From assembly GCA_029964075.1 (NCBI GenBank), contig CM057146.1, forward strand, positions 7,025,501 to 7,089,500: 64,000 nucleotides of DNA, in the 5' to 3' direction. The translations under genes were made by a program, and so were the position numbers. Shown piece after piece: positions 1-64,000 of the stretch. A model generated the notes under the pieces. That model was given only the letters and a program-made list of their open reading frames with translations. It was not told where the DNA came from and did no database searches. This DNA comes from Patiria pectinifera (lineage: Eukaryota; Echinodermata; Asteroidea; Valvatida; Asterinidae). Positions within the stretch are counted from its first letter, which is position 1. Each line of letters starts with the position of its first letter.

Positions 1-175
1 TGCATGCCACTAAACCCATGATAAAATTGTATGATGTACATGTATACATGTATACGTGTGCATGTTCAACAGACGGGTGAACACAGTCGAGGAATCCATA
101 AAAAAAAACACAGCTTGTATTATAGGCATGGGCCCTGTATTTAAAACGATAATGTTCCGACACCAAGTGACAATC

Positions 176-660
176 AAGCAAATGGCCTAGTGGTTAGGCT
201 CATTGTCGACAGACCCCGGGGTCCGGGGTTCGAGTCCCGTTGGTGTAATTTTTGGTTTTCAATACACGCGCTCTGTCATATACTTTAAGAGTCTTAATTT
301 CGTGTCGTCAAACACCAACCGACCTTAGCTCAATCAGTTAAGTCACCGGCTGGGACTGTCTGCGAAGTCCAGGTTATGCATCTACTCATAGGTACGGGGC
401 TCTTTTGCTGTCTCGGCAGCAAGGCATAGGGTGTCGCCTCGTTTCCTCCCTTAACGGTGCTTGGCCCTCCGGGGTTACATGGATGGATAGGGAAGGAGGT
501 GTGGTGGGCCGGGGAATCCGAGACCCAGGAAGAGCCCTATATGGGAGTCGGTAACCAATCGCGACCCCTGAATGCTTGGTCAACACCACATAACTTTTTG
601 TTTTTCTTTATACCCTTATTTTTTTCATATAGTCGAGAATTTATAGGGTTAAAAACGGTC
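176..660 (+). mobile_element. Composite tRNA-derived SINE-like element
   Basis: A perfect polymerase III A box (TGGCCTAGTGG, 183-193) and B box (GGTTCGAGTCC, 227-237) lie 44 bases apart, the spacing found in tRNA genes. The acceptor ends do not pair and the T stem is imperfect, so this is tRNA-derived and not a tRNA gene. A second tRNA-like segment follows (TTAGCTCAATCAG near 325), so the element may be dimeric. A conserved body of about 250 bases and an AT-rich tail follow. Closely similar copies lie near 19,500-19,985 (minus), 24,575-24,935 (plus, shortened), 49,265-49,745 (minus), 54,830-55,150 (plus, shortened) and 59,976-60,465 (plus). Confidence 0.75.
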
Positions 661-968
661 TAATAACAAAATCTTTAAGCATACACATTGATTATTGGCC
701 CGCATATTATACGTTTTATGTGTGTCATGGATACCACTAAACCAAACTCATGATAAAATCATGATAAAAATGTGCCCAGAATTAAAAACTTGTGCAAATT
801 CAGAGAGTTGCAGACGCCCTAAACTGTAAGAAAAGTACATTTTTTCTTTCAAACAAAAGATGCAAATCAAAAACTAGTTAGCCTGGAAGAAAAAGGTATG
901 TAAACAGCACGGGGTGACATCTTAACGAAAAGGTTTTCAAAGCGTCTGTCCAAAGAAATTTCGAAAGC

Positions 969-1024
969 CGCGTCGGCAGGCGGCGGGCGGTTGGCGGTGG
1001 GCGGCGGGCGGCGGGCGCTGGGCC
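969..1024 (+). repeat. G-rich CGGCGGG minisatellite block
   Basis: An impure heptamer array of CGGCGGG type lies in AT-rich surroundings. It belongs to one unit of the 1.65-kb arm repeat. It contains runs of three G separated by short spacers. Confidence 0.8.
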
Positions 1025-2580
1025 GGTTCACCGTACGGCTCGTCGTCCCCAATCCCTGGTTTGTTGTAAGACTGCACGGAGAGGTTTCGGTTTCGCGCGA
1101 GCGACTGGAAGCGGTGTTTCCGAAGGATCAAACCCGAATGCATGAACAATGTACGCTGTGACAAGTATAACGTCCAATGTGTTCGAATTCCTTGGTACTT
1201 GGAGTGATTTGAAATAATTCCATTACCGAGTGCATTGTTTAACGGTCGGACCTACGCAGGTTTGGTTTGTTGGTTAAACGAACGAAAAGTAGTTCGCCCA
1301 TAATCCGCCTCGGCGGCGTTGTTTGCCGAAACCTTCTGTTTATTAAGTGTGTTCATATTAGGATGATTATAGACAAAGAGGGTTCGTTGCTGTCGTGATT
1401 CGAAAGAATTGTATTTGATTACATAATTTATATAGTGTGCAATGACGATCAGTAGTTGTGTGATTACTTTAAGTTGATTGAGGGCGCTATTTACGTTTAA
1501 TGGCCAAGCCTACGCGCACTTTGTTTGGGGAGTTAAAGGTACGAAAAGTAGTCCTCGCGTAATTTGCTGTTTTGGTAACGCAGTACGCCAAAGCGCTACA
1601 GCTCTTGTTGAAAGCACGTGTATCATATTAAGATTAAAGATAGGAACCGCTGCATTTCTTTGATTCTCATTTCTAACCCACCCTAATTTTAGGCTCCCGA
1701 CAAGACAAACACCCCTACAACCTCTAGAACACTATTCACCGTAATGTAACAAAATGGGGAAAATAGATTCAGGAAATCAGGCTCTGTGATATTTGAAGTG
1801 ATTGAAAATTAATATCGATTTACGCGAAGTATATACGGTATAACAACCAGTGGAATCCCACAGAGGACGCCTCTCGTTAGGTGTGGGTGCAGACCTGCAA
1901 ATCGACTCCCATAGACCTCAGTGATAATAACGCGTTTTTTCCCAAAATTATTTTCAAAAAAATCATCTCAACTCTCAAAGGTGTATGACGCACCCACCAA
2001 ATCAAGGCTTATTCATTACCTTTTATTTTCTGTTCAATTTTTGTTCCACTATCCGATGACTTATGGCAGAAAATTACATCGAATGATGTCAGCCCGAAAA
2101 GATGTCACGTAGCCCATCGCCAATTTGAAAAATGATGCCTGCGCTCCATTGCAAAATAGAGCAATTTTAGGGCCCAATTTCATGCAAATTACACAGAAAT
2201 ACGAGCTCACACTCTGTATACGGCTTCTACCCATCTTTTTGGGGGAACATCAAGTTCAAGGCACACATTGGTGCTCTAATAGCAAAGAATTTAGGCATAA
2301 TTTGGCCCACATGTTATACATTTAATGTGTGTTATGGGTGCCACTCAACCAAACTCATGATAAAATCATGATAAAAATGTGTCCAGAATTAAAAACATGT
2401 GCAAAATGAAACCCCCCTTTTTAGAGGGTTGCAGACGCTTTAAATTGAAATAAAAGTACTTTTCTCTTTAAAACAAAAGATGCAAATCAAAAACTAGAAG
2501 AAAAAGGTACGTAAACAGCACGGGGTGTCATCTTATGAAAATGTCTTCAAATTGTCTGTCCAAAGAAATTTCGAAAGCCG

Positions 2581-2619
2581 CACCGCCGGGCGGCGGGCGG
2601 TTGGCGGCGGGCGGCGGGA
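2581..2619 (+). repeat. G-rich CGGCGGG minisatellite block
   Basis: This is a short impure CGGCGGG array in the second arm-repeat unit, at the same place in the unit as the block at 969-1024. Confidence 0.75.
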
Positions 2620-3550
2620 CAGTTCATCGTACGGCGCGTTGTCCCCAATCCCTGGTTTGTTGTAAGACTGCACGGAGAGGTTTCGGTTTCGCGCGAGCGA
2701 CTCGAAGCATTGATTGTTTCCAAAGGATCAAACCCCAAATGCATGAACAATGTGCGCTGTAAAAAGTGTAACGTCCAATGTGTTCGAATTCCTTAGTACT
2801 GTAGTAATTTGAAATAGTTCTATTACCGAGTGCATTGTTCAATGAATATTATTTGTGGCCATCCTCTCGATTGAGGGCACTATTTAAGTTTAACGGTCAG
2901 ACCTACGCAGGTTTGGTTTGTGAGTTAAACGTACAAAAAGTAGTTCGCCCATAGTTTGCCCATAATTCGCCTCGGCGGCGTAGTTTGCCGAAAGAGATCC
3001 TGTTTATTAAGTGTGTTCATATTAGGCTGATTATAGACGTAGCTCCATTGCAAAGTAGAGCAATATTAGGGCCCAATTTCATGCAAATTACACAGACATA
3101 CGAGCTCACACTCCTGTGTACCGCTTCTACCCATCTTAACATCAAGTCCAAGGCCCAGATTGGTACTCTAATAGCAAAGAATTTAAGCATACAAATTGTG
3201 ATTTGGCCCCGGCATTTTTATACATTTAATGTGTGTCATGGATGCCACTAAACCAAACTCATGATAAAATCATGATAAAGATGTGCCCAGAAAAAAATAT
3301 TTGCAAAATCAAACTCTTTTTTTTTCAGAGGGTTTCAGACGCCCTAAATTGGAATGAAAGTAATTTTTTTCTTTAAAACAAAAGATGCAAATCGAAAACT
3401 TGTTTATAGCCTGGAAGAAAAATGCATGTAAACAGCACGGGGTGTCATCTTTAATGTCGTTTTCCTCCATAGACCGTGCACACCCGCGGGGGTTGCCTGC
3501 GGAATATGTAACGGTCTTCAAAGTGTCTGTCCAAAGAAATTGCGAAAGCC

Positions 3551-3650
3551 GCACCGGCGGAGCTAGGGCGGGCGGCGGACGGCGGGCGGCGGGCGGCGGG
3601 CGGCGGGCGGCGGGCGGCGGGCGGCGGACGGCGGACGGCCGGCGGCGGGC
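3551..3650 (+). repeat. Long G-rich CGGCGGG minisatellite, potential G-quadruplex
   Basis: This is one of the longest G-rich blocks in the window, about 100 bases of CGGCGGG and CGGCGGA heptamers. It has many consecutive GGG runs with four-base spacers, which fits the G3 N1-7 quadruplex rule. The 134- and 177-residue open frames across it are low-complexity Arg/Pro/Ala/Gly translations of the array and are not proposed as genes. Confidence 0.85.
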
Positions 3651-5142
3651 TGGTTCACCGTACGGCGCGTCGTCCCCAAGACTGCACGGGGAGGTTCGGT
3701 TTCGAGCGATCGACTCGGAGCGTTGTTTCCGAGGGATCAAACCACAAATGCATGTATGCGCTGTCAATAGTGTAACGCCCGATAAGTAAGGCGTGTTGGA
3801 ATTCCTTGGTACTGTAGTGATTGGAAAGAGTACATTGATCAATGACGATTATTTATGGTGATACTCTCAATTGAGGGCAGTATATAAGTTTAACGGTCAA
3901 GCCTACGCATGTTTGGTTTAGGGTTAAACGTACGAAAAGTAGTTCGCCCATAATCCGTTACGGCGACGTAGTTCGCGATGATTTTAGACAAAGAGGGTTC
4001 GTTGCTGTCGTGATTCGAAAGAATTGTATACGATTACATAATTTGTACAGTGTAAAATAACGATCAGTTGTGCGATTTCTTTTAGTTGATTGAGGGTGCT
4101 ATTCAGGTTTAACGGTCAAGCATACGCGCACTTTGTTTTGGGAGTTAAACGAACGAAAAGTAGTTCGCGCATAATTTGCTGTTTTGGTAACGTAGTTCAT
4201 CGCAAAAAACAGCTCTTGTTAAATGCGTGTGTTTCATATTATGATATAAAATAGGAAAGCTGCATTTCTTTGATTCTCATTTCTAACCGACCCAATTCTT
4301 TGATAGGCTCCGGACCAGAAAAAAACTAAAACCTCGAGAACCCTATAATTTACCGAAATGTAACGAATGAAAACTATAAGAGTCAGGCAATCATGCTCTG
4401 TGATATTTGAAGTGATTGAAAATTAATATCAATTTACGCGAAGTATACGATACAACAACCAGTGGAATCCCAGAGAGGACGCCTCTCATTAGGTGTCTCA
4501 TATGACTTGTGTGCAGACCTGCAAATCGACTCTCATTGACCACTGAGTGATATTTACGCGTATTGCCGTAAATTACCTACTCACAACTCTCCAAGGTGTT
4601 TGAGACACCCACCAAATTAAAGTTCATTTCATGATCTTTTATTTTGTGTTCAATTTTTGTTTAATTATCCTATGACTTATGGGAGAAAACTCCATCAAAG
4701 GATGTAACCCCGTAAAAGTAGTCGAAATGGTATTCAAAGCGTCTGTCCAAAGAAATTTCGAAAGGTTCACCTGCGGCCGGCGGGCCGGCTCACCGTACGG
4801 CGCGTCGTCCCCAATCCCTGGTTTGTTGTAAGACTGCACGGAGAGGTTTCGGTTTCGCGGGAGCGACACGAAGCGTTGTTTCCGAAGGATCAATGCACAA
4901 TGGTTCGCCATGGAACAGTTACCTATTACTTTCTTTTACTTTTGGGTGCAACACACCATTCATAATTCGCTCTCCCGCCATTACTTTTTTTGTGAACACG
5001 AAATCGCTATTTTAACTTCTCCGCTTTTGTTCCAATATCGCTATACAAAGAGCGAATAGGGCACACACCGCTTTACCCGATCAACCTGCATTTAGACGGT
5101 GTCTGGGTCTGCAGGATTGGAAGCGAGATACGGTATTGAAAC

Positions 5143-5403
5143 CAGTGGCGCACCCAGGATTTTTTTGGGGGGCGGGGGCTCACATTTTGTTCAAAAATTA
5201 TTATTATTTTTTTTTAGGGGGCGGACTATTTTGACTTTGGTGGCGCCACTTTACACCCCTATTGCGAAACTAACGACCCTGTTATACTATTCGACAATAG
5301 TCCACATACATATCACCAAGGTCAAATCGTGGGACTACAAAAATAAAAATTAAAAAATTAACAACCTCAAGCCCCCGAGCCCCCCCCCCCCCTTGCGCCA
5401 CTG
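5143..5403. mobile_element. hAT-like MITE with 8-bp target duplication
   Basis: The ends are inverted: the left starts CAGTGGCGCAC and the right ends TGCGCCACTG. The flanks are ATTGAAAC (5135-5142) and ATTCAAAC (5404-5411), an 8-bp target duplication with one mismatch, as expected for the hAT superfamily. Poly-G and poly-C tracts lie just inside the ends and there is no coding capacity. A paralogous insertion sits at 30705-30970. The matching site near 57,985 is empty, so the insertion postdates the arm repeat. Confidence 0.8.
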
Positions 5404-5870
5404 ATTCAAACTAGAACAGAAACCCCCAGCAAGAATAGTTTGAGATAGGGGTGGTTCCTCCTGCAATTCGGCGTAAACAAAGAATGCGTTACAAATTACG
5501 TAACAGAGTGCGCGCTGTCAATAGTGTAACGTCCCGTATTGAAAGAGAAAGTACGGCGTGTTGGAATTCCTTGGTATGGTAGTGATTCGAAAGAATTATT
5601 TTACCGAGTAGGCCTATATGTGATACTCTCAGTCATTATTGAGGGCACTATTTAAGTTTAACGGTCAAACCTACGCAGGTTTGGTTTGGGTGTAAAACGT
5701 ACGAAAAGTAGTTCGCGCATACTAATTAGCCGTTTCGTGGACGTAGTTCGCCGAAAGAGCTGCAGTGTTCATATTAGGATTAAAGATAGATAAAGGGGTT
5801 CGTTGCTGTTGTGATTAGGAAGAACTGTATATGATAACATAATAATTGCACAGTGTGCAATGGCTAGTCT

Positions 5871-7802
5871 GGTTCCCAGACCAAAATATTCTGACTATTC
5901 CTGACGAATCTTAGGGATGCACACCGGTAAATAGGCCTAAATCCATCCGCCGAGCTCCTGAATTAAAGTTATACCATCAAAATATTCCATATTAGAGAGT
6001 TCTGAGAGCCATAACATTGGGGAATTGAAGAGATATGGCAATGAACCTCTGGCCCGGACCGGACTTGGGGCTTTCAATTCTGAGCATTTTGGATGCAATT
6101 GGGCTCGAAAGTGGTGTTTTTGTGCCATGTTGTGGAGGGATCGTTGTTGATCATCATTGTTCTGTGCAGCTTAAATACCTGTGAATTTTGAAATATGGGC
6201 ATTTAGCACTAGTATCTTTGGGAATTTTAATGCCGGGTTGCACCCTTAGGTCGTAACCGCTAGTAATACATTGCAGTACAAAACACCGTCACGTGACTAA
6301 AACGGGCGGAATGCCTCCTGTTTCCAAAAATGACCGACGTTTGCCGAATGTATTTCGTCGACAATCTCGGATAGCGCCAGGTATTTACGAGTATAACATG
6401 GGTTTTATTTACCCACCTTGCGTATTAAAAACTATGAGTTCACAATAAATATTAATAATTACTTGTGTTTAGAAAACTTGATATTCAATGACGATTTTGT
6501 GCATCAAATACTCGGATCGCACGAAAGGCGAGCTTTGCTGCGTCATGTACTAATTTGAATCTGACAACGGTTAACTGTGATTTTCCAAAACGCGGCGTGG
6601 TCTCCATTTTGGCTTCGCCTGCTATGTGCTATTTGGGCACGTAACTTTTAAGATTTCAGATCAAAATTAGTCATGGTTTTCTTACAGTAATAACAGAGTG
6701 TATAATGTTATGGAGCAAGTGATTTTTTTCTTAAATTTGATCGGAACGTATCAAGGCTATATATTATGATGAAGCCAGATCGGATCGAAACGAAGCCGAG
6801 CTTTGAAAAAGGGGCGTGATCAATGTCGCGATGTTTATTTTGAGCCGCGGTTATTGCCTGACCTACAATATTTAGGGGTGCAACCCTGCATTAAAATTCC
6901 CATAAGCACCTGTGCTAACTTGAGTGCCCATACTTCAAAATTCTTTTTAAAATACTCAGAACTCTGACAGGTATTTCAGCTGCACAGAAATATGATTACC
7001 GACGTGTTATCTTTCATTTTCTTTTTATTTTTTTGGTGGACGGTTGACAATTGACTTTTTGAGATAATCCCACCCAGGCATCTTGAAAAACTATCCTTAC
7101 ACAACACATAGAAGTAGCCAGCGGGGCGGGGGGGGGGGGGGGTTAAGGGGTGTATCCCCCCCCCCCATATTTTGTAAAGACTACCCTTTTCCATTAAAAT
7201 GACCTTTTTTTCACCAACGTTTACCCTTTTACCAAGTGCCCTTTTTCTGAACAAGTGCCCTTTTTAAAAAGAACTCGAGCCCTTTTTGCCCCATCAGCCT
7301 TTTCTCGGCTGGTGCCGATTTTGTAAAATCGCGCATGTATCGTCCTGAAAAGCACCATGTACGTTTTCGCTATAACGGAAGCCGACTGTGTTGTCCATTA
7401 GTGTGCAACATCGTCGGTTTTGAACAACGCCCCCATCGACAGATGGACAGATGCACACACAACATAAAGTGAGTAATTTTACTCATTATCGTATCAGGTA
7501 TTATGATAATGCGCCAAATTACTCACTCTGTGTTTTTGTGTGATCCCCCCCCCCCCAAAAAAAAACCTACTTGATTTTACGGAGGCCAAGCGTCCGGGAA
7601 AACGAGTGTCTACATTTCAGCACGGACTGTGCAAGAGCCCTTTTCAAGAAGTTTTACCCCCCCCCTAAAAATGACCTCTGCAACATGGCAAAATAGCGCC
7701 ACTTTCGAGCCCAATTGCATCCAAAATGCTAAGGTTGCGAAGCCCCATAAGTCCGTGCCAGAGGTTCATTGCCATATCTCTTCAATTCCCCAATCTTATT
7801 GA
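5871..7802. mobile_element. Foldback element with a nested insertion in its right arm
   Basis: The sequence at about 6011-6255 is repeated inverted at about 6867-7000 and 7679-7802. Paired stretches include GGGGAATTGAAGAGATATGG on the left and its complement near 7,780. The right arm is split by about 675 foreign bases (7,005-7,678) with long G and C runs. The loop at 6256-6866 shows no convincing reading frame. The right end abuts the start of the lectin cassette flank. No transposase is visible, so the superfamily is unknown. Confidence 0.7.
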
Positions 7803-8492
7803 AACCAAAATTGGGATTCTGACGTCTGTGCCCATTGACTGCCCGTGGAGAATTGTTTAAATAATTTGGGTGGTTCATGTATTTCTATTAAAATAGAGTG
7901 AATGATGCAAATTACGTGATTTGTTTTTAGAGTTACTAAAGTCAATAACATACATGTATGTACTTTATTACCATGATATTTTTGTATTCAATGGAGCAAG
8001 CCACATATCTTTTTAGTGCTTTTTCTATCTCGGTCATTGTCTTATTGACAACCTGGAGCTATACAGACACATTGACGGATAACAAACACATTGACGGATA
8101 ACCACTGATTTACTAAACAATGATAACAATTTGAGCTTTTAACTCATTCCAAATTTTTACATCAAGAAAAATACGTCATTTTTATTTTATCCACCATGTA
8201 GTCTAGTAGAGATGACAGAAGAAATCTCTAACCGAGGGCCGGATCGTGAGTGAGCACACGAACAGGTACAATGACGGGGATAATCTGTGATTCTCTAAAT
8301 TAATCTAAAAATCCTTCGACTCGGTTCCTTCTATAATGCTTCCGAGTCGAAAAAGGGTGTAATTGAGAGAGAAGTCTGATATTAATTGTTTGAGCATTGA
8401 CGGCAAGTGATGTGAATTGTGATTCATTGCAGTCTGAGACAATAATTATTGCCCAACCATTGACGGCAAGTGATCTTTCACTTGAAATCTTT
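7803..8492. other. Left flank of lectin cassette 1 and 3' region of gene A
   Basis: The first 170 bases recur at 34,100 and at 63,836 in the same orientation, which defines the array period. The part at about 7,830-7,975 is also present inverted at about 13,575-13,690, so inverted sequence reaches close to the genes. The rest is the presumed 3' untranslated and downstream region of the minus-strand gene A. An AATAAA on the minus strand at 8181-8186 is a possible poly(A) signal in this copy, but it is not preserved in cassette 2. Confidence 0.6.
8315..8351 (-). other. Conserved hairpin downstream of gene A
   Basis: TTCGACTCGG (8315-8324) and CCGAGTCGAA (8342-8351) form a perfect 10-bp stem with a 17-base loop. 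The element lies about 140 bases past the gene A stop, and stem and loop are unchanged at 34749-34785 in cassette 2. It could be a 3' untranslated structure or a terminator-like element. Its function is not known. Confidence 0.5.
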
Positions 8493-9232
8493 CTACAGTT
8501 CAAAATAGTAACAGTTGTTGGTTGCCTTATAGTCGGTGACATCAGCCACAAGACGAGTGACGTCATTGAGTTGACACATCTTTTCTCTTTCAGTGTTGCT
8601 CTGCCAGAGATTAAAGGAGCGGCATCGGGGATCGGCTAGGCACGCCCAGCCACAGGCAAGCACGCCATCTTCCGTCCGATTCTTGATGTCGTGATGGAGG
8701 AGGCATTGCTGGGGGACCCGCCCATCAGGACCGGTGAAGGTGTGGTAGGCTGGCATCGCAGAGACCGTCATCTCACAGGCTGCAGGTTTGCGGTTGCTGC
8801 TACCGCAAGGAACGCTGTCAGACCACGAGCCCCCGCCACCGTACACAGTCATTCGGGCGCAGTTACGCTGGTTGTTGGTGCTCGGACGGCCAGGATACCA
8901 ATTTGAAAAAGACAGAGGTTGACCCCCGCACAGCCAGGTACCCTCTTTGGCCGCATCCGTACAGCCGACCCACACACCGTCAGTCCGTGGTCCCACTGAC
9001 TTCCAGATGAAGTCGTTTTCTTCCCGCGAGTTGGGCACGGCCAGACTGCTTCCCGGTCGGTTACAAGCCTCCGAGGCCTCAAACCATTCATCTTGTCCGG
9101 TAGTAAGATATAGCAAGATTGCTGCCATTTCAGCCAGCCAGGCGGACATGAGGCGTAAAGGGCCTGGCAACTTGGTAAATTGATGAAGACCGAGACAAGC
9201 ATCAGAACAAACCTTGCTGTCCACCAAGCCAT
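8493..9232 (-). pseudogene. Gene A copy 1: secreted CTLD-PAN lectin, frameshifted
   Basis: This is the paralogue of the intact gene at 34922-35653. Translation from the ATG at 9230-9232 gives a hydrophobic leader (MAWWTARFVLMLVSVFINLP) and the start of a C-type lectin domain (SCPPGW, QSCY). The frame is lost near 9085-9087, where one A is missing compared with cassette 2. Beyond it the second frame carries the rest of the CTLD (EACNRPG, WVGC, SFSNW, WSDSVPC, ACEM) and a complete PAN/apple-like domain ending at 8493. The leader is three residues longer than in cassette 2. The single indel could be a real inactivating mutation or a sequencing error, because the rest of the frame is open. Reads would decide. 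Confidence 0.85.
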
Positions 9233-9271
9233 CGTACCGTTGAATGTTGCCAACTTTACGTGTGTATGATC

Positions 9272-9279
9272 TTTTTATA
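9272..9279 (-). promoter_or_regulatory. TATA box of gene A copy 1
   Basis: TATAAAAA reads on the minus strand 40 bases upstream of the ATG. The box is conserved at 35693-35700 in cassette 2, with the same distance to the ATG. Start of transcription about 28 bases downstream would leave a very short leader RNA. Confidence 0.6.
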
Positions 9280-10537
9280 CTCACTGCAATTTGAAATCGT
9301 GTGCTTAGTTTAAGGAGGCATATAAAGTGCACTAAATTATTCATCTCAAGTACTGCTAATAACCACCATACGCCTGCATTCGTTGGTAGAAGAGAAACCA
9401 TGGTGACGAAATGTAATACTTCAGGAAAACAAATTCCCAATGAGGCAACCGTTTAAAGTATCATTGCATTATATACATACATAGTATAACAATGAAGTAT
9501 ATCAGTACAAACACAATTATTGTTCCAGTGAGAGACACTGAACAAAAATAAATTTTATTCTGATATTCTGAAACTATTGAAAATATATTCTGAAAATTCG
9601 AAGAAAACGGCAAATGCATCTTCCTAAATTTTAGAGCTGATAGAGATTTTGTTTCCTCTTTTTGCAATGACGCTCCATCATAACAGACAGAAAACAAAAC
9701 CTGGTTGCATAAGGCCTTACTAGAGAACATTTTACTACAATTATAATATTTTTCCACATTAAGAAAGCAACGACGGAAAATCTTGAAAATGTGCTTCACA
9801 ACTGGTAGGTTTCTTTCTCGTCAGGTCTTTTCATTTGTTAAATTGTTGAGATCAAGGGAAATATCTCACGACAGTTTGTTTGTTAACCATGCTTTGCATG
9901 ATGACGAAAACACGCAATTATCATGACGGTGACAACAGCGCTTGACTGGTAAGTGAAGAAAACGCTTCAATTATCTTGCTTTAACTGGTCGACAATTAGT
10001 CAATTACCACGACAATAATAGCTTTGTTGAGTGTACTGCCTCCAAGGTCAGAGAGTTTATTGATGTGGAACATATGAAATAATGGAAGTCAGGGGCGTAT
10101 GGTTTCCATGGTAAAGCGTCAATAAGTAAACGATTTTACGGTCTGCCTAAAGTGTATGTTTTTTATGAGTTTGTGATGTGGTTGAGAAAACAACCGGCAA
10201 GACTCAACGCTCCTACATGTACGCTTTAAGTTGTTTGTCTTTAGGAGAATGCTGGGCTTTTACAGAGGAAAGGGTTTTAATACTATATCCAGGTTGTTCA
10301 CCAGTCTTGTGCCATGTTCCCTGTAGGTAACATGCAGAGTGCTATACACGCCGAGGTTACTTGATCTGTGAGGTCACTGTCAGTGGAATTTTGGGACCTG
10401 AGTAAAAAAAAAAATACACGTACGTGTATGTATTGCTTCAGTCCTCGAAATCCTCTTCAGTCCAGAGAATCCCAACTTCTTAATCACAGCAATGACTCTC
10501 AGACGAAGAGGCTTTCTTCTGGTAAATTTTCGGCCGG
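9280..10537. other. Intergenic region between lectin fragment and gene A, cassette 1
   Basis: This matches 35,701-37,322 of cassette 2 apart from the MITE inserted there. It contains a 112-codon open frame (9461-9799, minus) with a hydrophobic C-terminus. That frame starts with GTG and differs at about nine residues from its cassette 2 copy, so I do not call it a gene. No other feature is recognised. Confidence 0.5.
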
Positions 10538-10711
10538 TTAAGCCTCCGATGCCTCAAACCAATTCATCTTGTCCGTTAGTAAGATGTAACAAGATTGCTG
10601 CCATTGCAGCCAGCCAGGCGGACAGGAGGCGTAGAGGGCCTGACAGACTGGTAAACTTATGAAGATCAAGACTAGCATCGGAGAACAACTTGCTATGATA
10701 AACCATGCCAT
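10538..10711 (-). pseudogene. Truncated lectin fragment C, copy 1
   Basis: From the ATG at 10709-10711 the frame gives a leader like that of gene A (MAWFI..., LPVCQA) and the first part of a CTLD (SCPPGWLQWQQSCYILL, NWFEASEA). A TAA at 10538-10540 then ends it. At that point the GT of the gene A sequence GCTTGTAACC is missing, and homology to gene A stops about ten bases later. There is no splice donor at the break. Upstream of the ATG the same frame contains a second leader-like stretch (CVLIFINIPS), suggesting a small internal duplication. It is best read as the 5' remnant of a third lectin gene. Confidence 0.8.
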
Positions 10712-10777
10712 GCTTGGTATATTGATGAAGATCAAGACACAACTAAAATCAAAATGTCTGAACACTATCCACTCCAA

Positions 10778-12414
10778 ATGTTATCTACATTGTAGAATAT
10801 GACAACCTTTTAATAAAGAATACATTTTGCAGTTGCCATTTTATTCTGCAGTTCTTGAACTTGCGTCAACAAAAACGTATTCGGCAACAAACACGTTGTT
10901 GCTATGATGTCTTATTTCGGATCTCCAAAAGGAGACAGGCGCGGCGTTAAGAATTGTACTCATTTTATCTGTGCTATTATTTTCAAGTAACAATAAATCT
11001 GTTGAAACTCTTGACAATGTATAGTTTTACAATGCAAGGGAACTATGAAAGATACACGGTGAACATTTAAACTACAAGAACTCAATTTTGATAGCACACA
11101 TCCAAACATTTTACTAACTGCAACATAGTTGTACAATAGATAGTGTTCAGTTAGAAACTTGTGCAGTCCTCACTAGCAAAATCGGAGACATTTATGCATG
11201 ATGCAGTGTTGCGACTTACGTGTGCATATAGATACGGCTCGGCCCCGTGCGAGTGGTATAGCGCCCTCTGTAGCCCTTCAGAGGAATTTTACTCAGCATG
11301 TAACCTTTAGAATACATTTATGTTATTTAAAGGGAATGTACATCATTGGCTTTTGCTGTATTTTTCAGAAATGAACTATTTGAGGGGTTAGAGGGCGCCC
11401 ACATTTTTTTACTGGTAATAATGTCCGCCTTTGCACAAAAGACGGACAGAGCCAGCTTAGTAGGGGGTATGATGTACACTATTCTGTGATATATCGTTAA
11501 TAATCGTCGGATTTCAACAGCGCCCCCATTGAAAGTATGGTACGAGCGTGAGGAGGAACACTATTATTTTAAAAAGCCAGTTTTCCATATGAGAGGGGCA
11601 CGATTTTAATGTTGCGAGCAGGTCACTAGTGTGCTTTCGAGGAGCAGTTTCCACCTCGAGAAGTTATCGCGAGATGCACTATTTTTTGTTAGCCAATTTT
11701 CAATCTCGGGAGGGGCACAATTTTGTTATTGCGAGAACCCCTCTTGTGCTTTTGAGGGGTAGTTTTCCATCTCGAGAAGGTGCACAATTTTGTTAATGCG
11801 CATGCGAGAGGGGCACTCGTGTTTTTGAGGGGCAGTTTGATTACAAGAGAGGAGACAATTTTATTTGTAGCGCGATCATATGCTTTCATGTGTGCGTTTG
11901 AGGGGCAGTTTTGTTTTCATCTCGAGGGGGCACATGTATAAACGCGAGAGGGGAACTTTTGTTATCCTGGGAAAATCTTGGGGGCAAGTCTTTGGATTTT
12001 TTTACATAACGAAGAAAACATTTGTATTCGTTGTTCACACTTACTTTTTACAACCTCTTGTTGGTACATGTACATCTAAATCTAAACTTAACTCAGTTTT
12101 GATGATAATGTTCACAAATTAAAAAAGAAACAGTCAATGTTCGTGTCCATTGAAGATGACATGAACAGACGACTTCAACTGGCATCCAGATTGTATGTAG
12201 TACATCCCGTGACCAGACACAAATACGGCAAATTTGTGATTAAGATTTTAACTTTCAACTCAGCTACTTCTAAAACAAGGCATCGATGTTTGTGAGTTCC
12301 AATCAATCAGCAGTGTATTTATAATATAATGCGTAATAAGGTATCAGTGTATTTCCAACAGTAGTATAGTGTTCGTCCGAGCATTGACGGCATTGTTCTT
12401 TCGGTGAAATATTT
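10778..12414. other. Intergenic region between gene B and fragment C, with degenerate minisatellite
   Basis: About 11,580-11,985 consists of degenerate tandem units of roughly 70 bases. They share GCGAGAGGGGCAC-like and TTTTGAGGGGCAGTTT-like motifs alternating with TCTCGAG. The same array occurs twice in cassette 2 (about 39,735-40,155 and 42,950-43,350). The remainder is AT-rich and shows no supported gene. Confidence 0.6.
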
Positions 12415-13140
12415 TTACAAATTAAAAAAGTAACAGTTGTCGGTTGCCTTGAAGTCGTTGTCATCAGCCACAAGACGAGTGACGTCATTGAGTTGACACA
12501 TCTTTTCTTTCTTGTTGCTCTGCCAGAGATTGAAGGAGCGGCATCGGGGATCGGCCCAGCACGCCCAGCCACAGGCAAGCAAGCCCTCTGCCGTCAGATT
12601 CTTGATGTCGTGATGGAGGAGGCATCGCTGGGGGACACGCCCATCGGGACCGGTGAAGGTGTGGTAGGCTGGTACCGAAGAGGGTGTCATCTCACAGGCA
12701 GCAAATCGCTTTCTATTGCAAAGTGTCTTATCGACCCAACGCCATCCTTCGTAGGGGGACATACGGGCGCAGTTACGTTTATTGCTTCTGCTTGGGTAGC
12801 TCGGATGCCAGTTGGTGTATTGTGCAGGCTGACCATCGCACAGCCAGACACCCTCTTGAGCCGCATCCGTACAGCCAATCCAGAGACCACCGGTACCTTT
12901 TACCAATGACTCCCAGATGAAGAGGTTTTCCTCTCTTGAATTGGGCACAATCATGCTGCCTCCTGGTCGGTTACAAGCCTCCGAAGCCTCAAACCAATTC
13001 ATCCTGTTAGGGAGTCGGATGTAGCAAGACTGACGCCATTTCAGCCAGCCGGGCGGGCAGGAGGCTTGGAGAAAACTCCGGTTGCTGACTAAAAGTAGCA
13101 AGAAAAGTATCAAAATTAAGTTCTCCAAAAACCATGACAT
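12415..13140 (-). CDS. Gene B copy 1: secreted CTLD-PAN lectin
   Basis: This is a 241-residue intronless frame from the first ATG. Residues 1-26 form a signal peptide (hydrophobic 8-18, likely cleavage after LQA), and no membrane anchor follows, so the product should be secreted. The C-type lectin domain spans about 28-150. Cysteines 28/39 are the long-form extra pair, 56/149 and 124/141 are the canonical pairs, and 90/101 are a likely additional pair. The usual EPN/QPD calcium-site motif is replaced by YPS (115-117). WVD stands at the WND position, so canonical calcium-dependent sugar binding is doubtful. A PAN/apple-like domain follows (about 159-241) with cysteines 173, 190, 194, 200, 215 and 236, the core CRSFN, and an NLT glycosylation sequon. 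A role in recognition or agglutination of microbes or in adhesion is inferred from the family. Confidence 0.92.
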   Translation of the reverse strand: MSWFLENLILILFLLLLVSNRSFLQASCPPGWLKWRQSCYIRLPNRMNWFEASEACNRPGGSMIVPNSREENLFIWESLVKGTGGLWIGCTDAAQEGVWLCDGQPAQYTNWHPSYPSRSNKRNCARMSPYEGWRWVDKTLCNRKRFAACEMTPSSVPAYHTFTGPDGRVPQRCLLHHDIKNLTAEGLLACGWACWADPRCRSFNLWQSNKKEKMCQLNDVTRLVADDNDFKATDNCYFFNL

Positions 13141-13312
13141 GTTTTTAAGATGGGTACAGCAGCTCTGACGTTGCCCACAATTTTTTCTTCATACGAAAAC
13201 TGCAGGCAAGAGTCACCTCATTGTCATTATGCCGTTACCATGACGAATGGCTTGTGTTAAGACAGCGTGATAATTGAACTACGTTTTAATTGGCATTGTT
13301 CGGAGTGGGGCC

Positions 13313-13318
13313 TTTATA
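13313..13318 (-). promoter_or_regulatory. Possible TATA box of gene B copy 1
   Basis: TATAAA reads on the minus strand about 175 bases upstream of the gene B ATG and is conserved at 44772-44777. A possible splice acceptor (TTGCCTGCAG, minus, ending at 13200) lies between it and the ATG, so a 5' untranslated intron cannot be excluded. Confidence 0.4.
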
Positions 13319-15600
13319 AGGTATTACAAAATGAAGCAGGACCGTATCAACAGAATAGCTTTATCAGTGTGTTCTCTTATCATGGCAAATTAGTCCATAA
13401 TGGGGAAAATATATGTGAATTTTAACCCCCCCCCCCCTTCTTCTGATGGAGAATAATATTTTATCTGATGTGGTTTGCTTATACAGTCAAAGTGTTCGAG
13501 TTGGGGGAAAGTATTTAAAAAAAAAAAAAATTGTGGCTCGCTGCATTTAATAGAACAAAATAGCATGGGAATAAAAGTAAATGTTATTGACTAGTAACTG
13601 TGAAAGTTCACGTAATTTGCATACTCTAATCACAAGTTATCCCATGATTTTAATAGAAATACCACATCATTCAGCTGCCCACCATTGATCATGTACCGAT
13701 ACGCATTGATGAATACCATTTTAATTACAATGCACCATGGGGTTTTCCTACCTCCACAAATGAACGAAAAGTTGCATAGGGAAACAGACAAAATTTACCA
13801 TCATCAGTTAAGAAAAACAAATTGATTTGTTTCTCATACACAAAACACAAAATCTGATCAAGTGATTCAGTCTTGACTCGGATTATTAAAAGCTCATTTG
13901 TATCTGAATGCCTATGTGATAATTTTTGGTACTCCACTGAATAGCTTCAAAGCATTTAGAATTCCATGGACAGCTGTAAAAATAGGTTCTTTGGTAAAAC
14001 ACGCTTAACTTATGGATCATTTTCAGTATAACGCTCATTCGTTTTTTCAACACTGATGATGCACGTTTAATGCGCGCTTCTTTGGTGTATCCAACTTAAT
14101 TTGCTTTTGAAGGGGAAAAAATCATGAATTCATGTCACTTTCTTTTTGACTCGCTCTGTACAACCCCTGCCTCTCGGTTTGCAGTAAAAGATTGTGCTTT
14201 TTGCTGAAAATGTCTCATGCCCAAATCATGTTTATTTTCTGAGTATTTTCAAACTCGCCGCTAAAGAGCATTTCTTGGGCCATGAACTTGAAAGTTTGTA
14301 AATAAAAACAGAAGGGTGAAAGCGGTGCACAGGACTGTGAGCTTGTATTTCTGCGAAATTTCGAAATTTTCAAAACGGCGATGGGCATCAGGACTATTTT
14401 TTAGGGATTGTCATCTTTGGACAGAAATTTCTACCAAAAGTTATCGAATCCACCCCAAAAATTGAACAGAAAATGAAGATGATGAAATAAGCTTTTATTT
14501 GATGCGTGTCTCGAATACCTTGGAGAGTTGTGAGTATTTTCCCTGAATTTCTGAAGTGGGGGCAAGTATCATTGGGGTCTATGGCAGTTTATTTACTAGT
14601 CTGCATGCATGTCAGTGGTGGTTGCTGCTTGGGGTGCATACCAACAAAAGGCTGTAAATTACTGCGCGCGAGCTCATGAATATGTTGTGATCCCACGGGT
14701 AATTCTGAATAAGAGGTCCTGGCGACCCATGATTGGCATTGATTGTAAACATAGTTACAACATGTATGTAAAATCAAGCATTTGTGACTGGTGGCTTCAA
14801 ACTCAGACGATTTTGTTCGAAAAAAAACTCGTGGGTCTATTTCGCATAGAGGGGGTGGGGATGTCTAGACTAGAGTTGGCAACCTTTTTATGGGGTTGTT
14901 TTGAGAGAGGGGATTTTTTTGTGGCAACCTCTTGTAAAATTGAATAGAAAATTGTCCTATGCTCTCAAAACGCTGGTTAAAATTTGAAATTTTAAATAAA
15001 TAAAATTTGAAATTTTAAATAAATAACCTAACATGTCAGCATGCAGATTTGAAAACTTGTTATAACAATATAGCTTTTTGTTTTCAAGCTTCGCTTTTTT
15101 TAAAGTAGTGATTTTTGCTGGTGGTTTTATACTTATTAACTTTTCATAAACTAAAGTTTTCGACTTATGTAAATTTTTAAGTGTCTAAATATATGTATAT
15201 TGTTTTTATGTGCACATTGGGAAGAAGAATTTCACTTTTAAAGTCTTTTAATTGTGATGAAATAAAATATTGTATTGTAATGTATTGTAAAATTTTGTTG
15301 GTTAAAACAGTTTGTTTAAATGATCTTTTGATTTTTTTAAAACCCAATGAATGCCCCCTTCAAAAAAGAGGTCCCACCCGGCCACCCAACAAATTGGACC
15401 CAGTTTAATACGCCTCTGCATGAGTTCGCTGCTCGTACATGTACTCGCCATCATCTGCTCGCACTCTCTAAATATTGCAATAGCGCCCTTACAAAACAAA
15501 TCCTTTTCGAGTAATTAGTTCTGTCGCTGACCAAAACGTCAACTTTAACTATGCTAAAACGTAAAACAATATTGTTCTCGAGCATGGAAGTTCGTTTGTT
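13319..15600. other. Upstream flank of cassette 1
   Basis: About 13,575-13,690 is the inverted copy of 7,830-7,975. About 14,260-14,600 is a diverged copy of part of the arm repeat, including a stretch resembling TCTATGGGAGTCGATTTG. An AT-rich insertion near 14,980-15,290 is absent from cassette 2. No gene is supported. Identity to the cassette 2 flank falls sharply here compared with gene B. Confidence 0.55.
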
Positions 15601-16276
15601 GTACTGTTCTCTACTGGCAGTCAATGTACACAGACGTCATCCCACTTTTGGTTTCAATATGTTTCGATGAATAACTGCTTTAATAATTAGCTCTTATTTT
15701 CTCCTACAAGTTTTTCGTTCAGATGTGAATGGAGTAATGGTTATTGAATAGATACAAAGTAGAGAGGGGAGATATGATAACTATAGGTACGGTGACCTGT
15801 GAAACATGATGACGGCATCAAAATTAAAATGAGAATCAAAGAAATGCAGATGTCCCTATCTTTAATCCTAATGTGAAACACGCGCGATTAACAACAGCTG
15901 ATTGACGAACAACGTTAATATTGCGGCAAATTATGTGCGAACTACTTTTCGTACATTTAACTCCCAAAACAAACTACGCGTAAGCTTGACCGTTAAACTT
16001 GAATAGCGCCCTCAATCAACTACAAGTAATCACACAACAGATCGTCATTGCACACTGTACAATTATTATGTAACCATGTACAATTCTTTTGAATCACAAC
16101 AGCAAAGAACCCCTTCATCTATAATCCTAATCCTACGTCGCCGAAACGACTAATTATTATTAAACGGCGAACTACTTTTTGTATGTTTAACCAACAAACC
16201 TGCGTAGGTTTGACCGTTAAACTTAAATAGTGCCCTCAATCGACTGAGAGTATCATCACAAATAATAGTCATTGAA

Positions 16277-16970
16277 CAATTATTATTATTATTATTATTT
16301 ATTCATGCCAATTCTATTTCATCACATACAAGATGGGCATAGGAGAGGCAAAAGCGATAACAATCACTGTGGCCAAAGACCTGCCACTCCTCATCAAGTT
16401 ATGTACAGAGTAAAAATATATATATATAAATACTAATATAAAAAAATTTGAAGCCAAAAGTTAGAGCTTAAAAATATTTAAATATAAAAAGAAAAGGAAT
16501 TACTGGAAATGAATGAAGATAATGTACGCAATTGAATATGAAAATAGATAAGTTACATGAATAAGCAATTAATGATAAAGACACATTGAATAAGGACATA
16601 ATAAAAACAAATTAATACATGTATAAGAGAACAGTAGGTAAGTGTATAATAAATGTAATGAAAATCTAAAGGGTGATTGGCAAACCGGAGGCTGAAATAG
16701 TACTTAAAATGAGAAGAGACCTGCTGCTCCTCATCGAGGTTTGAGTAAAGTAAATAAATAAATAAATAAATAAATATAAATAAGAATATATGAAAATAAA
16801 AATAATAGAACATATGAACATTTCGAAAAAAACAAATAAAAAGAGATGACTCACTGGAAATGAATAAAAGTGGAAAGGGGGTAAAAATGATGCAGGAAAT
16901 TGAATGAATTAAGCTAATAAGGAATTAGCAATAAAGACAATAAATACAACCAAAAAAAAAAATCACAATG
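16277..16970 (-). mobile_element. Non-LTR retroelement fragment with (AAT)n tail
   Basis: This insertion of about 690 bp is absent at the equivalent place in 47,480. On the minus strand it ends with AATAAATAATAATAAT, a poly(A) signal merging into an (AAT)n tail. Flanking ACAAT copies may be the target duplication. Two internal segments with CTGCCACTCCTCATC and CTGCTGCTCCTCATC show partial internal duplication. There is no reverse transcriptase frame. Confidence 0.6.
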
Positions 16971-17172
16971 TACTCGGTCATACAATATTCTTTCCAATCA
17001 GTACAGTACCAAGGAATTTGAACACATTGGGCGTTACACTTTTGACAGCGCACATTGTTCATGCATTTGGGGTTTGATCCTTTGGAAACAAAGCTTCGAG
17101 TCGCTCGCGCGAAACCGAGACCTCTCCGTGCAGTTACAACGAGGGATTGGGGACGACGCGCCGCACGGTGAA

Positions 17173-17214
17173 CCGGCCCGCCGCCCGCCGCCCGCCGCCC
17201 GCCGCCCGCCGCCG
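17173..17214 (-). repeat. C-rich (minus-strand G-rich) minisatellite block
   Basis: A CCCGCCG heptamer array is the inverted counterpart of the plus-strand G-rich blocks in the arms. Confidence 0.75.
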
Positions 17215-17518
17215 TTTGGACAGACACTTTGAAGACCTTTTCTTAAAGATGACACCCCGTGCTGTTCACGTACCTTTTTCTTCTAGTTTTCGATTTGCAA
17301 CTTTTGTTTTCAAGAGAAAAGTACTTTTATTCCAATTAATGGCGTCTCAAACCCTCTGAAAAAGGAGTTTCATTTTTCAAGTTTTTTTCTGGCTACACTT
17401 TTATCATAATTTTATCATGAGATTGTTTTAGTGGCATCCATGAGTCACACACTAAATGTATAATATGCGGGCCAAGTCACAATGTGTATACATTTGTACT
17501 TCAATTCTTTGCTATTAG

Positions 17519-17788
17519 CAGTGGTGGTTCTGGGGGGGGGGGGCTTTAGCCCCCCAAAAAGTTTGTCTAGCCCCCCCCCCCTCAAAAAAATTAATAAAAA
17601 TAAAAAATTGCATTAGCAAAAAGAAGGAATGTGACGTACATACGAACGGTCTCCCCCTAAAGAAATAGTCGTGACAACGGTGCATTTTGTAGTTAATATA
17701 GTGTGCCTGATTGTAGGATTTTATTGGGCTCCCCATTGAAAATATGGCATGAACTTATATGAATATATTGGCTCTAGAACCGCGACTG
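17519..17788. mobile_element. hAT-like MITE with perfect 8-bp target duplication
   Basis: The ends are CAGTGGTGGTTCT and, inverted on the right, AGAACCGCGACTG. The flanks are perfect direct copies of GCTATTAG at 17511-17518 and 17789-17796. The 8-bp duplication and CAGTG termini are typical of hAT. Related insertions at the same site occur at 40606-41382 and, truncated, from 48046. Arm units at 2,272-2,285 show the site with a single CTAATAGC, the uninserted state. Confidence 0.88.
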
Positions 17789-19089
17789 GCTATTAGAGCA
17801 CCAATGTGGGCCTTGAACTTGATGTTTCCCAAAAAATGATGGGTGGAAGCCGTACACAGAGTGTGACCTCGTATTTCTATGAAATTGGGCCCTAAATTGC
17901 TCTATTTTGCAATGGAGCGCATGCATCATTTTTCAAAATCGCGATGGGCTACGGGACCTTTTCAAGCTGACATTCTTGGATGGAATTTCCTCCCATAAGT
18001 CACTTAATAAGTGAACAAAAATTGAACAGAAAATAAAAGATTATCAATAAGCCTTGATGGTGGGTGCGTCATACACCTTTGAGAGTTAAGAGTATTTTTT
18101 TTATAATTTTCTGTTGCGTTATTATCACTCAGGTCTATGGGAGTCGATTTGTAGGTCTGCACCCATATAGACACCTAATGAGAGGCGTCCTCTCTGGGAT
18201 TTCACTGGTTGTTATACCGTATATACTTCGCGTAAATCGATATTAATTTTAAATCACTTTAAATATCACAGAGCCTGAATTCCTGAATCTATTATCCCCA
18301 TTTGTTACATTACGGTGAATAGTGTTCTAGAGGTTCGGGTGTTTGTCGTGTCGGGAGCCTAAAATTAGGGTCTGTTAGAAATGAGAATTAAAGAAATGCA
18401 GCGGTTCCTATTTTTAATCCTAACATGATACACAGGCTTTTAACAAGAGCTGTTTTGGCGATCTCCGTTACCAAAAAAGCAAATTACGCGAGAACTACTT
18501 TTCGTACCGTTAACTCCCGAAACAAAGTGCGCGTAGGCTTGACCGTTAAACTTGAATAGCGCCCTCAATCAACTTAAATAACCACCCAACTACTGATCGT
18601 CATTGCACACTGTACAAATTGTGCAATCTATACAATTCTTTCGAATCACGACAGCGACGAACCCTTTTTTTTTCTATAATCATCCTAATATGAACACACG
18701 TAATAAACAGGAGCTCTTTCGGTGAACTACGTCGCCGAAACGGCTAATTATGGGCGATCTACTTTTTGTACGTTTAACCCACAAACCAAACCTGCGCAGG
18801 CTTGCTCGTTAAACTTAAATAGTGCCCTCAATTGAGAGTATCATCGCAAATAATATTCATTGAACAATGCACTTGGGGTAATAGTATTTTTTCCAATCAC
18901 TAGGGGCCTACAGTACCAAGGAATTCGAACACACCTCACATTGGGCTATACACTTTTGACAGCGCACATTGTTCATGCATTTGGGGTTTGATCCTTCGAA
19001 AACACCGCTTCGAGTCGCTCGCGCGCAACCGAAACCTTTCCGTGCAGATTTACACCAAACCAGGGATTGAGGACGACGCGCCGTAACGG

Positions 19090-19176
19090 GCCCGCCGCCC
19101 GCCGCCAGCCGCGCCCGCCTCCCGCCTCCCGCCTCCCGCCGCCCGCCGCCCGCCGCCCGCCGCCCGCCGCCCGCCG
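19090..19176 (-). repeat. Long C-rich minisatellite block
   Basis: About 85 bases of CCCGCCG and CCCGCCT heptamers, G-rich on the minus strand, lie in an arm-repeat unit and could form a quadruplex. Confidence 0.8.
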
Positions 19177-19496
19177 GTGCGCTTTCGAAATTTCTTTTGA
19201 CAGACACTTTGAAAACTTATTCGTAAAGATGGCACCCCGTGCTGTTTACATACTTTTTTTCTACGCTTACTAGTTTTTGATTTGCATCTTTTGTTTAAAG
19301 AGAAAAGATACTTTTATTCCAAATTAGGGCGTCTGTAACCCTCTGAAAAGGCGTTTCATTTTGCACATGTTTTTAAATCTGGGCAAATTTTTATCATGAT
19401 TTCACCATGAGTTTATAGTTCAGTGGCATCCATGACACACATTAAATGCGGGCCAAATCACAATTTGTATGCTTAAATTCTTTGCTATTAGAGCGT

Positions 19497-19985
19497 TTTT
19501 ACTGTACCTTATAAATTCTCGGCTATAGGGGGGGAAAAAATAAGGGGATAAAGAAAAACAAAAAGTTATGTGGTGTTGACCAAGCATTCAGGGGTCGCGA
19601 TTGGTTACCGACTCCCATATAGTACTCTTCCTGGGTCTCGGATTCCCCGGCCCACCACACCTCCTTCCCTATCCATCCATGTAACCCCGGAGGGCCAAGC
19701 ACCGTTAAGGGAGGAAACGAGGCGACACCCTATGCCTTGCTGCCGAGACAGCAAAAGAGCCCCGTACCTATGAGTAGATGCATAACCTGGACTTCGCAGA
19801 CAGTCCCAGCCGGTGACTTAACTGATTGAGCTAAGGTCGGTTGGTGTTTGACGACGCGAAATTAAGACTCTTAAAGTAAGTGACAGAGCGCGTGTATTGA
19901 AAACCAAAAATTACACCGACAGGACTCGAACCCCGGACCCCGGGTTCTGTGAACAATGCGCCTAACCACTAGGCCAATTGCTAGG
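19497..19985 (-). mobile_element. Composite tRNA-derived SINE-like element
   Basis: This is the inverted counterpart of the element at 176-660. The B box (GGACTCGAACC on the plus strand, near 19,922) and A box (CCACTAGGCCA, near 19,967) are both present. A duplicated stretch of about 110 bases flanks the insertion-containing segment (near 19,390-19,500 and 20,120-20,240), which suggests it arrived or spread with a local duplication. Confidence 0.75.
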
Positions 19986-20780
19986 TACTTGGGGACTGAA
20001 CATTACTGTGTTATAGGGCCCATGCCTATAATACAAGCTGTGTTTTCTTTGATTCCTCTAGTGTGTTCACCCGTCTGTTGTACATGCACACTTATACGTA
20101 TGTATACATGTTCATCATACAATTATCTCATGATCAGTAGCATCGACATCCATGACACACTTTTAAGGGTATAATATGCGGGCCAAATTCACAATTTGTA
20201 TATATGCATATAATTCTTTGCTATTAGAGCACCGTTGTGGGCCTTGAACTTGATAAGAAGAGGGTTGGAAGCCGTACACCTAATGAGAGGCGTCCTCTCT
20301 GGGATTCCACTGGTTGTTATACCGTATACTTCGCGTAAATCGATATTAATTTTCAATAACTTCAAATATCACAGAGCCTTTAATGCTTGATTGTAATATT
20401 TATATTACACTATCCCCATTTGTTACCATTTGGTTCTGGAGGTTCTAAGTTATTAACTGGCCTGTATGAAACACACGTAATTTAGCACGAACTGGTTTTG
20501 CAAACTAGTTACCAAAACAGCAAATTATGCGCGAACTACTTTTCGTATGTTTAACTCCTAAAACAAACTGCGCGTAAGCTTGACCGTTAAACTTGATTAG
20601 TGCCCTCAATTATTTTAAAGTTATCACACAACCTTCATCTATAATTGTATTATGAACATACGTAATTAACAGCAGCTACGTCGCCGAAACGATAATTATG
20701 CTCGAACTACTTTTCGTACGTTTAACCCCCAGACCAAACCTGCGTAGGCTTGACCGTTAAACTTAAATAGTGCCCTCAAT

Positions 20781-20897
20781 GGTCCTGAGACGTAATGACG
20801 TCACGCTTTGTTTACATGTGCGCTTTCCTATGAGAGCCAGCTCTCACAGGAAAGCGCACTTTTTTAACAAAGAGTTACGTCAGTACATCTTAGGTCT
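20781..20897. mobile_element. Palindromic MITE with CRE-like sites
   Basis: A near-perfect inverted repeat of about 117 bp is centred at 20,839. The inner stem is GTGCGCTTTCCTATGAGAGC with a 2-base loop and one mismatch. Outer arms contain TGACGTCA (20796-20803), the full CREB/ATF palindrome. Full copies lie at 50874-50989 and 58725-58840, and half copies near 23,035, 27,318, 53,290 and 56,545. The equivalent place at 18,830 lacks it. Confidence 0.8.
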
Positions 20898-22040
20898 ATT
20901 GAGCGAGAGTATCGCCACAAATGATCGTCATTGAACAATGTACTCGGTAATAGAATTCTTTCCAATCACTACAGTACCAAGAAACACGCCGTTCAGTTTC
21001 TCTTTCAACGACGGGCGTTACACCATTGACAGCGCGCTCTGTTACGTAATTGTTAACGTATTGATTGTTACGCCGAATTGCAGTACACAGCTTCACTCTC
21101 GATGGAGGAAGCGCACCTCTCTCAAACTATTCCTCTTTTGTTTCCCTACTTGCAATCAACCATTCGTTTCAGGTCGCGCGACCCTTCAGTCCTGTACTAT
21201 GGTCTCGCGCCCACGTATATACTAGGCTAAATCCAGAACATTGTGGGGGGTTTTAAGGGCGGTCTGTGTTTAATTAGGGTGGGTCGAACTTTTTATGTTC
21301 CCCGAAAAAGGAGTCCAAAATATTACGCCCAAAGTTTGATATGAAAAGCCAGAGGAAAGGCTCTTCATGGCATTGGTGCATGGTAGCGCAATTTTAATGA
21401 TATACGCATTGGCTGCCTAAAACAAAGACATGGGTTTGAAGGGTTTTTTTTGGGGGGGGGGGGCAGTGGCCCCCATTGGGTCCCCACCAATCCGCCGTTT
21501 CGTATGTGTGTCCCAATTAACCTGTGGCATCTTGACAGAGCCAAGGTTTTTAACCGATTTCTTTTCTCAGTGAGTACAATTCCAGCAAGCTCCACATGCA
21601 TGTATTCCACTTTATAAAATTTGAGTTTATCAGCTCGCTATATGCGGTCCAAGTCATTGATTCGTGTTTTACACAAAGCTGCGATAAACGGGGGAAAAGT
21701 TATTGCAGGAAATAAATAGGTCATGATATCCGGGTTTTTTTAAGTAAGTAATAGTATGCTTACCGAAAATATGAACCTATCACATCACTGCCCAGTTTAT
21801 GAACAATATAGATTTTAGAAGGGCTTGGAAAAGTGTACTTGCTAGGGCATTTCTGTTCTGAGTTTCAATAACGTATCTCGCTTCCAATGCAGGTTGATCG
21901 GGTAAAGCGGTGTGTGCCCTATTCGCTCTTTGTATCGCGATATTGGAACAATAGCGGAGAAGTTGAACTGGCGACTGCGCGTCCACAAAACAAGTTACGT
22001 AACGGCGGGAGAGCGAAAAATGAATGGCGCTTTCCACCCC

Positions 22041-22112
22041 ACGCCCGCCGCCCGCCGGTGCGGCGCCCGCCGCCCGCCGGTGCGGCGCCCGCCGCCCGCC
22101 GGTGCGGCGCCC
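22041..22112 (-). repeat. Three-copy 22-bp GC-rich tandem repeat
   Basis: Three consecutive copies of a 22-bp unit made of CGCCCGCCGCC and CGCCGGTGCGG occur here. It is a higher-order variant of the heptamer array found once at 52334-52364. Confidence 0.8.
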
Positions 22113-22330
22113 GAAATTTCTTTGGACAGACACTGTGAAGACCCGAGTTTTCGCAAACCCCGTGGGTGTGCACGGTTATGGGGGGGGAAAACGACATTAA
22201 AGATGGCAACACGTGCTGTTTATTAGTTTAGATTTGCATCGTTTGATTTAAATAGAAACTTCCATTGTGCTCATAAAACCCACCCTTGGAGAGCCGAATT
22301 GCTATCTAGCCCTCAATTAATCGATTTTTT

Positions 22331-24540
22331 TTAAAGAAATAATTATTTTTCTAAACGTCTTTGGATTCTAGGAAAATACCGATTGGATAATCAATGTTCG
22401 AGGTGATTGGATAATCAACGTGCAAATGGCATGGGGACACATCTTTAACAATTGGACCTGTGATATTTTCGGCTTTTGCACCCCCCCCCCCCTCCGCAAC
22501 AACAAAACATTGTATCGTGATCTCGCAACTTTTAGAGCAGTACAAACGTTCTTCACTTTTGCATATTTATAAGACATGATAGGTTGGTTCCCAAAACCTA
22601 ACATGTTCAATTTGAATGGACGGGAAACCAGATCAGTTGTCCGGCGGATCTGTTGGTGCGCAAACGCAAACTGGAATAAGAAGCTGCTTATTTTGACGCC
22701 CCCCCCCCAAAAAAATAATAATAGTAATAAACTGGGTTTTGGGGGGGGTGGTGTGGGGGAGTGAGCAGTATTCCAAAGAAGTGATAATGAAAGAACTAGA
22801 AAACAATTGGGAACATTTAAAGAAAAAAGGTTTAAAACATTGCCCAAACACGTCCAAATATTGTGTCATAAATGACGCTTTTTTTTGCTGCTCCCATCTA
22901 ACTTGCAATGTGTGTTTTAGGGCACCCTAAAATAATAGCATTTAACAGGAAGCGTAAATAACACATTCTAATTGCTTTCATTCTGTGCTGTAGTTTCATC
23001 AGATTCATATTTTACATCCAATTCAACCCTGGCTCTCATAGCTAAAGCGCACATGTAAACACAGCGTGACGTCATTATGTCTGAGGTCTACTGGGCGACA
23101 TGCAGACACTGAGTTTCAATACCGTATAGGCCTACACGTACGGTATCTTTCTTGCCATGCAACAGACCTACACCACCCAAGCACAAAAGCCTGTGTATGC
23201 CCCATTCGCTCTTGTATCGCGATATTGGAACAAAAGCGGAGAAGTTGAACAGGCGAAGGCTTCCCAATCACGTTTTGAACAAAAAAAATTACGTAACGGT
23301 CGTGACTCTACGAAAAGTGCGCTGAACCCGTCGTGAAACAAAGACCGTATCTTGAAAGCAACTCTTCCACGGTGAAACCAATGATTTGATCCTCTGCAAA
23401 GAAACGGTGAACAATCGTATTTCGGAAACAAAGCTCAAGAGTCGCTCGCGCGAGACCGAAACCTCTCCCCGCAGGCTAAGAATAGACATCCTGACCACCA
23501 TAACATGATCCATACATACTCATATAGACAGCTACCGTCCTCGACTATGTAAATATACGGCACTCGTAGTCTCGTACGGTGAGCCGGGCCAGCTGCTTTC
23601 AAAAAGCCTTCGGCAAAACACTTTTGCGATTCATTGATAAAAAAGAAGCGAAATTTTAACCTGTCTTACAGATGTTAACATAAAATTCTACAACAAAATA
23701 AATTGAAAGAACAAACAAGGTCAAAGTGAAAGGAAAGAGGAAAGATTGATCGAGCTGTCAGTGTTACTTAAACAGGGACTTACCTGTTCAAACGTTTCGT
23801 TAGAAGTCAGTTCAGTTCAGTTCATTTATTTCCAGTGTCCACAAATCAGTATGTTTCAATGTATGCGTGTGCATGTACAAAAGACGAGTGAAAACTGTAG
23901 AGGCACCATAAGAAAACACAGCTTGTATAATAGGCATGGGCCCTATATAACACACTAATGTTCAGACACCAAATGCCAATACTAAAGAAAAATGCTGTAT
24001 TCAGAGAAAAAAAGGTTTACATGCAAAGGTAAACAAGGGTATACATGTACATACCAATAATTGCATAATTGCGTAAGGAATAAATAACTACAGTTTCATA
24101 TATCCAAGCAAACATTTAGCAAAATAGATTTGTAAACATGTAGGCCTAGAACTTCGTCAAGAAACAGTGGAGGGTACTATAACTTGGTTCCCTTGTAGTT
24201 AATACGTTTTGAAGCCCAAAAAAAGTAGTAGATGGCGGATGGAAATGAATAGTTTGCCGAGCAGAGCGACAATATTGAAACTCCGACAAGCAAAATTAAT
24301 GTATTGAAGAGTATAAGGTACAGGAAATAGACTGATTACATTGCGGGAAAAGCAGCGAATGTACCGTATACCAAAAAAATTCAACAAAAGTGCATTTTAA
24401 TGAAACAGGGTCGTTTACAGAGACATTTAAATCGTTTGTTTATGACGGGAGTTTAGATGTTTAGAGGTTTGTTTTCATGCACGTTTATGAAGGCAAAGCG
24501 CAGACTAAGCTGAGAAGTGTTCCAACTATATATTAACACT
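22331..24540. repeat. Core left arm of palindrome 1
   Basis: This is inverted relative to about 25,290-27,800 and parallel to 52,600-54,810. Matched pairs include GCTTCGCCTGTTCAACTTCT-type sequence and the segment around TTTAGAGGTTTG near 24,460 with its complement near 25,325. A retroelement-like 3' end (TTCAGTTCAGTTCATTTATT, near 23,815) lies inside. Short open frames sharing RGSNHWFHRGRV occur in several copies of this core and are not recognised as a protein family. Confidence 0.75.
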
Positions 24541-25290
24541 CAGTGGTTGAAAGGCTGTATAATTAAATTACCTGGTGGTTAGGCTCCTTGTCCACAGACC
24601 CATGGGTCAGGGGTTCGAGTCCCGTTGGTGTTATTTTTGGTTTTCAATACACGCGCTCTGTCAATTACTTTAAGAGTCTTAATTTCCCGTCGTCAAATAC
24701 CAACCGACCTTAGCTCAATCAGTTAAGTCACCGACTGGGACTGTCTGCGAAGTCCAGGTTATGCATCTACTTATAGGTACGGGGCTCTTTTGCTGTCTCG
24801 GCTTGCAAGACATAGGAGTGACCCTGAATGCTTGGTCAACACCACATAACTTTTGTTTTTCTTTATCCACTTATTTTTCTGTAGTGGAGAATTTATAAGG
24901 TACAGTAAAAACGAAAAGGTTTCTTTTAAAATTAAATTTAAATAATATTTAACTTATGTAAAAGCTTTACCAGCATTTCCATTTCTGCCTGCACGGGTCC
25001 CTATTTGCTACTTGGTAGAAAGCAAATATTGATAAAGAGTCTTGCCCAAAGGTCAACACCTCAAATAGCAAGGCTGCTTCTCCTCTGCTGCACTCCGGCA
25101 AGATAAAGAGGCCCTAAGTGAGAGCCGGAAAAAAATCTTAACAAAAATAAAGGCTTTCTGCAACTTCGCGTAAAAGCCAAAATTGCAAACACTCTATAGG
25201 CGAATAAGGCGAGATTTTGACGTAGACATAATTATCATAAACAAGTATAATAGGAAGCACTTGGAGGATTGTTAGCTCAATCTGCTTTGC
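24541..25290. repeat. Unpaired centre of palindrome 1 with shortened SINE
   Basis: The loop of about 750 bases holds a SINE copy (about 24,575-24,935) with an intact B box and a degenerate A box. It lacks the middle of the body that longer copies have. AT-rich sequence follows. The same arrangement is found at the centre of palindrome 2 (54,830-55,490). Confidence 0.7.
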
Positions 25291-27840
25291 CTTCCTTACA
25301 TGCATTGGAAACCTCTAAACTTCTAAACTCCCGTTATAAACAAACGATTTAAATGACTTGTAAACGAACCAGCTTCATTAAAAATGCATTTTTGTACCCT
25401 TGTTTATCTTTGCATGTAAACCTTTTTTTAAATGCACAGCATTTTGGCTTTATTGTCAATGCTTGGTGTCTGAACACGTGTTCGCCGGGCCCATGCCTTT
25501 AATGCATAGAGCTAGTTTTTACACACTCCTCTGTTGTACATGTACACCCCATATACATTATGTATTGTAACACACTGATTTGGGAACACTGGAAAGAAAT
25601 GGACTGAAATGAACTGACTTCTCACGAAACGTTTGAACAGGTAAGTCCCTGTTTAAGTAACACTGACTGCTCGATACTCTCCTGTTTCCTTTCACTTTGA
25701 CCTTGTCTGTTCTATTAATTTATTTTGTTGCAGAATTTTAAGCTAGCATTTTGTAAGACAGGTTCGATTTTCACCGTCGTTTTTTTTTATCAAGAATCGC
25801 AAAAGTGCTTTGCTGAAGGCATTTCAAAAGCGGCGAGGCCCGGCTCACCGTATACGAGTGCCCAATTCACATAATCGAGGGACAGTGGCTGTATGAGCAT
25901 GTTAGCCACGACGTGTTGTCTATTCCTAGTATACTTTGCTTCAAGACTGCGGGGGAGAGGTTTCGGTCCCGCTTTTGAGCGGCAACTCTTGAGCTTTGTT
26001 TCGGAACACAATTGTTCACCAGGTTTCTTTTGCAGAGGATCAAATCATTGGTTTCACCGTGGCAGAGTTGCTTTCAAGATACGGTCTTTGTTTCACGATG
26101 GCTGCAGCGCATTGTTCTTATTATTACGTAACCTTTTTGTTCAAACCGTTATGACGTATGAATAGGAAGACTTCGCCTGTTCAACTTCTCCACGCTTTGT
26201 TCCAATATCGTGATACAAGAGCGAAGAGGGGCATATACCGGCTTGTATTAACCTGTGCTTGGGCGGTGTAGGCCTGTTGCGTGAAAGAAGGTACATCTGC
26301 ATGTCGATGNNNNNNNNNNNNNNNNNNNNNNNNNNNNNNNNNNNNNNNNNNNNNNNNNNNNNNNNNNNNNNNNNNNNNNNNNNNNNNNNNNNNNNNNNNN
26401 NNNNNNNNNNNNNNNNNNNNNNNNNNNNNNNNNNNNNNNNNNNNNNNNNNNNNNNNNNNNNNNNNNNNNNNNNNNNNNNNNNNNNNNNNNNNNNNNNNNN
26501 NNNNNNNNNNNNNNNNNNNNNNNNNNNNNNNNNNNNNNNNNNNNNNNNNNNNNNNNNNNNNNNNNNNNNNNNNNNNNNNNNNNNNNNNNNNNNNNNNNNN
26601 NNNNNNNNNNNNNNNNNNNNNNNNNNNNNNNNNNNNNNNNNNNNNNNNNNNNNNNNNNNNNNNNNNNNNNNNNNNNNNNNNNNNNNNNNNNNNNNNNNNN
26701 NNNNNNNNNNNNNNNNNNNNNNNNNNNNNNNNNNNNNNNNNNNNNNNNNNNNNNNNNNNNNNNNNNNNNNNNNNNNNNNNNNNNNNNNNNNNNNNNNNNN
26801 NNNNNNNNNTGTTTTGCTGAAGGCATTTAGAAAGCGACGGGCCCGGCTCACCGTACGAGTGCCCAATTTACATCTATAGTCGAGGGACGGTATAGCTGAC
26901 CAGTATTAGCATGTATGGAGCATGTTATGTTGGTCACGATGCGTAGTCTATTCCTATAGTTTACTGTGGGGAGATATTTCGGTCTCGCGCTAGCGACTCT
27001 TAAGCTTTGTTTCCGAAAACGATTGTTCACCTGTTTCTTTGTGGAGGATCAATTCATTGGTTTCACTTTCACGTGGAAGAGTTGCTTTCAAGATACGGTC
27101 TTTGTTTTACGACGGGTTCAGCGCACTGATCGTATTACGCAACGTTTGTTTTGCAAGGCTTCGCCCGTTCAACTTCTCCGCTTTTGTTCCAATATCGTGA
27201 CACAAGAGCGAATGGGACATGTACCGGCTTTTATTAACCTGTGCTTGGGCGGTGTTTGCCGGTTGCAATGGAAAGAAAGATATACGCATCAGTGTCTGCA
27301 TGTCGCCCAAAAGACCTAAGACATAATGACGTCACGCTTTGTTTACATGTGCGCTTTGCTATGAGAGCCGGGGTTGAATCGGCTGTAGGCTATGAATTTG
27401 ATGAAATACTACAGCACAAAATTAAAGCACTGTGTGATTTACACTCCCTATTATATTTTAGGTTACTTTAAAAACACACATTGCAAGTATATGGGAGCAG
27501 CTATAAAAAGCGCCATTTGCGACAAATCTTTGGACGTGTTTGGACAACCGTTTTTTCTTTAAATGTACCCAATTATCTTAGTTTTTTCCGTATCACTGTT
27601 TATTCTTCTTATTTGTTGGGGCTTTTTTTGGGGGGGCGGGCGTCCAAATAAGTAGCCTTTTATTTGAGGTTGCATTTTCGGACAATGATGGCCGCCGAGT
27701 AACTGAAACTGGTTCCAGTTCATTCATAGGGTGTTTGGAACCAATCTATCATGCAAAAGTGAAGAACTTTTGTACTGCTAGCAACTTAGCCAGTTAAACA
27801 ATAATTTTTGTTGTTGTTGGGGAGGAGTGAGTAAAAGCCG
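25291..27840. repeat. Core right arm of palindrome 1, duplicated across an assembly gap
   Basis: The arm is the inverse of 22,331-24,540. The segment 25,803-26,309 and the segment 26,810-27,300 both correspond to the single stretch 56,010-56,560 of palindrome 2, so the sequence restarts after the gap. It resembles about 88 percent identity by eye. This can be a real tandem duplication or a scaffolding artefact. Confidence 0.7.
26310..26809. other. Assembly gap of 500 N
   Basis: Exactly 500 undetermined bases, a round number typical of a scaffold placeholder, so the true length is unknown. Reading frames drawn across it are meaningless. Confidence 0.99.
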
Positions 27841-30800
27841 AAAATATCACAGCTTCAAATGTTAAAGATGCGATTGATAAAGGGGCTCGTTGCTGTTGCG
27901 ATTAGGAAGATTGTATATGATTACATAATAATTGTGCAGTGTGCAAGTACTTGTGTGATTACTTTTAGTTGATTGAGGGCGCTATTCACGTTTAACGGTC
28001 AAGCCTACGCGAAGTTTGTTTGGGGAGTTAAAAGTACGAAAGTAGTTCGCGCATAATTTGCTGTTTTGGTCACGTAGCTCGCCAAAACAGCTCTTGTTAA
28101 TTGCGTGTATTTCATATTAGAATTTAAAATAGGAACTTCTGCATTCCTTTAATTCTCATTTCTAACCGACCCTAATTTTAGGCTCCCGACAAGAAAAAAA
28201 ACACCTAGAACCTCTAGAACCGCCTATTCACCGTAATGTAAGAAAATGGGAGAAATAATATATATTATATTAGATTCAGGCAATCAGGCTCTGTGATATT
28301 TGAAGTGATTGAATATTAATATCAATTTACGCGAAGTATACGGTATAACAACCAGTGGAATCCCAGAGAGGACGCTCTCATTAGGTGTCTCAGGTGCAGA
28401 CTGCAAATCGACTCCCATTGACCTACTTCGGTGATAACTACGCGTTTTCCGAAAACAATTTTAAAATACTTACAACTCTTCAAGGTATTTGAGACACGCA
28501 CCAAATCTAAGCTTATTTCATAATCTTTTAGTTTCTGTTAAATTTTGCTTCAATTATCCGATGACTTATGTGAGAAAATTCCATCATAGGATGTTACCCC
28601 GAAAAGTAGTCCTGTGGCCAATCACCATTTTAAAAAATGAAGCTTGCGGTCCGTTGCAAAATAGAGCAGATTTAGCGCCTAATTTCATACAAATATCACA
28701 GAAATACGAGCTCACACTCTGTGTACGGCTTCCACCCCTCTTTTTTAACTTCAAGTTCAAGGCCCACAACGGCGCTCTATAATAGCAAAGAATTTAAGCA
28801 TACAAATTGTGATTTGGCCCGCATATTGTACATTAATGCGTGTCATGGTTGCCTCTAACCTAAACTCATGATAAAATCATAATATTTAGCCCCAAACAAT
28901 TTGAAAAATGAAACTCTTTTTTTTCAGAGGGTAGCAGACGCCCTAAATTGGAATAAAACTAAGTCTTCTCTTCAAAACAAAAGACGCAACTCGAAAACTA
29001 GTTAGCCTGGAAGAAAAAAGGTATGTAAACAACACGGGGTGTCATCTTTAATGTCGTACTCATCCATAAATCGTGCACACCCGAAAGGTCTTCAAAGTGT
29101 CTATCCAAAGAAAGTTCGAAAGCCGCACCTGCGGAGCTAGGGCGAGCGGCAGGCGGCGGGACGGTTCACCGTACGGCGCGTCGTCCCCAATCCCTGGTTT
29201 GTTGTAAGACTGCACGGAGAGGTTTCGGTTTCACGCGAGCGACTCGAAGCGTTGTTTCCGAAGGATCAAACCACATATGCATGTATTCGCTGTCAAAAGT
29301 GTAACGCCAGATAAGTAAGGCGTGTTCGTACTCATGTAGTGATTGGAAAGATGACATTGTTCATACGATTATTTATGGCGATACTCTCAATTGAGGGCAG
29401 TATATAAGTTTAACGGTCAAGCCTACGCAGGTTTGGTTTGGGGTTAAACGTACGAAAAGTAGTTCGCGCATAATTAGCCGTTTCGGCGACGTAGTTCGCT
29501 GAAAGAGCTCCTGTTAATTACGTTTGTTCGTATTAGGATTAAAGATAGATAAAGGGGCTCTTTGCTGTTGTGATAAGAAATAATTGTATACGATTACATA
29601 TCATCTGTACAGTGTGCAATAACGATCAGTTGTGTGATTACTTTTAGTTGATTGAGGGCGCTATTCAAGTTTAACGGTCAAGCCTACGCGCACTTTGTTT
29701 TGGGAGTTAAACGAACGAAAAGTAGTTCGCGCATAATTTGCTGTTTTGGTAACGTAGTTCATCGCAAAAACAGCTTTTGTTAAATGCGTGTGTTTCATAT
29801 TATGATATAAAATAGGAAAGCTGCATTTCTTTGATTCTCATAACTAACCGACCCAATTGTTTTATAGGCTCCCGACCAGAAAAAAACCTAAAACCTTTAG
29901 AATCCTATAATTTACCGAAATGTAACGAATGGGAACTATAAGAGTCAGGCAATCATGCTCTGTGATATTTGAAGTGATTGAAAATTAATATCAATTTACG
30001 CAAAGTGTGCGGTATAAAAACCAGCAGTGGAATGCCAGAGAGGGCGCCTCTCATTAGGTGTCTCGTATGACTTGTGTGCAGACCTGCAAATCGACTCCCA
30101 TTGACCTGAGTGATATTTACGCGTATTGCCGTAAATTACCTACTCACAACTCTCCAAGGTGTTTGAGACACCCACCAAATTAAAGTTCATTTCATGATCT
30201 TTTTTTTGTGTTCAATTTTTGTTTAATTATCCTATGACTTATGGGAGAAAACTCCATCAAAGGATGTAACCCCGTAAAAGTAGTCGAAATGGTATTCAAA
30301 ACGTCTGTCCAAAGAAATTTCGAAAGGTTCACCTGCGGTCGGCGGGCCGGCTCACCGTACGGCGCGTCGTCCCCAATCCCTGGTTTGTTGTAAGACTGCA
30401 CGGAGAGGTTTCGGTTTCGCGCGAGCGACTCGAAGCGTTTTTCCGCAGGATCAATGCACAATGGTTCGCCATGGAAAAGTTACCTATTACTTTCTTTTAC
30501 TTTTGGGTGCAACACACCATTCATAATTCGCTCTCCCGCCATTACTTTTTTTTGTGAACACGAAATCGCAATTTTAACTTCTCCGCTTTTGTTCCAATAT
30601 CGCTATACAAAGAGCGAATAGGGCACACACCGCTTTACCCGATCAACCTGCATTTGGACGGTGTTCGGGTCTGTAGCATTGGAAGCTAGATACGGCATTG
30701 AAACCAGTGGCGCACCCAGGATTTTTTTTTGGGGGGGGGTGGGGGGCTCACATTTTGTTCAAAAATTATTTTTATTTTTTTTAGGGGGCGGACTATTTTG

Positions 30801-31151
30801 ACTTTGGTGGCGCCACTTACACCCCTATTGCGAAACTAACGACCCTGTTATACTATTCGACAATAGTCCACATACATATCACCAAGGTCAAATCGTGGGA
30901 CTACAAAAATAAAAATTAAAAACTTAACAACCTCAAGCCCCCGAGCCCCCCCCCCCCCCTTGCGCCACTGATTCAAACTAGAACAGAAACCCCCAGCAAG
31001 AATAGTTTGAGATAGGGGTGGTTCCTCCTGCAATTCGGCGTAAACAAAGAATGCGTTAAAAATTACGTAACAGAGTGCGCGCTGTCAATAGTGTAACGTC
31101 CAGTATTGAAAGAGAAAGTACGGCGTGTTGGAATTCCTTGGTATGGTAGTG
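27841..31151 (+). repeat. Outer right arm of palindrome 1 (shortened)
   Basis: The arm-repeat units are in the same orientation as 1-5,870 and closely match 3,900-5,580. Compared with 57,400-63,835 several kilobases are missing. It ends abruptly at GTAGTGA (31,151), where foreign sequence begins. G-rich blocks are degenerate here (29123-29161, near 30,340). Confidence 0.8.
30705..30970. mobile_element. hAT-like MITE, paralogue of 5143-5403
   Basis: It has the same inverted ends (CAGTGGCGCAC / TGCGCCACTG) and the same flanks, ATTGAAAC (30697-30704) and ATTCAAAC (30971-30978), as the copy at 5143. The insertion was therefore present before the array unit was duplicated. Confidence 0.8.
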
Positions 31152-31655
31152 ACATAGACATAAAGAACCTATAGACGGACAGCGCCTATGGAAATCAACG
31201 TCAGGGTACCGTAATTTTGACGGCGCCCGACTAGGTATGAAACCATGGGCGGAAGTTTTGAATAAATGTGCATGACTCTATGGAATAACAGCGGAAGGAA
31301 TGATACAAATCGACAATTTCGGTTGAAAACGCATTGATGGTGACTGAAAACCCTGTGAAACGTTCACTTCATAATGCTGTACAGCTATGTATTTGTGTGT
31401 GTGTCGGACCCTGTTAAATTTGGAACCATTTTAAAATTTGGTCCGACAAGTTGTTTGTCCCATTCCCACGGTGTGTGGTTGGAATTCTTAGTAAGCGGGC
31501 CTCCTCCGCGCTGACCACGTCCTGTTCAGAAGGACATCTTAGACATTGCGTCACTCCACGAATCTAAGTTTTTCCTTCCAAAGTTCACAGCTTCCATTGT
31601 TTCAATTCAAGGAAGTTCGATCACGCTGACCATTGAGTCATAAAAGGAGGACCAG

Positions 31656-31838
31656 ATTGGTCAATCCCAAGCTGGCCACGTTCCCTCAAGAATGTTAGCC
31701 CACTACTCCTTTTCTGATTGGCTTTTCCGAAGATGATATCATTATTTTAGCTTTTTGACCAATTAGAAAGTTTTCCCAAACCTGTCCGAGCGCGTGATCA
31801 GTAGGGGTTTTTAAACCCTTGCTCCACCTCAATTCTTC
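31656..31838 (+). promoter_or_regulatory. CCAAT/TATA promoter
   Basis: Inverted CCAAT boxes (ATTGG) stand at 31656-31660 and 31717-31721 and a direct CCAAT at 31759-31763. A TATA-like TTTTTAAA lies near 31,808-31,815. About 30 bases downstream is TCAGAA, an initiator-like site with its A at 31839. That A is also the first base of the 165-bp repeat, which independently supports it as the transcription start. Confidence 0.6.
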
Positions 31839-32003
31839 AGAAGCGAAGAAGACCTCGATGCGAGAATATCTTAGAGTGCTACCCTTTGCACTTTTGATAA
31901 GTTAGCCTAGGAACGAGTGCGGACTTCCCTAAGTCATTTTCTCGTGAGAGACGTTCCTAACTCTTTCCCTCGCATCATTTGCAAACGTGCTCTGTTGATA
32001 CAG
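31839..32003 (+). ncRNA. Putative first exon ending at a splice donor
   Basis: The 165-base segment starts at the predicted initiator and ends CAG followed by GTAAGC, a strong splice donor. It contains only a 15-codon upstream-type frame. A plausible acceptor (TTTTTGTAG, ending 33099) would close an intron of about 1.1 kb. An apparently identical 165 bases recurs at 33133-33297. The product of the transcript is unknown. Confidence 0.5.
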
Positions 32004-33132
32004 GTAAGCCGATGTTTTTTCTTATTTTTGTATAATCCACTTGTATATAATTTTGATTATTGTGATAGCATAAGAATTGTCCCGCCTATGGATAATTTCG
32101 AGACAGCTTCACATCCAGCATGAGTTGCAGCCATTAATAATATGATTGCCAAATTTTGATTCACTATGTATGCTGTATCTCTATTGTAGTGTAGATATTT
32201 GCTCTATAATCCTTTTATTCACGTTCCAATTCTTATCGTTACCGTTATACGATGTGGGTTTTTATCACTGAATTTATCGTAAGTTTCTGACCACTTTTCA
32301 TGTAACCCGAATCCTTGCCTGATTTCAGAATAACTGCCTCGGTCAGTTAGATAGTTGTATATAACTTGTACTTGATAATTCTGCTTTTTAGCTTCAAGTG
32401 TTATTCGTGTATTCTATATTTCCTGGTAATCTTATGTTGAAGTATTTTCAGTTCATGATTTTAAGCAAACTCTTGATGAGGCCGTTTATTTACATCCCTC
32501 ATTCATTGTGTCCCATTGATTCTGTTCTGATCGTTACCACCTGTGCTATTTCTTGCTAGTCTATTACCACGGACACGGGAATGAGTGTCTTGTGTAATTG
32601 TACCCCTAGGTGACCTTGAGTAAGGTCAGTGCCCACACGTACACTGTCTTTTTTTTGGCTAAAACATTGAGTGCATGTCCAAGTGATCATGAGCAGTTGT
32701 GAAACTTTTATTTTCTCTGTGTACACACATGTACAAAATACGTGCGTGTAAGTCCCATTTGTTCTAGGGTTTGTTTTTGAGTCCCATTACACTATGTTTG
32801 TCTTTAGTTCGAGGTAATCACTGGATTAAGGTCTTTCACGCATCCCATTCAATTAAGTTAGTGTGTCTTACGACCGGTTGCGGTTGAGAATATGAGCAAT
32901 CATGCCCTTTGCCCCACACGACCAATCTCATGTGTCAAGCGTACACATGTACAAACCCCGTCCTTGTTCCGATTCTTGTTTCTGACTTAGAATAATGTTC
33001 TGGGTGAACACCACCAAACTTTTAGTTTTTTATTAGTTGTTAGACTATTTTGGCTTACTTTATACTATTTGTAATCTCAGTTTTTTAATGTTTTTGTAGT
33101 TAGTAAATTTAATACAAAGTTGGTTCTAAATA

Positions 33133-33516
33133 AGAAGCGAAGAAGACCTCGATGCGAGAATATCTTAGAGTGCTACCCTTTGCACTTTTGATAAGTTAGC
33201 CTAGGAACGAGTGCGGACTTCCCTAAGTCATTTTCTCGTGAGAGACGTTCCTAACTCTTTCCCTCGCATCATTTGCAAACGTGCTCTGTTGATACAGAAC
33301 ACGGAGTCCCCAGGTCACGCTTTGAGGAGTCGACCCGGTTCGATTCTTCGCCCGGCCTGTTCCTGCTTCTCACCACCACCCCTCTCCGTCTGGACCACCG
33401 TTCGCTGGATTTCGCCTGGACGCTGCTGCTCTACCTGGACCCCATCCGAGTACGACACCGCATCGGCAAATCAAGACGAGCTTCGCGACGCTTTGGACCC
33501 AGCTAAGATCTTATAA
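33133..33516 (+). other. Exon copy joined to exon-like sequence, possible processed retrocopy
   Basis: 33133-33297 repeats 31839-32003 without a difference I can see. Where the first copy continues into GTAAGC, this one continues into a GC-richer, exon-like stretch of about 215 bases (from 33298). The repeat thus begins at the predicted start of transcription and ends at the predicted splice junction, as expected for a copied spliced RNA. The open frame across it (to 33516) has no ATG and no recognised domain. Confidence 0.5.
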
Positions 33517-34095
33517 TTATACATATTGTATAATATTCATTGCTGCATTTGTATTTTATTGATGTATTCATTGATGTTTGTTATTCTTCGTGTTGATGTT
33601 TCAGTGGTTTGACTTCATTGCGCTTGTTGTATTATTCATTGCTGAACCTATGCATACTTGTTGACTTTTGACTTACACGAAATTTGAAGTTTGTTGACTT
33701 CGAGTACTTTGCAAATTCTTTTCTTTTGATTCAGATGATCTGAGATTTTGCCTATTGTTTTCACATCCTTGGATATTTTTTTGGTCTTTTCAATTAACTT
33801 TCGTTGCAGTTGTTCAGATTTTTCCACTGTTGGATTGCATTGTTGTTCGAATCGTTACACCACTGAAAAGTCACACGTATGATATTTCGAATTTTTGATG
33901 ATTCTCTTATAATTGATTCTTGACCAATCACTGTTGACATTGAAGATTATGATGTGTTGATGAATTAATAACAGAGTGAATTTCCAGAGGAAAGGACCAA
34001 CTTTAATTTCTGCTATCTGTGTGATTTTTATTCTGAGCAAAGTTCCGTCATTTACAACGAACCGACATAGGTCCTCAGACAATGCTTGAGAATAA

Positions 34096-34921
34096 CCTGT
34101 GACAATTTTGAAACCAAAAGTGGGATGCTGACGTCTGTGCACATTGACTGCCCGTGGAGAATTGTTTCAATAATTTGGTGGTTCATGTATTTCTATTAAA
34201 ATAGAGTGAATGATGCAAATTACGTGATTTGTTTTTAGAGTTACTATCAATAACATGTACTTTATTGCCATGATATTTTTGCATTCAATGGAGTAAGCCA
34301 CATATCTTTTTAGTGCTTCTTCTATCACGGTCATTGTCTTGTTGACACCGTGGAGCTATACAACCTGTGCACAAACACATTGACGGATAACCACTGATTT
34401 ACTAAACAATGATAACAATTTGAGCTTTTAACTCATTCCAAATTTTTACATCAAGAAAAATACATCATTTTTTTTATCCACGCTCACTCTAATACCTTTT
34501 TTTGGTTTGTGAACTTAAATTTAGACCTATAAACAAAAAAGAAAATTTGAAAGCCAAAAAGTGTTTTTTTTTGCTTTTTTTCGGAAATATTATTATAATT
34601 TCCGTTTAATATACAGATCAGTTTCGTGTGTCTAGTAGAGATGACAGAAATCTTTAACCGAGGGCCGGATCGTGAGTGAGCACACGAGCAGGTCAGTAGG
34701 TACAATGACGGGGATAATCTGTGATTCTCTAGATTAAGCTAAAAATCCTTCGACTCGGTTCCTTCTATAATGCTTCCGAGTCGAAAAAGGGTGTAATTGA
34801 GAGAGAAGTCTTATTGTTCGAGCATTGACGGCAAGTGATGTGAATTGTGATTCATTGCGAGTCTGAGACAATAATTATTGCCCGACCATTGACGGCGAGT
34901 GATCGTTCAGTTGACATTTTT
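34096..34921. other. Left flank of cassette 2 and 3' region of gene A copy 2
   Basis: Homologous to 7,803-8,492. It includes an AT-rich insertion of about 150 bases near 34,481-34,628 and the conserved hairpin at 34749-34785. No gene is seen. Confidence 0.6.
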
Positions 34922-35653
34922 CTACAGTTCAAAATAGTAACAGTTGTTGGTTGCCTTATAGTCGGTGACATCAGCTACAAGACGAGTGACGTCAATGAGT
35001 TGACACATCTTTTCTCTTTCAGTGTTGCTCTGCGAGAGATTAAAGGAGCGGCATCGGGGATCGGCTAGGCACGCCCAGCCACAGGCAAGCACGCCATCTT
35101 CCGTCCGATTCTTGATGTCGTGATGGAGGAGGCATTGCTGGGGGACCCGCCCATCAGGACCGGTGAAGGTGTGGTAGGCTGGCATCGCAGAGACCGTCAT
35201 CTCACAGGCTGCAGGTTTGCGGTTGCTGCTACCGCAAGGAACGCTGTCAGACCACGAGCCCCCGCCACCGCACACAGTCATTCGGGCGCAGTTACGCTGG
35301 TTGTTGGTGCTCGGACGGCCAGGATACCAATTTGAAAAAGACAGAGGTTGACCCCCGCAACGCCAGGTACCCTCTTTGGCCGCATCCGTACAGCCGATCC
35401 ACATACCGTCAGTCCGTGGCCCCACTGACCTCCAGATGAAGTCGTTTTCTTCCTGCGAGTTGGGCACGGCCAGACTGCTTCCCGGTCGGTTACAAGCCTC
35501 CGAGGCCTCAAACCAATTCATCTTGTCCGGTAGTAAGATGTAGCAAGATTGCTGCCATTTCAGCCAGCCAGGCGGACATGAGGCGTAGAGGGCCTGGCAG
35601 CTTGGTAAATTGCAAGAGAACATCAGAACAAACCTTGCTGTCCACCAAGCCAT
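34922..35653 (-). CDS. Gene A copy 2: secreted CTLD-PAN lectin, intact
   Basis: The start is the ATG at 35651-35653, because the longer open frame begins only with TTG. It gives 243 residues with no intron. A leader (about 1-21, ending SCQA) is followed by a long-form C-type lectin domain: SCPPGW...QSCY, EACNRPG, WIGC, NW, RNCARM, WSDSVPC and ACEM. RPS replaces the EPN/QPD motif, so canonical calcium-dependent sugar binding is doubtful. A PAN/apple-like domain with six cysteines, an NRT sequon and CRSFN ends the protein. Differences from copy 1 include an added cysteine (TVCGGGG) and Trp to Ser in SFNLSQSN, which hints at relaxed constraint. No transmembrane segment follows, so the product should be secreted. 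Confidence 0.9.
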   Translation of the reverse strand: MAWWTARFVLMFSCNLPSCQALYASCPPGWLKWQQSCYILLPDKMNWFEASEACNRPGSSLAVPNSQEENDFIWRSVGPRTDGMWIGCTDAAKEGTWRCGGQPLSFSNWYPGRPSTNNQRNCARMTVCGGGGSWSDSVPCGSSNRKPAACEMTVSAMPAYHTFTGPDGRVPQQCLLHHDIKNRTEDGVLACGWACLADPRCRSFNLSQSNTEREKMCQLIDVTRLVADVTDYKATNNCYYFEL

Positions 35654-35692
35654 CGTGCCGTTGAATGCTGCCAACTATACGTGTGTATGATC

Positions 35693-35700
35693 TTTTTATA
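35693..35700 (-). promoter_or_regulatory. TATA box of gene A copy 2
   Basis: TATAAAAA on the minus strand lies 40 bases upstream of the ATG, as in cassette 1. Confidence 0.6.
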
Positions 35701-37322
35701 CTCACTGCAATTTTAAATGGCGTACTTAGTTTAAGGACGCATATAAATTGCACTAAATTATTCATCTCAAGTACTGCTAATAACCACCATACGCCTGCAT
35801 TCGTTGGTAGAAGAGAAACCATGGTGACGAAATGTAATACTTGGGGGAAAAAAATTCCCAATGAGGCAACCGCTTAAAGTATCATTGCATTGTATACATA
35901 CATAGTATAACAATGAAGTATATCAGTACAAACACAATTATTGTTCCAGTGAGAGACACTGAACAAAAATAAATTTTATTCTTATATTCTGAAACTAATG
36001 AAAATATATTCTGAAAATTCGAAGAAAACGGCAAATGCATCTTCCTAAATTTTAGAACTGATAGAGATTTTGTTTCCTCTTTTTGCAATGACGCTCCATC
36101 ATAACAGACAGAAAACAAAACCTGGTTGCGTAAGGCATAACTAGAGAACATTTTACTACAATTATAATGTTTTTCCACATTAAGAAAGCAACGACGGAAA
36201 CTCTTTAAAATGTGCTTCACAACTGGTAGGTTTCTTTCTCGTCGGGTCTTTCATTAAAGTCTGGTCGACAATTAGTCCATTACCACGACAATAATAGCTT
36301 TGTTGAGTGTACTGCCTCCAAGGTCGGAGAGTTTATTGATGCGGAACAATAATGGCAGTCAGGGGCGTATAGTTTCCATGGTAAAGCATCATTAAGTAAA
36401 CGATTTTACGGTTGGCCTAGAGTGTATGCTTTTTATGAGTTTGTGATGTGGTTGAGAAAACAACCGGCAAGACTCAACGCTTACTACGTGTACGCTTTAA
36501 GTTGTTTGCCTTCAGGAGAATGCTGGGCCTTTACAGAGGAAAGGGTTTTAATACTATATCCAGGCAACCTCGTCCCCAGGGTGTCGAGCAGTACGCGCCC
36601 ACCACTACCTGCTCTCTCACCCTGGTATTGGATCATTTGCATGTGCAAGATTTTTGAACACGTATGCAAATGAGGAACAGTCTGGATATGCGTTACACAT
36701 TAGCGTTTGTTTTTGTATGCGGTGTTTGGGTAAAAACAGAGTCAATTCGTAGCAGCGCGAGCACGGCGTGAGTTACGAAAACACGATTTTTGAAATCAAA
36801 CTGTTACGATCTTAACGAGACAACATGCAGTATCATATTTCATATTAATATGAACAAATTGGATTGGAAGTTAGTATTTTCGAGAAGGCGTAGACGAATG
36901 ATCGCGAAAACACGTACTGCACGTTGTGAATAATAGCACCAAGTACACGATAATAATCCATTACTAGCCAATTGTGGTATCGAATCAGGATACAGGAAGA
37001 AAGTTTCCTATCCAGGGCTTACTATTGGAAACCAGGTTGGAAATAAAGTAAGCACTGGGGACGAGGTTGATATCCAGGTTGTTCACTAGTCTTGTGCCAT
37101 GTTCCCTGTAGGTAACATGCAGAGTGATATACACGCCGAGGTTGCTTGATCTGTGAGGTCACTGTCAGTGGAATTTTGGGGCCTGAGTAAAAAAAAAAAT
37201 ACACGTACGTGTATGTATTGCTTCAGTCCTCGAAATCCTCTTCAGTCCAGAGAATCCCAACTTCTTAATCACAGCATTGACTCTCAGACGAAGAGGCTTT
37301 CTTCTGTTAAACTTTCGGCCGG
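35701..37322. other. Intergenic region between fragment C and gene A, cassette 2
   Basis: Homologous to 9,280-10,537 apart from the MITE listed separately. The open frame at 35882-36220 corresponds to 9461-9799 and is not called as a gene. Confidence 0.5.
36565..37069. mobile_element. 505-bp DNA transposon (MITE) with 9-bp target duplication
   Basis: The ends are perfect 15-bp inverted repeats (CAACCTCGTCCCCAG at the left, complement at the right). They are flanked by ATATCCAGG at 36556-36564 and 37070-37078. Cassette 1 has the empty site near 10,284-10,292 with one ATATCCAGG. There is no coding capacity. The superfamily is uncertain: a 9-bp duplication points to Mutator- or Merlin-like elements. 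Confidence 0.9.
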
Positions 37323-37562
37323 TTAAGCCTCCGATGCCTCAAACCAATTCATCTTGTCCGTCAGTAAGATGTAACAAGATTGCTGCCATTTCAGCCAGCC
37401 AGGTGGGCAGGAGGCGTAGAGGGCCTGACAGACTGGTAAACTTATGAAGATCACGACTAGCATCGGAGAACAACTTGCTATGATAAACCATGCCGTGCTT
37501 GGTATATTGATGAAGATCAAGACACAACTAAAACCAAAATGTCTTAACACTATCCACTCCAA
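37323..37562 (-). pseudogene. Truncated lectin fragment C, copy 2
   Basis: Paralogue of 10538-10777 with the same premature TAA after EASEA and the same break from gene A. The leader ATG of copy 1 is ACG here (IPSTAWF), so even the start codon is lost. This supports pseudogene status in both cassettes. Confidence 0.8.
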
Positions 37563-39477
37563 ATGTTATCTACATTGTAGAATATAACAAAGAATACATT
37601 TTGCAGTTGCCATTTCATTCTGCAGTTCTTGAACTTGCGTCAACAAAGACGTACTCGGCAACAAACACGTTGTTGCTATGATGTCTTATTTCGGATCTCC
37701 AAAAGGAGACAGGCGCGGCATCAAGAATTGTACTCATTTTATCTGTGCTATTATTTTCAAGTAACAATAAATTTGTTGAAACTCTTGACAATGTATAGTT
37801 TTCACAATGCAAGATAACTATGCAAGATACACGGTGAACATTTTAACTACAAGAATCCAATTTTGATAGCACACCACCAAACATTTTAGTTACTGCAACA
37901 TAGTTGTACAATAATAAGTAAGTGTTCAGTTACAAACTTGTGCAGTCCTCACTAGCAAAATCGGAGACATTTATGCATGGTGCAGTGTTGCGACTTAGTG
38001 TGCATAATGATACGGCTCAGCCCCGTGCGAGTGGTAAAGCGCCCTCTGTAGCCTTTCAGAGGAATTTTACTCAGCATGTAACCTTTGGAATACAATTATG
38101 TTATTTCAAGTATTTAAAGTGAGTACATGTACTTGCGAAAAAAAGTTCAAGTCGGTTTACGTGTAACATAAAAGAATACTATAATAAAATATATGGCGCC
38201 AAATCCATTGAATGCTCCTAGCCTGTAGGCGCTTTACACTTTACATAAGTATTAAGACAAAGAATCCGTTCTTAGCTACTTGTGGTACATACGAATAGTT
38301 GGATTTAAAATCAATCCTCTAAAGATAATCATTAAATTCATACGAATCGTGTCAGTTTAAAATGCAATGACGCACTAAAAACTATAGCATACCATATACC
38401 ACGAACATCAACACTGTACATCATCATGCATAAATATCAGCCTTTAGAATGGTTAAATATATTCAATTTTACTTAGCATACATTAACATTGCTAACGTTA
38501 CACACAATTCTATAGAATATCGATTGAACATTGTAATAAATTACATCGATCATAATGCAACATAACAACTAATTGTTGTCCTTAATCAGCCTTCTGAATT
38601 GCTATACAGGGTAAGTAAAAAAAAAAACGAACTCCAAAAGTCGGGACCATTGTTTTAGTAAAGTTCTAAATGTAGCACTTTCAAAATCTAGGATATGAAA
38701 GCCCAATTAATAAGCTTTCTTTTAGTACAAGAATCATTTTAAAGTTCTGTCCACGGATCACAAAAAGGTAAGTGTTCTTTCCGTGGACAGAACTTTAAAA
38801 CGGTGGTCGTGTTTAAAAGCCCGTAACTTGAAAAGTACATAGGTGATTTGAATAAATCTTTGTACTAAAAGAAAGCTTATGAATTGGGCTTTCATGTCCT
38901 AGATTTTGAAAGTGATACATGCAAATTTCACTAAAACAATAGTCCCGACATTTGGGTTTCGTGTTTTTTTACTCGCCCAGTTTGGTCAAGATTATGATTG
39001 TTACAGATCTCACTGAGTTTCGCAATTCTTGACCAAAGACATCTAAAAAGTTTGAGTCACAGCTCTTTTTATCTGAAACCAAAAAAAAAAGACTTCTTGG
39101 TCCGGGAGTTTTGCCGATTGAATACAATCGGGCCTCTTTGGTCAATTCAATCATTAAACAGAATGAACTTAGAATTTGAAGGTGGAGTATGTCCTATATG
39201 CCGAGCGAACGGTCATTGACACGCAAAGAATTGAAAGCGTTGTTCGTGCATTGCCAATTTCTTTTTATTTTCATGTCAAAATGCTTGCTCTTTCTTGTGC
39301 TCGTCGTGGATTTGTTGGTTCCGAGAAAACAACCCAAAGAACTCCACTTTTCGGTCGGTGCACTCTAAAACGTCAGTGGTCAGATAAAACCTGGAATGCG
39401 GATACTATGTGCTCCGTGCTCCAACGAAGAGAGGGCGCGTTTTTACCGCTTTTGAGAGCCCCGTTAACGGGACACAC
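37563..39477. other. Intergenic region with a cassette 2-specific block
   Basis: 37,563-38,110 matches 10,778-11,330. About 38,115-39,477 has no counterpart in cassette 1. Apart from the foldback element below I recognise nothing in it, and its open frames are short and lack known motifs. Confidence 0.5.
38607..38980. mobile_element. Foldback MITE, mariner-like ends
   Basis: Long inverted arms of about 130 to 170 bases begin CAGGGTAAGTAAAAAA and end TTTTTTTACTCGCCCAG. An internal inverted repeat (AAAGTTCTGTCCACGGA and its complement, about 38,735-38,805) adds a second hairpin. A TA precedes the left end but the right flank is TT, so a TA target duplication is not confirmed. Confidence 0.65.
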
Positions 39478-40413
39478 ACTCAGACCCGGATCCCAAAAAA
39501 AAAATGTAAATAAAAAATTCATGAAAAAAATGAGGAAACCCCCCCCCCTGCTCTGACACCCACATTCTTTTACTGGTAATAATGTCCGCCTTTGCACAAA
39601 ATACGGACAGAGCCAGCTTGGTAGGGGGTATATGCACACTATTCTGTGATATATCGTTATCGTCGGATTTCAACAGCGCCCCCATTGAAAGTATGGTACG
39701 AGCGTGAGGAGGAACACTATTATTTTAAAAAGCCAGTTTTTCATATGAGAGGGGCACAATTTTAATGCTGCGAGCAGGTCACTAATAAAAGTGTGCTTTC
39801 GAGGAGCAGTTTTCCACCTCGAGAAGTTATCGCGAGATGCACTATTTTTTGTTAGCCAATTTTCAATCTCGAGAGGGGCACAATTTTGTTATTGCGAGAA
39901 CCCCTCTTGTGCTTTTGAGGGGTAGTTTTCCATCCCGAGAAGGTGCACAATTTTGGTAATGCACATGCGAGAGGGACACTTGTGTTTTTGAGGGGCAGTT
40001 TGACTTACAAGAGAGGAGACGATTTTATTTATAGCGCGATCATATGCTTTTATGTGTGCGTTTGAGGGGCAGTTTTGTTTTCATCTCGATGGGGCACATT
40101 TATAAACGCGAGAGGGGAACTTTTGTTATCCTGGAAAAATCTTGGGGGCAAGTCCCCCCCCCCCAACGCCCCCCCCCCCCCCGGTTCCGCCGCCCCTGTT
40201 GCAACTTATTTAGGAACTCATAATTTCCCACGACAGATCTACCATGAAAACAACAACGTTTAAGTCTTTGTTTTTTACATAACAAAGAAAACATTTGTAT
40301 TCGTTGTTCACACTTACTTTTTACAAACTTTTGTTGGTACATGTACATCTAAATCTAAACTTAACTCAGTTTTGATGATAATGTTCACAAATTAAAAAAG
40401 AAACAGTCAATGT
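39478..40413. repeat. Local direct duplication, copy D1
   Basis: This matches 42353-43600. Both start ACTCAGAC, contain the degenerate GAGGGGCA minisatellite, and end in the stretch before gene B. Copies differ by small changes and by the 325-bp insertion in D2. Cassette 1 has a single copy (about 11,400-12,135). Confidence 0.75.
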
Positions 40414-42352
40414 ACTTTATTCCAATTAATGGCGTCTGAAACCCTCTGAAAAAGAAGTTTCATTTTTTAATTTTTTTCTGGGCACAATTTTGTCATGATT
40501 TTATCATGAGTTTGTTTTAGTGGCATCCATGAGTCACACATTAAATGTATAATATGCGGGCCAAATCACAATGTGTATACTTGTACTTCAATTCTTTGCT
40601 ATTAGCAGTGGCGGTTCTAAGGGGGGGGGGGGCTAGGGAGGCTTTAGCCCCCCCCCCCCAAGAAAAAAATTGTCTAGCCCCGCCCGCCCAAAATTTTTGT
40701 AAGAAAGATAAAAAAAAAATTGCATTAGCAAAAAGAAGGAATGTGACGTACATACGAACGGTCTCCCCCTAAAGAAATAGTCGTGACAACGGTGCATTTT
40801 GTAGTTAATATAGTGTGCCTGATTGTAGGATTTTATTGGGGCTCCCCATTGAAAATATGGCACGAGCCCCCCCCCCCCCACACACACACACACATTCTGG
40901 AATTTGTATTCCTGTGGAGACATTTCTTTGTTCTTAAATTTACTACCTTACGGAGACATGAACACAATAGGGAACAAAAGATTGTATACGTCTCCAGAAG
41001 AACATTTCTATAGATGAATACGTCTCCACAAGAATTACACGAAATAGATATATGGATTTTACTCAAAAACTAGGAATTTCCAAGGTAGGTTGATCTGTCG
41101 CAAATGGAAGAGTTTTAGAAAAGGGATATTTAGTACAATTTCAGCCCAGGAAATTAATTCTGGTTAAAATAAGAGCATTTTGAAACTTCAATTTCACACT
41201 CGAAAACTTTACTACACGAGAACACCCCCACACACACCCACACACACACCCACCCCCACCTGCTGATTTTCGGAGGCCTAAGTGTCTGGAGAAAATAACC
41301 GGTCTACATTGAAAAAAATTCTGGATCCGCCCTGCTAGCCCCCCCCCCAAAAAAAAAAATATTGGCTCTAAAACCGCGCCTGGCTATTAGAGCACCAATG
41401 TGGGCCTTGAGCTTGATGTTTCCCCCAAAAAAGATGGGTGGAAGCCGTACATAGAGTGTGACCTCGTATTTCTATGAAATTGGGCCCTAAAATTGCTCTA
41501 ATTTGCAATGGAGCGCATGCATCATTTTTCAATATCGCGGAGGGCTACGGGACCTTTTCAAGCTGACATTCTTTGATGTAATTTCCTCCCATAAGTCACC
41601 GAAAAATTGAAGGAAAATTGAACAGAAATTAAAAGATTATCAATAAGCCTTGATGGTGGGTGCGTCATACACCTTTGAGAGTTAAGAGTATTTTTTTTAT
41701 AATTTTCTGTTGCGTTATTATCACTCAGGTCTATGGGAGTCGATTTGCAGGTCTGCACCCATATAGACACCTAATGAGAGGCGTCCTCTCTGGGATTCCA
41801 ATGGTTGTTATACAGTATATACTTCGCGTAAATCGATATTAATTTTAAATCACTTCAAATATCACAGACCCTGATTTCCTGAATCTATTATCCCCATTTG
41901 TTACATTACGGTGAATAGTGTTCTAGAGGTTCGATCGGGTGTTTGTCTTGTCGGGAGCCTAAAATTAGGGTCTGTTAGAAATGAGAATCAAAGAAATGCA
42001 GCGGTTCATATTTTTAATCCTAACATGATACACAGGCTTTTAACAAGAGCTGTTTTGGCGATCTCCGTTACCAAAAAAGCATATTACGCGAGAACTACTT
42101 TTCGTACCGTTAACTCCCGAAACAAAGTGCGCGTAGGCTTGACCGTTAAACTTGAATAGCGCCCTCAATCAACTAAAAATAACCACACAACTACTGATCG
42201 TCATTGCACACTGTACAAATTGTGCAATCTATACAATTCTTTCGAACCACGACAGCGACGAACCCTTTTTTTCTATAATCATCCTAATATGAACACACGT
42301 AATAAACAGTAGCTCTTTCTGCGAACTACGTCGCCGAAACGGCTAATTAATA
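40414..42352 (-). repeat. Arm-repeat unit inserted inside cassette 2
   Basis: About 1.94 kb matches the minus-oriented arm repeat (for example from 17,325 or 47,865) and lies between D1 and D2. The corresponding part of cassette 1 lacks it. It includes a hAT-like MITE at the usual GCTATTAG site. Its G-rich block and the adjoining conserved segment are not present. Confidence 0.8.
40606..41382. mobile_element. hAT-like MITE enlarged by a later insertion
   Basis: The ends are CAGTGGCGGTTCTA and ACCGCGCCTG, with perfect GCTATTAG duplications at 40598-40605 and 41383-41390. Compared with 17519-17788 about 500 extra bases with CA and C tracts are present toward the right end. Confidence 0.85.
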
Positions 42353-43600
42353 ACTCAGACTCGGATCCAAAAAAAAATGTTAATAAAAAATTCATGAAAA
42401 CAAAATGAGGAACCCTCCGCCTGCTTTGACACCCACATTTTTTTTTAATGTTAATAATGTCCACCTTTGCACAAAATACGGACAGAGCCAGCTTGGTAGG
42501 GGATATATGTACACTATTCTGTGATATTCAATTCAATTCAATTCAATTCAAGAAGACATTTATTCCACACCCCTTTAGAGAATACATCCATAAATAAAAG
42601 AAAGACTGGTAAATAGCAAAATAACAAAATCAATCAATTTGTCTCAAAAATAATAAAAGTAAAATGCGCTTTGAAGAAATGATAAACTTATTTCAATATA
42701 TGTACAAGAGAAAGTAAGGAGTATGGGGCTGTTTAAGTAAGCCGAGGCTTGTAGGAAACAGCCCTTACAGACAACACTAACAACAGGAAAACAACATGAT
42801 AACGACACACGGACGAGACAGACAAGACAAAAGACTTACACTCAGATATATCGATATATCGTTAATAATCGTCGGATTTCAACAGCGCCCCCATTGAAAG
42901 TATGGTACGAGCGTGAGGAGGAACACTATTATTTTTAAAGGCCAGTTTTCCATATGAGAGGGGCACGATTTTAATGTTGCGAGCAGGTCACTAGTGTGCT
43001 TTCGAGGAGCAGTTTCCACCTCGAGAAGTTATCGCGAGATGCACTATTTTTTGTTAGCCAATTTTCAATCTCGAGAGGGCACAATTTTGTTATTGCGAGA
43101 ACCCCTCTTGTGCTTTGAGGGTAGATTTCCATCTCGAGAAGGTGCAAAATCTTGTTAATGCGAGAGGGACACTTGTGTTTTTGAGGGGCAGTTTTTCCAT
43201 TACAGGAGAGGAGACCATTTTATTTGTTGTGCGATCATTATGCTTTCATGTGTGCGTTCGAGGGCATTTTTGTTTTCATCTCGAGGGGGCACATTTATAA
43301 GCGCGAGAGGGGAACTTTTGTTATCCTGGGAAAATCTTGGGGGCAAGTTACCCCCCCCCCCCCCGGTTCCCCCCCCCCCTTGGCAACTTTTTTTTGAAAC
43401 CATACTTTCCCCCGACAGCTCTACCAAAAAAAACAAAAATATTAAAGCTTTTGAATTTTTTAGATAACGAAGAAAACATTTGTATTCGTTGTTCACACTT
43501 ACTTTTTCCAACCTTTTGTTGGTACATGTACATCTAAATCTTAACTTAACTCAGTTTTGATGATAATGTTCACAAATTAAAAAAGAAACAGTCAATGTTC
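42353..43600. repeat. Local direct duplication, copy D2
   Basis: Second copy of 39478-40413. It leads directly into the gene B 3' region, so it occupies the ancestral position. It is interrupted by the retroelement at 42528-42852. Confidence 0.75.
42528..42852 (-). mobile_element. SINE/LINE 3' fragment with (TTGAA)n tail
   Basis: An insertion of about 325 bp starts with five TTCAA repeats (42527-42551). On the minus strand it therefore ends with AATAAA, a short spacer and a (TTGAA)n tail. GATAT flanks both sides (42523-42527 and 42853-42857). D1 and cassette 1 are uninterrupted here. Confidence 0.7.
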
Positions 43601-43873
43601 GTGTCCATTGAAGATGACATAAACAGACGACTTCAACTGGCATCCAGATTGTACGTAGTACATCCCGTGACAAAACACAAATACGGCAAATTTGAGATTG
43701 ACATTTTAACTTTCAACTCAGCTACTTCTAAAACAAGGCATCGATGTTTGTGAGTTCCAATCAATCAGCAGTGTATTTATAATATAATGCGTAATAAGGT
43801 ATCAGTGTATTTCCAACAGTAGTATAGTGTTCGTCCGAGCATTGACGGCACGTGTTCTTTCGGTGAAATATTT

Positions 43874-44599
43874 TCACAAATTAAAAAAGTAACAGTTGTC
43901 GGTTGCCTTAAAGTCGTTGTCATCAGCCACAAGACGAGTGACGTCATTGAGTTGACACATCTTTTCTTTCTTGTTGCTCTGCCAGAGATTGAAGGAGCGG
44001 CATCGGGGATCGGCCCAGCACGCCCAGCCACAGGCAAGCAAGCCCTCTGCCGTCAGATTCTTGATGTCGTGATGGAGGAGGCATCGCTGGGGGACACGCC
44101 CATCGGGACCGGTGAAGGTGTGGTAGGCTGGTACCGAAGAGGGTGTCATCTCACAGGCAGCAAATCGCTTTCTATTGCAAAGTGTCTTATCGACCCAACG
44201 CCATCCTTCGTAGGGGGACATACGGGCGCAGTTACTTTTATTGCTTCTGCTTGGGTAGCTCGGATGCCAGTTGGTGTATTGTGCAGGCTGACCATCGCAC
44301 AGCCAGACACCCTCTTGAGCCGCATCCGTACAGCCAATCCAGAGACCACCGGTACCTTTTACCAATGACTCCCAGATGAAGAGGTTTTCCTCTCTTGAAT
44401 TGGGCACAATCATGCTGCCTCCTGGTCGGTTACAAGCCTCCGAAGCCTCAAACCAATTCATCCTGTTAGGGAGTCGGATGTAGCAAGACTGACGCCATTT
44501 CAGCCAGCCGGGCGGGCAGGAGGCTTGGAGAAAACTCCGGTTGCTGACTAAAAGTAGCAAGAAAAGTATCAAGATTAAGTTCTCCAAAAACCATGACAT
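43874..44599 (-). CDS. Gene B copy 2: secreted CTLD-PAN lectin
   Basis: This is a 241-residue intronless frame with the same start, signal peptide, lectin domain and PAN/apple-like domain as copy 1 at 12415-13140. By eye the two proteins differ at a single residue (SNKRNC in copy 1, SNKSNC here), next to the calcium-loop cysteine. The genes differ at only about three bases in 726. YPS replaces EPN/QPD as in copy 1. The extra cysteine pair (WIGC, WLC) is retained. The near identity contrasts with the flanks and with gene A, which points to recent gene conversion. Secretion and a recognition role are inferred from the domains. Confidence 0.92.
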   Translation of the reverse strand: MSWFLENLILILFLLLLVSNRSFLQASCPPGWLKWRQSCYIRLPNRMNWFEASEACNRPGGSMIVPNSREENLFIWESLVKGTGGLWIGCTDAAQEGVWLCDGQPAQYTNWHPSYPSRSNKSNCARMSPYEGWRWVDKTLCNRKRFAACEMTPSSVPAYHTFTGPDGRVPQRCLLHHDIKNLTAEGLLACGWACWADPRCRSFNLWQSNKKEKMCQLNDVTRLVADDNDFKATDNCYFFNL

Positions 44600-46789
44600 G
44601 TTTTTAAGATGGATACAGCAGCTCTGACGTTGCCCACAATTTTTTCTTCATACGAAAACTGCAGGCAAGAGTCACCTCATTGTCATTATGCCGTTACCAT
44701 GACGAATGGCTTGTGTTAAGACAGCGTGATAATTGAACTACGTTTTAATTGGCATTGTTCAGAGTGGGGCCTTTATAAGGTATTACAAAATGAAGCAGGA
44801 CCGTATCAACAGAATAGCTTTATCAGTGTGTTCTCTTATCATGGCAAATTAGTCCATAATGGGGAAAATATATGTGAATTTTAACCCCCCCCCCTTCTTC
44901 TGATGGAGAATAATATTTTATCTGATGTGGTTCGCATATACAGTCAAAGTGTTCGAGTTGGGGGAAAAAGGTATTTTAAAAAATATTTAAAAAAAATTGT
45001 ATCTCGCTGCATTTAATAGAAATAAATAGCATGGTAATAAAAGTACATGTTATTGACTAGTAACTGTGAAAGTTCCAGGTAATTTGCATACTCTAATCAC
45101 AAGTAATCCCAATTTTTATAGAAATACCACATCATTCAGCTGCCCACCATTGATCATGCACCGATACGCATTGATGAATACCATTTTAATTACAATGCAT
45201 CATGGGGTTTTCCTACCTCCATGAATGAACGAAGACTTGCAAAGGGAAACAGACAAAAATTACCATCATCATTTAAGAAAAACAAATTGATTTGTTTCTC
45301 ATGCACAAAATCTTACAAAAAGATTCAGTCTTGACTCGGATTATTAAAAGCTCATTTGTATCTGAATGCTTGTGTGATAATCTATGGTACTCCACTGAAT
45401 AGCTTCAAAGCATTTAGAATTCTATGGACAGCTGTAAAAATAGGTTCTTTTGGTAAAACATGCTTAACTTATGGATCAGTATAACGCTCATTCGTTTGTT
45501 ATCACACTGATAATGCTCGTTTAATGCGCGCTTCTTTGGTGTATCCATTTTAATTTGCTTTTTAAGGGGAAAAATCATGAATATGGGTCACTTTCTTTTT
45601 GACTCGCTATGTATTTTACACTTTCAGGTTTCCGGTAAAAGATTGTGATTTTTGCTGAAAATGTCTTATACCCAAATCCTGTTTTTTTTCTTAGCATTTT
45701 CAAATTCTCTGCTATTAGATCATTTTGTGGTTATGAACTTGAAAGTTTGTAAAACAAGAAGGGTGAAAGCCGTGCACAGGACTGTGAGCCTGTATTTCTG
45801 CGAAATTTCGATGAAACTGTGCCTTAAAAGTGATCTATTTTGCAAGGCATCATTTTTCAAAATGGCGATGGGCATCAGGACTATTTTTTAGGGGTTATCA
45901 TCTTTGGATGGAAATTTTTCCCAAAAGTAATCAAATTAACCCAAAAAATTAACAGAAAACGAAGATGATAAAATAAGCTTTTATGTGATGGGTGTCTCGA
46001 ACACCTTCGGGAGTTTTAAGCATTTTCCATGAATTTCTGAAGTGAAGGCATTTGTAATCGTTGGGGTCTATGGCAGTTTATTTACTGCTGGTCTGCATGC
46101 ATGTCTGTGGTGGTTGCTGCTAGGGGTGCATACCACCAAACGGCTGTAAATTACTGCGCGCGAGCTCATGAATATTTTGAGATCCCACGGGTAATTTTGA
46201 ATAAGAGGTCCTGGCGACCCATGATTGGCATTGATTGTAAACATATTTACAACATGTATGTAAAATCAAGCATTTCTGACTGGTGGCTTCAAACTCGGGT
46301 GATTTTGTTCGAAAAAAAAACAACCCAAACTTGTGGGTCTATTTCGCATAGAGGGGTGGCGGTGTCTAGACTGAGACCTAGGCCCAGGGGTTGGCAACCG
46401 TTTTATGGAGTTGTTTTGAGAGAGGGGATTTTTTTGTGGCAACCTCTTGTAAAATTGAATAAAAAATTGTCGCTCTCAAAACGCTGGTTAAAATTGTGTT
46501 GGTTATAACAATTTGTTAAAATGATCTTATGATTTTTTTAAAACCCAATGAATGCCCCCTTCAAAAAAGAGGTCCCACCCGGCCACCCAACAAATTGGAC
46601 CCAGTTTAATACGCCACTGCATGAGTTCGCTGCTCGTACATGTACTCGCCATCATCTGCTCGCACTCTCTAAATATTGCAATAGCGCCCTTACAAAACAA
46701 ATCCTTTTCGAGTAATTAGTTCTGTCGCTGACCAAAACGTCAACTTTAACTATGCTAAAATGTAAAACGATAGTGTTCTCTACTGGTAG
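44600..46789. other. Upstream flank of cassette 2
   Basis: Homologous to 13,141-15,600 without its AT-rich insertion. It includes the gene B TATA candidate (44772-44777) and the inverted edge sequence near 45,060-45,150. About 45,700-46,100 is a diverged arm-repeat fragment. No gene is supported. Confidence 0.55.
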
Positions 46790-49264
46790 TCAATGTGCAC
46801 AGACGTCAGCATCCTACTTTTGGTTTCAAAAGGTTTCGATGAATAACTGTTTTAATAATGAGCTCATTTTTTCTCCTACAAGTTTTTCTTTCAGATGTGA
46901 ATGGAGTAATGGTTTTTGAATAGATACAAAGTGTAAAGGGAGAAGATATGATAACTATTTGTACGGTGACCTGTGAAACATGATGACGTCATCAAAATTA
47001 AAATGAGAATCAAAGAAATGCAGCGGTCCCTATCTTTAACCCTAATTTGAAACACGCGCGATTAACAAGAGCTGTTTTGGCGAACAACGTTAACATAACG
47101 GCAAATTATGCGCGAACTACTTTTCGTACGTTTAACTCCCAAAACAAACTGCGCGTAAGTTTGACCGTTAAACTTGAATAGCGCCCTCAATCATCTACAA
47201 GTAATCACACAACAGATCTTCATTGCACACTGTACAATTATTATGTACCCATATACAATTCTTTTGAATCACAACAGCAAAGAACCCCTTCTATAATCCT
47301 AATCCTAATATGAACACACGTAATAAACAGGAGCTGTTTCGGCGAACTACATCGCCTAAATTTAATTATTATTAAACGGCGAACTACTTTTTGTATGTTT
47401 AACCCACAAACCTGCGTAGGTCTGACCGTTAAACTTAAATAGTGCCCTCAATCGACTGAGAGTATCATCACAAATAATAGTCATTGAACAATGTACTCGG
47501 TAATAACATATTCTTTCCAATCAGTACAGCACCAAGGAATTTTAACACATTGGGCGTTACACTTTTGACAGCGCACATTATTCATGCATTTGGGGTTTGA
47601 TCCTTCGGAAACAACGCTTCGAGTCGCTCGCACGAAACCGAAACCTCTCCGTGCAGTCTTACAACAAACCGGATTGGGGACGACGCGCCGTACGGTGAAC
47701 CGGCCCGCCGCCCGCCGCCCGCCGGCGGTGCGGCTTTCGAAAAAAATTTGGACAGACACTTTGAAGACCTTTTCGTACAGATGACACCCCGTGCTGTTTA
47801 CGTACCTTTTTCTTCTAGTTTTCAATTTGCATCTTTTGTTTTAAAGAGTAATGTACTTTTATTCCAATTAATGGCGTCTGAAACCCTCTGAAAAAGGAGT
47901 TTCATTTTTCAATTTTTTTTTCTGGGCACATTTTTATCATGATTTTATCATAAGTTTGTTTTAGTGGCATCCATGAGTCACACATTAAATGCCTATGGGC
48001 CAAATCACAATGTGTATACATTTGTACTTCAATTCTTTGCTATTAGCAGTGGCGGTTCTACGGGGGGAGGGGCTAGGAGGGGCTTTAGCCCCCCGAAAAT
48101 TTGGTCTAGCCCCCCCCCCCCCCAAAAAAATTAATAAAATTTAAAAATTGCATTAGCAAAAAGAAGGAATGTGACGTACATGCGAACGGTCTCCCTCTAA
48201 AGAAATAGTCGTGACAAGGGTGCATTTGTAGTTAATAGAGTGTGCATGATTGTAGGATTTAATTGCGGCTCCCCATTGAAAATATGGCACGAGCCCCCTT
48301 TTCGTACCTTTAACTCCCGAAACAAAGTGCGCGTAGGCTTGACCGTTAAACTTGAATAGCGCCCTCAATCAACTAAAAATAACCACACAACTACTGATCG
48401 TCATTGCACACTGTACAAAGTATGCAATCAAATGCAATTCTTTCGAATCACGACAACAACGAACCCTCTTTTTCTATAATCATCCTAATATGAACACACA
48501 CTAAAAACAGGAGCTCTTTCGGCAAACTACGCCGCCGAGGCGAATTATGGCGAACTACTTTTTGTACGTATAACCCACAAACCAAACCTGCGCAGGCTTG
48601 ACCGTTGAACTTAAATAGTGCCCTCAATTATTGAGAGTATCATCACAAATAATATTCATTCAACAATGCATTTGGGGTAATAGAATTTTTTCCAATCACT
48701 AGGGGCCAACAGTACCAAGGAATTCGAACACGCCTTACATTGGGCGTTACACTTTTGACAGCGCACATTGTTCATGCATTTGGGGTTTGATCCTTCGGAA
48801 ACAACGCTTCGAGTCGCTCGCGTGAAACCGAAACCTCTCCGTGCAGACTTACTCCAAACCAGGGATTGGGGACGACGCGCCGTAACGGGCCCGCCGCCCG
48901 CCGCTCGCCGCCCGTCGCCAGCCGCCTGCCGATGCGGCTTTCGAAATTTCTTTGGACAGACACTTTGAAGACCTATTCGTAAAGATGTCACCCCGTGCTT
49001 TTTACATACTTTTTTTTCTAGGCTTACTGGTTTTTGATTTGCATCATTTGTTTTAAAGAGAAAATGTACTTTTATTCCAATTTAGGGCGTCTGTAACCCT
49101 CTCATAAGGCGTTTCATTTTGCACATGTTTTTAAATCTGGGCACATTTTTATCATGATTTTACCATAAGTTTATAGTTTAGTGGCATCCATGACACACAT
49201 TAAAGGTATAACATGCGGGCCAAATCACAATTTGTATGCTTAAATTCTTTGCTATTAAGCATTT

Positions 49265-49745
49265 TTACTGTAGATCTACCTTATAAATTCTTGACTAAAG
49301 GGAAAAAATAAGGGGATAAAGAAAAACAAAAAGTTATGTGGTGTTGACCAAGCATTCAGGGGTCGCGATTGGTTACCGACTCCCATATAGGGCTCTTCCT
49401 GGGTCTCGGATTCCCCGGCCCACCACACCTCCTTTCCTATCCATCCATGTAACCCCGGAGGGCCAAGCACCGTTAAGGGAGGAAACGAGGCGACACCCTA
49501 TGCCTTGCTGCCGAGACAGCAAAAGAGCCCCGTACCTATGAGTAGATGCATAACCTGGACTTCGCAGACAGTCCCAGCCGGTGACTTAACTGATTGAGCT
49601 AAGGCGGTTGGTGTTTGACGACGCGAAATTAAGACTCTTAAAGTAAGTGACAGAGCGCGTGAATTGAAAACCAAAAAATGACACCGACAGGACTCGAACC
49701 CCGGACCCCGGGGTCTGTGAACAATGCGCCTAACCACTAGGCCAA
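49265..49745 (-). mobile_element. Composite tRNA-derived SINE-like element
   Basis: Very similar to 19,497-19,985, with the complement of the B box near 49,690 and the A box near 49,733. Parallel position in the arm shows it was inserted before the units duplicated. Confidence 0.75.
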
Positions 49746-50873
49746 TTGATAGGTACTTGGAGACTGAACATTACTGTGTTATAGGGCCCATGCCTATAAT
49801 ACAAGCTGTGTTTTCTTTTGGATTCCTCTAGTGTGTTCACCCGTCTGTTGTACATGCACGTACACTTATACGTATGTATACATGTTCATCATACAATTAT
49901 CTCATGATTAGTAGCATCGACATCCATGACACACTTTTAAGGTATAATACGCGGGCCAAATTCACAATTTGTATATATGCATATAATTCTTTGCTATGAG
50001 CACCGTTGTGGGCCTTGAACTTGATAAGAAGAGGGTTGGAAGCCGTACACAGGAGTTTGCAATTTGCATGAAATTGGGACCTAATATTGCTCTTTGCAAT
50101 AGAGCCCAGGCATCATTTTTTCAAAATGGCGATGGGCCAAAGGACTACTTTTCGGGCTGACACCCTTTGATGGAATTTTCTCCCATTAGTCATTGGATAA
50201 TTGAACAAAAATTGAACGGAAAATTAAAGATAATAAAATAAACTTTGATTTAAATGGTGTCTCAAACACCTCTGAGAGTTGTGAGTACTTTGTTAAGAAT
50301 TTGCGGACAAACTCGTAATTATCATCGAGGTCTACGGGGGTCGATTTGCTGGTCTTCGCTCATAATAGACACCTAATGAGAGGCGTCCTCTCTGGGATTC
50401 CACTGGTTGTCATACCGTATACTTCGCGTAAATCGATATATTAATTTTCAATTACTTCAAATATCACAGAGCCTTTAATGCCTGATTCTAATAGTTATAT
50501 TACACTATCCCCATTTGTTCATTGGGTCCTGGAGGTTCTAAGTTATTAACTGGCCCGTATGAAACACACGTAATTTAGCACGCGCTGTTTTTACAAACTA
50601 GTTACCAAAACAGCAAATTATGTGCGAACTACTTTTCGTACGTTTAACTCCCAAAACAAACTGCGCGTAAGCTTGACTGTTAAACTTGATTAGTGCCCTC
50701 AATTATTTTAAAGTTATCACACAAACTTCATCTATAATTGTATTATGAACACACGTAATTAACAGCAGCTACGTCGCCGAAACGATAATTATGCTCGAAC
50801 TACTTTTCGTACGTTTAACCCCCAGACCAAACCTGCGTATGCTTGACCGTTAAACTTAAATAGTGCCCTCAAT

Positions 50874-50989
50874 GGTCCTGAGACGCAATGACGTCAGGCT
50901 TTGTTAACATGTGCGTTTTCCTATGAGAGCCAGCTCTCACAGGAAAGCGCACTTTTAAACAAAGTGTTACGTCATTACATCTTAGGTCT
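50874..50989. mobile_element. Palindromic MITE with CRE-like sites
   Basis: Full copy of the element at 20781-20897, at the parallel position in the second array unit. It includes ATGACGTCA-like arms and the GTGCG...GAGAGC hairpin with one changed base. Confidence 0.75.
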
Positions 50990-52590
50990 ATTGCCTGAGA
51001 GTATCGCCACAAATAATCGTCATTGAACAATGTTCTCGGTAATAGAATTCTTTCCAATCGCTACAGTACCAAGGAACACGCCTTACTTTCTCTTTCAACG
51101 TCGGGCGTTACACCATTGACAGCGCGCTCTGTTACGTAATTGTTAACGCATTGATTGTTACGCCGAATTGCAGTATTCAGCTTCACTCTCGATGGAGGAA
51201 GCGCACCTCTCTCAAACTATTCCTCTTTTGTTTCCCTACTTGCAATCAACCATTCGTTTCAGGTCGCGCGACCCTTCAGTCCGGTACTGGTCTTGCACCC
51301 ACGTGTGTACAAGGCTAAATCCAGAACATAGTGGGGGGGGGGGTTAAGGACGGTCTGTGTTTAATAAGGGTGGGTCAAACTTTTTTTGTTCCCCGAAAAA
51401 AGAGTCTAAAATATTACGCCCCAAGTTTGATATGAAAAGCCAGAGGAAAGGCTCTTCATGGCATTGGTGCATGGTAACGCAATTTTAATGATGTACGCAT
51501 TGGCTGCCCAAAAAACAAAGACATGGGTTTGAAGTTGGTTTTTTTGGGAGGGGGGGCAATGGCCCCCATTGGGCCCCCATCAATCCGCCGTTTCGTATGT
51601 GTGTCCCAATTAACCTGTGGCATCTTGACAGAGCCAAGGTTTTTAACCGATTTTTTTTTCTCAGTGAGTAAAATCACAGCAAGCTCCACATGCATGTATT
51701 CCACTTTATAAATCTTGAGTTCATCAGCTCGCTATATGCGGTCCAAGTCATTGATTCGTGTTTTACACAAAGCTGCGATAAACGGGGGAAAATTATTGCA
51801 GGAAATAAAAAGGTCATGATATCCGGGTTTTTTAAGTCAGTAATAGTAAGCTTGCCGAAGATATGAACCTATCACATCACTGCCCAGTTTATGAACAGTA
51901 TAGATTTTAGAAGGGGTTTGGAAAAGTGTACTCGCTAGGGCGTTTCTTGTTCTAGTTTCAATAACGTATCTCGCTTCCAACGCAACAGACCCGAACACCG
52001 TCCAAATACAAGTTGACCGCGTAAAGCGGTGTGTGCCCTATTCGCTCTTTGTATCGCGATATTGAAACAAAAGCGGAGAAGTTGAACTGGCGACTGCGCG
52101 TTCACAAAACAAGTTACGTAACGGCGGGAGAGCAAAAAATGAATGGCGCTTTCCACCCAAAAGTAAGAGAAAGTATTATGTAACTTTTCCACGGTGAAAC
52201 ACGGTGCATGCATTTTGTGGTTTGATCTTTCTGCAACAACGCTTCGAGTCGCTCGCTTGAAACTGAAACCTCTCCGTGCAGTCGTACAACGTAACCAGGG
52301 AATGGGGACGACGCGCCGCGCCGTACGGTGAACCGGCCCGCCGCCCGCCGCCCGCCGGTGCGGCTTCCGAAATTTCTTTGGACAGACACTGTCAAGACCC
52401 GAGTTTTAGCAACCCCCGTGGGTGTGCACGGTTATGGGGGAGGGGGAACGACATTAAAGATGGCAACACCTGCTGTTTACTAGTTTATATTTGCATCGTT
52501 TGATTTAAAGAGAAAATTCCATTTTGCACACAAAACCCACCCTGCGAGAGCCGAATTGATATCTGGCCGCCAATAAATCGATTTTTTTTT

Positions 52591-54829
52591 AAGAAATAAT
52601 TAAGTTTCTAAACGTCTTTGGATTCTAGGAAAATACCAATTGGATAATCAATGTTCGAGGTGATTGGATAATCAACGCACAAATGGCATGGGGACACATC
52701 TTTATCAATTGGACCTGTAATATTTTCGGCTTTTGCACCCCCCCCCCCCTCCGCAACAACAAAACATTGTATCGTGAACTCGCAACTTTTAGAGCAGTAC
52801 AAACGTTCTTCACTTTTGCATATTTATAAGACATGATAGGTTGGTTCCCAAAACCCTATCATGTTCAATATGAATGGACTAGAAACCAGTTCAGTTGTTC
52901 GGCGAATCTGTCTGTGCGCAAACGCAACCTGAGATAAAAAGCTACTTATTTGGACCCCCCCCCCCCCAACAAAAAAATAATAATAATAAACTGGTTTTTG
53001 GGGGGTTGGGGTGCGGGATTGAGCAGCATTCAAAAGAAGTGATAATGAAAGAACTAGAAAATAATTGGGTACATTTAAAGAAAAAGGGTTGAAAACATTG
53101 CCCAAACACGTCCAAATATTGTGTCATAAATGACGCTTTTTTTTGGCTGCTCCTATCTAACTTGCAATGTGTGTTTTAGGGCACCCTAAAATAATAGCAT
53201 TTAATAGGGAGCGTAAATAACACATTCTAATTGCTTTCATTCTGTACTGTAGTTTCATCAGATTCATATCGTACATCCAATTCAACCCTGGCTTTCTCAG
53301 CTAAAGCGCACATGTAAACACAGAGTGACGTCATTATGTCTGAGGTCTACTGGGCGACATGCAGACACTGAGTTTCAGTACCGTATACACTTATCTTTCT
53401 TGCCATGCAACGGGCCTACACCGCCCAAGCACAGGTTAATAAAAGCCGGTATATGCCCCATTCGCTCTTGTATCACGATATTGGAACAAAAGCGGAGAAG
53501 TTGAACAGGCGAAGGCTTCTCAATCGCGTTTTGAACAAAAAAATTACGTAACGGTCGCGACTATACGAAAAGTGCGCTGAACCAATCGTGAAACAAAGAC
53601 CGTATCTTGAAAGAAACTCTTCCACGGTCCCAATGATTTGATCCTCTGCAAAGAAACGGTGAACAATCGTATTTCGGAAACAAAGCTCAAGAGTCGCTCG
53701 CGCGAGACCGAAACCTCTCCCTGCAGTCTTAGAATAGACGTCCTGACCAACGTAACATGCTCCATAAATACTCATATAGACAGCTATCGTCCCTCGACTA
53801 TGTAAATGTACGGCACTCGTAGTCTCGTACGGTGAGCCGGGCCAGCCGCTTTCAAAAAGCCTTCGGCAAAACACTTTTGCGATTCGTGATAAAAAAAAGC
53901 GAAATTTGAACCTGTCTTACAGATGTTAACTTAAAATTCTACAACAAAATAAATTGAAAGAACAAACAAGGTCAAAGTGAAAAGAAAGAGGAAAGATTGA
54001 TCGAGCTGTCAGTGTTACTTAAATAGGGACTTACCTGTTCAAATGTTTCGTTAGAAGTCAGCTCAGTTAAGTTCATTTATTTCCAGTGTTCACAAATCAG
54101 TATGTTGCAATGTATACGTGTGCATGTACAAAAGACGAGTGGAAACTGAAGAGGAACCATAAGAAAACACAGCTTGTACAATTGGCATGGGCCTAATATC
54201 ACACTAATGTTCAGACACCAAATGCCAATACTAAAGAAAAATACTGTATTCAGCGAAAAAAAAAGGTTTACATGCAAAGGTAAACAAGGGTAGGCCTAGT
54301 CATGTACATACCAATAATTGCATAATTACGTAAGGAATAAATAACTATACAGTTTCATATTTCAAAGTAAACATTCAGCAAAATAGATTTGTAAACATGT
54401 AGAACTTCTTCAAGAATCAGTGGAGAGTACTATAACTTGGTTCCCTTGTAGTTAATATGTTTTGAAGCCAAAAAAGTAGTAGATGGCGGATGGAAATGAA
54501 TAGTTTGCCGAGTAGAGCGACAATATTGAAACTCCGACAAGCAAAATTAATGTATTGAAGAGTATAAGGTACAGGAAATAGACCGATTACATTGCGGGAA
54601 AAAACGGCGAATATACCGTATAGCCTACGAAAAAAAAATTCAACCAAAGTGAATTTTAATGAAACGGGGTCGTTTACGAGACATTTAAATCGTTTGTTTA
54701 TGACGGGAGTTTAGAAGTTTAGAGGTTTGTTTTCATGCACGTTTTTGAAGGCAAAGCGCAGACTAAGCTGAGAAGTGTTTCCAACTATATATTAACACTC
54801 AGAGGTTAAAAGACTGTATAATTAAATTA
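52591..54829. repeat. Core left arm of palindrome 2
   Basis: Parallel to 22,331-24,540 and inverse to 55,490-57,400. Poly-C and poly-G tracts (near 52,738 and 52,955) and a retroelement-like tail (near 54,060) are shared with palindrome 1. Confidence 0.75.
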
Positions 54830-55489
54830 CCTGGTGGTTAGGCTCCTTGTCCACAGACCCAGGGTTCGAGTCCCGTTGGTGTAATTTTTGGTTTTCAATA
54901 CACGCGCTCTGTGATTTACTTTAAGAGTCTTAATTTCCCGTCGTCAAACACCAACCGACCTTAGCTCAATCAGTTAAGTCACCGGTTGGGACTGTCTGCG
55001 AAGTCCAGGTTATGCATCTACTTATAGGTACGGGGCTCTTTTGCTGTCTCGGCAGCAAGACATAGGGTGACCCCTGAATGCTTGGTCAACACCACATAAC
55101 TTTTGGTTTTCTTTATCCACTTATTTTTTTCCCTAGTGGAGAATTTATAAGGTACAGTAAAAACGAAAAGGTTTTCTTTAAAAAATAAATTTAAATAATA
55201 TTTAACTAATGTAACAGCTTTACCAGCATTTCCATTTCTGCGGGTCCCTATTTGCTACTTGGTAGAAAGCAAATATTGATAAAGTGTCTTGCCCAAGGAC
55301 AACACCCAAATAGCAAGGCCCCAAGTGAGAGCCGGAAAAAATCTTGACAAAAATAAAGGCTTTCTGCAACTTTGCGAAAAAGCCAAACATTGCAAACACT
55401 ATATAGGCGAATAAGGCGACATTTTGACACGTAGACATAATTATCATAGGCTAAACAAGTATAATAGGAAGCACTTGGAGGATTGTTAG
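54830..55489. repeat. Unpaired centre of palindrome 2 with shortened SINE
   Basis: This has the same design as 24,541-25,290: a SINE copy with a GGTTCGAGTCCC B box and a reduced body, followed by AT-rich sequence. The flanking TTTAGAGGTTTG (54,719) and its complement (near 55,530) mark where the arms begin to pair. Confidence 0.7.
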
Positions 55490-57400
55490 CTCAATCTGCG
55501 CTTTGCCTTCATACATGCATTGGAAACCTCTAAACTTCTAAACTCCCGTTATAAACAAACGATTTAAATGACTTGTAAACGAACCTGCTTCATTAAAATG
55601 CATTTTTGTACCCTTGTTTATCTTTGCATGTAAACCTTTTTCTCTAAATGCAGCATTTTGGCTTTATTGTCACTTGGTGTCTGAACACGTGTTCAAGGGC
55701 CCATGCCTATAACGCATAGGCTAGTTTCAACTCCTCTGTTGCAATGTACATGTACACCCATATACATTATGTATTGTAACACACTGATTTGTGAACACTG
55801 GAAATAAATGAACTGAACTGATCTGACTTCTAACGAAACGTTTGAACAGGTAAGCCCCTGTTTAAGTAACACTGACTGCTCGATACTTTCCTCTTTCCTT
55901 TCACTTTGACCTTGCCTGGTTTATTAATTTATTTTTTTGCAGAATTTTAAGTTAACATTTTGTAAGGCAGGTTCGATTTTCACTGTCGTTTTTTCATCAA
56001 GAATCGCAAAAGTGCTTTGCTGAAGGCATTTCAAAAGCGGCGGGCCCGGCTCATCATATACGAGTGCCCAATTTACATAATCGAGGGACGGTAGCTGTAT
56101 GAGCATGTTATTAGTCACGATGTGTTGTCTATTCTTAGTACGCTTTGCTTTAAGACTGCGGGGAGAGGTTTCGGTCTCGCGCGAGCGACTCTTGAACTTT
56201 GTTTCCGAATACGATTGTTCACCAGTTTCTTTTGCAGAGGATCAAATCATTGGTTTCACCGTGGCAGAGTTGCTTTCAAGATACGGCCTTTGTTTCACGA
56301 TGGCTGCAGCGCATTGTTCGTTTTATTACGTAACCTTTTTGTTCAAACCGTATGATGTATGAATGGGAAGCCTTCGTCTGTTCAACTTCTCCGCTTTTGT
56401 TCCAATATCGTGATACAAGAGCGAAGGGGGCATATACCGGCTTGTATTAACCTGTGCTTTGGCGGTGTAGGCCTGTTGCGTGGAAAGAAAGATACATCTG
56501 CATGTCGATGGTATTGAAACTCAGTGTCTGCATGTCGCCCGATAGACCTCAGGAATAACGACGTCACGCTTTGTTTACATGTGCGCTTTGCTATGAGAAT
56601 CTGATGTAGGACATGAATTTGTTGAAATTTATACTACAGTACAAAATTAAAGCAAGTAGAACGTGTTATTTACGCTCCCTATTAAATGATATTATTTTAG
56701 GTTGGCTTACAAACACACATTAGCAAATTAATTGGGAGCAGCTAAAAAGGGTCATGTGCGACAAATCTTTGGAAGTGTTTGGAAAACGGTTTTTTTTTCT
56801 TCAGGCCTTAACGTACCCAATGATCTTTCAGTTCTTTCCTTATCACTGTTTTCTTTGGATGCTCAATCCCCCCGAATACAAATCTTCCTCTTTATTCTTC
56901 TTATTTGTTTGTGGGTTTTTTTTGGGGGGGGGGGTTCCCAAATAGGTAGGTTTTTATTTCAAATTGGGTTTGCGCACAAACAGTTCCGCCGAGCAACTGA
57001 ACTGAACATCAAAAAGCGTCATTTATGTGGAACTTGTTTAAAAAAAACAAACAATATTTGGGGGGGGGCCAAATTTGTACCTTTCAGGTTCCGTTATTGA
57101 ACTGGTTTCCAGTCCATTAGCCTAATATCAAACATGATAGGTGGTTCCCAACCTATCGTGTCGTATAAATATGCAAAAGTGACGAACTTTTGTACTGCTA
57201 GAAAACTTGCGATTTCACAATAAAATTATTTTGTTTTTTGAAGGGGGTGAGCAAAATCTAAACAGATCATACGTTCAATTATTATAAAGATGCGTCCCTA
57301 TGCCATGTTCGAGTTTCACCTCGAAAGTTGATTGTCCAATTGCTATTCATAGAATCCAACTACGTTTAGAAACTGAAAAATTTCTTTATAAATCGATTTA
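55490..57400. repeat. Core right arm of palindrome 2
   Basis: Inverse of 52,591-54,829, with a single uninterrupted copy of the stretch that is doubled around the gap in palindrome 1. Confidence 0.75.
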
Positions 57401-58724
57401 TTTGCGGCCAGATATTAATTCGGCTCTTGCAGGGTGGGTTCATTTTTATCTGCAACAAATCGAAAACTAGTAAGCCTTTTAAGAAAAAAGGCAGGTAAAC
57501 AGCACAGGTTGCTATCTTTAATGCCCCCCCCCCCCCACAACCGTGCACACCCACGGCGGTTGCTTGCGGAATACGAAAAGGTCTTCAAATTGTCTGTCCA
57601 AAGAATTTTCGAAAGCCGCACCGGCAGGCGGCGGGCCGGTTCACCTAATCCCTGTTTTTTTGTAAGACTGCACGGAGAGGTTTCGGTTTCACGCGAGAGA
57701 CTCGAAGCGTTGTTTCCGAAGGATCAAACCCCAAATGCATGCACAATGGTTCACCGTGGAAAAGTTACATAATACTTTCTTTTACTTTTGGGTGGAAAGC
57801 GCCATTCATTTTTCGCTCTCCCGCCGTTACGTAACTTGTTTTGTGAACGCGAAGTCGCCAGTTCTACTTCCCCGCTGTTGTTCCAATATCGCGATACAAA
57901 GAGCGAATAGGGCACACACCGCTTTACCCGATCAACCTGTATTTGGACGGTGTTCGGGTCTGTTGCATTGGAAGCGAGATACGGTATTGAAACAAAACAG
58001 AAACGCCCCAGCAAGTACATTTAAAGTGGAATACATGCATTTGGAGCTTGCTGGAATTTTACTCACTGAGAAAAAAGAAAATCGGTTAAAACCTTGGCTC
58101 TGTCAAGATGCCACAGATTAATTGGGACACACATACGCAACGGCAGGGGCGGCAGGAGGCCATTTGCCCGCCCCCGCCCACCCCCACCCCCCAAAAAAAT
58201 AACCTCCATGTCTTTATTTTTTTAGGAAGCCAAAGCGTACATCATTAAAATTGTGCTACCATGCAACAATGCCATGAAGAGCCCTCCCTATTCCTTTTCA
58301 TATCAAGTTTGGGGCGTAATATTTTAGACACAAACAGTTTGACCCACCCTATAATAAAACACGGACCACCCTTAAAAAACCCACAATGTTCTGGATTTAG
58401 CCTTGTACATACGTGGGCGCGAGACCAGTACCGAACTGAATGGTCGCGCCTCTTGAAACGAATTGTTGATTGCAAGTAGGGAAACAAAAGAGGAATAGTT
58501 GAGATAGGGGTGCTTCCTCCATCGAGAGTGAAGCTGAATACTGCAATTCGGCGTAACAATCAATGCGTTAATAATTACGTAACAGAGTGCGCTGTCAATG
58601 GTGTAACGCCCGACGTTGAAAGAGAAAGTAAGGCGTGTTCCTTGGTACTGAAGTGATTGGAAAGAATTCTATTACCGAGTACATTGTTCAATTGTGATTA
58701 TTTGTGGTGATACTCTCAGGCAAT

Positions 58725-58840
58725 AGACCTAGGACGTTATGACGTAACGCTTTGTTTAAAAGTGGGCTTTCCTATGAGAGCTGGCTCTCATAGGAAAGCG
58801 CACATGTAAACAAAGCCTGACGTCATTACGTCTCAGGACC
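58725..58840. mobile_element. Palindromic MITE with CRE-like sites
   Basis: Inverted-position counterpart of the copy at 50874-50989 across the palindrome 2 centre, with TGACGTCA at about 58,818-58,825. Being present on both arms, it was inserted before the palindrome formed or was copied by conversion. Confidence 0.75.
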
Positions 58841-59975
58841 ATTGAGGGCACTATTTAAGTTTAACGGTCAAGCCTACGCAGGTTTGGTTTGGGGGTTAAA
58901 CGTACGAAAAGTAGTTCGAGCATAATTATCGTTTCGGCGTAGTAGCTCCTGTAAATTACGTGTGTTCATAATACCATTATAGATAAAGGTTGTGTGATTG
59001 CTTTAAGTTGATGTAGGGCGCTTATCAAGTTTAACGGTCAAGCCTACGCGCAGTTTGTTTTGGGAGTTAAACGGACGAAAAAAAGCTCGCGCATAATTTG
59101 CTGTTTTTGGTAACGTAGTTCGCCAAAACAGCTCGTGTTAAAAGTACGTGTGTTTCATATAGGACAGTAAAAAATCTAGAATCTTCAGAACCAAATGGTA
59201 ACAAATGGGGATAGTGTAGTATAACTATTAGAATCAACCATTAAAGGCTCTGTGATATTTGAAGTGATTGAAAATTAATATATCGATTAACGCGAAGTAT
59301 ACGGTATAACAACAACCAGTGGTATCCCAGAGAGGACGCCTCTCATTAGGTGTCTATATGAGTGAAGACCTACAAATCGACTCCCGTAGACCTCGATGAT
59401 AATTACGAGTATGTCCGTAAATTATTTACAAAAAAATACTCACACCTCTCAGAGGTGTTTGAGACACCATCCAAATCCAAGCTTATTTTGTTATCTTTTA
59501 TTTTCTGTTCAATTTTTGTTCAATTATCCAATGACTAATGGGAGAAAATTCCATCAAAGGGTGTCAGCCCGAAAATGAGTCCATTGGCCCATCGCCATTT
59601 TGAAAAATGATGTCTGCGCTCTATTGCAAAGAGCAATATAAGAGCCAGATTTCATGCAAATTGCAAATTCCTGTGTACGGCTTCCAACCCTCTTCTTATC
59701 AAGTTCAAGGCCCACAACGGTGATTTAATAGCAAATAATTTTATGCATCCAAATTGTGAATTTGGCCCGCATATTATACCTTTAAAGTGTGTCATGGATG
59801 CCACTAAACCAAACTCATGATTATTGTATGATGTACATGTATATACGTGTACGTGTGCATGTACAACAGACGGGTGAACACAGTCGAGGAATCCATAAGG
59901 AAACACAACTTGTATTATAGGCAAGGGCCCTGTATTGAAAACGATTATGTTCAGAAACCAAGTGGCAATCAAGCA

Positions 59976-60465
59976 AATGGCCTAGTGGTTAGGCTCATTG
60001 TCCACAGACCCCGGGGTCCGGGGTTCGAGTCCTGTTGGTGTAATTTTTGGTTTTCAATACACGCGCTCTGTCATTTACTTTAAGAGTCTTAATTTCGCGT
60101 CGTCAAACACCAACCGACCTTAGCTCAATCAGTTAAGTCACCGGCTGGGACTGTCTGCGAAGTCCAGGTTATGCATCTACTCATAGGTACGGGGCTCTTT
60201 TGCTGTCTCGGCAGCAAGGCATAGGGTGTCGCCTCGTTTCCTCCCTTAACGGTGCTTGGCCCTCCGGGGTTACATGGATGGATAGGGAAGGAGGTGTGGT
60301 GGGCCGGGGAATCCGAGACCCAGGAAGAGTACTATATGGGAGTCGGTAACCAATCGCGACCCCTGAATGCTTGGTCAACACCACATAACTTTTTGTTTTT
60401 CTTTATACCCTTATTTTTTTCCTATAGTCCAGAATTTACAAGGTTAAAAACGCTCTAGTAACAAA
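59976..60465 (+). mobile_element. Composite tRNA-derived SINE-like element
   Basis: The A box TGGCCTAGTGG (59,979) and B box GGTTCGAGTCC are intact. The body is almost the same as at 176-660, and this is the inverted partner of 49,265-49,745. Confidence 0.75.
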
Positions 60466-61567
60466 ATCTTTCAGCATACACATTGATTATTGGCCCGCAT
60501 ATTATATGTTTAATGTGTGTCATGGATACCACTAAACCAAACTCATGAAAAAATCATGATAAAAAATGTGCCCAGAATTAAAAACATGTGCAAATTAAAC
60601 TCCTTTTTCAGAGAGTTGCAGACGCCCTAATCTGTAATAAAAGTACATTTTCTCTTTCAAACAAAAGATGCAAATCAAAAACTAGTTAGCCTGGAAGAAA
60701 AAGGTATGTAAACAGCACGGGGTGACATCTTAAACGAAAAGGTTTTCAAAGTGTCTGTCCAAAGAAATTTCGAAAGCCGCGTCGGCGGGCGGGCGGCGGT
60801 TGGCGGCGGGCGGCGGGCACTGGGCCGGTTCACCGTCCGGCGCGTCGTCCCCAATCCCTGGTTTGTTGTAAGACTGCACGGAGAGGTTTCGGTTTCGCGC
60901 GAGCGACTCGAAGCGGTGTTTCCGAAGGAGCAAACCCCAATCCATGAACAACGTACGCTGTGACAAGTATAACGTCCAATGTGTTCGAATTCCTTGGTAC
61001 TGTAGTGATTTGAAATAATTCTATTACCGAGTGCATTGTTTAACGGTCAGACCTACGCAGGTTTGGTTTGTGGGTCACACGTACAAAAAGTAGTTCGCCC
61101 ATAATTCGCCTCGGCGGCGTTGTTTTGCGTTGTTTGCGTTGTTGTTAGGATAATTATAGACAAAGTTGGTTCGTTGCTGTCGTGATTCGAAAGAATTGTA
61201 TTTGATTACATAATTTATACAGTTTGCAATGACGATCAGTAGTTGGGTGATTTCTTTAATTTGATTGAGGGCGCTATTCAAGTTTAATGGTCAAGCCTAC
61301 GCGCACTTTTTTTGAAAGCACGTGTATCATATTAGGATTAAAGATAGGAACCGCTGCATTTCTTTGATTCTCATTTCTTACCGACCCTAATTTTAGGCTC
61401 CCGACCAGAAAAAAACCTCGAACCTCTAGAACAAAAGTACATTTTCTCTTTGAAACAAAAGATGCAAATCAAAAACTAAAAGAAAAAAAGGTACGTAAAC
61501 AGCACGGGGTGTCATCTTTACGAAAATGTCTTCAAAGTGTCTGTCCAGAGGAATTTCGAAAGCCGCA

Positions 61568-61625
61568 CCGGCGGGCGGCGGGCGGCGGGCGGCGGGCGGC
61601 GGGCGGCGGGCGGCGGGCGGCGGGA
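61568..61625 (+). repeat. Pure CGGCGGG heptamer array, potential G-quadruplex
   Basis: About eight consecutive heptamers form the purest array in the window. GGG runs are separated by CGGC, which satisfies the G-quadruplex pattern. Confidence 0.85.
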
Positions 61626-63835
61626 CGGTTCACCGCACGGCGCGTCGTCCACAAGCCCTGGTTTGTTTTGTTAGACTGCACGGAGAGGTTTCGGTTTCGC
61701 GCGAGCGACTCGAAGCGTTAATTGTTTCCAAAGGATGAACCCCAAATGCATGAACAATGTGCGCTATAAAAAGTGTAACGTCCAATGTGTTCGAATTCCT
61801 TGGTACTGTAGTGATTTGAAATAATTCTATTACCGAGTGCATTGTTCAATGAATATTATTTGTGGTGATCCTCTCGATTGAGGGCACTATTTAAGTTTAA
61901 CGGTCAGACCTACGCAGGTTTGGTTTCAGTGGGTTAAACGTACAAAAAGTAGTTCGCCCATAATTCGCCTCGGCGGCGTTGTTTGCCGAAAGAGCTCCTG
62001 TTTATTACGTGTGTTCATAATAGGATGATTATAGACAAAGAAGGTTCGTTGCTGTCGTGATTCGAAAGAATTGTATTTGATTACATAATTTGTACAGTGT
62101 GCAATGACGATCAGTAGTTGTGTGATTACTTGAAGTATTGAGGGCGCTATTCAAGTTTAATGGTCAAGCCTACGCGCACTTTGTTTGGGGAGTTAAAGGT
62201 ACGAAAAGTAGTTCTCGCGTAATTTGCTGTTTTGGTATAAACGCAGTTCGCCAAAACGCTACAGCTCTTGTTGAAATCACGTGCAAGGATTAAAGATAGG
62301 AACTGCTGCATTTCTTCGATTCTCATTTCTAACCTACCCTAATTTTAAGCTCCCGACAAGACAAAAACCCTTAGAACCTCTAGAACACTATTCACCGTAA
62401 TGTAACAAATGGGGATAATAGATTCAGGAAATCAGGCTCTGTGATATTTGAAGTGATTGAAAATGAATAACGATTTACGCGAAGTATACGGTATAACAGC
62501 AACCAGAGGAATGCCAGAGAGGATGCCTGTTGTTCGGGTGCAGACCTGCACATCGACTCCCCGATAGACCACAGTGATAATAACGCATAATTATTTCCAA
62601 AAACTAGTTTAAAAATACTCTCAACTCTCAAAGGTGTTTGACGCTCCCATCAAATCAAGGCTTATTCATAAATCTTTTATTTTCTGTTCCATTTTTGTTC
62701 AATTATTCGGTGACTTATGGGAGGCAATTACATTGAATGATTTCACCCAAAACGTTGTCCCGTAGCCCATCGCCATTTTGAAAAATGATGCCTGCGCATT
62801 TTTAGCTTCCAATTTCATGCAAATTACACAGACATACGAGCTCACACTCCTGTGTACGGCTTATACCCATCTTTTTTTTTTAAACATCAGGGTCAAGGCC
62901 CAGATTGGCACTCTAATAGCAAAGAATATAAGCATACAAATTGTGATTTGGCCCGCATATTATATATTGAATGTGTATCATGCATGCCACTAAACCAAAC
63001 TCCTGATAAAATCATGATAAAGATATGCCCCGCAGAAAAAAAATTGCAAAATGAAACTCTTTCTTTTTCAGAGGGTTTCAGACGCCCTAAATTTTAATAG
63101 AAGTGCATTTTCTCTTTAAAACAAAAGATGCAAATCGAAATTGGAAGAATAAGGTATGTAAACAGCACGGGGTGTCATGATCTTTACAAACAGGTCTTCA
63201 ACGTGTTAAACTGACCGGCGGGCGGCGGGACGGTTCACCGTACGGTGCGTCGTCCCCAAGCCCTGGTTTGTTGTAAGACTGCACAGAGAGGTTTCGGTTT
63301 CGCGCGAGCGACTCGAAGCGTTAATTGTTTCCAAAGGATCAAACCCCAAATGCATGAACAATGTGCGCTGTCAAAAGTGTAACGCCCAATGTGAGGCGTG
63401 TTCGAATTCCTTGGTACTGCTACCGAGTGCATTGTCCTGTGAATATATTATTTGTGGCGATGCTCTCAATTGAGGGCACTATTTAAGTTTAACGGTCAAG
63501 CCAACGCGTATTTTGTTTTGGGAGTTAAACGTACGAAAAATAGTTCGCACATAATTTGCTGTTTTGGTAACGTATAGTTCGCCAAAACAGCTCTTGTTAA
63601 TTGCGTGTGTTTTATATTAGGATTAAAGATAGGAACCGCTGCATTTCTTTGATTCTCATTCAATTTTGATGACGTCATCATGTTTCACAGGTCACCGTAC
63701 AAATAGTTATCATATCTTCCCCTCTCTACTTTGTATCTATTCAAAAACCATTACGCCATTCACATTTGAAAGAAAAACTTTTTGGAAAAAATGAGCTAAT
63801 TATCAAAATAATTTTTCATCGAAACCGTTTGAAAC

Positions 63836-64000
63836 CAAAAGTGGGATGTTGACGTCTGTGCCCATTGACTGCTCGTGGAGAATGATATCGTCTCAATAAT
63901 TGTGTGGTTCATGCATTGTAAAGAAACAACGCATGAATGATGCAAACTACGTGATTTGTTTTTAGAGTTACTATAGTCAATAACATACATGTATGTAATT
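63836..64000 (+). other. Start of a third lectin cassette (noncoding edge)
   Basis: The sequence matches 7,804-7,975 and 34,100-34,265 in order and orientation (for example CTGACGTCTGTGCCCATTGA-like text). The palindrome therefore leads into another cassette. Its genes would lie beyond the window. Confidence 0.75.

Follow-up and report, generated by a model that had tools for sequence, protein, structure and literature searches.

A tandem array of CTLD–PAN lectin genes in Patiria pectinifera with foldback-like palindromes between its units

The window is the whole stretch of P. pectinifera DNA analysed here, 64,000 nucleotides of contig CM057146.1 (labelled C18 below; C18:7025501–7089500) in a genome of 613.5 Mb and 1,020 contigs. 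We also read the surrounding 259.5 kb (C18:6970001–7229500) as an array region and compared it with itself. The window contains two kinds of intronless lectin gene, A and B, which encode CTLD and PAN domains, together with long inverted repeats. In window coordinates its features are:

1–6,180, minus strand: right arm of a palindrome that crosses the window's left end, whose outer edge, at about 6,180, is sharp and in common with a lone arm on C2
8,496–9,274, minus strand: gene B, first copy, frame broken into two overlapping frames (8,496–9,452 and 8,852–9,274; frameshift)
10,502–10,714, minus strand: 'fragment C', what is left of the 5' end of a B gene (residues 7–70 of B, one stop; C18:7036002–7036214)
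12,415–13,140, minus strand: gene A, first copy, 241 amino acids, single open frame with CTLD and PAN
15,829–24,052, plus strand: left arm of palindrome 1
25,384–30,693, minus strand: right arm of palindrome 1
26,310–26,809, no strand: 500-N assembly gap in palindrome 1
34,922–35,653, minus strand: gene B, second copy, single open frame with CTLD and PAN and an alternative loop block
40,410–64,000, no strand: part of a 30-kb repeated segment (C18:7065910–7095808)
43,874–44,599, minus strand: gene A, second copy, single open frame
46,767–54,292, plus strand: left arm of palindrome 2
55,609–63,891, minus strand: right arm of palindrome 2

Gene A and the second copy of gene B each combine CTLD and PAN in one open frame and exceed the Pfam cut-offs for Lectin_C (2e-13 and 1.8e-14) and PAN_1 (1.2e-4 and 1e-4). 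The first B copy matched Lectin_C in one of its frames, with PAN_1 slightly below cut-off, and gene A additionally matched UL45, a Pfam family described as C-type lectin-like. The N termini of the array copies are hydrophobic, and the lectins are predicted to be secreted. Calcium-dependent sugar-binding C-type lectins carry an EPN or QPD motif. By eye, neither motif is present in the array copies, whose loop triplets are RPS, NPH, NPR or YPS, and we therefore do not assume sugar binding; any immune role is putative. Stops were found in three of five gene-B 5' remnants of the fragment C type. Fragment C lies near a cassette repeat at 11,546–11,989, whose coordinates are lower than those of gene A and which has 81–84% matches on six further contigs. 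The window contains no tRNA and no Rfam family that reaches the gathering score.

Searching the genome for the lectin family returned at least 152 matches (150 of 1,205 candidates scored) on many contigs, including C18, C14, C9, C6, C3, C16 and C12. The CTLD–PAN family is very large; its genes have a single open frame, and it forms many tandem clusters, such as one with 20 listed matches at C6:8.89–8.99 Mb.

The 259.5 kb read holds six direct lectin units; a seventh unit is inverted and partly broken. Each direct unit has a B gene followed by an A gene in plus coordinates, both on the minus strand. Gene starts on C18 are:

Direct B-type genes: 7002739, 7033996, 7060425, 7090157, 7120328 and 7154377 (steps of 26.4–34.0 kb)
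Direct A-type genes: 7008113, 7037918, 7069377, 7096524, 7126169, 7133587 and 7160590 (steps of 27.0–31.5 kb and one of 7.4 kb, the latter an additional A copy)
Inverted A: 7180990, with its frame altered near the C terminus
Inverted B: 7198681

A first-pass annotation, made from the window alone, had described cassettes in one orientation at a spacing of about 26–30 kb, with a third copy beginning at 63,836. Both observations hold: the spacing within the window is 26.4 kb from B to B and 31.5 kb from A to A, and the third cassette starts at about 63,829, its B gene (C18:7090157) falling just beyond the window end. Self-comparison of the window and its flanks, which that annotation had proposed as a check, confirmed the repeat structure across the 259.5 kb. 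The array thus consists of several multi-kilobase unit copies in the same orientation, as in a tandem segmental duplication. A 30-kb segment (C18:7065910–7095808) recurs 64.2 kb away at C18:7130121–7160068 with 98.5% identity, differing by 0–1.7% substitutions per 2 kb except in the last 2 kb (4.5%), whereas long matches between the remaining units are approximately 3.5–9% different.

Using the lone C2 arm as a probe, we found one arm in plus and then one in minus orientation in six of six intervals, that is, the five between direct units and the one before the inverted unit. The palindromes lie on C18 at approximately:

7010–7032 kb
7041–7057 kb (palindrome 1 of the window)
7071–7089 kb (palindrome 2 of the window)
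7099–7118 kb
7135–7153 kb
7163–7180 kb

Five of the six are gap-free, the exception being the second. Palindromes of about 17 kb had been proposed between the cassettes, a size that fits palindrome 2, which is contiguous from 46.8 to 63.9 kb with its centre at about 54.9 kb; palindrome 1 spans only about 14.9 kb (15.8–30.7 kb), and because of the 500-N gap no contiguous sequence joins its arms. Palindrome 2 is made of nested inverted matches, from the outermost (46,767–47,191 with 63,891–63,469) to the innermost (52,887–54,292 with 57,004–55,609), and its main pieces show 77–89% identity between arms. Inner arm pairs are 77–87% identical and enclose a spacer of about 1.3 kb. As no inverted match at E ≤ 1e-10 appeared in any of ten trials in which the window, stripped of N, was dinucleotide-shuffled, the palindromes are not a product of chance. 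The inverted sequence had also been said to reach the cassette edges, 7,830–7,975 pairing with 13,575–13,690. An inverted match does exist there (7,905–8,014 with 13,622–13,524; 113 columns, 74%), as a small repeat outside the long arms.

For the most part, left arms and right arms form distinct lineages. In the tree of a 1.1-kb arm segment, six left arms split from five right arms with support of 95/92, and the C2 copy fell with the right arms. The split was weaker in a second segment (six left and four right arms; 77/92, in 80% of bootstrap trees), where one left arm (C18:7164419) was drawn with the right arms at an open fork. A third segment of 460 bp (seven left, eight right) has starred branches that force two changes per side, with the left arms of the six palindromes staying together (98/97). 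Same-direction arm matches of at least 1 kb average 91.5% identity (77 pieces, 79.0–96.5%), compared with 85.3% for inverted matches of that length (84 pieces, 78.6–90.6%). Together, the left–right split and the lower inverted identity indicate that the arms had mostly separated before the units multiplied. The idea that the arms form a homogenizing or gene-converting palindrome is accordingly not supported, opposed arms being less alike than same-side arms in both trees and identities, with the open fork and the short segment as exceptions. Judging from that open-fork arm and the forced changes in the third segment, local exchange between left and right arms may have occurred.

The arm repeat is dispersed through the genome. 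A probe from the outer arm (48,320–51,708) gave at least 192 matches (27 of 2,683 candidates scored), and one from the inner arm and centre (51,709–55,300) at least 136 (22 of 1,356 scored), the array itself being included in both. Among the inner-arm and centre matches listed, copies with opposed arms outside the array were found at eight places:

C18: 2.79–2.80, 2.875–2.883 and 4.978–4.983 Mb
C10: 18.750–18.759, 18.780–18.787 and 18.808–18.817 Mb
C3: 17.950–17.958 Mb
C6: 17.351–17.355 Mb

Among the lectin matches listed, none lies within 100 kb of any of these eight places, and the closest is about 0.18 Mb away (from the copy at C18:4.98 Mb). The copies on C3, C6 and C10 have about 70–84% identity over pieces of at least 400 bp, below the identity between units of the array. 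Single arms also occur: one of about 8.1 kb at C2:5.380–5.388 Mb, for which no partner was found in the 10 kb fetched or among the inner-arm and centre matches listed, and a shorter one at C3:6.165–6.169 Mb. We did not count C2:4.236–4.239 Mb as an opposed-arm copy; both orientations are present there, but the inverted pieces are those of the palindrome middle only. Arm modules and opposed-arm copies are dense at C10:18.68–19.17 Mb, without lectins among the matches listed.

The outer edge of the arm is sharp at the one edge observed. A 24-mer at this edge (6,155–6,178) occurs 540 + 501 times genome-wide at up to 3 mismatches, against 0 + 0 for the control. With more than 1,000 occurrences, the arm edge itself belongs to a high-copy repeat, which is perhaps a separate element; the 24-mer sometimes appears in same-strand pairs 887 bp apart. 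Internally the arms are modular and repetitive, with GC-rich heptad arrays (29 doubled-heptad clusters in 259.5 kb). Of ten frames scanned, from the arms or from intergenic sequence, nine had no Pfam match, and the tenth, an intergenic one, had a single match below cut-off. With no protein domain recognized in these ten frames, we set aside the idea that the arms make up a gene or an autonomous transposon. They do have some features of foldback elements, namely long, internally repetitive inverted repeats flanking a middle part in multiple dispersed copies. We therefore describe them as a dispersed foldback-like repeat; 'foldback transposon' expresses a likeness, and a transposon origin is putative.

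The two lectin genes differ in how they vary. Seven A copies have 98.8–100% protein identity to the window's first A, and their pooled pN/pS of 0.25 does not support gene A as a diversifying gene; we propose that it is under purifying constraint or is homogenized. Six intact B copies gave a pooled pN/pS of 0.54, with 0.80 in a 27-codon loop segment (pN 0.137, pS 0.172) and 0.47 elsewhere (pN 0.042, pS 0.091). The loop is higher in both measures, a pattern that suggests replacement of a block and not point selection. Mismatches between B2 and B1, B3 or B4 are concentrated, with 21–22 in one 60-column stretch against a maximum of 15–17 in 2,000 shuffles; B6 and B4 differ by 16 in one such stretch (shuffle maximum 15), and clustering was not in excess for B1–B3 (p = 0.19) or B2–B6 (p = 0.11). 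Outside the loop block, B genes are mostly 85–100% identical per 60 columns.

The loop block of B2 has 88–92% identity to those of the distal B6 and of the C18:7658752 copy, and 68–70% to those of B1, B3, B4 and B5. Those of B1 and B3 are 85–90% like four copies at C18:6.09–6.12 Mb, and those of B4 and B5 are 93–100% like B1 and B3. The B copies (C18:7002739–7199436) thus appear as mosaics with a CTLD-loop block of about 60 bp, of which at least two types are common to paralogues 0.6–1 Mb away. As an AU test did not reject a B1–B6 clade in the CTLD (p = 0.138), the case for loop exchange is built on the clustered mismatches and on the particular paralogues to which the block is closest.

We then compared the arms with four 10-kb lectin stretches outside the array, three around loop-sharing paralogues (L029, L030 and L031) and one on C14 (L032), taking the best non-overlapping matches. 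A long arm match was absent from all four, the best being 320 columns at 66% (L030), apart from 211 bp that belong to the high-copy edge repeat. Since the surroundings of loop-sharing paralogues have no long arm match, block exchange seems not to need the palindromes. The diversity signature is located in the body of gene B and is not tied to them.

Between genes A and B (12,415–13,140 versus 34,922–35,653) the PAN-coding part has much lower synonymous divergence, with a pS of 0.16 for the pair A1 and B1 compared with 0.47–0.64 in other parts, and it is comparably alike across C14 and C18 paralogues. CTLD and PAN trees are broadly compatible in their groupings, so the low pS does not establish ongoing conversion or homogenization of PAN; an old mosaic origin, conversion or a lower rate may each account for it.

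We consider the locus to be, with a probability of roughly 0.8, a tandem segmental duplication array whose unit had acquired a foldback-like repeat. The ancestral unit of about 30 kb would have held two diverged intronless CTLD–PAN genes, A and B, on the same strand together with a palindromic dispersed repeat. Recombination between direct unit copies, by unequal crossing-over or replication slippage, would have raised the number of units to at least six in direct orientation and one inverted, and the palindromes would have multiplied as passengers. B lectins would have exchanged short blocks around the loop among paralogues while A was constrained or homogenized. The direct orientation, the roughly regular steps and the 98.5% identical 30-kb copy fit duplication between direct repeats.

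Alternatively, hairpins or cruciforms formed by the palindromes could stall forks and break DNA, so that lectin units amplify or convert more than elsewhere. A palindrome in every interval is what such a role would predict, and the single inverted unit at the distal end, the very recent look of the 30-kb copy and the left arm that groups with right arms would be in keeping with it; an arm-module locus at C3:17.49–17.52 Mb, 11–22 kb from a lectin, also counts against a passenger role. Nevertheless, the six units are direct rather than alternately inverted, divergence is greater across a palindrome than between units, and even the inner arm pairs, at 77–87% identity, flank a spacer of about 1.3 kb. 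Opposed arms lie at eight places away from any listed lectin, and several genes are also found in lectin clusters whose sampled stretches have no long arm match. We regard this active role as distinctly unlikely, although the palindromes may contribute to local instability. It is the reading of the first-pass annotation, which had suggested that inverted arms favour hairpin-mediated amplification and gene conversion and could form a system for diversifying or expanding secreted recognition proteins. An expanded lectin array with long inverted repeats between units and diversity in the B loop block is indeed present, but the arms do not emerge as its driver: the repeat is dispersed, one arm stands alone, and opposed arms occur more than 100 kb from any listed lectin; left arms for the most part form a lineage apart from right arms, units are direct and gene A is conserved; and the B loop block matches loci with no long arm match nearby.

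Part of the array could instead be an assembly artefact, through uncollapsed haplotypes or a scaffolding error at the N gap in palindrome 1. The 0–1.7% divergence per 2 kb of the 30-kb pair (4.5% in the last 2 kb) could be allelic when compared with the heterozygosity of other animals, and this youngest duplicate could be an uncollapsed haplotype. We consider an assembly artefact in part of the array unlikely, given the 3.5–9% differences in long matches between the other units and the gap-free sequence of five of the six palindromes. Least probable, and in our view very unlikely, is a local origin in which inverted duplication of the unit made the arm pair and the dispersed copies are later arm transpositions. 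The C2 arm does fall among right arms in one segment tree, but the opposed-arm copies on C3, C6 and C10, at about 70–84% identity, are less alike than array units are to each other.

The duplication array with a captured repeat has partial counterparts elsewhere. Ampliconic palindromes, for example on mammalian Y chromosomes, are gene-bearing regions with large inverted repeats. In this array, unlike that type, the arms do not contain the genes; they are mostly 77–87% identical and show no general evidence of conversion from one arm to the other. The SpTransformer (185/333) genes of the purple sea urchin are, in the part of the account we draw on, clustered immune genes, some segmentally duplicated and surrounded by repeats, with proposed local instability (PMC10887614). 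Clustering, segmental duplication and surrounding repeats are shared with our locus; that account describes short tandem repeats, 4.3-kb duplications and other proteins, whereas here there are CTLD–PAN lectins, units of about 30 kb and kilobase-scale inverted repeats. Tetris foldback elements (PMC4079207) and the foldback-like Galileo (PMC4168063) are described, in the portions consulted, as dispersed, structurally diverse copies with long inverted arms, internal repeats and a middle part, and the same portion on Tetris reports copies without conserved ORFs (PMC4079207). The array repeat is likewise dispersed, with long, internally repetitive inverted arms around a middle part; it differs, as far as those descriptions go, in arms of about 8 kb, and the likeness rests on arm structure and dispersal. 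Bivalves have a large expansion of C-type lectin genes (PMC10140915), which this locus resembles, on a partial view of that source, while differing as an intronless CTLD–PAN subfamily with one cluster that carries palindromes. In the largely open-access literature on CTLD–PAN lectins, lectin gene conversion, inverted-repeat immune arrays and foldback elements, we found no account of this locus.

A bolder and rather unlikely possibility is a two-speed recognition locus, in which A would stay constant and paralogues as far as about 1 Mb away would serve as templates for short block exchanges that rewrite the B loop, with captured foldback-like palindromes raising local breakage, such that copy number and loop type would vary among individuals. 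The duplication array with its captured repeat carries a more general message: a striking layout of loops between palindromes can come from ordinary parts, a duplicated gene block carrying a foldback-like repeat. The real signal of diversity is distinct from that layout and lies in gene B, where a block has been swapped over what is presumed to be the ligand loop.
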